Shown here in pieces: positions 1-64,000 of a DNA stretch of 64,000 bases. A program made the position numbers and the translations under genes. Each line of letters opens with the position of its first letter. Position 1 is the stretch's first letter. The notes below the pieces were generated by a model. That model ran no database searches, was not told the DNA's origin, and was given only the letters and a program-made list of their open reading frames with translations. The DNA is taken from positions 43,278,017 through 43,342,016 of the forward strand of contig CM028327.1 in the NCBI GenBank assembly GCA_016647705.1, in the 5' to 3' direction. Source of the stretch: Eucommia ulmoides. Taxonomy: Eukaryota; Streptophyta; Magnoliopsida; Garryales; Eucommiaceae.

Positions 1-351
1 ATGTTTCTATTTCTGAAATACTCCTGAATGGAAACAGAATTTCAATCCCATTTCATCCCAGTTTATTGGAAAATTGAAACAGTTGTAAATGGGTCAGGTT
101 CAGACAAGAGATGATCCAATAAGCATTTATCAGTACGATAATAAAAACTTAATATACTTAATCTAATACAATCCGATTGCATATCCATATAATACTAAGA
201 AAACCATCTCGAGTTGGTTAGGATTTCATCAAATGTGACCCAAGGTTTAAAATCTATATTTGATGGAGTGTTCGATATTTTTTCAATTTTAGGGTTTGTA
301 GATTTTGTTGCTGCTATTTTTTGTTTATTGATTTATTTATTAATGATTTAG

Positions 352-3222
352 GAACGGCTGACAAAGAAGGGAAGGCTGATTCTCTAAAAAGAACTCTGCA
401 AGTCAGCAACCTTAGTCCACTCCTAACGGTGGATCAATTGAAACAACTCTTTGGTTTTTGTGGCACAGTTGTTGAATGTAGCATAACCGATTCAAAGCAT
501 TTTGCTTACATAGAGTACTCAAAACAAGAAGAAGCAGTCGCTGCTTTGGCATTAAACAACATGGAAGTTGCAGGTCGCCCTTTGAATGTTGAAATGGCGA
601 AATCACTACCACCTAAACCAGCTCTTTTAAATGCACCGCTTGCTTCATCATCATTGCCAATGGTGATGCAGCAAGCAGTTGCCATGCAACAAATGCAATT
701 TCAGCAGGCTCTTTTGATGCAGCAAACAATAACTGCACAACAGGCAGCTAACCGAGCCGCAACAATGAAGAATGCCACAGATCTAGCGGCAGCTAGAGCT
801 GCTGAAATAAGTAAAAAATTGAAAGCTGAAGGATTTGGGGGTGAAGACAAAGAAGCAAATCCAAAATCTAGGTGCGTGAGGGCCCGTTTGTTTAGTGTTT
901 CTGCTCCCAAATTGTTATTTCTGTTCCAAAATTTTGAAATTTAAAAACAACAGCATGTTTGGTTAACATGTTTTTGTTCCTAAACATCTATTAATGCATT
1001 TTAATACTCCAAATTTAATTTTAAAAGGTGAATGATTGAGATTAAACTTAATTTTGGGTTAGGAAAAAATTCTCTCACATTACACCCTCTAAAATTTCTG
1101 CAACTTCTCACCTCACTCACCTCAAACTCTCTTTGTCACTCTCGTTATTGGTATTTATCTTCCTGTTTCCCTTCTATCCAAACGTATTACCCCACGCACC
1201 TCAAACTTTTGATAGAGCTCCTCTCCCTTCCATCTAATTTTGTAAGTGGCTTTAGCCGCGACACTAGTTTTCAAAATTTTGAGATCAATCCCAAAATTCT
1301 TTGGATTTTGAGAAACGAAAAATAGTTACTTCCATTCCTGTTATTTCCATTTCTTCCAAACTTATTTTCGCTTAAAGGAACATGGTTAGTATTTTTTAAA
1401 TTCTTAATTTTGCCCCCTTCAACATTGTTAGCCTCGAATATAGAGAAGTGGTTTTTTCCTTCTTCTTTATTTTCCTTTTATTCATCAATTTAGGTCAAGA
1501 GAAAAAGAAATAATTACGTTCCTTCGTTTCCTTCGTTTCCTGTAATTAGTTTATTTAGTTGTAATTAGTCTTAAAAATGTGTTTTTATTTTGGTATAATT
1601 TGCAAAAATTAATTGCCTAAAAGAAATATGCGAGTCTATCATTTACATTTAAAGTAAATAAAAAATAAATAAAAAAATAGGAGGACTAAGGTTGTAACCA
1701 AATGTGCTTCTTTGCTTTTGTTTTCATAAATTATGGAACAATTTAAGAACAGTCGTGGTTACCAAAAGCATGCCTGTTCCTAGAATTATTGAGATTTCAT
1801 CCCATTTTTTTGGGAGTAGAGACAAAAAAACAAAAAACATGAACAAAACGCCACCTAAAGGATTCAACTTCATTAATTTCGCTTTTACTGCCTTTGTGGA
1901 ACATCCTACTGTTATTTCAACTTTGTAATAGTTAAACTCTCATATTTGTTGAACCTACGAATTTGAGAATTGATTCTCCCTGATGGGGTTACTATGTCAC
2001 TTTTATAATTGTTTTATGCCATTAATGAAGAAATTTTATCTGGCCTTTTCTGATTTTAATGTCTATTAGGTCACCATCAGTAACTCGTGGAAGGTCAAGA
2101 TCGAGGTCAAAGTCAAAGTCAAAGTCAAGGTCAAGGTCACCCATTAATTATCGGCGTAGGTGGAGGTCCCGCTCTTTCTCTCCATCAGCTCGTCGCCGTA
2201 GAGATTACAGATCAAGATCACCCATACGGTCACGCCATTACTTCAACTATGACAAAGATAGGCGTTCATCATATCGGGAAATAAGGGAGGGGAATGATAG
2301 AAGTAGAGGGTGGGATTCAAGTAGAATGCACGGTAATTATTCTTCGTATTCTAGGAGAAATAGGAGTAGGTCTATGAGCCCTAGGGCAAGAAAACCATAT
2401 CGAGATGATTCAGAATCACCCAAAAGGGGTGGTACTAGGAAATCTCGTGCTGGTTCAAGATCTCCAGGCCATCATAGGGGAAGTAGGTCATCCCCAAGAA
2501 ATGATGTTGAAACTAAATCTAAACGTAGAAGGCGCTCAAGATCAAAATCTGCGGAAGGTAATAAGCACCAATCCAGTGATAAAATGGAAGAAAAATCAAA
2601 GCACCGTGATAGGAGGCGTTCTAGGTCTGGTTCAGTGGAAGACACGCATCACAGACGCAGTAGACTGTCTCCAAGAACCAAGGATGCGAGTAAATCGAAG
2701 AACAGAGGGCGTTCTAGGTCTAGATCTCCTGAAGAAAAGCATCGGTCGATCGATAAAAATGTCAGAAACCGGGATGATACGTCTAAGCATCACCGTAGAA
2801 GAAGGTCCAGGTCAATGTCTGCTGAAGGTAAACCCCACAAAGAAAGTAGGGTTTCACCACGACGCTCAGGTGAGCACAAGTCAAAGCACAGAAGGCGCTC
2901 CAGGTCAAACTCTGCTGAGAACGACCATCGCTCAAGTCCTGGTGGGATTGATGAAGGTGGTAGAGATGAAGATATGAAGCTTTATGATAGAAAACCCGTC
3001 CAATCTGATGGTTATATATCAGAGCCTGATGCAAATGGGAAGGACGATGATGGTACATCAGTTCCTTTGCCTGGAACTTCCAAGAGGAGTTCACATGTGG
3101 AAGGCAACGACTTAACTGAAAGTGATGACAGTCATCCTATGAATTTTGAAGGGGATGAAAGCAATTATGGGAGAGGCAAGACCGCCATGAAAGAAACATA
3201 TGAAGCTGAAGAAGCATATTGA
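352..3222 (+). CDS. RRM and RS-domain RNA-binding protein (SREK1/IRR-like), 3' part
   Basis: Two coding exons are visible: 352-871 and 2070-3222, joined across a GT-AG intron (872-2069); the split codon AG|G (Arg) keeps the frame. The first exon opens after a TTTAG acceptor at 350-351 in mid-codon, so earlier exons lie left of the window. Exon 352-871 encodes one RRM with RNP2 LQVSNL and RNP1 KHFAYIEY, then a Met/Gln-rich stretch and an Ala-rich helix ending in KKLKAEGFGGEDKE. The last exon is almost wholly an RS domain (about 380 residues, many RSRS, RRRSRS and SKSKS blocks) with an acidic tail ending EAEEAY before TGA. RRM-plus-RS architecture is that of nuclear splicing regulators; the order matches the plant SREK1-like family that includes Arabidopsis IRR. 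The family call is from recognition of the protein, not a search. Role in pre-mRNA splicing is inferred from the family. Confidence 0.85.
879..1858. mobile_element. MITE-like sequence filling intron of the RRM/RS gene
   Basis: The left edge (ggcccgtttgtttagtgttt) and right edge (ending caaaacgccacctaaa) are imperfect inverted counterparts of the GTTTGGTTAGTGTT / AACACTAACCAAACGCCACC ends of the elements at 8693-9232 and 57885-59147. It makes up most of the 1198-bp intron. No clear target duplication was found and the interior is not recognisably coding, so the exact limits are uncertain. Confidence 0.45.
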
Positions 3223-3296
3223 GGGTCACCATATAAGCAATTTTCGGCTTTTAGAAGATTGTTTGGCGTTTATTTCGATGCTCATGTTGTTCTCAG

Positions 3297-3302
3297 AATA
3301 AA
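3297..3302 (+). promoter_or_regulatory. AATAAA polyadenylation signal candidate
   Basis: AATAAA lies 75 bp after the TGA of the RRM/RS gene. A plausible acceptor (tttttgcag) follows at about 3330, so alternative 3'-UTR exons further down cannot be excluded. Confidence 0.35.
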
Positions 3303-3679
3303 TACGTTGTGTCTTTGTTTCCTTTTTGCAGGTTCTAATGGGAACATATGTCGGATTTAGTGGTGGAATCGATCTTGATATGGCTAGAGCATTTCAAAAG
3401 GTGTTCTGCTCCTTTTCGCGAAGATTCTCTGCAATGTTCTCACTGAACTTTATGGGCTTGATTAATGTATGTTGGACTATTACCTGTACCTATTTGGTAG
3501 TAAGTTCTTGATTGAAAAGTGTTATTCAAGGATTATAGAACTAAACCGGCATTGCATGTTTATTTTCAAGTAGTACATTTTCTTGAGTTTGCTAGAGGCT
3601 TATATGCTCGTCTGTGTTTCTGATTTCATTTGCTGACGAGGCTGATAATAGGTGCATTCTTTTTTATTTATTTATTTTC

Positions 3680-3716
<37 letters not shown>

Positions 3717-5473
3717 CTTCCTCCCTCTCTTTAGTAGTGGTTTGGTGGGCATGTTGAAATCCAAGCAAATGCAGGTTCAACAGGCAGGTATTTTTGGCGC
3801 ATTTTGGCGGAGTCGTTATCGTCCCATTTTACATGAAGGTATGCCATGTAATTCAGTGGACTATTAGCCCTCCTTAGATCTCTTGGGAGTGTCACGGGCA
3901 ATTGTTTGGCGGCAGTGTTTCTTATTTAAGTATATTCTTGTTCACATCTGAATTTTTTTCTAAGTGTTGCGTCTTACACTTCAATTTTCTTTCCTCTTTC
4001 TCCTTTTTTTTTTTCTTTTTTCTTTTTCTTCTTTCCCCCCTTTTTTCTTCCTTTTTTTTGAGACTGATTGGTCAGGCGAGGTACACTGTTAATGCGTTTT
4101 GCAACCAGATGTTGCTGAGACAACTATTGCTTGAACTCTACTTGAACCGGTGAGGAGATTCAATTGTTTGTTTCCCCCCACAGGTATTCTTCCCTTTTTT
4201 TTGGGTGGAAACCCTAGATTTTAGTTGTGTCGATAATAGATGGATACTAATCTATTATTTGAGGTACTCATACACAAACTTGCATCTATAATCATTGATC
4301 ATGTCGTGAAAAATACATAGATATACACAAATCTATGTTATAAATTTATACGGTTTTTTAAAATGTCTTTTCGTTGAGGGTTGAAATTGATTTTTGGGGA
4401 ACAAAGGGATAAGATTGGATTGTAGATTTTTTTTGGGAAAAATTCCTGTCAAAAAATTCAATCCCTCTTCTAGGATGGTTAAATTAAAGTGCCAATTTTA
4501 TTTATTTATTATATTTTTACACTTAATTAGAAAAAGCTATATAGTGGCTTTAGACACGGGTAATCCCTTGTAATGTGAAAAAGAGTGATATGATTAGGGT
4601 TTGGGGTTTTGTATAGAGACTTATACTTGATCATTGATTTTGAAATATATCGTAGCTAATAACATAATGGAAAGAGTATGTGCATACACTATACTAAATT
4701 CGTATTTTTACCGGAATATTTTTAACTTCAATGGGATTCATTCCCTTTTTCTTTTTCTTTTTTCTTTTTTTAAAACTTTAATATATTGATATTGAATATT
4801 TGGATCTTGATGGTATGTCTATTTTCAAGTGCTAAGTATTAGAATTTATGTGGAATGTTGACTCAAGTATCAGTTTTTTTTGGCGTACAAAATATTGAAA
4901 TGTTAATGTTGGCATGCATATTTGGTTTATTGCTATTTAGAGGGAAATCCATGGAGAAAGAGCAAACTTGACTTTTCTCCTTGTTTGGTTTAGCGTTTTC
5001 TTTCCCTCGGGTGCCTGAATATTCTTCCCTCCCCGTTTTCCCCCTTGTTTCTTCTTCTTCTTCTTCCCCCCCCCCCCCCCCTTTTTTTTTGGCTGATGAT
5101 AGGATGTGTCTCTGAAAATGGAGGACCAAGGGCTGAATCCCGATTCTTACTCTCGATATGGTGGACGCCACTTCGTTGCTTTTATTCTTTTACGGTTTTT
5201 TCCTTCCTCTTTCTCCCCCCATGCCCCCCGGTTTTGGGTTTTTCTCCCCCTTTCCCCTTTCTTTTCCTTCCCAAGTCCTTGTCACGATTTGTTGTCTATG
5301 GGTTGTTAGAGGAAGCTCTAGGCGAAGGAAAATCTTTCCCCTTTCTTTTCCTTCCCAAGTCCTTGTCACGATTTGTTGTCTATGGGTTGTTAAAGGAGGC
5401 TCTAGGCGATGGAAAATCTTTGCCTTTTTGGTGAAGAGAAATAGTTACCTCTTTCATTTTTCAAGTGTGCTTT
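3303..5473. other. Non-coding 3' flank with pyrimidine tracts
   Basis: No convincing gene. The stretch holds long T/C tracts (about 3650-3725, 3990-4060, 4740-4770), a C run near 5067-5082 followed by a T run, and AT-rich DNA. Short open frames here are made by these tracts. Part of it could be 3'-UTR exon and intron of the RRM/RS gene (possible acceptor near 3330). Confidence 0.5.
5251..5418. repeat. Two-copy 84-bp direct tandem repeat
   Basis: Unit 1 (5251-5334) and unit 2 (5335-5418) both begin tttcccctttcttttcct and run through the same cctTGTCACGATTTG core and a shared GGAAAATCTTT end, with a few substitutions. Non-coding context. Confidence 0.9.
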
Positions 5474-5592
5474 AGGTAACATTTGGTTTCATCGAATTGG
5501 AGCCCCGGAATTGCAAAATAAACACATGAAACGTTCATTTCCAATTCCAATTCAACAGCTTCAATTCCATAGTTACCAAACGCCACCTTAAC
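5474..5592. mobile_element. Short MITE (about 119 bp)
   Basis: Inverted ends: left ggtaacatttggttt, right accaaacgccacctt. The interior holds ccaattccaattcaa-type repeats also seen near 56450-56550 and 57040 in this window. No transposase capacity. Confidence 0.55.
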
Positions 5593-5654
5593 GCTTGCAA
5601 TATTATACGGTCCCCCTTCATCCCCCCCGGCCCCCTCCTCTTTTTTATTTTTGA

Positions 5655-5972
5655 GGTCTTGTATTATCCTGCAGTTCGAACAAGTAGAGGTTGTTTGGCA
5701 AACTGAACCATTACTAGGTTGGTGTTTGGCTACAGGGAGTAGTGGTGGTAAATTCCGACCACATCTCCCGGGACATGTTAACTTTTACACTCTTTTATTT
5801 TTTTGGCCGCGGAAACGTCTTGTATTATGACAAGTGAAGGCTGTTTCGCAAACCGAACTGTTACTAGGTCGATGTTTGGCTACAGGGCTGGAGGAGTGGT
5901 GGTGGTGGCGGCGGCCGTAAATTCTGGCCACATCTCCCGGGACATGTTAACTTTAACTTTTTTTTTTGGCCG
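5655..5972. repeat. Diverged tandem duplication of about 155 bp
   Basis: Unit 1 (about 5655-5815) and unit 2 (about 5816-5972) share, in order, gtcttgtattat, gtttggctacaggg, and catctcccgggacatgttaa followed by a T run and ttggccgc. The copies differ by many substitutions and a GGTGGTGGCGG expansion in unit 2. Confidence 0.8.
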
Positions 5973-6194
5973 CCAAAAAAGGAAATGCAACTAAAGAGAC
6001 AACTTTCACTGTTTATGGATATGTTTGTTTTTTGTAGTCGTCTTTGTCCAACCAAGTTGTTGATAAGGAAGGATAGACAAGGATCTGTTCGGCTGATTTT
6101 ATTGAATGAAAGTGACATTCACCATTTGTGAAATTTGACTCTTTTATTTGTCCCCTTATATATATATATATATTGTATATAAATTAGGGTTGTT

Positions 6195-6537
6195 GACACT
6201 TTGTACCCCTTATGTTTGGGCAAAATTTCATTTTGGTCCTCATGGTATTAATTTGAACATATAACACCGTGAAGTTCCCTAATCATCCCACTACAATCAA
6301 ATCGTTACAATTTTGAATGGAACGTTGTTAGAATGTAGTCACCTGGGTTGGGCTGGCGTGTTTGGTTATTGTTTCTGGATTTTTGTTTCTACTTCTAATA
6401 AACGAGGATGAGAATTCTATTTCTTTTTTAAAATATTTTGAAAATAGAAATATATTTGGTAACGACCATTGACCTGAACTGTTTCTTTTAATTTATGAGA
6501 ATAAAAACAAGAAATAAGTTTGGTTGTAACGTTTGTT

Positions 6538-6571
<34 letters not shown>

Positions 6572-6950
6572 TTCTTTAAATCTATGGTGGTTGGAGTGGT
6601 GGTGGTCATCGGTGGGTTGGTGATGGTCGTTGGGGGGTGGTGGTGGCCGGTGGTGGTTGTGAGTACATAAGAATCAATATTTTTTTTCTTAGATCCTTAA
6701 GGAAGTCAAGAATTATTTCCAATTTTTTGGGAAACAATAACCAAACGGGGTCTAATAGATTGGAAATGCATCCTCTTGAAAATAATTAAGTGAATGGTAG
6801 GTGACTATTTGCCGTTAAAAAATTATAATGGACTTATTGAGTTGGACTGAAATTGAATGATTACGAAATTTTGGGGCGTTGTGTATCCAAATTATAACCA
6901 TGGGGACTAAATAAAAATAATGGTCAAATTTGAAGGGTGCAAAGTGTAAA
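6195..6950. mobile_element. Foldback MITE, interrupted by a second MITE
   Basis: Left arm starts cactttgtaccccttatg (6197) and runs through ggtcctcatggtattaattt; right arm is its imperfect inverted copy ending ggtgcaaagtgtaaa (about 6950). The arms are over 100 bp each. The central 6353-6752 is a separate inserted element. A relative with the same CACTTTGC/GCAAAGTG ends is at 7192-7537. Confidence 0.7.
6353..6752. mobile_element. MITE nested in the 6195-6950 foldback element
   Basis: Inverted ends gtttggttattgtttctgg (6360 on) and gggaaacaataaccaaac (6729-6746). The interior has a 27-base T run (about 6541-6567) followed by a GGTGGTGG-rich stretch (6588-6660). A GC-rich core inside an AT-rich MITE is also seen at 8693-9232. 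Confidence 0.65.
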
Positions 6951-7140
6951 AAAAACCGTATATGTAAATTCTTAAATGGCTAAATCTCATTTGTATGTCA
7001 ATTTCAACTAGTGTCTGATTTAATCAACAATGGTGTGATGATGGGGACAAGAAAACAAGTGGAAGAAACTAGGGTGTTATGTATCTAGTCCTCAAAAAAT
7101 TCAAAATAAATATTATTATTTTGGGAAAAATTGGGAATTA

Positions 7141-7177
<37 letters not shown>

Positions 7178-7191
7178 TAAATTATTTTAAG

Positions 7192-7537
7192 CGTTTTTTT
7201 GCACTTTGCGTCGCTGAAATTTTAGAGAAATCTCATGCTGTTCTCTTAATTTGAACACATTAAGCCTTGAAGTATCCAAATTGTGTCATGTCAGTCTTTC
7301 CGTCATTTTTATGATGGAGTTTATCTATGTGGGTGATTATGAGAATTTATCTATGTGGGTGATTATGAGAGTGACACGTGGCTGATTTGCGTCATAAAAA
7401 ATAACAGAATTATCAATTTGGATTGACTCGATACAATTTAGATATTTCAGCGTTTTATGTGTGTTCAAATTAAAAGTATAGAGGCTAAAGTGGGATTTCT
7501 CCAAAATTTCAATGGTGCAAAGTGCAAAAAAACTTTT
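7192..7537. mobile_element. Foldback MITE with long inverted arms
   Basis: Left arm starts tttttttgcactttgcg and includes ctcttaatttgaacacatt; right arm carries the inverted forms (gtgttcaaattaaaag, ggtgcaaagtgcaaaa). Arms are roughly 110 bp each. Inside, a 27-bp unit containing tatctatgtgggtgattatg is tandemly doubled at about 7319-7372. Same family as 6195-6950 and 52620-53350. Confidence 0.75.
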
Positions 7538-7559
7538 ATTTTTAAAGTCCTAACGCTCT

Positions 7560-8462
7560 CTGGAGGGTGGGAAAGAAAGCGAAAGGGAAGTGGATTGTTT
7601 TGGACGAAATGAAAAAAATAAATTGTTTTTCATTATGTAATATAACTATTGCAATATATCTTTTCTATTCACTTGACGAACCAACCTCCTCGTCGCTGTT
7701 GTTTGTTAATGCATCACTGTCCAGACGAACTAACTTTAGAGAACGCAAATGACCCACCCTGGCTTTCAGGAAGGAATCCTCTAGAAAAGTTATTGGTATC
7801 TCAATTAACTTTTTGAAACACAACCTCTGCTTTGGAAATGTTGTGGGGACCTAGCCAACCCAGTCCTTGTACAATAACCATTCTGAGTGGGACCTAGACA
7901 CTAAGCCAAGCTGAGAACAAAGATTGACCGGGCGGGTGTAGGTTCCAGATCCAAAAAGTTGAGTCTCTATCATCCTAGTACACCATTTTCGGAATTGTGA
8001 TAGGGAGCTAGTGATGATCTCAATTAAATCTCTTCAGCAGTGGATTTGAATCCTCTGACATAAGCACGAGTGGTCTGAAGAAGATTACTGTGTAAAAACA
8101 AACTCTCCCATTTTATGACCAACCTTTCGATGTGCGTGAACAAGACTCAAGTTCTCGAAACTCGAACTAAGAGTCTGAATTTGGGCAAGATAACCTTTCA
8201 CTTCAGCTCTTGCGTCTATGATCACCCTTGACACACGTTGTTTCCAATGGCGAACAACCGCCTTTTACCACCACCCGAAATCACCTACCCCAAGTATACC
8301 AAGAAATAGAGAAGACCCTTTCTCGCATCCCGTTGAGCGTGGAGAAGCATCTATACATATATATGTATGCAAGCGTGTAGGAAATTAAGAGTGATTACAT
8401 CATTCTTATCTTCTAACTTTTAGCCTTATTAATTTTTAAAATTTAACTTAATAAGGATTTTG
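7560..8462. other. Intergenic stretch, no gene seen
   Basis: Unique-looking moderate-GC sequence between two MITEs. Frames are short and broken on both strands. No tRNA, SINE boxes or long repeats were recognised. Confidence 0.5.
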
Positions 8463-8692
8463 ATGAATAATTCACGAAATTAAAAAATTTTCTATGTAGG
8501 CCACTTGTTATAATAATTTTTTCAAAAGTTCAAACTTACTGTAATGTGTAAAAATATGAAAAAATTACAGTAACTTTTATGACGTACAATGATTTTTTAA
8601 CTTTTGACAATGACTTTGAACTTTTGAAAAAAATTATTGCAACGAGTAATCTGTTTGGACTAAAATTTTAATTTCGTGAACTGTTCACTGTC
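8463..8692. mobile_element. Palindromic MITE
   Basis: Left arm ttcacgaaattaaaaaattt ... cttgttataataatttttt; right arm inverted: aaaaaaattattgcaacgag ... aattttaatttcgtgaa. It directly abuts the next MITE at 8693. A diverged relative is at 52040-52265. Confidence 0.65.
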
Positions 8693-9232
8693 CTGTTTGG
8701 TTAGTGTTCCCAACCCAACCCAAAAATTTTGGGTTTGATTTTTGGGAATGCGTTTGGCAAACACAAAACTCAACCCAACCCAACCCAATCCAAAAAATAG
8801 GAATTGATTCTCAAAGTTCTAAAGAAATCAGAAATAAAAAAAAGTTGTTTCTTTTTATGCCCAAAAAATTCAACCCAAAGTTCTCAACTTTCGTCTTCAT
8901 CTGCCGGCCGAACACCACCACTCGCCGGCGTCCACCTCCGGCGACCTCTGCCGCCTGCCGACGACCGTCGCCGGCCACCTCCGCCACCCGCCGACCGCGC
9001 TGGCTTCCGGCCACCGTCTGACACCGCCGCCAAACACAAAAAAAAAATTCAAAAAAAAAAATTAATTTTAGGATAAAATCGTTACCAAACACATTCTGTT
9101 CTCAGCACAAAATAAGAATTGTCGTTACCAAAGGCAATTCTGTTCCCAAAATTCTCAACCTAACCCAATTCAACTCAACTCAACCCATTCCAGTTGGGTT
9201 CAGAAAAGTGGAAACACTAACCAAACGCCACC
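8693..9232. mobile_element. MITE (copy A) with GC-rich core
   Basis: Ends: left ctgtttggttagtgttccca, right aaacactaaccaaacgccac. The outer parts are AT-rich, with many CAACCCAACC repeats and the pair gaattgattctcaaag / caattctgttcccaaaattc. The core (about 8900-9030) is strongly GC-rich and pyrimidine-biased (CGCCGGCGTCCACCTCCGGC). It is the reverse-complement relative of the larger copy at 57885-59147. It lies 275 bp upstream of the J20 start codon. Confidence 0.75.
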
Positions 9233-9354
9233 TAAAAAACTCTAATTTAATTAATATATATTAATCAATAATTTATTTTTAAAATTTTTATTTTTCAATT
9301 TTATTTTAAATTTAAAAAAAAAAAAAAAGAAGTATTGAAATAGTAGTGAGTGAT

Positions 9355-9506
9355 GTATATAATATATTAAATAACTACCACTAATATTTGTGTTCCTCTT
9401 TCTCTCTCTCTATGAGTCTATATGTCCTTTTTTCTAGAGAGAGAAGGAAATCATACACGAAGATCTTCTCTCTCCTCTCTCTCTCTCTACAATCACCGGA
9501 AGTGAG
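9355..9506 (+). promoter_or_regulatory. J20 core promoter and 5' leader
   Basis: A TATATAATA box (about 9355-9363) is followed by CT-rich leader sequence (9401-9490, repeated tctctctc), typical of plant 5' UTRs, up to the ATG at 9507. The start site itself cannot be placed exactly. Confidence 0.5.
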
Positions 9507-12171
9507 ATGTGCAGCAACTACGGCGTGATATCTAGAAGCGACCCTCGCTTCTCTCTCCTTCCACTCCCACCTCCATCCACCACCACCTCCATCCACGCCT
9601 GCCGGCGGGACTCGTTCCTGCGGCTCCCGTTCAAAACCGATAGGATTAGATTCGCATCCGTGAAATCCAAGGCGGCAATCAACGACAGCTATGTTGAAGC
9701 GCCGGCGACGCCGATCTCCGAATTCATGAGTTTCTACGAGCTATTAGGGATACCGGAGACGGGAACTTCGTTGGAGATCAAACAGGCGTACAAGCAGCTG
9801 GCGTTGAAGTATCACCCGGACGTTTCGCCGCCGGATCGGATCGAGGAGTATACGCAGAGGTTCATTCGGGTGCAGGAGGCGTATGAGACGTTATCGGATC
9901 CCGGAAGGAGAGCTTTGTACGATAAGGACATGGCCAGAGGCGTTCACTTCGCGTTCTCTGCTCGCCGGCGGTATCAGAGCGATGAGGTTAGTGATAATCT
10001 TGGTGTTTCTGCGTGTGTTTGTGTGTGCATCTGTTTCTAGGGTTTTTGATTGGTTGCAATTTGAAATTGGGGAAGAATAATATGGATTTTGTGGGGAAAT
10101 TATTAGGGTTTGGGATTTGGCAAATTGGGGCAAATTGAGGTTAGGCCTAGGCCTTGTGATTGTTTTCCTTTTCCCCTAGCAATTCACATCAACATTTTAG
10201 CTGCATATAGTACATGAAAATACCTACTTTTGATATATGTTTAGGTGCTTGTTGATGACTATCTTTGAATTCCTTTATGTGCCATTTTATACGTTTAAAT
10301 TGAAGGGTTTATAGTTTAGGATTGTTAGTTCTTGATGAGAGTTAAATGCTTCTTTTCATTACTATTGAGTTGTTGAGTCAAATAGTAGGGGTAACCCGGT
10401 ATTACAAAACTCCCACTATGCGTAGGGTTTGGGGGAAGGGTCGGACCACCTGGGTATATTGTACGGAGTCTTACTTTACTTTTGCAAGTTGTTGTTTTCT
10501 ACAACCTATAACCTCCAGGTCACATGATGACAACTTCTACTGTTACTCTGTTACTCTAAGGCTTCCCTTCTTATAATTTACTCTAATTATAGGAGAAAAT
10601 AACATCTAAATTAGAACTGAAATGATTAGTTAGCTAATTTAAGTGTTTTTAATTACAATAAATTGTAATAATTCATCAACTGACCAACTGAAAAATAGCA
10701 CAATTTGCGAATCAATGGACAACCGAAGGGAACCAAAATGTTTTACCTCCATTGGATTATATCATTATATCTTCATCTTATAATCTTACGTGTACATCAT
10801 TAGTCCTTCATTTCGGGGGCAAATTTGGGTTTGATCCCTAATCTTCGAATGTTATCAAACTAGGAGAAGAAATGTGTTGTGGATTGAAGTCTTAGGATTA
10901 GTGGTGCTTTTCTATCGAAGGATATTTTACGCTCTTTTTTTCAAAAACTGGGTAGGCGGCTTGTCTACCACTATAAACAAATTTGAAATCAGGTTATTTC
11001 GATTTGGCAGCTACGATTTATTTTTTATTTTATTTATTTTTTTATTTTATACTTTGGGTGGTTATGGGTATGGTTTGATACAAAAACATTGAAATTTTGA
11101 TTAGGGCCGGATACAGGTACTGGCATGAAAACACGACATGAAATCGGCACAGAATTATCGTGTATGGGTTTAGTCTTAACAAATTTTGAGTCGTTATCGT
11201 GTCGGACACGATAAACAGGTTGTGTTTCGGGTTTACCTACTACCCCGATAATTGGCACGATAATTTTGAATCATGTTTTGGATTAACCATTAATACACGA
11301 AATTAATTAATTTATTTATTAAATATTTTAATGAATTATTTAAAAAAATATATATTTTACAATTAAATTAGTGTGTAATGGGTTGTGTCGTGTCATTATA
11401 TGGGTTATTGATTGACACTATTAATTACACTGTCATGTTCGTGTCAAGTGTTACCATGTTAACAGATGACATACCACCCAATGAAACTAATTTATACAAT
11501 TATTAAATTGATTAAAATGACTTAATTGCCCTTGAATCGGTAATGGCTTGTGTTTAGTTCTTTAGTTTGAATATGTGGGGACTTTGCTATTGTTTGGGTT
11601 AACTTGTTTTGTTGCATTAGTTACTTATTCGTTTGGTTGTCCTTCAATCGGTGAATTTTACTTTTTTCTTTGGGCTTGTTTGGTTGTTTGAATTATTCTA
11701 TTTCTGAAATCATCTTAATTGCGATGAATTAATCTCTCTCTCCATTTACCTCAAATTTAATCAAATTTACGTATTGTTTGGTTGAACGAGGAAATACGAG
11801 AAAGTAGCATTTAAACTAGATTCGAAGTGTTCGTTCGCTAATTTGAATTCTTTTAATTCTTGGAACCGAACATCAAAATATTACATTTCCTAACTTCACT
11901 AATTGAAAAATAATAAAATTCTCGAATTGAAGGACAACCAAACAAGTGCGAAGATGATTCTTGGAGCAACATATAGTTTAAACAGTAAATTTCGGTTTTA
12001 ATTCAATTTCTCTTTGTTTACCAGACAATGGGGGAAAAGAGTGAGTGGAAGAGCCTTTGGAAAGATCAGCTATCAGAGCTGAAGAGAAGAAGCATGCATA
12101 AGGAAGCCGGCGGTGGCAATATGTCGTGGGCAGCACGAATGCGCAGGCAAAGAAACGAATCGTCTTCTTGA
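9507..12171 (+). CDS. J20: Chloroplast J-domain protein, DnaJ20/DJC26 type
   Basis: Two exons, 9507-9986 and 12025-12171, with a phase-0 GT-AG intron; 208 residues in total. Residues 1-60 are Ser/Arg/Pro-rich with few acidic residues, fitting a plastid transit peptide. The J domain spans about 75-142: FYELLG, KQAYKQLALKYHPDVSPPD with the HPD triad at 103-105 that stimulates Hsp70 ATPase, and FIRVQEAYETLSDP. Exon 2 encodes a basic tail with KSEWKSLWKDQL and MSWAARMRRQ, which are hallmarks of plant DnaJ20. Arabidopsis J20 is a stromal co-chaperone that delivers inactive DXS, the first MEP-pathway enzyme, to Hsp70; the same role is inferred here. Length and exon structure fit the family. The intron (2038 bp) holds a SINE and MITE remnants. 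No frameshift or missing key residue. Confidence 0.95.
10383..10577 (+). mobile_element. Au-like tRNA-derived SINE in the J20 intron
   Basis: The segment reads cggtattacaaaactcccac, gggggaagggtcggaccacc, gtacggagtcttac, then acctccaggtcacatgatga and ctctaaggcttcccttc. This order is recognisable as the widespread plant Au SINE. Several substitutions mark an old copy. Target duplications were not identified. Confidence 0.7.
11102..11479. mobile_element. Diverged hAT-like MITE in the J20 intron
   Basis: Starts ttagggccggatacaggt and carries attatcgtgt, tcgtgtcggacacgataa and gggttgtgtcgtgtcatta, the vocabulary of the clean element at 60568-61196. The right end (gacataccaccca) is decayed and no target duplication remains. 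Confidence 0.5.
11676..11948. mobile_element. MITE in the J20 intron
   Basis: Inverted ends cttgtttggttgtttgaatt and ggacaaccaaacaagtgc, with related fragments just upstream (gtttggttgtccttcaatcg at 11631) and near 10580-10730. The interior is AT-rich and non-coding. Confidence 0.5.
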
Positions 12172-12717
12172 GTACTAAATTTTTTGTATAATTATTATTT
12201 TTTAATTTTTTTTTTTATCTAGGTCTGGAGAAAAAAAAAAAGGTTTTGAAGTACTATTTGGTTAGCATTGCTAAAGCATGGATGAGTAAGTAGTACTTCA
12301 ATGCTAACTAAAGAGTGGTTATGATATGCGTCTATGAGGTGCCTGTCAATGTAACCATCGGGCAAGAACATATATTCTGTATTGTACATAGCATCAATGA
12401 ATCATGCTCTCTTTTGCCACAACTTCAATGCTCTGTCCCCACTAGTGTTTCTTGCATTAGTGCATTTGTTGGTAGGGCTGACAAAACAGATAGTTACACG
12501 ATAGTACGACACGAGACCGACACTAAATTATTGGGTATGAGTTTAGCTTATTGAGTAACGGGTTATTATCGGGTCTGACCTGATAAACACGGTAAGAATC
12601 AAGTCAAGTTATCGGGTTTACCTGATAACCCGATAAGCGACACCAATGACACGATAATGATTTATTAGGTGTTCAGGTTATACAATAACAAAGACCTATT
12701 TTAATGAATTATTTTAA

Positions 12718-12860
12718 GGGGCACTGACTAGCAAGTACTCAAACGCGTAGAAAACTACCGATCAAACCCTCTTATTTTTTCATGTACCGAGCGGTCTTTT
12801 GGCTATTTTTGTGACGAAAATACCCCTGCGTGATGCGCCTCACACTGAACAAGATTGTCG
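12718..12860 (+). repeat. Left terminal inverted repeat of the MULE
   Basis: Begins GGGGCACTGACTAGCAAGTA. Further in it has taccgatcaaaccc and gtgacgaaaatacccct, which pair with the inverted right end. The inner limit is approximate. Confidence 0.7.
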
Positions 12861-15800
12861 CCTCCCTATTTTGCGGATTTAAATTTAGTAAACGATACTA
12901 ATATCCATGCGCACAGTCTGTTTGTTTTTTTATCTCAGATTTCCATATGAAAAAATAGAAAAATTGCAAAACAATTATGTATGTTTGATTCTCTTCCAAA
13001 TGAGATGTTAATCGCATTTTTTTGAGATATTTAACTTGATGTAACTAATGTTACCTGTAACATTCAAAAGGATAAGGGTGAAATTCGTAACATCCGTGTT
13101 ACATTCATGTTATATGTAACATTGTTGATGACGATGTTACATGTAACATCTATTTACACAAATTACATACAACATTCAGTGAAGATTATATTACATGTAA
13201 CATCCATTTTGAAAAATAATTGAGTATGTGTGTCCATGTGACAATATTTACATCCAAGGAGTGGGTTAAGATAATGTTATATATAACATCCTTTTTGAAA
13301 AAAAAAAATGGGAATGTTTGTGTATGTGGAAATGTTGCATGTAACATTTCAATCGTTTGGTTCTATGCGTTGGCAGTTTGTAAGTCTGAAAAATGATGAC
13401 AGTTTTTGGCAGTTTTGTGTCTCTGAGACGCACGCAAACGTTACAAAAAAGCGTCAAACTGGCAAAATAATGGTGTGTACATCAAAAAAGTTTGTGTTAC
13501 ATTTTACATACGCCGCAAAAGAACCTACCAAGTATACATTTCAAAAAAAGAAAAGAAAATGAATATCTAGCTAGGTATGATGTTTAAACCAAAAACAAAG
13601 GAGATTAAAAAGGAAATTGTTCAAATCCACGCACATAAAACTTTGATTTGTCAGTTGTTCTGTGTTTTTTTGGAAGGGGGGGACCAATTAAGTGGGAGGT
13701 GGTTTAACATCTTTAACACAACATATGTCGTCAGTTTTTCTTGTTTGGAAGTCATCCAATGTCCAAGATATGGGTGGATCATTGAGGAATTCATGCACGA
13801 GTGCTGCTTTTTCTCTGCAAAAAACTTTCAATGCCATAATTAACGTTTATTGGTACACTATTGAATATGCTCTTCATGACGTGAATTACAGCGGTACCGC
13901 AATCAACATTGCAGAATATAATTTGTTAAGAGAACTGAGCAAAACCTGGTTATGTTTGGATAATCATAACTAATAGGCAATTAATGAAGTGTACTTACAC
14001 TGATGATCCCTGATCTGGGACATTCTCGGTGTTTGAAATCTTAGCATTCAACAACCGATACTGGCTAGCTTCCTTCGACAATAACTCATCAACACAACGA
14101 ATTTGCATTTGAACATGGAAATATGCTAATGATTAGTCATTCAACATTGCACTAACAAACTTCAAACTATATATTGAAACTTACAAGTCTTTTTGCGTTC
14201 TTGAAAAATCTATCCATATCTCCGGGACATCGGAGGTTGATTGAGTTGTAGTGTGTTCACTAGTGCTGGTAGAGTCCAATGTTTTGTTGATGATGTCATC
14301 CCTACAGTGTTTATTGAAAAATACATGAATCTATAGTTGTCCGAAAATACTTCAATAATTGTTGGGTTTAGTATGTCAGCCAAGACTTTCTTGTCTCCCT
14401 GTGTTATCCACATCTGTATATATTGTAAACATTCAAAAGATTAATAAAACGCAATGTGTGCATGCAATCAAACAAAAATAAAATAAAAAACACCTTAAAA
14501 AAATGTAAAAAATCGTAACACTTTGATTATCCAGCAACAACTATTGATAAAATATGAACGATTCGACAAATCTTGACTAATCCCTTTTAAATCGCTTGCA
14601 ACCTTTGCTTCTTCAAGAGACATCATCGCTATGCATCCATTAATGACCTAAAAAAACGTATAATTAAATAGTCACATAATGTTACATTCATCTGCATAAT
14701 TCTCAAAAAAACACAAAAAGAAACACACAAGTGTACTATAAAAAATGTTACATGTAACATGTATAAATACTTCAAGTCTTTGGATGTTACATGTAACATG
14801 GAAATCGTGAATGTTACATAAAACTATGGATGTTACAAGTAACATTACAAACATGTTACAACAAAAAGTAACTCACGAAATTTGAAAGTTGTGTCTCTCA
14901 CAACAACCCAATCAAATCAAGTACGGATACTTAAGCGAATACCCATTCTGCTCCCCACACAAAAGCTCTGCAATAAAATGAAAGACAAAACAAAGATGAT
15001 GTACATCTCATGTGTGTCGTTCCATACATACTTGACAAAAAATGTAATAAATAACACTTAAACTTACCCACATCCCTCCACCTGCATAATCAACTAAAGT
15101 TTATCACAATCATCCTGTGTAATCATTCTTGCAACAACGCTGTTACATGAATTCTTGAGGTTCATCGCCATTGTGGGTTGACGTGCTTCGCTCATTGCTC
15201 TTAATCACATCATCCGTTCCTTAATTTTCAAGGACTGGTACATCATACTTTTTCTTCAGTCATCGCGGTTTCTTGATAGGAACATCACATTTGTGAACTG
15301 AGTCGTCATTAGTCTTTCGTATTTTGATGTGACTCTTGACATTTTTTACAAGCGATATTGGGGTCTTAGTTTCAGGCTTTGCACATGTATTGCGCCTAGG
15401 TTTTAGTTTTGCTGGGGGTGGCATCCTTGGTGGTGAATTGTGGGCAACAATAACTTATGCTTGCCTAACAATCACATTGTCTCTGTCTTCAAGCTCATGC
15501 TGGTAGAACTCTGTCAATCTAGTAATTTTCTCATTATGTTCCTTCTCTTTCTCTACTGACTATGTTACCGAATGCACAACAGCTTTTTCAAGTTTTTCCA
15601 CCATCCTCTCTTGCTGCGTAACATTGTGAACTTCTGCTTCTACCAACTTCTTGTCTATTTTCTTTTTTCTTCCATCATTCTCTCTACCTCAACCTGCAAT
15701 TCTTTCTTCTTAGCACCCATCCGCTCTAGCTCACCTTCCAGTTGTTGAATCTATTTCGTCATTCTTCTCTTCATTTTCTTGCACTTCTTGTTAAATTTTG

Positions 15801-16312
15801 TGAACCTCCATAAAATTTAACAACCTCCTCATCAAATGGATGTGATATTTACAAATCAAAGGACGACATATCGTCAACAACAAACACCTTCTCTTTCCCC
15901 TTAATCTTACCACTTGAGTTGGAAGAATTGGTCTCCGTGTCGCCATGCACCGGTAGTAAGACATCTACCCTGAACTCCGACACTAACTCTGTCGTTAGCC
16001 TCCAAACAACCTAAACTCATCAGCAAACACATGTAAAATTTTATATAGTGAAATACTGTAATACCACGAAAATTTAGATTCTTAAAAATATTATTTTATA
16101 TAAAAATTTAATATTTTTTTTGGACTGTTTTGCAAATTTGTGGTATAAATAATATTGAATAATTTTTGGGAGTTAAATATTTATTTTAAATTGATTTTAG
16201 AAGTTTTAGGACTATTGTGTCATTTAAAATATACTTTTAAGAGTTTTGAGATATAATTAATATTTTTTTTATTTCAATCGGGATAATTATGTAAAAAATG
16301 AAATAAAAATAA

Positions 16313-16352
<40 letters not shown>

Positions 16353-16658
16353 GTTGAGAATTTTTCTTCCTAAGGAAGAAATCATTCTCAACCACACAAA
16401 CATATATGTGATTATATATATGTCAAAGAGAGAGAGAGACATGTGTAGATCTTAATAAATAATAATGATATTAATAACTATTATTATTCTTCCTGGAGGT
16501 TAAAAAAAAAAAAAAAGGAAGGAAAAAGTAAAAAGAAGAGTTACTGGCTTACTGGATAGCATATCTCGGCTAAGAAAAGTTAAGAGTAAGGAGAAAAGAA
16601 AAGACATATATTAAGAAAAGTTAGAGTGAGAATAAAACATCTTGATTCAGAATCTTTC

Positions 16659-19600
16659 TGTAACGCCCCAACCCGGTTTCCTAGGGCCGAGAACGGTTTC
16701 TCCTATAGAGAAATTCCTAAACCTAAAATCGACTATCTAACTTCCCAATCTACCCAATTTGATAAATTGTATAATAAATGTGAAAATTTTAATTGCCCAT
16801 TTAACGACGGAAAACATTAAATATAATATTCACCAATTTAAAACAATCATCTATTTTAAAAAAATATTCCCAACATTTTATCAACCGAATATATTCACCG
16901 AAATATTTTACAACAACTATAATAATTAATATTACCGTTTTCTCTGATTACATCAATAAATAATAATTACAATTATTACAACTCAAATTTCAAATAATAT
17001 ATTCTCTCTCTTGTTTTCTCCCAGTCGACTCTGCAATCCAAACATTGTGGGGTTGTGAGCCAACGCTCAGTAAAACTCCAACCCCTCTAATACGTGCATT
17101 TTATTAATATATCACATAACACCACAAAAACATGCTCGTCACATAAACACAACGCATAAATCACATTCCCGCTTTGTCCAACATATTTCACATAATTTCG
17201 ACAGATAAAATATTGCAACAATATACTAAATAATTTCCATATACTTTTCAACGAGACAATTAATCACAGTTAAATGCATATATTAATAGTGACATGAATT
17301 CTACATTTCCTAGATTTTCCACCGGCATTGAAATTGAAATTTTAGTTTTTAGTGGGGTGGTTTGTGCAATTTCCTTTTTTTTTTTCTTCCTTCTTCCTTT
17401 TTCTTTTTCTGCTTTCTTTTCCTGTTTTTGTTTGCTGCTTTACTGTTTGCGATCAGCTCGCCGACCGACCCTGTTCCGGTCATGCCACACGCTCACGAAA
17501 ACGGAACATCCAAACGCTGACGCCCACATTCGACCCAAACACGGAGTCACGCACACACTGCCTATACACGCACCCATACACCTACTGCTTTCTCTCTCTC
17601 TCTAACTTTTCAGCGACAACTTCGGCGATCTACACACACACACCGCCAAACGACAACATCACCGGGCCAAATACACACTCTTACGATCACCGCCACCACC
17701 GTCGGCCAAACTCATGCCGCCGCCTGCACCCACACGCCCACAACACACACACACACACACACACACTGTCGCAACAGCACACACACACACTCACAAACAG
17801 AGCATACCCATATACACACCGGTGAATAGAACACCGCCGAAAATCAGACAACACACATATACCCATTTCTTTCTCTCTCTATCTCTCACTTACCGCCGGC
17901 CCAACTACCCAACGACGACACACACACACTCCGACACACAATCTCTCGCCGGAACAGACAGGGAACACACACGCACACCATCAACGGCACACACAGTAAC
18001 ACACACACACACACACACACACTGTCACAAACAAAATAACCGTACAATCGTCGGAAGAACAACGACAATTTCACACACACCTACGCAATGATGATCAGAA
18101 CACACTCATACCGACTGCACCAAAATGGAAACAAAACACACACACACACACACTGTTTACATGCACCGGCGACGAACCGCCGACCGACCTCTCTCTTTCT
18201 TCGCCTTCTCTCTCTCCTCTGTTTTCGGTTCTCCGATTTCCTTCTTTTTGAGAGTTCAGATCACGATCTTTGCATGGGGTATTTATAGGGGTGTTCAAAA
18301 AAACCCGCAAACCGAAAAACCGAACCAAACCGACTAAAAAAAATCGAAAAAAAACCGCCCCTGACAAAAAAACCGCCAGGATCGGTTTGGTTTTGGGGTA
18401 AAACCGCACCCCCGGTTCGGTTGGCGGTTTTCGTATACATGAACCATGGTTTAAACCACGCCGAACCGCAAAACCCCTAAAACAATGTCGTTTTAGGGGT
18501 TTTGTATATATACACAAGCTACAAACAGAGAACCCTAGAGAGTAGCCGCCTCTCCTCCCGATCGCAGCTCTCATTCTCGATCGCAGCTCTCATTCCGCTT
18601 CTCTCCTTCACTTCTCTGCCGATCTCCTTCTACTTCTCTGCCGATCAGAACTCCTTGCTCCAGTTATAGCAGCTCCTCACTCCATTTGTCGTCGTCCTCC
18701 TCTTCCCAGCCGCAAGAACAGATCGCAACCCTAAATCGCAACAGATCACACCATCGCAGCCCTAATCGCACCATGGCAACCCTAATTGCAAGATTCGCAA
18801 CCCTAATCGCTCCGAGAACGCCGCTACTCCATCGTTGCAGATAGTTGGCAATGTTCTGTCGTCGTTGATCTTTGGTCATCCTCCACCGTTGGAGATTGTC
18901 ATCGTCCACCATGGCAGATCCGTAGTAGATCATCGTCGTCCACCATGGAAGATCCGTAGAAGATCGTTGTCATCTGCCTTCACAGGTCTAGCCTTCAAAT
19001 CATTCAGGTAATCTTCAGTCCCAAAGTCATTCATTTTCGTTTCCGTTGGTTAACAGATCTGTTCGTTTTAGTGTTTCGTACGTGGATTTGTTCGTTTTCG
19101 TTTGTTTAGGGTTTCGATTTCGTTGTTGTTTGCGTTGTTGTTGATCTTTAGTTCCAAACCGAAACCGTACCGAAAATCGAAGAAAACCGCATGGTTGATT
19201 TTTCCTCTGTACAGAAACCGAACCGTCAGGGAGCGGTTTCCAACATAAGGAAACCGAGGACCTCGGTTTAGGGAACAAAAAAAACACGAAAACTGCACCG
19301 AACTGAACCGCGAACACCCCTAGGTATTTATACGCATGAATCTAGTGCTTCAATTTCAATCCCTTTTATTGCTACGTCGCCCCTCCCATTCTCGATTTTT
19401 CGATTGTTCTCACGGCACACACACGCACGATATATATATATATTTTATAAAAACTCTTTTTGTCAAAATACTCTTTCCTCCCCTAATTTTCTTGAAATCT
19501 TCTTTTTAGTCCAATCCTCACCTTTAACATTTTCTTAAATTGCAATTCCACCCGAAAAGTTTTAATTCAAAAGTTAAATGCCAATTTTGGATTGAATATT

Positions 19601-19719
19601 TTCTACATTCGCAAATTTGACCCCTAAATTTTTTAAATCAAAATAATTAATAGTGTCATCCACCCCGTTATTTTTGAAATATTTTAAAATACGACTTAAA
19701 TAAAAATCGAGGTCTTACA
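16659..19719 (-). mobile_element. Solo LTR 2, inverted, nested in LTR 1
   Basis: TGTAACGCCCC at the left and GAGGTCTTACA at the right, with a CTTTC duplication (16654-16658 and 19720-19724). Read on the minus strand it starts TGTAAGACCTCGATTTTT, like the other LTRs here. Contains CA-rich microsatellite runs (17640-18170) that create spurious reading frames, and a hAT element (18286-19322). Confidence 0.85.
18286..19322. mobile_element. hAT-type non-autonomous element nested in LTR 2
   Basis: Ends TAGGGGTGTTC and GAACACCCCTA with an exact 8-bp duplication GGTATTTA (18278-18285 and 19323-19330), diagnostic of hAT. Both subterminal regions are rich in AAACCGAACCG repeats. The core (about 18540-18990) is moderately GC-rich with repeats of gcaaccctaatcgc and gtccaccatggc-gatccgtag, and may be captured sequence. 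Confidence 0.9.
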
Positions 19720-22162
19720 CTTTCAGTTTGGATTTTGATTTCAGATTTTAGGTAGAATTTCTAACTCTTTTAATACATGTATTTAATTTTTCTATTATGT
19801 GATTTATATTGTTATTGTTGTGAAATTTTAGCGGTTAAATTTTGATGAAATAATTATGATTATGTGAAAATTATGTCAAGGTGCTTTATTTGTTGTATAA
19901 ATTAAATACACGTATTAGAGAGGTTGGAGTTCTACTGAGCGTTGACTCAAAACTTCATAGTTTTGATTGTAGGGCCTGTGAGAGCGAGACGACAATGGGA
20001 ATTTTAGTTGAATTTCTGTTTAAAATTGTAATAGTTGTATTTATTATTCACCATTGTAAATTCGATTCGATAAATTGATTTATTATAATTTCGATAATTA
20101 TAATTATTGCCGCCGCATTGTAAATTAAAATATTTTTATTAAAACGAATTATGAATTACTTCTCGCCGTCGCATTATAAAAAGTTATACAGTGAAAATTT
20201 CGTCAATCGGGTTAATGTTAATTCTCCAATGGGAGAAACCGCGTGACGACCCTAGAAAACCGGGTCGTCACAAATACACTAAAACAAAAATCCCGATTGT
20301 GTTACATGTAACATTTTTTATCTGTGTTAAAATGTAACACAGGTTGTGTTACATTTAACATTTTTCTTCTGCGTTAAAATGCAATACCAGTGTGTATTAC
20401 ATTTAATATTCTTTTTCTGTACATCAACAAAAAAAAAAAAAAAAAAACACTTGGTATGAAGTTAAATTGTGAAATTTTAATCTAGGCTCGTCCGACATCA
20501 ACGTCGTCATGTCCGGTTTCAAAAAATGAGGAAAAAACATACACACCTGATCTGCAGTTAAATTCTGCAAATTTAATCTAGCGCAGTTGTTGTTAGCTAC
20601 AAGGTTATGATGCAACCAATTACAAAGCTTGACCTCTGATACCCAGATTCGATTGATGACATCAAAAATGAATGAATGGCGTCAGCCCATTTGTAAGTTG
20701 CCATAACGTCTAAATCCTCAACAATGTTCAGGTCTAATACTCGAGCATATTGTCTCTTATTAGTGAAGAAACAAGTTGTTCACAAATGAAGACATAGTAC
20801 TTGACAAAATCCCTCACATTTTCTTCACCGTAGCGGTTGATGGCAGCTCGTAACATGTCCTTCATCTGTACGACACTTACCTTGTTTGTATTCAAACATT
20901 GTCGTGCTAGGAATACACAATATTCCTTCTTTGCGTACCTACTGGGCAGTTGTACTCGACCACATGGCAACCCAAAAATAAGTTGCACGTCGTTGCTTGT
21001 GAACTCCACATACCGTGGCCCTAGTTTGAACACTTTTCTCTCCAGATGATAGCACTAAATGATGTTTGCAATCAGATTGTCGATACGATGAAAGATACCC
21101 TGGCATCCCGATTGTTTATCAATGCTTTCATGGTGTTCTAGAATGGGGTGCGGCGTAAATACAGTATATGTTCATCACGTAGCAGTAAATTGTGGATGAG
21201 TGATGAGAACTGTGACAGGTTACATCGATATTTGATCGGTCCTGTTGGGGTTTGGCTTGTTGTCGCTACCGATACTTTGCTTGTTGACGTTATTGGAACA
21301 TCTAGAACATATCTTCCTGAAGTGGAGCAACAAAAATCAATAGATGCTAAAATGTTTCAATTTTCTAAATATAAAACAAACATAAAAGTAATCATTTTTT
21401 TACCATCCTCATTGTCTAACACGCTTGTCGACGTGTCATGTCCTCCATCAATCGCAGGTACTGTGTCATTTGTACAATGTATATAGGCATTGTTACATTC
21501 AACGCACAAAAATATAATGGTGCTACGTTATATGCATACATATACAAAAAGAAAAGGACTATTAATGCATAAACCCCAATAAAATATTACATTCGTGCAT
21601 TGGTGTTACATTTTCAACATCCAATAATTTATTTGTTTCCCTTGCTACGATAGCAGAAACAAACAAAAATCGTGCTTCAAAAATATAAAAAATTGACACA
21701 CAAAATTAGTTATTTCACTACCCAATGGAGATAATGCATTTAAACATCCGCCAAAAATCAATTTGTACCAATATATATGCTTAGTGACCGGTGTATTATC
21801 ACCGCAACACATCAATCATGATATAGGACGATAAAATATAAAAGTGTGTATGCAATCATCGATCCAAATCATGTCGACGTACTTGTATGGTGAAGTTACC
21901 GTACATATACGGACACTGATATACTAATTTCACAGTATCGTGAATAAAATCACAAAACGGGATATGCAAAAATAGGACTCTATATCACACACAACAAACC
22001 TAAACATTACGACTTCTATCCGTTCAATATATGGTTGCATGACATGAACTACAAGTTCGAACGCTTTAAATAAGAACTATCGTCTGATTTTTACGCCGAA
22101 AAATTTAAGATTGCCATCAAAATTGTATCAAGTTTACCTGTATTGGAAAGGTTGACGGGATC

Positions 22163-22433
22163 TGTGACACTCCGATTTTTACTATACGAATAATTTTAGT
22201 TGTATTTTTCTAGTATTTCAAAATAACGGGGCGGTTGGCGATTTTTATTGGTTGATTTAAAATTTTAGGAGTCAAATTGTCTTTTTCAAAATATGTAAAA
22301 TTGGAATTGGGTTAAATTATGACTTAAGTAAAATGAGGGGGTGTAAGTGTAATTTGAGCCCAAACTTCTCCAAGAAGCTAAAAAAAAAAAAAAAAAAAAA
22401 GATGGGGAGCCGGCCACTTGGGCTCCCCTTGTT

Positions 22434-22480
<47 letters not shown>

Positions 22481-24918
22481 TACACCTATAGATATACACA
22501 CATTTATATATACACATATATACTCATATGCATCCACACACACCCAACCCAATAGAAGAAGCATCCAGAAATAGAGAGAGAGAGGAGAACCGGAAGAGAG
22601 TGAGGATCGGTGGTGTGTCGCCGGCGGCGTGGGTTTATCGTCATGGTTCGCCGGTGGTGATTCGTTACGGTTTCGGTGTGTGTATGTGATCATTTTTCGT
22701 TTGTCGGTTTTGTCGTTGGTGGGTTGTGTGGGTTGCCGTCGTCGCCGGAATGGAGTGTAGAGAGAGAGAGATCGGTTTTGGTTCAGCTCGGTCGGCGGTG
22801 TCGTTCGTCCGATGGGGTGTGTGTGTGTATTGGGTAACTCGGTGTGTGTTCGTTCAGTCGTCAGTTGTTGGGGGTGTCGCCGTCAGTTAGTTTAGTTTGG
22901 CTGGTGGCGAGTGGGAATTAGAGAGAGAGCACTTGTCGTCGGTGGCGATGGTGTCGTGTTCTTCGTGTGTGTGTGTGCGCTGCCGTGTATGTGTGTGTAT
23001 GGTGGGTTCCGTCCTTAGTCCGACGGTGGTGGCGGTGGGTGGCCCGGCTGCAGCAGGTCCAGAAACAGAAACATACGCAGGAGAAGCGGGAAGAAGAAAG
23101 AAAAAAAAAAAAGGGGGGGGGGGGGGGAAATTCCACAAACCACCCCAACAAAAATAAAAAATCCAATTTTAACACCGACGAAAAAGTCGAAAGAGGTAAA
23201 ATTCCTATTACTTTTAATATATGCATTTAATTGTGTTTAAATTGTCTCATGGGTGATTGTGAAATTAATTTCTAGTACCAAAATGTCGAAATGACGATAA
23301 TAAATATTGAGACCTTTCGCATGAAGGAATTCGATATCGTAAACTGTAACGGAATAATACTCGTTGAATAGTAATATAGAATGCGAGGAATAGGAAATTA
23401 CGAAAATTAGGGCATGTATTTAATGGTTAGGTTATTTTTATATAAAATATTAATTTAGGCCTTGTCACGAATAGGTTCCCGATTTCCAGAGGATCAGTAG
23501 CAAATAGTCGGTGGAACTTTTGAGAACGGATATTCAGGTGAGTGTACCGTCTTCTTGCCAAACTGTTTTTATATATACATATGATGAAATCTGTGTTTAC
23601 TTCCACTATATGATTTCAAAATGATAATGGATCAAACAGGTTTTTGGAGTGAGTTGGTGAAACAAATTTTTAGGGAATTGTATTGGTTTCTGAAAAGAAT
23701 GATATTTAATAATTTTCGTTAGATTTTGGGTGAGTTGGCGGAAATGGATTTTCGTTAAAATATGGTGGTTTTAAAAGAAAGTTGAAAAATGAGTTTTGTT
23801 GAATTTGGTGGTTTTAAAAGAGGATAGAAAATATTTGGTTTTCATAAAAATAGAGAGGGAAAAAATGGTTCTGTTAAAATTAGACGGTTTTCAATCAAAG
23901 TGAAAAATATGATTTTCGAATTTTAAAAGTTGGTGTTGAGAAAAAGATGTGGACGTTGGTGATTTTGACGGTATTGATGAGATGGTGATTTATATTATGG
24001 TCTGTCCGGAGGGTGGTCCGGCAGATGGATATTTATTTGTGATTTGATGATGATATTATTGAGTTGATTATGCTATAGTTTATGATGTCCTGTCCGGAGG
24101 GTGGTCCGGCAGGTGGGGATTCATATTATGGTCTGTCCGGAGGGTGGTCCGGCATATGGATATTTATTATGGTTATTGATATTATGTGGTGATTTATATT
24201 ATTGGCCTCCGGAGACGTCCGGTAGGCGCTGATCTGCGCAGTTAGGTCCGCTAGGAAGGCATATCCTACGGATGGTTACGGTATCGTTACAACTCCCGAT
24301 CGTGAGGTTAAACGATTACTATGGCTAGCCGATGAGTGATGTGGTGGTGTGATATTTGAGATGTGGTGTCTTACTTATATTTTGTGATTTATTATATATA
24401 TAGCGATTGGTCTTATTTTATACTGGATAGGTTTGAATGGAATTTATTTATATCGCTTTATTTTCACTGCTTATATACTAGAGATTTTACCAGCTGTGTG
24501 GTGTTTATATATTTACGCTTGATCCATTTAAATGTTGTATTATTTAGAATGTATTATTATTATGTTAAAAATGGTTTTTTTTCTAAGAAGGCAGTACACT
24601 CGCAGGTGGAATAGTTAGGAGTCGGTCCCCTACTGGTGCTAGATAGAGTCCTACGATGGAGTCGGGTGTAGGTTTTGTGATAAGCTATTTGGGGTGAATC
24701 TGTGAGAGGTTCGTGTTTTTTTTTTTTTTTTTGGTTGTTCCTATATTTGGGAATGAGTATGTTCTCATAGTAGATAAATTGTATATGGATATTTATATTT
24801 TGGTGCCATATAGTTGGTATGTATATTGTCGTCCTGTGTATTGGTTTGGCGTTAAGGTGATGTCGTGTTGTCGTCACGTCGGCCCCGGGATAACGGGTAT
24901 CCGGGACGGGTCGTGACT
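22163..24918 (+). mobile_element. Solo LTR 3
   Basis: Starts TGTGACACTCCGATTTTT, ends GGGTCGTGACT (final A changed to T), flanked by GGATC (22158-22162 and 24919-24923). Holds (TA)n/(CA)n at 22437-22500, GT-rich blocks and a 15-base G run near 23113. Conserved tail motifs gcagtacactcgcaggtgga and aggagtcggtcccctactgg recur in LTRs 4, 5 and 8. No coding capacity. Confidence 0.85.
24002..24155 (+). repeat. Minisatellite in LTR 3
   Basis: Three copies of ctgtccggagggtggtccgg beginning at 24002, 24090 and 24133 with unequal spacers. The block sits shortly before the conserved gctaggaaggcatatcctac segment of the LTR. Confidence 0.85.
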
Positions 24919-24923
24919 GGATC

Positions 24924-25303
24924 GTCGGCAGTGTTGGGGTTCCTAGTCATCATCTTCTTCGTGTAGACACTATTGTGGTCTGATTGAGACAAAAATCGAG
25001 CCGGTTATGGAGAACGGCAATGAAAGGCGACGGGGTTACAGAGCGTTAGGGTTTTTGATCGTTGAGGAAATATGGAAGGTTTTCCTTTCCAAAATGGAAG
25101 AGTGGGTATGGCTTATGCGACGTGATTACCAAAACACATCATTTCAAAAAAACGTTTTTTCCCTGACAAGTTATCAAATGGCAATTTAATTTGGGAAGGA
25201 ATCCTGTGTTACGCCTTTTAGTATGTGACTTGTACAACATGTAACGAGTGTTAATGTTACACATAACATTTAGTAACTACATTCAAGTTACATGTAACAT
25301 TAT
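24924..25303. other. MULE remnant between LTRs 3 and 4
   Basis: Remaining MULE DNA. It carries palindromic gttacatgtaacat motifs at its right edge (25235-25300). It may include the 5' region of the minus-strand Ulp1-like gene; no exon is certain. Confidence 0.5.
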
Positions 25304-25583
25304 TGTAAGACCCCGATCTTTGATATGCGTATAATTTAAATCGTGTTATAAAATATTTTGAAAATATTGGGGTGGATGGTGTAAATTAATTATGTGAATT
25401 TAAATTTTGGGAATCAAATTGCAATTTTTCAAAACATTAAAATGAGAATGGGACTAATTAAACATTTTAACAAAAAAAAAAAAAAGGAGGATTGTGTAAA
25501 TTCTTATATATTATATATATAGTAGATATATATAGATAGAAACGAATGGAGAGGAAGAGGCCACATGTCCGGCTACATGATCT

Positions 25584-25639
<56 letters not shown>

Positions 25640-27320
25640 GCGGGAGAAGAATCGAGAGAGAAGAAGAAGAGAAAAAAAAGGATCGAGAAAGAAAGAGGAA
25701 GAGAAAGAAGAGAGAGAGAGAAAAAGAGAGTAGGGTCGGCCGGTGGTTTTGTCCGCCGGCAGGAGTGTGTGTTTGTATGTGTGTCCTCTGTTTCGGTTGT
25801 CCGACGTTCGGCCGGTGGTATGATCGGCGTGTTTCAGTTCTGATGTGTGAGTGTGTGATTGAGCGTTGGTTGTGTGCATGGGACCGTTTGGTTGGGTGTC
25901 GCCGGAGTTCGCCGATGGTGAGTGGACGTTAGAGAGAGAGAGCAGTGAGGGTGTATTTCTCCGGTGGTTTGGTCCGTCGGTGCTGCTGCTGTGCATGTGT
26001 ATGTGCGGTCCTTCCATTCGACGGTGTGGTCATCGCCGGTAAGTATGTGTGTGTCTACCGTGTGTGTGTGTTGTCTGCGTTTTGTGTGTGGTCATCACCG
26101 GCGGTGGAAAGTTAGATAGAGAGAGATGTCGGTTGTGTGTATGTGCCTATTGTGTGATGTGTGTGCTGGATGTTCATGTGTGTGGTTGTCGCCAGCAATG
26201 TGGGATCGGTCCGGTAGTGGGTGTTGCCATGTGTGGGTGTGCGTGTTTGTATGTCGTCGTTTCGTCGCCAGTGGTGGTAGTGGGATAAGTTGGTGGGTGT
26301 TTCGGTTGTGTGTGTAGGGGCTCTCAGGTTGTGGTGATTGCCGGAATGGGTGAGGAGAGAAAGTGTGGGCGGTGGAAAAACCGAAAAACAGATGTGGTGA
26401 GTTTGCCTAGGCAGTGGACCTGGTCGTTGAACAACATGCAGATGGAGAGAAGAAGAAGCAGGAAGAAGAAAGAAGGAAAGAAAAAGAAAAAGGAAAAGGA
26501 AAAGGAAATGGAAATGGAGAAATTGCATAAACCACCTCACGAAAAACATAAATCCAATCTTGCGGCCGGTGGAAAATTCAGGGAAGGTAGAATTCTACAC
26601 TTCTCTAATAATACATTTATTGTCTCAATATAAAATACATGTTATCATTATCGTTGATTTTAGCGTTATATGTTCGCATGAATAAATTCGACATAGTAAA
26701 TGGTAACAGAACTAGTTAAATAGACATATTTTATAATAAAAGACGGGGAATATGAAATTACGAAAATTAGGGTTGCATGGCATGATTAGGTTGTTTTTTC
26801 ATAAAATATTAATATAGGTCCTGTCACTATTAGGTTCGCAAGTACTGGAGTGCCGGTAGAGAATAGGCGGTCAAAGCCTTCGAAAACAGATAGTCAGGTG
26901 AGTGTACTGTCTTCTTGCCAAATCTATTTTCAAATATATGATGAAAAATGTGTTTACTTAAAAAACTGAACACATTTATAACTTATATGGATCAAGCGGT
27001 TTTGGGTGATTTGGAAATGTGGTTTTCACTGGTTTTTAAAGATAATGGAAAGAAATGATTTGGTAAATCTAATTGGTTTTAAAAGACGATGGAAAAATGA
27101 TATTTGGATTAAATCGGTTTTGGAGATAGATGTTGATATTATTGATTTGTAATTTGATGATGTTGTTATTGTTTTGTCGATGCTATTGATTTTATCTGCT
27201 TCGGCAGAGCGTTGATGTTTTTTATTGAGATGTTGTTGTTGAGATGGAGATGAGTTGTTATTATTGAGGTGGAGATGAGTTGTTGTTATGGTGGTGAGGT
27301 GGAGATTGGTGGTGGATTTT

Positions 27321-27422
27321 CACCCGTCTGGCTTAGTTCAGCGGAGCGTTGTTTCACCCATCTGGCTTAGTCCAGCGGAGCGTTGTTTCACCCGTCTGGC
27401 ACAGTCCAGCGGAGCGTTGTTA
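27321..27422 (+). repeat. 34-bp minisatellite in LTR 4
   Basis: Three consecutive units starting cacccgtctggcttag at 27321, 27355 and 27389, followed by ccgctaggaaggcatatcct. Same location as the LTR 3 minisatellite but with a different unit. Confidence 0.9.
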
Positions 27423-28177
27423 TATTCCGCTAGGAAGGCATATCCTACGGGATACGGTACCGTTGCAACTCTCAATCGTGAGATTAAAACGATCACATGG
27501 CTAACCGAGGTGGGGGGGGGGTGGTGTGATGTGGTGTGGTGTGGTGAGATGTGGTGTCATATGTGGTGTTCTGTCGTATGTGGTGCTTTATTGTATTTGG
27601 TGTTTCATCGTATATGGTGATGTGGTGTTTTATTTTATCGTCTTTGGTGCTTTATCATATTATCTTATGCTGATAGTTTGGATGTATTTTATATATTTGA
27701 TATATATATATATAGATGATGATTCTGAATGGTAGGAAGAAAGAGTTTTCTCGTGGTATATGAATTTTATACTATTGTTAAAAATGTGTTTGTTTATACG
27801 CGTTATGCTTTATCCATTTAAATGTTGTATTATTTAAAAATTATTATTATTATGTTAAAAATAGTTTTTACTAAGAAGACAGTACACTCGCAGGTGGAAC
27901 AGCTAGGAGTCGGTCCCCTACTGGCGCTAGATAGAGTCTTACGTTGGAGTCGGGTGTAGGTTTTGAGATGAGCTGTCTGAGGTGAATCTGTGAGAGGTTC
28001 ATGGTTTTTATTTTGGTTGTTCCTATAATTGGGGATGGGTATGTCCCCATAGTAGATAAATTGTATATGGATATTTATATTTTGGTGCTATATAGTTGGT
28101 ATGTATATTGTCATTCTGTGTGTAGGTTTGGCGTTCAGGTAATGTCGTGTTGTCGTCACGCCAGCCCCGGGATGATG

Positions 28178-30665
28178 TGTCACACCCCACCCCGGACACC
28201 CGTCATGTGGGGCTGGCGTGACGTAGACATGACACCGCCCAACTGACTAATCAACCTGAATACGTCAATAACAAAATTGTAAATTTATACAACACATATA
28301 ATAGTCCCATCTGATAGGGATACACCGTCCCGAATATAAATACAATCAAACAAATCCCTTGAACCTCACTTAGATTTCATTTCTGATATCTCCTCTCCAA
28401 TTTTTTTTTCAAATGACTCCTTTGCATGACGCGCATAACTCTATCTAGCGCCAGTAGGAGACCGACCGACTCCTAACTATTTTACCTGCGAGTGTACTGC
28501 CTTCTTAGTAAAAATATTTTTAAAATAATAATTCATTCTACAACATCTAAATGGATCAAGCGTGAGTATAGAAACAACACGTAACTAGTAAAATTCTCCA
28601 TAATATAAGCAGTGAAAATAAAGTAATAAATATAAGTTTCATTCCAATCCATATAGTAAAATAATACCAATCACCATAATAAATAATAAATCACCCAATA
28701 TAATTAAAACATCACATCTCAAACACACATCTCAAACCACCACTCCACCATAACACACACTGGCTAGCCATAGTGATCGTTTTAACCTCACGATTAAGAG
28801 TTGCAACGGTACCGTAACATCCGTAGGAATGCCTTCCTACGAAATATTCACACCCCTTTTGGGGAGAACTATAATCCACACCCCTTACGGGGAGAACTAT
28901 CCACATCCCATGGGAAGAATCCACACCCCTTACGGGAAGAAATAAAATCCACACCCCTTGCAGGAAGAACAACTATGGCATCGTCAAAATCATCAGTATA
29001 GTTAAAAATCCTCATCCTTTATGGGAAGAAATATATTCACTCCATATCGTAAAAAATTCATACCCCTTATGGGGAGAATATAAGCCACACATCTTTTGGG
29101 GAGAATTTTCAAAATCACGTTTTTCACTCTCCTTTTTAAAAGTACCACCAATTTCAGTAAAACCCATTTTTTCACCTTTGTACCACCGATTTTAATAAAA
29201 ACCATTTCTCCCACCTTAGTTTTTAGAAAACTAAACATTCTTAGAAAACCAGTTACTTTCCAATCTCTTTTAGAAACCAACACAATACCCTGAAAATTCA
29301 TTTTACCAACTTACCCAAATACCTACTTGATCCATATAATTTATAAAATTGTACAGTTTAAGTAAACCAATATTTCATCATACATATATATATAAAAATA
29401 GTTTGACAAGAAGACAGTACACTCACCTCGTTAACCGTTCTTCAAAACCTCCACTGACCACACTCTATCGGGACATCGGTGACTGCGAGTCTAATAATGA
29501 CATAGCCTAAATTAATATCTTATCTAAAATATCTGAATCATGCAATGCAGACCCTATATTCCGAATCGTTACTATTTTATGTACCACATAATTAAAATTA
29601 ATTAATCGTTACAAAATTATTACGATTTTAGGATTTGTAACGCTAAATAAAATTTAATTTAACGAAAATTAATAATCGATTGAAATTTCACATGTTTCCG
29701 AATCGTTTGGCGACCACGAGATGGGTTTTTTATTTTCAATGGGGTGGTTTGTGCAAAAAAAAAATTTCTTCTTTTTCTTTTCTTTTTCGCGCCTGTTCCC
29801 TGCATCTGATTCAGTTCCACCAACGAACTTTCTCACTCCTCTTGCCACCGTCCGTCGGCCACCCTGCACCGTTCTGCACACACACCGCAGCAGCAACATA
29901 CACATACCTGACAAAACACACGCCGGCGACGCCACACCTCCGATCACAGCCCCACGATTACCGTCGGCCTATGCCCACCGGCGACACCCATACGCACACC
30001 CACACGACCGACACACACACCACCGGAGGAACACACCCACACCGTCAACACTAAAGAACACCCACACGCACACGTCCACCATCTGAACATAGTAACCCAC
30101 GAAATCGACGACGTCCACCGGCTGACGACACCCTCTCTCTCTACTCTCCATTCCGACGACGACGGCGACCACACCGACACACCTATCTGACCGAACAATC
30201 ACACATCGGCGATGCTGAACAAACCACATAGAACACGTACACACACTTTACTAAACGACGGTGATGATTACGCACCACTGGACGAACTGCGATCCCACAC
30301 CCACCGGAGCGACCCGCTCTTTCTCTCTCTCTGAAATTTGACGACGACGACACACACCCACACGAACACCTACCCACGCTGCATTTCTATTTTTTGTTTT
30401 GAATTTTTCGTCGCCGGCGAGCTCTCTTTCTCTAACCCACCGCCGGCGACGAACACCGACTGTCCGACCCTGCTCTCTCTTTCTCTCTCTGTTTATCTCT
30501 TTTCATGCTTCTCCTTTCCTCCCTTCAGATTGAGTCTGCATGTAAGTATATAATGCATGTATCAAGTGGGCTGAAGAGTTAATCTAAAAATGCCACGTCT
30601 CTCACTTCCCGATTCTTCTCTACCTCCGGCGGGTCTCCATGGCACACAGCACACACGCACAAAAT

Positions 30666-30712
<47 letters not shown>

Positions 30713-30998
30713 TAAAGCTTTTTGTTTAATTACTCTTTCTCCCCCCTAATTCTTCAAATTCTCTTTTTAGTCCAATATCAACTTTTTTAAAAGTTCTAAA
30801 AATTAAAATTTCACCCCTTTTAAGTTTCAATTTAAAAAGTTAAATGCTAATTTTGGATAGAATATTTTTCCTAAATTTTCAATTTAACCCCTAAACTTTT
30901 TAATTTGAATTTTTAATTGACTCAAATTCCCCCGAATTTTTTCCAATTACTCTAAAATACAACTAAAATGACGTACGTGTTACGATTGAGATCTTACA
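28178..30998 (-). mobile_element. Solo LTR 5, inverted, nested in LTR 4
   Basis: TGTCACACCCCACCCC at left, GAGATCTTACA at right, flanked by TGATG (28173-28177 and 30999-31003). Closest in its ends to LTR 8 (GTGTCCGGGGTGGGGTGTGACA on the sense strand). CA-rich tracts (29880-30370) and (TA)n (30672-30708) are included. Confidence 0.85.
28845..29105 (-). repeat. Minisatellite in LTR 5 (about nine degenerate units)
   Basis: Repeated ccacaccccttacggggaga-type units of 20 to 30 bp, each with a small acccctt...gggga dyad. LTR 8 has only two or three such units at the same place (37315-37373). Confidence 0.8.
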
Positions 30999-31031
30999 TG
31001 ATGGGTGTCCGGGACAGGTCGTGACAATTAT

Positions 31032-31313
31032 CTTGTATGAAAAAATGGTGTAGTTATATTTAGTAACTACACCAAAATTACAGGTACCTATCATTGAAAA
31101 TGGAGAATGTTACATTAACAAAATCATGTAAAATTGAAAAAGATGTTCAAAATGACAAATCTTGAATCCCTATAAACATCACATTATTGCCGTGTTGAAA
31201 AGTAACATCAATGACATCATAAAAAAAATTACAAATGTTGAATGTAACAAAACATTTATTATTCCCTTGTTGAATGTAATGTTAATCACTTCATCTAAAA
31301 AATCCGTTTTTAT

Positions 31314-31349
<36 letters not shown>

Positions 31350-31441
31350 GAAATTCAATTGTCTACACTTGAATCCAAAAAGAATCTCATCGATATAACC
31401 ATGTCTTACACCATCGGCTCTTTGCATGTCTTCCTATTTTG
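31032..31441. other. MULE remnant between LTRs 4 and 6
   Basis: AT-rich MULE DNA with gttac/gtaac motifs and a (TA)n tract at 31318-31347. No recognisable exon. Confidence 0.5.
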
Positions 31442-32110
31442 TGTAAAGCCTAGTCCTTGCGCATTCATACTTTTAGTTGTATTTTAGAACATTTAGAAAA
31501 TAACGGGGCGCATTGTGTTATTTAATATTTACTTTAAAAAAATTTGGATGTCAATTATCATTTTTAAAATATTAATTTTAAATTTTGGGTTTAAATGATA
31601 TCTTAAAGATAATTGTGGGGGATTAATATAGTTTGATTAAAAAAATATCTAATTCATTTGAATTAGGATAAAGATAAAAAAAAAAAAAAAAAAGTAAGGC
31701 GGTGATCAATTTGATCTCACATATATATCAATATATTTTACACATATACACGTGTATGTGTGTTAACCGAAAAGAAGAAGAAAAAGAAAAAAAAAAAAAA
31801 AAAAAGGCTCTCAGCCAGAAAAGGGAAAGAACAGGAACAGGTAATTTGTATTTTTTCTCTTCTTCCTTTCTTCATTCATATATATCACGTTCAATTTATG
31901 TAACTATCAATACAGATATATATACATGTATATTTATATGTTAAATAGGTTCGATTAATATAGTGGGTTCGAAAAATGTAACAGGTGTATTTGTATACAC
32001 ATATATATCTAATTTGCAAAGAATACAATTTAAGATAAAATTTGAAAATTTTACTAAAACGACAATTTTTAGTATTTCGCTGACTAATAAATTTTTTAAT
32101 GGTTAATTAA

Positions 32111-33851
32111 TGTTGATCCTAAGATTTTGATGAACAATTAAATGTTGATGTTTTTGGTAGAACTAACGATTTTATTGTGTTTCAGTTTATTAGTCCTAGT
32201 AATGAAAATGATCATGAAGATATTGTGACAATGTTAAAGATGATGATAAAGATGATGGAAGATTAAGAGTTTGAAGAAATTGAAGAACCTAGGAAAAATA
32301 ACTCAGGTTAAATTTTAACTCTTAATATATCTCGGTTAAAATCACACACGACACAAAATATTTTTCAAAATTATGTGTGTTTTTAAAGGATCCTAACTAG
32401 TTAAATTATTTGCTCATATGTGTAATTGAAAAAGAAATAAAGATAATTGATTAAAATTAAATTTCAGATTTAGTGGAGCTAACCGAGAAAAGAAATCAGT
32501 TAAATGAGCGAAAATGTCAAAAAAAATTAATGAAAATGAATTAAGGAGATGTGTTCCAGAAATGGTCGGTCGACAAGTAAGTCGACCTATGGTTATAAGG
32601 TGAACTCTTTGGATCATTCGGTAGATAGGTAAGTTGACCAATGTTTAGATGATGAACTCTATGAATCGGTCGGTCGACAGGTAGGTCGACTTATGGTCAA
32701 AAAAAGAAGTTTCTGAATTTTTCGGTCGACAGGTAAGTCAACCTGTGAAACATCCTGAATCGTCCGGTCGACAAATGAAGTGTGGGCGATCGACCGATGG
32801 GCGAAGGATTTTTGGTTTGGCTATGTCTTGAATTAGGCGGTCGACTGATGGGTCTTGGCCGGTCAACAGATGGATCAGTTTCAGGATTTATGGAATTTCG
32901 GATTTTATTTAAACAATAGCCATTACTAGCCGTTTATGGTTAAGATGTGAGATATCTTAGGGATCTGATATATTTTGAGTTATTTAATGAATATTTAAGT
33001 ATCCCTATAAATATGGTTCAAATAGTTTTGATATTTCTCAATTTGGTACATGTAATTTTTTATATCTTATCTATTTAAGATTGAGTAAAAGTTTGAGAGA
33101 TTTAATTGAATATTTTAAGAGATATTTTAAGTGAATTATATCAGGAATGAATCATTATGATATTGAGGATTTATTAGTGTAATTAAATGACATGATTTAT
33201 GGGAACTAGTCATTATAGGACTTGTTTCAAGTGGTTTTAAATAGACTTGCGGATTTCATATGTTAATAAATATATAAAATCAAGATAATCTCAATCATTC
33301 TGAGTTATTGAGCTCTCGTGCTTTCTAAGAGTAATCATACTGAGTGCACTGTGAGTTCTTTCTTGAGATTTGTTTTTGAGAAATATTTGTTGTGGATTAT
33401 TGTTTCTACCAATCTAAAGTATCATTGTTATTCTAATCATTATTCTTTTGGTGAAATCCTGGTGAGATCTTTAAAAATTACTTACTCTTGTTTGTTGCTT
33501 GATTCTATTATTTATTATTTGAAATTTGATATTTGAAATTGTTTTTCGGATTTTTTATCGAAAATTATTTTTGAAACAATTTCTTGAGAAAATCTGATTA
33601 TGTGCTTAACTGTTTGCTACCCATCTTTATTTGAAATCAGATTTTGAAATTCTTGCTTTTCTATCACCAGTATCGGGACATTAATTGAGTTTGATAACAT
33701 ATAATCTGTTGTTTGGGTGTACACCTAATCCATCGGTGAAGAGTTAATACTATTATTCTCATGAAAGATTTGATTTTTGAAGTGTTACATTCTAATAATT
33801 TTTAATAATATCCAATTCACCCCCTCTCTTGGGTAGCTCACTAGGCTAACA
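32111..33851 (+). mobile_element. SIRE-like Ty1-copia solo LTR nested in LTR 6
   Basis: Starts TGTTGATCCTAAGATTTTGA, ends CTAGGCTAACA, flanked by an exact ATTAA (32106-32110 and 33852-33856). The end carries ccaattcaccccctctcttg, familiar from plant copia LTRs. At 32565-32860 there is a series of cggtcgacaggtaggtcgac units. No internal domain. Confidence 0.85.
32565..32860 (+). repeat. GGTCGAC-rich degenerate repeats in the SIRE-like LTR
   Basis: At least six variants of ggtcgacaggtaggtcgacc at 32565, 32615, 32668, 32722, 32765 and 32837, spaced about 45 to 70 bp. Each can form a short GTCGAC...GTCGAC dyad. Confidence 0.75.
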
Positions 33852-34287
33852 ATTAATATTTTCTTGCAAATTATATTATTAACGGAAAATTTTTTTGTAG
33901 TCGTTGTTATAGTAATTTCTGTATAGTTAATATTAATTTAAGGAATTAGGCATTACAATAATTTCGTATAATAAAAAAAATTGGGAATGAAAAATAGTGC
34001 ATTTTAGGGTCACGCATTACATATTACCTAATTTCGTTGGTTATTAGGCTCGCAGGCGACGCCGACCAAGTAGTATTCAGGTGATAGAATTTTTGGTAGC
34101 ACAAAAATCGAGGTGAGTGTATTGTCTTCTATGTAAATTGACAAATTATATTTTTTTTTTATAAATTATGAAAATAAAATATTTATTAAAATAAACGGTA
34201 TTATAGCTTATGCGGATCAAGTAAATTTTTAAAGGTGAAAAGTGATTTTTATTATTTCGACTATGTCATAGTTGTCTTCTCGTTAAG

Positions 34288-34430
34288 AGGGCATATCCTG
34301 CGAGATATAGATATATGTTGTTACTTGTCAGGCAAGTCCTGTAGAGTGGATATATATTATTACCTGTCAGACAAATCCTGCAAGGTAGATATATGTTGAG
34401 ACCTGTCAAGAGTGCAAATCTTGCAAGTGG
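34288..34430 (+). repeat. Degenerate minisatellite in LTR 6
   Basis: Three units of about 53 bp with aatcctgcaaggtagatata / acctgtcagacaaatcctgc as the common part, again directly after a gcatatcctgcgag segment. Confidence 0.7.
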
Positions 34431-34938
34431 CTACCTCTACCATTGGGGATATTGAATGGTCCTGACATTGACACCACCTTAGATGTCATAGTTGTATAGG
34501 TTATGGTGCCGTCGTAACTCCCGATCGTGAGGTGAAATGATCTTATGGTTAGGAGAAAAATATGTGTGTTGTATTTTATTATATATCCTGATTATCTGAT
34601 TGGTTGGTTTAAAAGTATCATTTTATTGTAATGGCAGCAGTGGAATTTTATTCTGACTGGGTGTACGGTTATATTTATATCATGTTTGAAAAGTGGTATT
34701 TGACAAATACACTTTATCTATAAATTATTTTTATATTATGAAGATAATACACTAATAAAATATTTAGTTTCAGGTGCCACAATTAGGAACGAGTCCACTA
34801 CTGGTACTAGGTAGAGTCAGGAGGTGGGTCGTTTCGGAGGTTTGGCTGGACAAGTGTGAACCGTGTAAGATTCAGTTTTTTTGTGGTTTTATTGTGAATA
34901 TTTGGGACACGTGTACTCCCAAATTTTGAAGTGGGTAA

Positions 34939-34982
<44 letters not shown>

Positions 34983-35354
34983 ACTTATTTATTGATTGGT
35001 CAGGTAACGTCAAGTTCACGTCACGCCCGACCTCGGGCGATGGGGGGCCGAGGAGGGGTGTGACATTGTGATTCCTAATTTTTCTACATCTCCCAGACTA
35101 TCTCTCTTTTATCTCACCCCTTGACAGTATTCTTACTTTCTTCGGCCAACTCGATTGCTTTTTTGACAATGGTGGTAATATAATTGCTTCACTCTCAACC
35201 CACATAGGTTGTTCCATTGTCAGTATTGCATATATACCTCTCGAATACGTCTCACGGTAAAAATTAACACTGAAGTATTCCTCTATGTATTCATATGCCG
35301 GCAAGCCACTTTTGTTAATCGTTGCACAACCATGTACGTAGAGGAAACCCTTTA

Positions 35355-38025
35355 TGTGAGACTTAAATCGTAGAACGTACGTCATAAATAGTTGCATTTT
35401 AGAGTATTGAGAAATTTCAAGATGAAAATTTTATTGATTAAAACTCAAATCAAAAGTTGGAGGTCACATTGCAAATTTAAAAACATTACTCTCAACTTGG
35501 GATGCAAATTGCCAATTAAAAATCTAAAATTGAAAATGTTAGGGATCAAATTACAATTTTAGAAACTCATATATATTGAATTGAACTAAAAAAGAAGACT
35601 TTAAGAAATTAGATGGGGGAAAAGAGTAATTTAACAAAAAAAAATTAAACACACACACACACACATATATATACATGCATACGCTCGTGCCTGTGAGACT
35701 GCCGGAAGGGAGAGAACGGGAGAGGCAACGTGGCAAGCTAGGACCGATTTCTACCACTTATTTCATGCAATATATATTCACTCGTACATGTGTATTGATA
35801 AAAAAACCTCCATCACATCTGAAATTTGATAAATTCTAGAGAGAGATAGGACCGGAGCAAGGGAGGGGTTATCGAACTTCCTTGAATCGGCGTTCCTCCG
35901 GCAGGGTGGTTGTGGCTGTTACGCATATGAATGATTGTGTGGGTATCTTCGTCAGTTTTAGGAGAGAGCGAAGGTGGTTCGGCCGGTGGGGTGGTTCGTC
36001 GACGGCGTGACTGGTGCGTTCTTAACATCGTCGGTGAGCGGACGTTGGGTTCGGTTGTTCAGTTTGTCGACGATCTTCGATCTGGTGAGTATTTAAGCGT
36101 ATTTATTTGAACATTCTAGTAGGTGTGTTCATGCTTGTGTATGTGATCGGCGGTAGGATCGCCGGTGGGTTTCGGTTTCGTCCGACAGAGTGTATGTGTT
36201 TCTGATTCTTGTTTCGTGTAGCATGTATATGTGTGTGTTGTTTCGACTGCATTCGTGTGTGATCGTCGCCACGGTGCGGTCGACGGTGTGTGTCACCGCT
36301 ACGGCAGTGCATGCGTGTGTGCGTCCTCTGTTTCGGTTCAATACTGTAGAATGTTGGTATATGGAAGTGTTGTTCGGATTGTCGTCCGTCGACCCTCTGC
36401 GATCGTGTGTGTGGGCGTTCTGATTCGGTGTTGTGCATGTGTGTGTGTGTTTTGCTCTGTTCGGCTGGCAACCGTGCGAGTGGGTGGGTGTGCTCAGCGT
36501 CGTCAGCGTATGTGTGTGTGTGTGTGTGTGTGTGTTTCGATCTGTGTGATCAAGTGTAGGGTGGTCGACGGTGAGGGGGAGAAGTAGTGAGAGAGAAAGT
36601 TTTCGGTAGTGTGGGTGTGGTGAACGGCCGGCATTGAGGTTGAGCATGGGGGGTATTGTGTCGGCGGGAACTTCAAACCATCAAACCAGAAAAGAACAAA
36701 AGAAGAAAAAAAGAAAAAAAAAAAGGAAAATTTTCACAGACAACCCCGATAAAAATCAAAAACCCATCTCGCGGCCCGTGAACGATTCGGAATGAGTGAT
36801 GTTTTTCGTTAAGTTTATTTTAATTTATTAAATTAAATTCTAGTATCAAAATTTTGGAACCGGAATAATAAATTTGGGACCGTTTGTATTACTAAATTTT
36901 ATACAGTAATTTTTAATGAAATAAAAATTAACCGAAATAATAATTTTCATAAGTAAAATGTGGGAAATGGAAAATTTTTGGAACTTAGGGTCTGCATTGC
37001 ACGATTTGATTATTTTGCATAAAATATTAATTTAGGCCCTATCATTACTAGATTCGCAAACGCCAACACCCCGATAGGCTTTGGACGGTACTATTTTTGT
37101 AGCACAAGAAATGAGGTGAGTGTATTGTCTTCTTCCCAAACTATTTTTTATATATATATATGATGATATATGTGTTTACTTACATTGTACGATTTCATAA
37201 ATGATATGGATCAAACAGGTTTTGAGATGAGTTGGTAAAATGAATTTCCGGAGAATTGTGTTGGTTTCTAAAAAGAAGGATTAAAAAAAATAATTTTCGT
37301 TGGATATGGGTGGTTTATATTTCTCCCCAAAAGGGGTGTGGATTATATTTCTCCCTAAAAGGGGTGTGGATATTTCATAGGAAGGCATTCCTATAGATGT
37401 TACGGTACCGTTGCAACTCCCGATCGTGAGGTTAAAACGATCACTATGGCTAGCCAGTGTGTGCTGTGGTGGAGTGGTGGTTTGAGATGTGTGTTTGAGA
37501 GGTGGTGTTTTACTTATATTGGGTGATTTATTATTTATTATGGTGATTGGTATGATATTTATACTGGATGGTTTTGAAATGGAACGTATATTATGAAGAT
37601 TTTTACAAGCTATGTGATGTTTATATACTTATGCTTGATTCATATTTAAATATTGTATTATTTAGAATGTATTATTATGTAAAAATATTTTTATTAAGAA
37701 GGCAGTACACTCGCAGGTAAAACAACTAGGAGTCGGTCCCCTACTGGCACTGGGTAGATTCCGGCGATGGTATAGCGATGGAGTATTTTGGGAGGTGTTG
37801 TCTGAGGCGAAACTAGGAGAGGTTCATTGTTGTTTTATCTTTTGTTGTTATTATAATTCAGGGAAGGGTGTGTCCCTACTTAGAGAAGATGTTTATGGCC
37901 TGATTTTGTGGTTGTATAATATTGAATGCATATTGTCGTTTTCTAGTTTGGTTTGTCGCTCAGGTGATGTCGTGTCGATGTTACGCAGGCCCCATGGTGA
38001 TGGGTGTCCGGGGTGGGGTGTGACA
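35355..38025 (+). mobile_element. Solo LTR 8, inserted in the transposase SWIM exon
   Basis: Starts TGTGAGACTTAAATCG, ends GGGGTGTGACA, flanked by an exact CTTTA (35350-35354 and 38026-38030). Removing the LTR and one repeat rejoins the reading frame of the transposase. Contains (GT)n at 36508-36534 and the conserved tail motifs gcagtacactcgcaggta and aggagtcggtcccctactgg. Confidence 0.9.
37315..37373 (+). repeat. Short minisatellite in LTR 8
   Basis: Two units tatatttctcccc-aaaaggggtgtgga, the sense-strand form of the LTR 5 unit, just before the ggaaggcattcctatagatg segment. Confidence 0.8.
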
Positions 38026-40679
38026 CTTTATCTGCCATTATCTACATGAATATGATCGTCCCACTGTATCAATTGGCACTGATGGAGATGAATGAATCTT
38101 GTAAAGTCCATCGCCAGACGAGGTGATGTTCTATGTTATTCCTTCATTAATCAGTTCACACAACTTGTTATCCCAAAACAGTATGATCTTATCATCCATA
38201 CTTTTTGATTCTTCTCTTCTATTGGACATTAAGTCCATCAACCGTATTCTAATTTTGTCAATCAATAATATTACAAGCAAGTGACGATATTCACTTACCG
38301 AAGAATTGAAATATTCCACTATGTTTGATGTCGTTTCACCGTATCGTTTTTTCCGAAAAAAACGTTACTGAATTTCATTGCGGAAAGATCATGCATGAAT
38401 CGTTAAACTTTTTCTCCCCCTTCGTATATTATCTTATCATACAACATTTTGTAGACTTTCGATGTATGCGTATACGCCAACCCTTTCAATTTCTGAATCA
38501 TTAATTCCTTGAGTGCAGTGTTTTTCCCAGCCATTGCAGCCCTTAGATTCATCTTTAAATATAAGAGGTAGTATCTATGGTGACAATGTGAGAATACATT
38601 CCGTACTCCCTCTGATATACCATTGTGCCGATCTGATATAAACGTGATCACAAGATCCGTCGCAACAGTCTTTCTGAACTCAGACAAAAATCAATTCTAA
38701 TTTTCGTCGTTTTTTGTGTCAACAATTGCAAATGCGATAGGGAACATTCCTGCAGAACAAACCAATCACAAAATTCAATCAGTGCACATATGTTACATGT
38801 AACAAACGTTTATGTGTGCATATGCTATGAAAAAAAAATGTTGTACTATACATTAAATATAAAATAAATTTACACAAGTACTTTGGTTGCCATCTTTTGT
38901 CGTTGCAGCTAATAAATTCTCTTTATATCGGCCAGTAAGAAATGTTCCATCAAGGAACACCATTGGTTGACAAAAGCGAAAACTGTAAATACATGCTTGG
39001 AATGCCACGAACATACGTCTGAAATGTCCTGTTTCCTCGTCATAGTCGAGTGTAATATGACTTTCGGGGTTCGTCTGTCTACATTTATCAACATACCACC
39101 GTAATTGGTTGTATTATGCTGAATAATTCCCAAACACCATTGTTTCGGGCCCTTTTAACACCAAGCCACGCGTTGCGATACGAGATCTCAAGATCATATT
39201 ACCTCTTGAAACTGTCAACAACATCAATAGAATACTTTTTCGGGTTTGTCCGTACGTCATCAGTTAAACAACTAGAAATAATCTCCGTACTCATTCATTT
39301 GTTTTTGTTTGTGCAAAAAGCAGACCCACATATGTGTTCGTTTACCAAATTTCGGATGTAGAATATACCATTTTCACGCATCACACGTCCGTGCACGAAC
39401 CATAGGCATTTTTTTTCCTCTCTAAGTGCACACGCAGCTGTCACACGCACTTTGTCGTTTTTTAGGTAACAAAAATTGAACTCAATCTCAATTGCATAAT
39501 TTTTCAATACATCCCGAAATTCGCTGGTTTTGCTTATGAATTTTTTAACCTTCTCTTGGATCCCATTAGCCCACTGGGATGACAATAATACCTTGTCATT
39601 ACTCTGTTGCAATATGTTTCCATAACTACCTATGTAGTCAAGTTCATTTTTGTTGTCTCCACTACTGTTTAACAGGGTAGTAACACTAGTTGATGCACCA
39701 TTCGATCCACTAGAATAATTCAATCTTCTCTCGATGCACATATCCAGCAGCTCAATCTTCATATGCACTATTAGCAACATCATCTACTCAAAATCGTTTT
39801 GGTCAGCAAGCATTGAATTAGGATGATCGTGCAATGCGTATGACAAATCAAATTTTGACTTAGCTAATTCTGGCCATTTGCTTACAATCTTGTTACACAA
39901 ATTGCTAATGTTATTATTGTTTGCAATCCTCAAAACTGTGGTCACCCCCTCATACTTGCACATACATGTAATTGAAAAATACTCCATGCTGACATACCAA
40001 TAAACATCAAGATTATGTTTTTTTATCCCCCACCTAAAAAATAATGATGTTACATGTAACACACCCCACTTTTTCCTGTTAAATGTAACACGCCCTACGA
40101 ATGTAACATTCAAAAATATATACAGTGTGTGTATGTTAAATGTAACATGCACTATGAATGTAACATGCTATAAGTGCAACGTTATGTGCGTTATATGTTG
40201 CATTCCATTTCGCATGTGCTATGTGTATATGTTACATTTCATACTGTGAACTGTGTGAATCAATCTAAATCATCCAAAAATACTACTATATATGTCGATC
40301 TGCATCAAACAATACTATATCATCCATTTGTAAATGCATTTTTGTACACATATGTTCGATAACAAACGCTTCATCAACGTAAAAACGAGATATTTATAAA
40401 CATTACTATCGAAACCCTAACTATGATATCAAGAGGTCTGTAAAATCGTTATGATTGGCACAAATCAATACGAATAGGTGTTACCTGCTATTGCTCGGCT
40501 CAGAATCATACATCAATTGCCTTTCCATAGCTGCTCTGGTTCGATCGTTATCACTACGTGCACCACTATTTCTTGATTTTGAGATTCGAAATGCAACGTA
40601 TATTAGGAAAAATATGCATGATTTCATATTTATAGTATGTTTTTAAGAATGAAATCTCGTTGCGCGTATAATGGAGGGG

Positions 40680-40827
40680 CAAATCGGTCACCGAAAAATG
40701 TACGGATGACGAATTTAGGACTGATCGGTGCATAGGAAAATCGGCGAGGGATTGCTTTGTTCGGTAATTAAGGAGCGAGATTTATTGGTAAATTACTGTT
40801 AAAACTGGGTCTAGCAAGTAATTATCT
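40680..40827 (-). repeat. Right terminal inverted repeat of the MULE
   Basis: Ends ctagcaagtaattatctc. Read on the minus strand it gives ttaccaataaatctcgc and gtgaccgatttgcccct, matching the left end with moderate divergence. Confidence 0.7.
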
Positions 40828-41594
40828 CTTATTTTAAAATAAAAATATACTAATAAATATTTATAAATATCACCTCAAATTTATATAATATTATAATTTA
40901 GTTCATATTATATATATTATGCTCTAACCCTAATTCAATCTCTTTTACTCTTCTCACTCTTCTTCACACGCACACACACATTCTCGGACTCTCAATTCTC
41001 ATCACAGCCACACACACTTCTCACTCACTTTCCAGTCAAACACTACCAACCATCTTTGCCTCCATCAGTCCACTGCAACACCTTTCTAGCCTCAAACCAA
41101 ACACATCCTCCACCTCTTCATCTCTTTCAATCCCAATTCTCATATCTCTCTCACTTCTCTCTCAAAGTGATTGCAACGGCGAGGGGCTGAGGATCTGCAA
41201 TTATCCCATTGTATTTGTGATTTTTTATTTTTATTTTTGTTGTTGTTTTGTTTAGTTTGTTTTTCTTGAAATTGTATAATTTTTTTTATGTTTGTTCTTT
41301 TGTAAGTGGTGTTAAATGTTAATAGGTCTTTAATGTGTAATAAATTATACATGTCTTTATTGTATTGTATTATCGTGTAACACTATAAATTATTTTGTTG
41401 TGTCAATCCGATAAGTTTTGTGTTTAGGTTTTGTGACATGATAAATTATTGTGTCGTATCGATCCGATAAATTTCATATTTAGGTTTTGTGACACCATAG
41501 CTTATTGTATCGTGTTCGTCTTTCATGTTATTGTATCCAGTCAAACTATGACACAACATGAAACACGATATGATGATATGATTTGCCAATCGTA

Positions 41595-41929
41595 GCTGCT
41601 GGAGTGTTATTTTACAAAAGACCAATGGTAGTAGGGATCCTCAAGTTGTCTCAAATTATTTGATATGGTTGCATTAGGATTCCCATGTTTAAAAGCACTA
41701 TAAAATTTGATAAGTATAAAAGGTAAATAATTACATATATGAAATTTGAAGGGTAAATTTAATTGTTTTGAAAGTGGAAGTATGAAGTTTTTAAACATGA
41801 ATTTTCTTTCCAAATATTTGATTTCTTAATATCTTTTGAAATTAGTTCTGAACAATTAAAATGTCTTTTCGTTTTGATTTATTAATATGATTGTATAGTA
41901 CAAAATTAACATAGCATTTGATTATTATA
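41595..41929. other. Intergenic, no feature recognised
   Basis: AT-rich DNA between the hAT-like element and the next MITE. No coding frame or repeat family was recognised. Confidence 0.4.
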
Positions 41930-42054
41930 CACTACAATTATTGTGATAAAAATTTGGAATCTCACTTCAAAAAAAGTGAAATTTCACTTCAAGATTTGGG
42001 ACAATGATGAAGAATGTCACTATTATGACATTATCACACCAAATAATTGTAGTG
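41930..42054. mobile_element. Small palindromic MITE with CACTA-like ends
   Basis: CACTACAATTATTGTGATAA at the left pairs with TTATCACACCAAATAATTGTAGTG at the right; the centre has gtgaaatttcacttc dyads. The outer bases are CACTA/TAGTG, as in CACTA transposons, but the flanking 3-bp duplication is not evident. Confidence 0.6.
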
Positions 42055-42234
42055 GATCCAAAAAATTAATTGAGAAGAGGCTAACCATTTTTTTAACAAG
42101 TTTATTATATATTTTTGGGATAATAGGTGAGAGATCCTACATTTAAACTCTAATTGGTCAAAACTCTTAGAGGCATTAAAAACTTTTGTTTTAGTCCCAT
42201 ATGTTTTAAAAAGGTAGAAACTTTGCACATATAA

Positions 42235-42725
42235 TAGTCATGCCAATTACATGTAACTATTTTGTGTGTAATATTATTGTAATAATTGCAATTTTTTTAT
42301 TTATTTATTTTTTTAATGTAACAATTTTGTATGTAAAAAATTTATTTGATGTCACAAAATATATATAATTAGTTAAAGGTAACTAATTATATATAACTTT
42401 TTGATTACATGTCTCTGATATATAATTAAAAAAATTTAATATTTTTCAGTTACATGTACCAATTATATGTAATTTTTTAATTACATGTCTCTAATATGTA
42501 ACTGAAAAAAAAAAAAAAAAAGTTTGATTCTTTCAGTTACATGTCTCTGATATGTAACTAAAAAGTTAAAAAATTCAGTTACATTACAAAATATTATACA
42601 TATATATGTAATTGTAACATGTAACTAAAGAACATGTAACAAAAAATATCTATGTGTGAAAAATAACAATTATAAAATTGCAACTAACATTAATTACATG
42701 TAACAGAATTCACTATAAAAATTCA
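42235..42725. repeat. Cluster of ttacatgtaac / ttacatgtctctgatatgta repeats
   Basis: At least eight partly palindromic short units (aattacatgtaactat, gattacatgtctctgatat, cagttacatgtctctgatat, gtaacatgtaactaaag) in AT-rich DNA. They resemble the tgttacatgtaaca motif of the MULE but lie outside it. Confidence 0.65.
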
Positions 42726-43966
42726 ATGTACTCACTAAAGGTTCCCTACAATTCTTACAATTTTCCTACAATTCCTACAATGCGGGACTAAAATATAAAT
42801 AAAATCTAATTTAAAGGATTAAATCAAAACTTAATAATACAAAAAGACTTTTCACCAATTAGATTTTAAAAATAAGACTTTTCATCAATTTTTCCTATAT
42901 TTTTTTATAGGGTTATGTAAAAACCTTCCTGACCCACCACACCGACCTGAATTGGTCCGAAATGACCAAAACCACTCTGTTAAGGCTCTGAAAGGGTCTT
43001 AAACGAGCTTGTGCCTGTAAAAACCAAACCTAGTAGATGTCGTATCAAGTCTTGGACATTCGGGGACATTTGGGCTAATGTAAAATTTTAAAAGAATTTA
43101 ATTATTTTTTTTTAATATAAAGATAATAGTGAAAATTTTCAAAAGTTGAAGAGTGCTTGTCCTCCCTCAATTTAACTCCTGCTAACTTCGTCACAGTCAA
43201 AATAGTTCAAATTTTTTGACAGGCGAAAAAAAAAAAAAAAACCTATATTTTTAAGGATTGTGATACATTTGACACTATAGAATGAAGATTATACCAAAAA
43301 TTCAACTACAAGTTAGGGCTTGACAAAACTCAAAACTAGAGGAAAGAAGTGCCCCCATTTATATACCATAGCAAAAGTAATAAAGATAAGGAGATTATAA
43401 ATAAGGAGAAAAAAAGTACATGTACCTTGTATCATCAAATGAATGAAAACTACCTATCCTTCCCCCCCACCTATCTTACATTCTTGTAAAATCAGAGTTA
43501 TATTATGTTACAAAAATCAAAATCGTGGTCGAATTACAACGACCACATGCTAGTTTCTTTTACAATCGATTAGAGAAGAAAATAATCTCAGCTATAAGAA
43601 ATAGAAGTAAAATTGTCGAAGAAGAAGAAGTTTTTCTGTATCTTTTTGAATGCTCTTCGTGTTTCAACTATGATCTTGTCGAATTTGCGATTTTAAATTT
43701 TGAACACTTCCCCCTGAAATATAAAACCAGCTGCAGAGCAAGCAATAATTTGACAATGCCTGCTTCAATTCGAAGCAATTTCAGAAACAGAGCATTCGAT
43801 CGTGATTCGTGCATACTCACTCACCGCATTGATCAGAGGCGTGAAAGATGAAAAATAATGCAGAAAGTGGAAATCGGGAAAAACCCATCTCCGATCCACA
43901 TACTGCTGCTATAACAGGTTGATTTTCCGATTAAATTTTCCACTTATAATATTACTAATCACTCAA
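42726..43966. other. Intergenic and 3' flank of the lysine-rich gene
   Basis: No separate gene seen. The first part is AT-rich. From about 43960 back to about 43450 the minus strand probably holds the 3' UTR of the gene that stops at 43967. A plus-strand frame at 43525-43851 shows no known features and lies antisense to this UTR. Confidence 0.4.
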
Positions 43967-44582
43967 TCAGTAAGGAATCACATATGGTAAAGCACAGACA
44001 TCAGCTGATTCTATGTGTAGAGCATCAGCCCATACCTGCAGATCATTGTTGATCCCAGCAGAAGAACCCAACTCGGGTTTTGTCGACGAATGTGATTTGT
44101 TGCCAAACAACCACTCTTGATCATCAAAATCGCACCATTCATCCATTTTCGGGACTGAAAGTACTCTGTTCAGATACTTGGAATCGGGATGGGGTGATTT
44201 TTTTCTTGATGTTTCAGAAATTTGATCAACATGGGGAATTGCCAAGGGAGGTTTCATTGATGGTGGCATTGGCCGAGCTTCTACCATGCCATTCACCCTT
44301 TGATCCTTGTTGACCACTTTAAGAACATCAGCTGTCCCCTGCCTATCAGATGAAATTTCCAATTTCCTTCCATTTTGTATTGATGGATGACAGTTCGGCT
44401 TTAGAATCTTATTAGGCCTCACTTCATCGTCTGCACGGTAATATAAACACACACAGTAAATCAGTACTCATAGGCGTAAGTCATAGTTGAACATTGCCTG
44501 GGTGTTGGGGAGATCCTGCACATTTAGTTTCTCACAATGTACAAAAATAAACAAAATCGATTTTTTTCCCAAAAAAAATTAA

Positions 44583-44613
<31 letters not shown>

Positions 44614-47600
44614 TGCAAGTGCGATTGAGCTTAATTAAATGGTGGAATTGACGACTTTATCTAAGAATATAATGCCGACATGCATACTTTAGAAAAATAG
44701 GAAGTTTGTATGTAAACAGACGCTTAGTAAAAGACATGGCTTTTTTTATTTCACCGTGAAAGAACTCACCATGCAACCAAATCTTTTCCTACCACCATCA
44801 GAAGTTGAGGAACAGAAATGCTCATATTGTTTCAAATATGGCAAAACAAATGCTATTTTCAAATTTTCACTGTGAAAGAACTCACCGTGCAAGAAACCAT
44901 TAATCTCAACATCTTTCCTTTTCTTGAGAATTGCCTCAGCAGCAGCATTGTTCTCGCAATCCTTGCGGAGGAGATGCAAGGATTCACTATTAAAAACATC
45001 GTTAAGTTCGTTCTTGATGATATCCGTTTTCACGTGTTCAACTTTCTCCTTCACTTTTTCTTCCTTTTTCTTCTCCTTTTCCCTTTCTTTATCCTTCCCG
45101 TGCCCTTTTTTCTCCCTATCCCTATCTTTATTTTTCCTTTTATCCCCCCTTTCTTCAGATTTCTCCTTCCCCACAACCCTATTGGGCATTCCTTCGACTT
45201 TCTTATGAACAATTGCAGGAAAATTTTGGGCCATTGCATTTCCTCTTTCTTCTAATTTCTCTTTTTCAGGAATCCTTCTCTCGGCATCAATCTCCACTTG
45301 CCTGGGCATTCCTTCGACTTTTTTATGAAGAATTCCAGCATGTTTTGGGGCCATTGCATTTCCACCAACTCTTGCATCATCCTTAATTTCTTGTCCATCC
45401 ATTGTCCTAAAAACAGCCTTTTTATCCTCATTCTTTCCCTTTCCCTCGGAGATAATTCCATTTTGTCCCGAGTGTGTGAATCTGTGAGCCAACTGGGTAG
45501 CTGTACCCTTCTGCTCATCTCTGATCCTCCTCCCCAATTCATGGACAAATTTTGAATCATCACTTTTCACAGACTGAAGGCTATTTCTTATAGGCTTCTC
45601 ACCGCTCTGAACAAGAATATGCTCTGCAAATTTCTTCTCATTGGAGCTAGTTGCATTATCTTTACCCAATTCTTTTTTATGAAGATTGTCTCCGTCATTA
45701 CCTTCGGATTGTTTGGCAACACTTGCTCCTTTTTCTTTGTCCTTCTTCTTGTCCTCCTTTTCTTTCTTTTTGTCCCTGTTTTTTTCCTTCTTGTCACGGT
45801 GTTTTTCCTTTCGATCTTTCTTTTCTTTGTTTTTTCCATCGCTTTTGTCTTTCTCCTTTTTCTCTTTCCCTTCTTTCTTCTCTTTGTCTTTCTTCTCCTT
45901 TTTATTCTTTTTCTCCCAGTTTTTCTCCTAAAAAAAATGACCATGTTAATTAGTACAAACAAGATGGGAATTGTTAGAGATATTGAGGGCTGGTTTCTTT
46001 CCCTTTCCAGATAGTATTTTTTGTTTACAAAAACTCAAAACACTACTATTTCTTTAACAACACAACACAACTCAAAAACACTTTTACAAAACAATCTTCA
46101 GAATGCTTCACACCAATTACTTCAATTATCTATAAATTTAATTTTAACTTTTTTCTTTATATTTTTTATTTTTTATTTCTCTATAAATTTTCTTTACCAC
46201 AGATTCACCCAACAAAACATTCTTAATATCACTCTTTTTCAATGTTATATTTCAATCAATCACATCACTTTATGTTTCAAATTTTGAACATATTATTAAT
46301 AAAATATACCTTTTTCAATAAGTTCTTCAAAAATAAATGTACAACATCTCACAAATTTTCAAAACTGTGTTCAAAATTTACGGAAACAGTTTTCAGAAAC
46401 TGGACCAAACAAAGGTTCTGGACGGTTCATCTCGTCATCATAACAATGGGTATACACACACAAACACACACATGTATAAAGGATCAAATCATACATACTT
46501 ATCAAAACCAACCCACATGAGCCTTTATGACTAAGGCTCTCGAGAACAATAACAGTTGGGAATTGGCAGAGAAAAAAACATAAGGGTGCAAGAAAGGGTG
46601 TTCAATAATAAAGCAAGCACAAGGCAGATGGACTGATGGATCAACTTAAATCCAGATTAATTAAAGAGCGTTTCAAACACATGGGATAGACTACAATGGA
46701 AGTTTTGTTCCATTAGGCAAGACAGATCTATCTATAACTAGTATAATTAGAAGTTAAAAATGCCTTTCTTAACCTGAAAAATTGAAAGAAGAGGCTTCTA
46801 TGAACATTCCTTATGTGTTTCTATTCTCTTTCAACTTAGATGGGTATGTCAGGTGAAGTAAGAGAAGTCTTTGTCAGTTTCATAAAATTACAAAAGAACT
46901 GCATCTTGTTGTTTTACCTCGGTTGGAGATAATATAGTAATTTGAAGAATTAAGAATAATCCGTTGTCACTAGAGCGATTGCAGAAGCATAAATTTCTTG
47001 CTATAATCAAGTAGTTCCATGATCATATTCAGAGTCAAACGTGCCTACATTGTGACAATAAAGCATTTGTCATGGAGGAAAAACATGTCGAGATAGAGAC
47101 GTTATGAAGAAAAAGCTCAAAAGTAAACCTATTTGTACTCCATTCATGAAAATGCACCCTTTACCAAGAGGGTGTTGGAGTTACACTATTTAATTGAGAG
47201 CACTGTTGTACTTCTACCCTTTTAGACCAATTGCTTTACCCTAATTTTTCTTCTCTTCTGGTCTTCTCTTCTATCCCTAAGATACAATATTTCAATAGGA
47301 TGGTCATTTTCTACAATGTATTTACAACTTCATTTACATTCTTTTGTAACTTCAAACTTGTTTCTTCATATTTTTTTATTTTTTTATTTCACGGTAAGGT
47401 GTGTCCGGGCCAACTTACGCGCACCTCAATTAATTACCTTCCCAGGCGATCTTAATGGCGTACTCCCCCACATCGGCCTAGTGCATTCAGGTTTAAATTT
47501 AAGATTTGATTCTCGGAGTGCTCCTCAAGAGAGTCTAACCCTACTTGACAAAGAAAATGGATACCTCTTCTTGCCAACCGGACTAACACCTCTTGGGTGT

Positions 47601-49138
47601 TTCTTCATGTTTCAAACATATGAATTAACATATTACTATAAGCCTAATTTCCAAATTTTTGATTTTATGTCACTTTCAAGGCTTCTAAGTCACTTTAATG
47701 CATATAAATTGGACCTCTTGGGGGCAATTATAGATCCCGGGAAGCAATTTTGATTGATCAATATAAATAGATTTCAATGCTATTTTGGTTTTGGTTTTTC
47801 TAGGAAAAAAAATGGTTTTCAAAGACATGAAAAACTTTTGCCGCCAAAAATAGGTGTGTGTGTGTTACTACCGAGATTCATATTTTTTGTATGCTCAAAT
47901 TTCAAAGCACCATATGATTAGTTGAGATACTTACCAACTGAAATACAACTCGCTTGCATTTAGCTCACAGGCATTGTTAAAAACATGTGGCAGTTGTTCA
48001 ATAAGGTGATTAAGAAAAATCGTTGTACTATATGATCACTAAGAAAAATCACGACCTCGAGCAAAAAAGAACAGAAAAATCATGACCCTTGATGACGCTT
48101 AATATGAGCCACATATAAAATATTTAGAACATGAAACTTATAACACATGTAAAACAATATCCAATTAAGCACAAATTTGCCAAACTAATTAAAACAAAAA
48201 TTTACTTTTCTTTCCAAGGTTATATGAAACGAAAAATAAATAAATAAATATAATTCATATCATCATCAAGTTTGAAGTCCCTCTTTGTTAAATATTTCTT
48301 ACATGTGCATAAGAATTATTTATGGCTACCATCTCCAATATAAACTATAAAGGTAAAGTTTTATAGCCCCTTTTGCCTTCTTCTATCTAGTCCTATTGCA
48401 TACCTATCTCAAATGCCTTTTCACTACAATAAAGTGATTCACCTAACAACTCAACCAATTAATCATAATCAATCGACACGGCGACTAACCTTGGAAACTA
48501 TTAACAAGGGCATACTAGAATCCTACAAATTAATTTTGGATTAATGAGGGGAAGTCAAAAGGAAAGAGGGGGATGGTGTTTCTCTTGCTTTTGGCATAGT
48601 GGGCCCCCAGTGGGAGGCTTGCACGACGGGCTATTAACTCAGTGGTAGAGCGCGCCCCTGATAATTGCGTTGTTGTGCCTGGGCTGTTAGGGAACCAAAT
48701 TATTCGTTTATTTATATAATCCAAAAAAAACGAAAGAGAAAAAATGGAAAATAATCCCTTTATTTTGAACTAAAAGATTCACCAAACAAACATCGGCACG
48801 TAATTAAAATGTTCAAAAGCATTGAACTAGATCCAAGAAAAAAAAAGGCAAAAGGACAAAGGGGAAACCATTGTCTTGTAAAAGGTTGGGGGCAAAATTA
48901 TAATGCATTCATTTTAAATGATGAGTACAATTAGATGGAACTTATATCTATCCGACACGCATAAGATACCTAAATAAGAGCAATAAAAATCAATCGAAGT
49001 ACTCAATAAAAAAACCCATAGTAGTAATAAATAACATAACACCGGGAGGAAACGGTTTACCTCTTTTAGTACCTCAGGATCATCCGGTCTAGCCTTCTTC
49101 TCATATCCCGGGGGTGGAAATGGAAAGCAGCGTGACAT
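43967..49138 (-). CDS. Lysine/glutamate-rich plant protein of unknown function
   Basis: Three coding exons on the minus strand: 49061-49138, 44886-45927 and 43967-44430; 527 residues, all junctions GT-AG and in frame (phase 0, then phase 1, giving FLH-D-DEVRPNK). The N-terminus MSRCFPFPPPGYEKKA and the C-terminus (DEWCDFDDQEWLFG, VWADALHIESADVCALPYVIPY) are the conserved ends of a plant family often labelled myb-like protein X or DNA ligase 1-like from composition alone; no Myb or ligase domain is present. The middle is highly charged (KKEKKDKEKKE, GKDKEREKEKKKEE), likely disordered or coiled, and probably nuclear. It contains a 40-codon tandem duplication around GNAMA...HKKVEGMP. Introns are 455 and 3133 bp; the long one holds a SINE-like repeat and plastid DNA. 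A 5'-UTR exon lies at about 50243-50455. The molecular role is not known. Confidence 0.88.
44751..44900. repeat. Short direct duplication near the exon 2 donor
   Basis: About 33 bp around gtgaaagaactcacc occurs twice: 44755-44785 and 44869-44900. The second includes the real donor of exon 2; the first is a decoy copy of the donor 115 bp into the intron. Confidence 0.7.
47392..47600 (+). mobile_element. SINE-like repeat (gtgtgtccgggccaacttac family)
   Basis: Starts aaggtgtgtccgggccaact, tacgcgcacctcaattaatt, then gcgtactcccccacatcggc and attcaggtttaaatttaaga. The opening is a widespread plant repeat seen in retroposon contexts. A more diverged copy of its start lies at 50515 (atatgtccggtcaatttacg). 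Exact ends are uncertain. Confidence 0.5.
48541..48691 (+). other. Plastid-derived DNA (NUPT): 16S-trnI spacer and start of trnI-GAU
   Basis: gaaagagggggatggtgttt, cttttggcatagtgggcccc and cagtgggaggcttgcacgac are the plastid 16S rRNA-trnI spacer; gggctattaactcagtggta and gagcgcgcccctgataattg are the trnI-GAU 5' exon and intron start. Several substitutions against the conserved plastid sequence (for example ttaGctc to ttaActc in the D-arm) show an old nuclear copy. It is not a functional tRNA gene: the 3' exon is absent. Confidence 0.85.
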
Positions 49139-50242
49139 TGCAAATAATCTAACAGAACACTGCTTATAAATAACAACAAAAAACGCTTCAATTATTTTGC
49201 AGCAGTACTTTTTCAGTAACCAGCAATTATATTCATGTCCATGAACAGTGCCAAACTCAATTCAACTCGAACTTGTTCACCCTTAGCTCGAAATGATCAC
49301 AGAAATAAGTTTAAGTACTAAACCTACTACGCTCCAACTAATGCAGTATCGTGTTAAAGATGTTGTTTGCAAACCCTAGAACCAAATAACAAAGAAGAAA
49401 GCACTTCGATTTGAAATTTATGCATAAACTATGTCTATCCAAATGGCCTCTTGAGAAAAGAAAATGATCCGATACAGTCTGATCTTCTGGATTGCCTGTT
49501 TTTAAGCCAACACAGAACCATCACCGCCAATAACTGATCAAAACCCAATACCAAAACCATCCCCTAATTGAGATCAAACACTGAAATACTGCAAATTCAG
49601 AGGTTTTTCTTTTGGCCAGTTTCGAATTTACAATCAGTCCCCTAGTCTCTACACAACCATATGCCTGCAATCTTCTTCCATTGAGCAAAATTTGAATCCT
49701 TGCACCATCTCCTTCAAGCAAACTCAGCGCCCAAAATACAGAACCACAAACCAAAATCCCCAATTCGTGGAATGATCAAAGCAACTTCCCATCGTACGGC
49801 TGTTCCCAAGTGTAAACCAAAACAATCCTCAGCTTCGACTGTAAACAATTCTCGAATCCTCGATCAAAACCCTATCAGCCACTTCAAATGTTCGTGGAAA
49901 TTGAGCCGGAACAATTTACTGATCCGCCCCACCACAAAAAACCTAGAAAATTTCCACCAGCACACACACACACACACACACAAAAAAAGCCCTAATTTCA
50001 ATTCTCCAAATCGAGCACAATTCCAATAACAAAATTCGAAAAAAAATCGAACGAACACCTCGAATAACACTTTCTCAATCTCTCCCTCGCAAAATTAGTC
50101 TTTATGGCGCTACTAATCAAAAGTGAATACCAAAAAAAAAACAATGATTCGAACGCATATATCGTCGAGAAAATGCGTGATAAAATTAACTTTCAGAACA
50201 CAGAAAAAGTGAACTGGACGACGAATGTTGATTCTTCTTTAC

Positions 50243-50455
50243 CTCGTCCGCTACAAAATAAAAAAGCGATTGGATATTGTAGGAGGGACAAGATCTCGGA
50301 GAAGAAGAAGAAGAAGAAGAAGACGATGACAAAGAAGGAGAAGCAAATTTCAGTCGGTTTCGATTGGCAGTATCTCTTGCTATACTCGTCTCTGTAAACT
50401 TGTACGAGAGAGAGAGAGAGAGAGAGAGCAAATGTGGAATGTTGGGAGATTGAGA
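50243..50455 (-). other. 5'-UTR exon and promoter-proximal region of the lysine-rich gene
   Basis: On the minus strand a (CT)n leader (50408-50428) and a (TCT)n stretch (about 50300-50322) lead to gacgag|gtaaag, a good donor at 50243/50242. A matching acceptor ctgttag|att lies 13 bases before the ATG (about 49150). This predicts a 5'-UTR intron of about 1.1 kb. The start site is not determined. Confidence 0.55.
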
Positions 50456-50506
50456 CCTTGTATACCCACTAGCAGTAAGTTCTTATTTTCTTCTCTCTCT
50501 CTCTTG

Positions 50507-50657
50507 TCACATGGTATATGTCCGGTCAATTTACGTACACCTCGATTTATTATTTTCTCAAATAATTTTAAAGATGTACTTTTTTACATCAGTATAATAT
50601 ATTTAGAATGAAATTTAAAATTTAATTACTGGAGTATTCTCAGTAGAATCGAATCCT
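50507..50657 (+). repeat. Diverged SINE-like repeat, split by a younger SINE
   Basis: acatggtatatgtccggtca, ttacgtacacctcgattta corresponds to the 47392 repeat. It resumes after 50863 (gattgacaaataaatggaac, ttagcaatcgaactaagatt). Confidence 0.5.
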
Positions 50658-50849
50658 ACCAACAAGGAGTAGTTCAAGTGGCAAGACACACTTAAGCTAA
50701 ATTAGTTGAGGGGTCTCTGTAAAGTCAGAGGTTCGATCCTGCGGAAAAATACTTGTTGGAAGGGATAATCACGTACCCCGAACGAGCTAACCTTTCACCC
50801 TGTGTGGGTAAGGAGACACTCATGGTTATACAAAAAAAAAAAAAAAAAT
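50658..50849 (+). mobile_element. tRNA-derived SINE with poly(A) tail
   Basis: Box A-like tagttcaagtggcaaga (50671-50687) and a consensus box B ggttcgatcc (50730-50739), then a tRNA-unrelated body and an A run (about 50831-50848). Flanked by a 14-bp direct repeat, tagaatcgaatcct (50644-50657) and tagagtcgaatcct (50850-50863), one mismatch. The tail and target duplication mark LINE-mediated retroposition. Confidence 0.85.
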
Positions 50850-51264
50850 TAGAGTCGAATCCTGATTGACAAATAAATGGAACACTTTTTCTTAGCAATC
50901 GAACTAAGATTTATTGGGTATAATTATTTGTGCTTGAAAAAAATGTGTATGAGAGAGAAAATTTTAAAATTATAATTTTATTATTTGTGTTAGACAAATT
51001 TTGTGTATGTATATGTGAGAGAGAGAGTGTGTTTGTGTGTGAGAGAGAAGATTTTAATGAAAAAATATTCAGAATAACAATCACAGAATTTGGTATGTGC
51101 AATTTATATTACGATTTGCAATTGAAAAAATGCACTGTTTAATATTACGTTCATTATGACATGAAACACGTGGATAATAAAATTCAACTATAAATGATAT
51201 TACAGTTTTAACTGTGAAAAAATGCAAAATTGACATAAAAACTCTAGATTGAAAAGGAACAAAA

Positions 51265-51580
51265 ATCATACATAACCTTGTTTACTAACATGAGTTGGTC
51301 TAGGCGGAAGGGGCTTGGGCTCTTTAAGCGACTGTCTCATGTTTGATTTATGGGGGTTGTGTATGGAAAGTGTTATGTTGGGAGAGATCCCTGCTTCTAG
51401 CGTCTGACAATACCTTGAGGGATTAGTCTTTGACGATCGTGATGCAAGATACCCTGGAAAACCATGAAAAAAGAATAAGACATAACCGTGTCTTGATGAG
51501 ACTGAGTTGAACCAGTGTGTTTTATTGAGTACAATTGAGACACAATAAGGCAATTTGTAGGAGAACCAGTGATGAGCCCA
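51265..51580. repeat. Dispersed repeat, probably SINE-derived
   Basis: catgagttggtctaggcgga, ctttaagcgactgtctcatg, agcgtctgacaataccttga and attagtctttgacgatcgtg have the look of an old plant SINE, but boxes A and B are not clear and no tail or duplication was found. Confidence 0.35.
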
Positions 51581-51589
51581 ATAAATAAT

Positions 51590-51840
51590 TTTTCTGATAA
51601 AACGAACTAGTTTTTTTATTTGACTTATTGGTCCACATTGATGTGGGTTCTCCCGACATTGATGTGGGTTATCCCGATATACGTTCACAATAATTTGACA
51701 AAGTCCATCATGTACATAAAGGAGCGTGTTGAATCTCACACCGCTTGTGTTATTTGACTTTGAGCAATATACAAATGCTAGGACAATTCTCATCTTTTAA
51801 GCCGTCTTTTGAGAGTGAGTGAGGTCTCTTAAGTTAAATC
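51590..51840 (+). repeat. Dispersed repeat also found in the RPS20 introns
   Basis: gtgttgaatctcacaccgct, tgtgttatttgactttgagc and cgtcttttgagagtgagtga match stretches at 55930-56245 and 63220-63580. A 24-bp unit with acattgatgtgggttctccc is doubled at 51635-51680. Confidence 0.65.
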
Positions 51841-52039
51841 CTGGAATAAGATGTTAGATATATGATCACTAAACTATCCTCGTGTGAGGTCAAGTTCCAT
51901 ACAATGACACAACAGTTGAATTCATAGACTGATCTCGTTCTATTAAAATTTCGAAATCATCATTTTAAACGTTATCATATTATTTTCTTGCATTATATTA
52001 TTGTGCTAACTTAGTAGATTTGATGTATGCCTAAAATTT

Positions 52040-52265
52040 AGACTATCTTAGTGAACAATCCACAAACTTAAATATTTTAGTCATATAGTTTACGCGTTAT
52101 AATAATTTTTTTAAAAGTTCAAACTTATTTCATTTTAATACATGAAAGACATTACAATTTTTTTCATGTAAAAAATTGTACTGACTTTACACTTTTGACA
52201 TAATTATTGAATTTTATCGAAAAATTACTGTACCATGTAGGTTGTGTGTATAATCTATTGCAAAA
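52040..52265. mobile_element. Diverged palindromic MITE, relative of 8463-8692
   Basis: gtgaacaatccacaaactta, ttataataatttttttaaaa and the inverted gaaaaattactgtacc / gtgtgtataatct follow the plan of the element upstream of J20. Ends are decayed. Confidence 0.45.
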
Positions 52266-52619
52266 TTTGAGTATTTTTTAAAAAATAAAAATTTATTAAT
52301 GTCCACGTGCCGTGTCATATGAGAAATGCATGGAGAGTGACATACACGCAACTAAAGGAGCGTGACGTTGGAGTTTTCACATTATGACTCAAGCCACATG
52401 CACATGCGGTTTGGTTCCATCTTTCCCGAATCCGTAGATAGGGTGCCACGTGTCCACGTGAAACAAGCTAGTGATCCCTACGCGTGTCCTTATGTCTCAC
52501 CCTACGTATTAAATATATATTTTATTTTCTCTCCAATAAAGATAAATTACAGTTTTCACCCCAAAAGAATAATAAATATATCAAAAGTTAAAATAAATTA
52601 TAAATTCATCAATAATTTG

Positions 52620-53350
52620 ATTTGCACCTCTTTAGAAAAATTTCATTTTAATCTCTGTTCTTTTAATTTAAACATATTAAATCCTAACGTTGCGTTTAGT
52701 ACACGGCATTCGAGACATGATTAGAATGGACATGAAATTGGTTATTATGTTCGGTACGTGGGATTAAATTTCATTTCCGTTACTAGAAATTCCTTAATTC
52801 TACAAAACATGAGATTAATCAATATTAAGATAAATTTTGTATTAGTTAATCTCAATTACGTGGAATTAGATTTTAATTTTTCATTAGCCAAAAACGTGAT
52901 CAAATACTAACTAAATATTTGATTGGAATGAAATTTAAATAAATTAATTATTATATTATTTGAAAATTTAATTAAATTACTATTATACCATTTGATGTCA
53001 TTTCAATACCACATGTAATATTTTTTGTCACCAAATATAAGAATAGTAATGACTATTTTATTCTATTATTGTATTAATTCCAATTTTATTGTCATTTAAT
53101 TCAATTTCAGCGTACCAAATGAAGCGTGAAATATCCAAATCTTGTCCCGCTAGTCATTTTGCCATTTTTTTATGACAAAAATTAGTCATGTAATGGAACC
53201 ACCCATGTAAGTGAAATCTATCATTAAAAAATGACAAATAACTGACTTCACACGATTTAGATACTTCAAAGTTTAATGTGTTCAAATTAAAAGAACAAGG
53301 GCTAAGGTAGATTTTTTCTAAAACTTAAGGGTACAAAGTGCAAAAAGCTC
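52620..53350. mobile_element. Foldback MITE interrupted by another MITE
   Basis: Left arm tttgcacctctttagaaaaa ... cttttaatttaaacatatta; right arm gtgttcaaattaaaagaaca ... gggtacaaagtgcaaaaag. Same family as 7192-7537. The stretch 52690-53127 is absent from that relative, where ccttgaagtatccaaa is continuous. Confidence 0.7.
52690..53127. mobile_element. MITE nested in the 52620-53350 element
   Basis: Inverted ends cgttgcgtttagtacacgg and cagcgtaccaaatgaagcg, with inner partners gacatgaaattggttatt and aattccaattttattgtca. AT-rich, no coding capacity. Confidence 0.6.
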
Positions 53351-53496
53351 TAAATTACATTAAAAATAATAATACTCATTGGATATTTAATTTAATTAAA
53401 TTACTTGTTAATTTTATACTTTTATAAATATTTAAATGTTAAAATATGATTTGATTCCAGTTGTTTATAATAATTTGTCAATATAAAATAGATCAA

Positions 53497-53592
53497 TAAA
53501 ACTCAAGGCGTGTAGCCTAGTGAATACCTAATTTATCTTTCTTCTGCAAGATCTAGAGTTCAACTTTCTCCCTAACAAAAAAAAAAAATAGA
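53497..53592 (+). mobile_element. Possible short SINE
   Basis: gcgtgtagcctagtgaatac, gatctagagttcaactttct and an A run of 12. The box B-like gagttcaact and the tail suggest a tRNA-derived SINE fragment. Confidence 0.4.
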
Positions 53593-55011
53593 TTGACATT
53601 TGTTTTTACACTACCTAATATCAAGTTGACATATTTAATTTAGTTGGTAATTAAAATATTAAAAAAAATTATGAACAAAATATTTGAGGACTATTTAATA
53701 ATTTTTTTAAAAAATAATTAGTCGTGTATGGTAATTATTTTAAGAAATCTAGACTACTTTTCAAAGGCTTGAAATTTCTTGCAAGATTTTGTTAATTTAT
53801 TGGGAAAATTACATTTTTTGTCCTTACGTATGGGTGTCTATGTGAATCCTGAGTAATGTCGAATTGTAGATTTGGTCTTTAAAGTTTTACTTTTGTTTTA
53901 GTCCCATGAAATTAAAAACGTTGTTATTGATTTTTGTATGGAAAATGAGTTGTGCTCAGTGTCACGGTCTAAACTTGTCTAGTGCTTTTTCTTGCATATG
54001 ATCGATTGTCCGTGATCCATTTATTTTACTTTGTAGACTAACTTAGTTTAATTTACTTTTCTTTTCATTATTTTTTGTGTCATCTCGAGCATAAATGTCT
54101 ATTCGTATGATTTTCATATTTTTTCTTAAAGTATTTTTTGGGAGGACATGTCATTGTAAAACCTTTCACATCTTGTAGCTTTTGCTATTATACATTGTTA
54201 TTCTAATTATATTTTCACTACAATGTTTGCATGTACTATTGTGATAATTTTGTTGTTATTAAATATTGTTGCTTCCACTGTTTTGGATCATCTGATTTCT
54301 AGGCTTGCTATTAGACTCAAGTTCTAGTTAGCATTGCACGGTCCATTTTCCAGCCTCAAAGACATGGCCCATAACACTAACAATATGGCCCTCTCATGTA
54401 AATATTTCGTCATTTTATCATTCCATTAAATCTAAGATGATTTTCTCTACTAATGACTCAAGCTTCTTTGTCTCATTTTTTAAAAGAAACGTTATTAGGG
54501 TAAAATCGTCTTAGATTTAGTAGAATAATAAAATGACAAAATCATATCTATTAGAAGATTACGGGTTGAACACAATGCATTTTATCAAAAATCAATATCA
54601 ACATTTTCGATTTACCAGATTGAAACAAATGTGGAACTTGAAACATATAATTTGAAAATAGATCTCTAAAATTAAAAAAAGAATGGTTAAAACATGTCTA
54701 ATATTGAGAAATTGAGGCCATATGCATATTTTGAAAATAGATCTCTAAAAATTAACTAATTTTTTAAAATATTCCAAGTTTTTTTTTTCCATAGTAATTG
54801 GATCAAATTGAGATAATTATTTTTAATTTAACATAATATCAAGAAATTTGTAAATAATGAAATTTCAATATAAATTTGTAAATGATAGGATTTGAAAATC
54901 CTATATTTTAAAATCCCTTACCCAAATGCAACCTAAGAATAAATTTAAAAGGTCTTTAGAATTTGTGGGTCTTAGGTAAACTGTTTTGATGGCCTACCCA
55001 ACAGGTGGTCA

Positions 55012-55213
55012 TGGGCCGGGATTCGCCTAATCCGGCCAGCTCATTACCTATTTTTTTAAGGTTTGAGCTCGCTTTTGAGCTTGTGAGCAGGATTAGGGTC
55101 CGAAAACTTAGGCCCATTTATTTTTAGGACTCGGCTTGAGCATGCCCATTTTAGGCCCGCTCCGCCCGCCCCGACCCGTTTATTATATAATATATATATA
55201 TATAAAACCCTAA
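55012..55213 (+). promoter_or_regulatory. RPS20-1 promoter: site II motifs, TATA and telo-box
   Basis: TGGGCC at 55012-55017 and its inverted form GGCCCA at 55121-55126 are site II elements; an AT-rich TATA region lies at 55181-55204 and AAACCCTAA (telo-box) at 55205-55213. Site II plus telo-box is the known signature of plant ribosomal-protein and growth-linked genes (bound by TCP-type factors). A CT-rich leader of about 200 bases follows. Confidence 0.7.
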
Positions 55214-55427
55214 TTCATCACTTTCCTTTCCTGCCTCCCTGCCTCATCCTCAGTTCCGAAACTGGTGCTCCCTCCCTCGTTGCCTGCCCTAGTCCCTGCA
55301 TTGCCTCGCCGCCGCTCAATCGTTGGCCGTCGATCGCTGCCTCGCTTCTCTTCGCCATTGGAATTTGTTCGGATTTTTGTGTTTCTGTCTAGTGGTTGAG
55401 TTGTATAGAAGCAGAAGGTAGCAGAAA

Positions 55428-57385
<1,958 letters not shown>

Positions 57386-57884
57386 AATCTCTCCGTTTTG
57401 AGTGTTTGTTTTTTGTTCTTCATTTGCAGATGATGATGTAGCAACTGCTTTCTTTATTTTTACAGTTCGGGACAATCCATCTATTGTGATGCTTATTTAT
57501 ATTTTTTGTTCTTGATTGAATAGTTACTCTTCTTGTGGATGTTCTATGTTTTATTTTTCACACAGTTAGTCTCGAGTCCGAGTAAAGGAGGACGGTTACA
57601 TTAGGTTGCTGATAGCCAGTGTAAAATTTTGTCAGAACTTGTTATGATATGAATCTGGATACACTTCCGCGTAAATGTAGCCGACTATTATGAAAATGTT
57701 TTTTTCTTTTACAGTATAGTTACATTTTTGTTTTTTTCTTTTAAAGTCAAGTTTGGTCGAAGACATTATGAAAATGGTTTTTTACCTCGCAGTTACAGAA
57801 GCATGTGATGTTTCTCATATTAGGATCATAACAAAAGTAATTTTTATTGTTTATTCAGCTTTGATAAGCACTTAAGTGATTCAA
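57386..57884. other. RPS20-1 3' UTR and downstream flank
   Basis: T-rich sequence after the TAA. No clear AATAAA within the first 200 bp. No other gene. Confidence 0.4.
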
Positions 57885-59147
57885 TTTATTAAGGTGGCAT
57901 TTCATTAGTGTTCTCACTTTTCTCAACGCATTGGGAATGAGTTGGGTTGAATTGAGAATTTTGTTTCTTTTCGAGAACAGAATTGCGTTTGGTAACGATA
58001 AATTTTATTTTATTTTTTATTTTAATTTTTTTGTTGGGAACAGAATCAACACTCTGTCAATCCAATGTGATCTCAATCAACTCATTTTTGTTATTTTCTT
58101 CCCATCTGAAACCCATGTATTTTGGCGATTCCCAGCCTGCAAACACTAGGAACTCGTCTTCTTCTCCCTCGTGTATGACCTCCAATGGTGCTCCAATGTT
58201 CCACTCTGCGAAATTGCTGGCGTAAATCGATTCCCGTTCAAAAACGACGTCCAGATCGAGTTCGATTTTGGCCTCCGATTTTGATTCACCGGCGACCCAA
58301 TTTGAGATCGAGTCTAACAGAAGAATAGAAACAATAGAAATGCATTATTTTGGAGAAAATAACAGAGGAGAGAGAGAATCTGAATTGGGTCCTTGCATGG
58401 ACAACCCAAATAATTAAGATAATGGTAGAGGTCGTTTTGGTTCTTCTGTGAAGTCATCGGCGGTGGAATCATTCTGATGCCCGGCATCTTCCCTCGAATT
58501 CATAGCAACGTCATATAATCCCTAATTTAATTTGTTCATAATCATCACCAAAATAACCAATCAATGAAAGAGATGAACGATAATTGAAATGAACTGAAGA
58601 GATAATTGAAATGAACTGAAGAAAAATGGAGGAATCGAAACCCAGAACTCTAACCCAGATTTGTTTGATTAGACGATGGCGATGGCGAGACGACGAAGAC
58701 GAGAAGGCAATGTCGATGGCGAGGTGTCGACGTCCAGACAACGACGATCGTGAGATGACGGCGGCCAGTCAACGTCGATGGCTCGGGCTTCGACGATGAT
58801 GGTAGCGAAGAAGACGACCGTCGAAGGCTTCGAAGAACAGATATGACTTTGCTTTGGAGGAAAAAAGAAAACCAAATTATATGTGATTGAGCTTGAGGAA
58901 GGTCGAACAGGGTTTCATTAACATTTTCAAAAATTCTGAGCGTATTTCTAAAGTTGGATTGAGTTTTTTGGGCATATTTTTTTTTTGTTTCTCTTTCCTT
59001 TGGATTTTGAGAATCAATTCTCATTTTTTGAGTTGAGTTGGGTTGAGTTGAGTTTTGTGTTGCTAAACGCGTTCCCAAAAATCAATCCCAGAATTTTTGG
59101 GTCGGGTCGGATTGGTTTGGGTTGGAAACACTAACTAAACGGGGCCC
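57885..59147. mobile_element. Large MITE (copy B) of the 8693-9232 family
   Basis: Left aaggtggcatttcattagtg (57891), right gttggaaacactaactaaac ending ggggccc (59147). Subterminal gttgggttgaattgagaatt and aattgcgtttggtaacgata are the inverted forms of copy A. An 11-bp direct repeat AAGTGATTCAA occurs at 57874-57884 and 59148-59158, suggesting a Mutator-size target duplication; six extra bases at the left leave this open. The 1.26-kb size against 0.54 kb in A comes from a longer interior, partly rich in gatggcgatggcgagacgac. Confidence 0.75.
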
Positions 59148-59158
59148 AAGTGATTCAA

Positions 59159-60249
59159 ATTTTTATTAATTTTAATTTCAAAAAAATTATCTATTTCTAA
59201 AGTAATTTTTACAATTTTATTTTTCTAAAATATTTTCACTCTACAATTTTTTCTTTCTATTTTTTTTTTCAATTTTTTATTTTCTCTATCTATAATTTTT
59301 CTTATATTATTTGTTTTGTGAGATTTTATAGTAATGGTATAAAATGTTGGTCGCGATAATTAAATTTGTACATAATTAAGTGATAAGTACCAAAAAATAA
59401 AAAATTAAGTGAATCACATATCACTTAAAATTTTGAATAAATTCTAAGTGATATTTATTTTTCAAGTGATTACTTAATTTTGTTATCGAACAGACTTAAT
59501 TTTACTTAATAAATTCAATTTGAAACGCTTAATTGCGTTATCAAATCTAGCCCTATTTTACTTAAAAGGTGTTTGTTTGGTTGGCAAAAAAAATGTTATT
59601 TTTCTTTGTCAATTAAAATTCGACTCTCATAGGGAGTATTTCAGGAATTAAATCTTGAATTTAATTCTGAATACACTAAGCCGAGGTGGAGGAGTGCGCC
59701 TAGTAGGTGATTAGTTGGTCCGGGCGAAGACCTCTTTGCAAAGTTTTGCAATAAGTCTAATGTTGGGGGTAGAAAATGTATTTTCAATGGCCTCCCCCTT
59801 CAACTTCTAAATATTTATATTTTATTTTTTAAAAATCAATTTAAACATTTTAATATTTTATATATTTACACAAATTTATTAATTTCTAAATAAATTTTAA
59901 ATTTCAATTTAATTAAATTTAAATCTGTCACTGCCAGGGCATATTCAAATCCCGAACATCTATAAAAATAACTTATCCACGCTTGTCTTTCTTCCTATAT
60001 TTGAGAAACCTAGAGAGAGAAAATATATTTTCAATGAACTCCCCCCTCAACTTTCAAAACCTTACATTTTGACCCAAATATTTATTTAAAAATAAAAAAA
60101 TGATTTTTTTTTTAATATTTTACACGACCTTACAAATTTCCATTAAATCTTTAAAATCAATTTTAAGTTTCATCTTAATTGAATTTTTGAATCTACAACA
60201 GTCAGAACAACAAATTCAAATTTCGAACCCCTATATATCAACAATTTTT
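59159..60249. other. AT-rich intergenic DNA
   Basis: No gene. Repeats of aagtgat/atcactt (59340-59480) suggest a decayed MITE that received copy B. The motif tttcaatg-cctcccccttcaact recurs at 59790 and 60030. Confidence 0.45.
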
Positions 60250-60567
60250 TTTAATGCTACCTAAGATCAAGCTGATATTTAATTTAGTTGGTAATTAAAA
60301 TATTAAAAAAAAATATGTACAAAATACTTGAGGACTATTTAATAATTTTTCAAAAAATGATAAATAGTGTGTGGTAATTAATTTAAGAGCCAATCTACAT
60401 CCATGTAATCTACTTTGAATATTGTCTTCACTACTTTTCAAAGGCTTGAAATTTCATGCAAGATTTTGTTAATTTATTGGGAAAATTATACTTTTGGTCC
60501 TTAAAGTATGAGGTGGGTGTCTATGTGAACCCTAAGTTTTCTCAAACTGTAGATTTGGTCTTTGAAG

Positions 60568-61196
60568 TAGGACTGACAAAACAGGTATTTATACGATGAC
60601 ACGACACGGGACCGACACAAAATTAGCAGGTCTAGGTTTTGCTTATCAGGTATCGGGTCGTTATCGTGTCAGACCCGATAACCTGATAAGAAATAGTGCA
60701 GGTTATCAGGTTGACCTGATAACCCAATAGGTTACACGATAAGACACAATAAAAATTTCGTGTATTCAGGTTACACGATAACCTGTGACCCAATAGGTTA
60801 CCCGTTAATTTAATAAATTATTTTTACACCCCCAAATTATCAAATATTACAAATTAGTACTTAATATATATAATAATTTGTTAAGATGGTTTTAAATTAA
60901 CAGGTTAACAGGTCGTTAACGTGTAATGGGTTAACGTGTAATGGGTAGATTATTGTATAATAGAAACCTATCAGGTCTTATCGTGTCGTGTTTACCTGAT
61001 AGGTTTCGTGTCATCATGTGACACGAAAAATTATCGTGTCGTGTCGTGTCGACACGATAATTTTCGTGTCGTGTTCGTGTTTGGTTAGTCTGACACGATA
61101 AGCTTATCTTGTCGTGTTCGTGTTTGGGTCTTATCGTGTTTCGTATTATCGTGTAATGACTTGTTACACGACCTGTTACCTGTTTTGCCAGCCCTA
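60568..61196. mobile_element. hAT-type MITE with empty site in the paralogous copy
   Basis: Ends TAGGACTGACAAAACAGGTA and (inverted) TAGGGCTGGCAAAACAGGTA, 629 bp, flanked by an exact 8-bp duplication CTTTGAAG (60560-60567 and 61197-61204). The duplicate locus at about 53875-53890 reads tttggtctttaaagttttac without the element. Interior is dominated by cgtgtcgtgtcgacacgata, ggttatcaggttgacctgat and similar dyads. Confidence 0.95.
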
Positions 61197-62404
61197 CTTT
61201 GAAGTTTTACAGTTGTTTCAGTCTCATGAAATTAAAATTAAAAACATTGTTAATGATTTTTGTAAGGAAAATGGGTTGTGCTCAGTGTCACGGTCTAAAC
61301 TTGTTTAGTACTTCTTCTTGCACATGACAGCTTGTTCGTGACCTATTTCTCTATTTTTTCCTTCTTTTATTTTGTAGACTAGTTCAGTTTAATTTAGTTT
61401 CTTTTCATCTCCTCGAGCATGGTGATATCTATTAGTATCATTTTCATTTTTTTGCTTAAAGTACTTTGTTGGAGGACACGTTTTTATAAACCTTTCACAT
61501 TTTGTAACTTTTGTTATAATACAATTGTTATTGTTATTATAATTGTATTCTCACTGTAATATTTGCATGTACTTCTCCAGTGAACTTTGTTGTTATTAAA
61601 TATTGTTGCTTCCGTTGTTTTATATCATCTCATCTCCAGGTTTGGTACTAGACTCAAGCTCTGGTTAGCGTCGCACGATCTATTTTCTAGCCTCAAAAGG
61701 TTGGCCTGTAACACTTGGCACATGGCCCTCTAATGAAAATATTTCACCATCTTACAACTCCACTAAATCTAAGATAATTTTCTCTACCGATGATTCAATT
61801 TTCTCTGTCTCATTTTTCGAACAAAATGTTATTAGGGTAAAATCATCTTAGATTTAGTAGAGTAATGAAATGACAAAATTATATCTATTAGAATGTCACG
61901 TATTGAATACAACCCATTTTTTGTCAAAAATCATTATCGACATTTTCGATTTTATCAGATTAAAACAAATGTGAAACTTGAGATATCAAACATGTAATTT
62001 GAAAATAGATCTCTAAAATTAAAAAGAGAACAGCTAAAAAATGTCTGATATTGAGAAATCGAAGCCATATCCAAAATTTTAAAATAGATCTCTAAATATT
62101 AACTATTTTTTTAAAAAAATATTCATAATTTTTTTCTTCTATAAAATTATAAATGTCCTTTAGAAAAAATAGTTTTTATAGTGATTAAAACACGATATTT
62201 GTTTTCCCGTGATATAAATTTTGAAAATTTTAAAAAATAAGGATAAATTTAAAAGATCCCTAGAGTTTGTGGATCGTAGACTGACTGTCTTGGTGGTCTA
62301 TCTTAGGGATGGTCATGGGTCAGGGTCTGACTAATCCACCGAACGCGTTATCTTTTTTTAAGTTTTGAGCTCATTTTTGAGCCCGTGAGAAGGGTTAGGG
62401 TCCC

Positions 62405-62513
62405 AAAATTAGGCCCGTTTATTTTTACGATCAAATTTGTGCATGATAATTTTGGGCGAGGCCGGTCCGACCCGGTCCGACCCATTTATTATATAATATA
62501 TATTAAACCCTAA
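62405..62513 (+). promoter_or_regulatory. RPS20-2 promoter: telo-box kept, site II lost
   Basis: AAACCCTAA at 62505-62513 and the TATA-like region (62488-62504) are kept. The two site II positions of copy 1 now read TGGGTC (about 62325) and GGCCCG (about 62412), so neither matches TGGGCY. Confidence 0.6.
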
Positions 62514-62705
62514 TTCATCACTTTCCTTTCCTGCCTCCCTGCCTCACCTCAGTCCCGAAACCGGTGCTTCCTGCCTCGTTGCCTGCCCTAGTCCCTGCTC
62601 AATCGTTCGCCGTCGATCTCTGCCTCGCCGTCGGAATTTGTTCGGATTTGGTTTTGTGTTTCTGTTTAGCTGTTGAGTTGTATAGAAGCAGAAGGTAGCA
62701 GAAAA

Positions 62706-64000
62706 ATGGCGTACGCTGCAATGAAACCGACGAAGCCTGGGCTTGAGGAACCGCAGGAGCAGATCCACAAGATCAGGATCACTCTATCCTCCAAAAACGT
62801 GAAGAATCTCGAGAAAGGTCTTTCTCTTTATGGTTTTTTAATTTTTGTTAAGATTAACCGGTAGGATTTCACGAAACATTGACCTAGGTATCATACTTCT
62901 TCCTGTAGAGTTGCGGTGATTTGATAATTGATTACATGCGTTATCTCTGTACTTTAATGGATTATACTACAGTTTTCTGTTGTACTTGTTATTGTTTCTG
63001 ATTGATTATCTCGTTCCCTGCTGTTTCCATTGCCACCCAATTTTCACATTTTCAGCTTATCAACTGCAGCTCATGTTAACTTTCCATTCCATATTTTAAG
63101 TACTTGTTATTGCATTATGTAGATTGTAGGGTTCATGATTTTGTGAAATGAATTATGCTATTAGTTCAAGCGTTAGGGTTCATTTCATTGTAGCAATAGA
63201 ATCAAGTAACATTGTTGAATCCCACATCGCTTGTGTTACCTGATCCTGAGCTATATATAAGTCTAGGGTAATCCTCCTCTTTCAAGGTGTCTTTTGAGAG
63301 TGAATTGGACCTATTGGATTTCTACACGAATTAAGAGTCAAACTTTTGTCTGATGTTAGGTATATCCATTCGCAGTGTTTTGTCAAAATAGGGGGTGTGT
63401 TGAATCCCGCATTGATGTTGGGTTCCCCAATATTTGTTCATAGTGGTTTGTCAAAGTTTACCTTGCGCGTGAGGGGGCGTGCTGAATCCCACATTGTTTG
63501 TGTTACTTGATGCTGAGCTATATATTAAGTCTAGGGGTAATTCTACTCTTTCAAGGCGTCTTTTGAGAGTGAGGCCCATTGGATTTCTACAAACATATTT
63601 ATGTTATTTCATTATGTGGGTCATGTGATTTTGTGAGAGAATTTTTTTAACAAGTTAAACTGTTAGGGTTTATCTCATTGTAGCATCAAAAGTTCCTTGG
63701 GTTTTGGGTTTTATCTCATTAGACAGTGAACTGAAACTTCAGGGACAACTCGAGGTAGATGAAACTTGAGAGGAGTAAAGGAGTGTTTGGTTGCGTTGGA
63801 TTGGAGTCTTGGAATTGGAATTAGAAATGAATCTAATTTCAATTCCGACGCTCTAATTCTGTGCTCTCAAATGTTTCCCAATTGTAATCTTTGCTTTACG
63901 TTAGGAATCAGCAGCACATTCTTTGCTATATCATACCTAATGAAAGAACAGGTTTACTTTGGCTGACAATTATTTTCTTAATTCGCGTTTATCTCTCTCT
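62706..64000 (+). CDS. RPS20: 40S ribosomal protein S20 (uS10), second copy, 5' part
   Basis: Exon 1 is 62706-62817, encoding [20 protein letters not shown] through NLEK; it matches exon 1 of the first copy except for a synonymous AAG to AAA at Lys30. The donor (g|gtcttt) is intact at 62818. The rest of the window is intron 1, which by comparison with copy 1 would end shortly after 64000, so exons 2 and 3 are outside. Nothing seen here is disabling: start, frame and donor are kept. Whether the gene is functional depends on unseen exons. Promoter motifs differ from copy 1. Confidence 0.88.
63220..63580 (+). repeat. Tandem dispersed repeat in RPS20-2 intron 1
   Basis: Units with ttgttgaatcccacatcgct, tgttacctgatcctgagcta, gtgtgttgaatcccgcattg and cgtcttttgagagtgagg. 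It has one more partial unit than copy 1. Confidence 0.7.

Follow-up and report, generated by a model that had tools for sequence, protein, structure and literature searches.

A five-level nest of transposons in Eucommia ulmoides, hosted by a MULE with a recurrent palindrome

The window, the 64,000-nucleotide stretch of the Eucommia ulmoides genome analysed here (contig CM028327.1, positions 43,278,017 to 43,342,016), contains a nest of 11 elements at 12473-41594, recognised by termini and target duplications read from the sequence and reaching five levels along its deepest path. A hAT-like element forms the outermost level and a MULE the second, while putative solo LTRs and a further hAT-like element occupy the deeper ones. 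The features are as follows, in coordinates of the window.

12473-41594 (pieces 12473-12717 and 40838-41594), no strand assigned: outer hAT-like element, level 1, net 1,002 bp, right end placed to within a few bases.
12718-40828, minus strand: MULE, level 2, net 9,098 bp, with the duplication TTATTTTAA, Pfam domains and the 8-mer ATGTAACA.
12718-16056, 20278-22162, 24924-25303, 31032-31443, 35071-35354 and 38031-40828: MULE pieces a to f.
13097-15148, no strand assigned: 14 sites of ATGTAACA in the left part of the MULE.
16057-20272, plus strand: putative solo LTR1, level 3, net 1,150 bp, TG...CA, duplication AATAC.
16659-19719, minus strand: putative solo LTR2, inverted, level 4, net 2,016 bp, TG...CA, duplication CTTTC.
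18286-19322, no strand assigned: inner hAT-like element, level 5, 1,037 bp, 8-bp duplication GGTATTTA, inverted ends TAGGGGTGTTC and GAACACCCCTA.
20297-20420, no strand assigned: 47-bp tandem array of 2.6 copies, with several copies of the palindrome.
About 20739-21054, minus strand: second coding-like region of the MULE.
22163-24918, plus strand: putative solo LTR3, level 3, 2,756 bp, duplication GGATC, homologous to LTR4, LTR5 and LTR7.
25304-31026, plus strand: putative solo LTR4, level 3, net 2,897 bp, duplication ATTAT.
28178-30998, minus strand: putative solo LTR5, inverted within LTR4, level 4, 2,821 bp, duplication TGATG, matching both LTR7 termini.
31442/31444-35065, plus strand: putative solo LTR6, level 3, net about 2.3 kb, duplication TTGTG, dependent on the start.
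32531-33851, plus strand: putative SIRE-like solo LTR within LTR6, level 4, 1,321 bp, TG...CA, duplication ATTAA.
35355-38025, plus strand: putative solo LTR7, level 3, 2,671 bp, TG...CA, duplication CTTTA.
38571-38756, minus strand: MULE transposase domain (PF10551), best stretch, 6.9e-8, residues 691-752 of the frame from 40826.
39355-39528, minus strand: MuDR-type transposase DNA-binding domain DBD_Tnp_Mut (PF03108), 2.3e-8, residues 434-491 of the frame from 40827.
40048-40237, no strand assigned: 7 sites of ATGTAACA upstream of the probable transposase-coding region.
60568-61196: hAT-type relative of 629 bp, 8-bp duplication CTTTGAAG, ends TAGGACTGACAAAACAG and CTGTTTTGCCAGCCCTA.

The 29,122-bp span of the nest is fully accounted for by the net lengths of its elements (1002+9098+1150+2016+1037+2756+2897+2821+2296+1321+2671 = 29,065 bp) and 57 bp of target duplications. 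These duplications are exact at nine of the 11 elements, the exceptions being LTR6, where TTGTG is exact with a start at 31444 (TA...) and matches at four of five positions with the homologous TG at 31442, and the outer hAT-like element. Identical pairs arise at random in the window in 0.19% of draws for 5-mers and 0.008% for 8-mers, although these rates are nominal, the element ends having been chosen jointly with the duplications. Several LTR ends are fixed by homology independently of the duplications: LTR5 matches the two termini of LTR7, and LTR3, LTR4, LTR5, LTR6 and LTR7 coincide in their 3' parts. Three boundaries have some play, namely the start of LTR6, the last base of LTR3 and the right end of the MULE, and at the last of these the sequence-only reading, otherwise right in its element boundaries, is shifted by one base (40828, not 40827). 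The duplications it gave for LTR1 (AATAC), LTR2 (CTTTC), the inner hAT-like element (an 8-mer) and the MULE (a 9-mer) are all exact on both sides, and its parallel branches, LTR5 in LTR4 and the SIRE-like LTR in LTR6, could be placed with TGATG and ATTAA exact around the inner members. It had also described a stack of five levels, in agreement with the depth of the deepest path, and about 9.1 kb of MULE after excision; 9,098 bp remain, and the sums are exact. LTR3 and LTR7 were undescribed in that reading, yet both are required for its 9.1 kb. The order of nesting that it took from the duplications follows from the geometry of the elements together with the target duplications.

At the outermost level, the flanking sequences TTTGTTGG and GCTGCTGG match at five of eight positions, as in an eroded duplication, which is weak on its own because of this incomplete match. 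The right end of the element is loose, since the alignment to its relative at 60568-61196 ends six bases before it. This relative belongs to a segmentally duplicated region of which it occupies one copy, the other carrying the site without the element (CTTTAAAG), and in several comparisons it was taken with one or two extra bases at its right end. When all pieces of the window were intercompared, the left piece of the outer element matched the relative from base 1 (E 9e-36, 75% over 218 columns). The left piece aligned to bases 1-257 of the relative with a score of 112 (maximum of 22 in 60 shuffles) and the right piece to bases 284-623 with a score of 84 (maximum of 26.5 in 60 shuffles), and the joined flanks aligned through the point of MULE insertion, albeit with gaps near the junction. 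The match of both pieces to a continuous relative indicates that the MULE is inserted in a hAT-type element. The 8-bp duplication and short terminal inverted repeat (TIR) of hAT-like elements are found in the inner element and in the relative, the outer element having its 5/8 match. No transposase domain was found in six frames of the inner element, which is hAT-like by its ends and duplication only and is probably nonautonomous, in which case a missing transposase is expected.

The MULE is flanked on both sides by the exact 9-bp duplication TTATTTTAA, a length within the range of 8-11 bp given for the class in parts of one source (PMC6446971). Two random points share a 9-mer in 1% of draws within 15 bp on either side and in 13% within 60 bp; because of this rate of chance sharing, its AT-rich composition and ends that were not known beforehand, the duplication needs other support. 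The assignment to MULEs is supported by the two transposase domains, PF10551 and PF03108, whose matches both exceed the Pfam cut-off and which lie on the minus strand of 38031-40828 in different frames, with stops between them. Terminal inverted repeats are long in many MULEs but short or lacking in others; the ends of this element have only a degenerate subterminal inverted similarity (bases 36-121 versus 60-165), which scored 20 where none of 300 shuffles exceeded 16.5. Piece 35071-35354 contains an open stretch that we take to resemble the end of a MuDR-type transposase, and LTR7 may for this reason have inserted within the transposase gene. Pfam matched neither this piece nor the coding-like region at 20739-21054 at E values up to 10, and no relative was found in IMG/VR with one 162-aa stretch of the transposase as query. 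As the window is without an uninterrupted MULE, the five LTR insertions into it are proposed on the strength of duplications, termini and the motif described below.

The retroelement inserts fit solo LTRs, as the sequence-only reading had maintained in stating that no internal domain survives. Pfam returned nothing at E values of 0.1 or below in 30 frames spanning 16057-20277 and 22163-38030, and the inserts have TG...CA ends and 5-bp duplications, with the exceptions of LTR3, whose last base is T rather than A (giving an end in CT), and LTR6, whose start is ambiguous. The long LTRs, which we assign presumptively to Tekay/Del-type chromoviruses of the Ty3/gypsy group, are like LTRs of that type in their length, TGTRAVACCCC-like start and GTGACA end, here without an internal region, and the LTR at 32531-33851, which likewise carries none, is presumably that of a Sirevirus (SIRE). 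Each solo LTR would have been produced by LTR-LTR recombination. It could instead be proposed that some of the TG...CA elements are short nonautonomous elements, mobile in their present form, that never had an internal region here, given that all seven numbered LTRs and the SIRE-like LTR are without one and that some have partly inverted ends (TGTGACACTCC at the start of LTR3; GGGGTGTGACA or GGGTGTGACA at the ends of LTR6 and LTR7). However, the elements are like LTRs in their 5-bp duplications, TG...CA ends and lengths, which are 1.2-2.9 kb, and solo LTRs are common, at 1.39 per intact element in rice and 0.13 on wheat chromosome 3B in the figures quoted from PMC4290129, making such nonautonomous elements a very improbable explanation.

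The sequence-only reading had also proposed that each element, excised with one target duplication, should leave a join that aligns with intact relatives. Carried out within the window, this comparison bore out the MULE in the hAT-like element and LTR5 in LTR4, while the nestings of the inner hAT-like element in LTR2 and of the SIRE-like LTR in LTR6 are partly supported. LTR4 without LTR5 aligned to LTR3 gaplessly through the join, at 90.1% over 182 bp, and its flanks around LTR5 adjoin on LTR3 and LTR7 (2648/2649). Its right flank, of 23 bp, scored above shuffles on LTR3 (18 versus 12.5) but below them on LTR7 (13 versus 14.5). The flanks of LTR2 around the inner hAT-like element adjoin on LTR5 (1-444 and 440-1037), to which LTR2 is 74.9% identical over 283 bp; the second flank matches LTR5 weakly (z 3.5), with higher values on LTR3 (z 6.0) and LTR4 (z 6.2). 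The two halves of LTR6 match the 5' and 3' parts of LTR3, LTR5 and LTR7, the right half matching LTR7 from nearly its first base and the left half only over the first 310-393 of its 1,089 bases; most of the left half is without alignment, and the join around the SIRE-like LTR is unbridged by LTRs in the window. At the join of LTR1 around LTR2, comparison with four relatives gave no above-shuffle match for the right half and marginal ones for the left, the best scoring 53.5 where shuffles reached at most 48.5.

Repeat-rich regions of plant genomes are, as is generally known, prone to chimeric assembly, and the region could in part be a chimera in which repeat copies from elsewhere were stitched into the MULE. 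Such stitching would yield neither exact duplications at nine of 11 insertions nor continuous relatives across two joins, and we judge it extremely improbable. We are highly confident that the nest is a plant transposon pile-up from successive insertions, with the order and anatomy laid out here. A solo LTR offers no LTR pair for divergence dating. The observed/expected ratios of CpG, 0.90 for the MULE and 0.91 for the outer hAT-like element versus 1.05-1.43 for LTR1 to LTR7 and 1.54 for the hAT relative, are consistent with the order, but as an indication of age they are ambiguous and are given little weight: families differ in starting composition, the SIRE-like LTR (0.88) lies inside LTR6 (1.05), contrary to the order of insertion, and the flanks of the nest have even lower ratios (0.75-0.76). 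According to the abstract of PMC7251063, about one fourth of nested retrotransposons have LTR divergence above that of their hosts.

In the history that we propose, a nonautonomous hAT-like element of about 1 kb would have arrived first, and a MULE of about 9.1 kb, coding for a MuDR-type transposase, would then have inserted in it with a 9-bp duplication. LTR retrotransposons (LTR1, LTR3, LTR4, LTR6 and LTR7) would next have inserted in the MULE, LTR2, LTR5 and the SIRE-like element would have entered LTR1, LTR4 and LTR6, respectively, and the 1-kb hAT-like element would have inserted in LTR2. Recombination between the two LTRs of each retrotransposon would presumably have removed the internal region and one LTR at a later time, leaving a solo LTR with its duplication. 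A nest of such depth is ordinary plant biology, though unusually readable. Wheat chromosome 3B, for example, is credited with 30,199 nested insertions in up to 8 layers in the relevant part of PMC4290129, and the present nest is like those in its layered insertions with target duplications. Unlike them as that source describes them, its main host fits a DNA transposon and its retroelements, eight of eight, fit solo LTRs. It is a clean worked example of a layered insertion history that could be used in testing annotation software.

Beyond what the sequence-only reading had described, the part of the finding worth following is a palindromic motif in the MULE. At up to one mismatch, the palindrome TGTTACATGTAACA has 15 sites in the window, all of them in the MULE (eight in piece a, two in b, one in c and four in f) and none in intervals judged coding. 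This selectivity declines as mismatches are allowed, with 19 of 22 sites in the MULE at two, 25 of 36 at three (two in the inserts and nine outside the nest) and 44 of 97 at four. The 8-mer ATGTAACA has 37 sites in the window, of which 32 fall in the 9,098 bp of the MULE, compared with a mean of 1.5 and a maximum of 6 in 100 second-order Markov simulations. These 32 sites occur in five of the six pieces (piece e, of 284 bp, has none) and in both orientations, and none of them lies in the 3,428 bp judged coding, although the division into coding and noncoding intervals was made by eye once the motif sites were known. When the 8-mers of piece a alone were ranked, ATGTTACA came first and ATGTAACA second, with 14 copies each. 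Outside piece a, 18 of the 23 sites in the window are in the other five MULE pieces, which make up 9% of it, a count not attained by any of 1,276 shifted masks (maximum 17); this held-out comparison was not blind, the motif having been noticed across the MULE pieces before the ranking. Within the nest, 32 of 34 sites are in MULE pieces, and none of 1,401 shifts reached 32 (maximum 31). This distribution supports the reading of the scattered pieces as parts of one element.

Anti-silencing systems of Mu-like transposons in eudicots have reportedly been treated by Sasaki et al. (2022). In Arabidopsis VANDAL elements, the targets of VANC are short noncoding motifs, often in tandem, according to parts of PMC5735166 and PMC10398659, and such motifs make a transposon's anti-silencing defence readable from DNA. 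The MULE is VANDAL-like in its 9-bp duplication, weak terminal inverted repeats and second coding-like region, as far as the portions of PMC5735166, PMC10398659 and PMC6446971 concerned with these features go, and also in short, partly tandem motifs concentrated in noncoding DNA, with coding judged by eye. Its degenerate TIRs agree with the absent or degenerate TIRs of VANDAL elements, some relatives of which have TIRs of 46-174 bp in the section of PMC6446971 that treats them. In contrast, its motif is a palindrome of 14-16 bp, unlike the VANDAL motifs YAGTATTAY or AGTTGTCC/AGTTGTAC given in those sources, and Pfam scans of the MULE pieces detected no VANC-like domain.

The palindrome, in apparently noncoding parts of the MULE, would most likely be a binding site for the element's own protein, either the transposase or a VANC-type anti-silencing factor. 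Rather than a binding site, it may alternatively be a neutral outcome of AT richness and local tandem duplication: the 47-bp tandem array includes several copies of it, the A+T content of the MULE is 65%, and the noncoding intervals were set by eye post hoc, with the site at 15141 ending two bases from a boundary. Against such an origin, which we think rather doubtful, the motif also occurs singly and kilobases apart, the 14-mer at up to one mismatch being present in four of six pieces, including an intron-like gap (38791-38804), and the excess of the 8-mer over the Markov simulations and its absence from the DNA judged coding argue in the same direction. More specifically, the MULE lineage might possess a sequence-specific anti-silencing or transposase-recognition system of its own, with the palindrome ATGTTACATGTAACAT in noncoding DNA as its target; it would be an independent counterpart of the VANC system whose target is symmetric and of another sequence, and we offer this tentatively, as a possibility on the unlikely side. 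A palindromic target in another MULE lineage, if true, would inform the question of how easily systems of this kind evolve. Searches of literature text with RNA spellings of the motif gave no match. The letters of the motif also occur in passages of two tobacco small-RNA papers, in the 21-nt small RNA ATTGTTACATGTAACACTGGC, a match that is taken as coincidence or as belonging to another element.

The MULE copy, on the minus strand within the nest's outer hAT-like element, is defective, because the presumed transposase pieces flanking LTR7, one of the nest's solo LTRs (35071-35354 and 38031-39900), form no single continuous frame and its two transposase domains differ in frame.

Within another of the solo LTRs, LTR3, an intron-like stretch occupies positions 23538-24605, with counterparts in LTR4, LTR5 and LTR7. 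In these LTRs it is bounded by a conserved border with AG before it and GTGAGTGTACTGTCTTCTT after it (present in 5/7 LTRs) and, further on, by a border directly following AAGAAGGCAGTACACTCGCAG (4/7), with an enclosed length of 0.6-1.07 kb. It resembles an intron carried by the LTR, its two ends being mutual inverted repeats.

The remaining features, in the SIRE-like LTR and outside the nest, are as follows.
264-941: RRM protein
2029-3219: arginine/serine-rich reading frame, its sole Pfam match under the cut-off
9438-10037: DnaJ protein
32565-32744: tandem array in the SIRE-like LTR (52-bp unit, 3.5 copies, 72% match), containing GTCGGTCGAC
56738-56851: ribosomal S10 domain (E 1.5e-6)
60568-61196: complete 629-bp hAT-type element, with an 8-bp duplication CTTTGAAG and ends TAGGACTGACAAAACAG / CTGTTTTGCCAGCCCTA

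An empty site for this last element was seen near 53877, in a paralogous segment. The window carries a segmental duplication, its copies (53598-56664 and 60244-64000) spaced about 7.3 kb apart and, when these pieces were compared with each other, 78.5% identical over 2,926 columns; the right copy reaches the end of the window, and the S10 domain lies just past the left one. The RRM protein, the arginine/serine-rich reading frame and the DnaJ protein fall in a gene-bearing flank at positions 1-10040.
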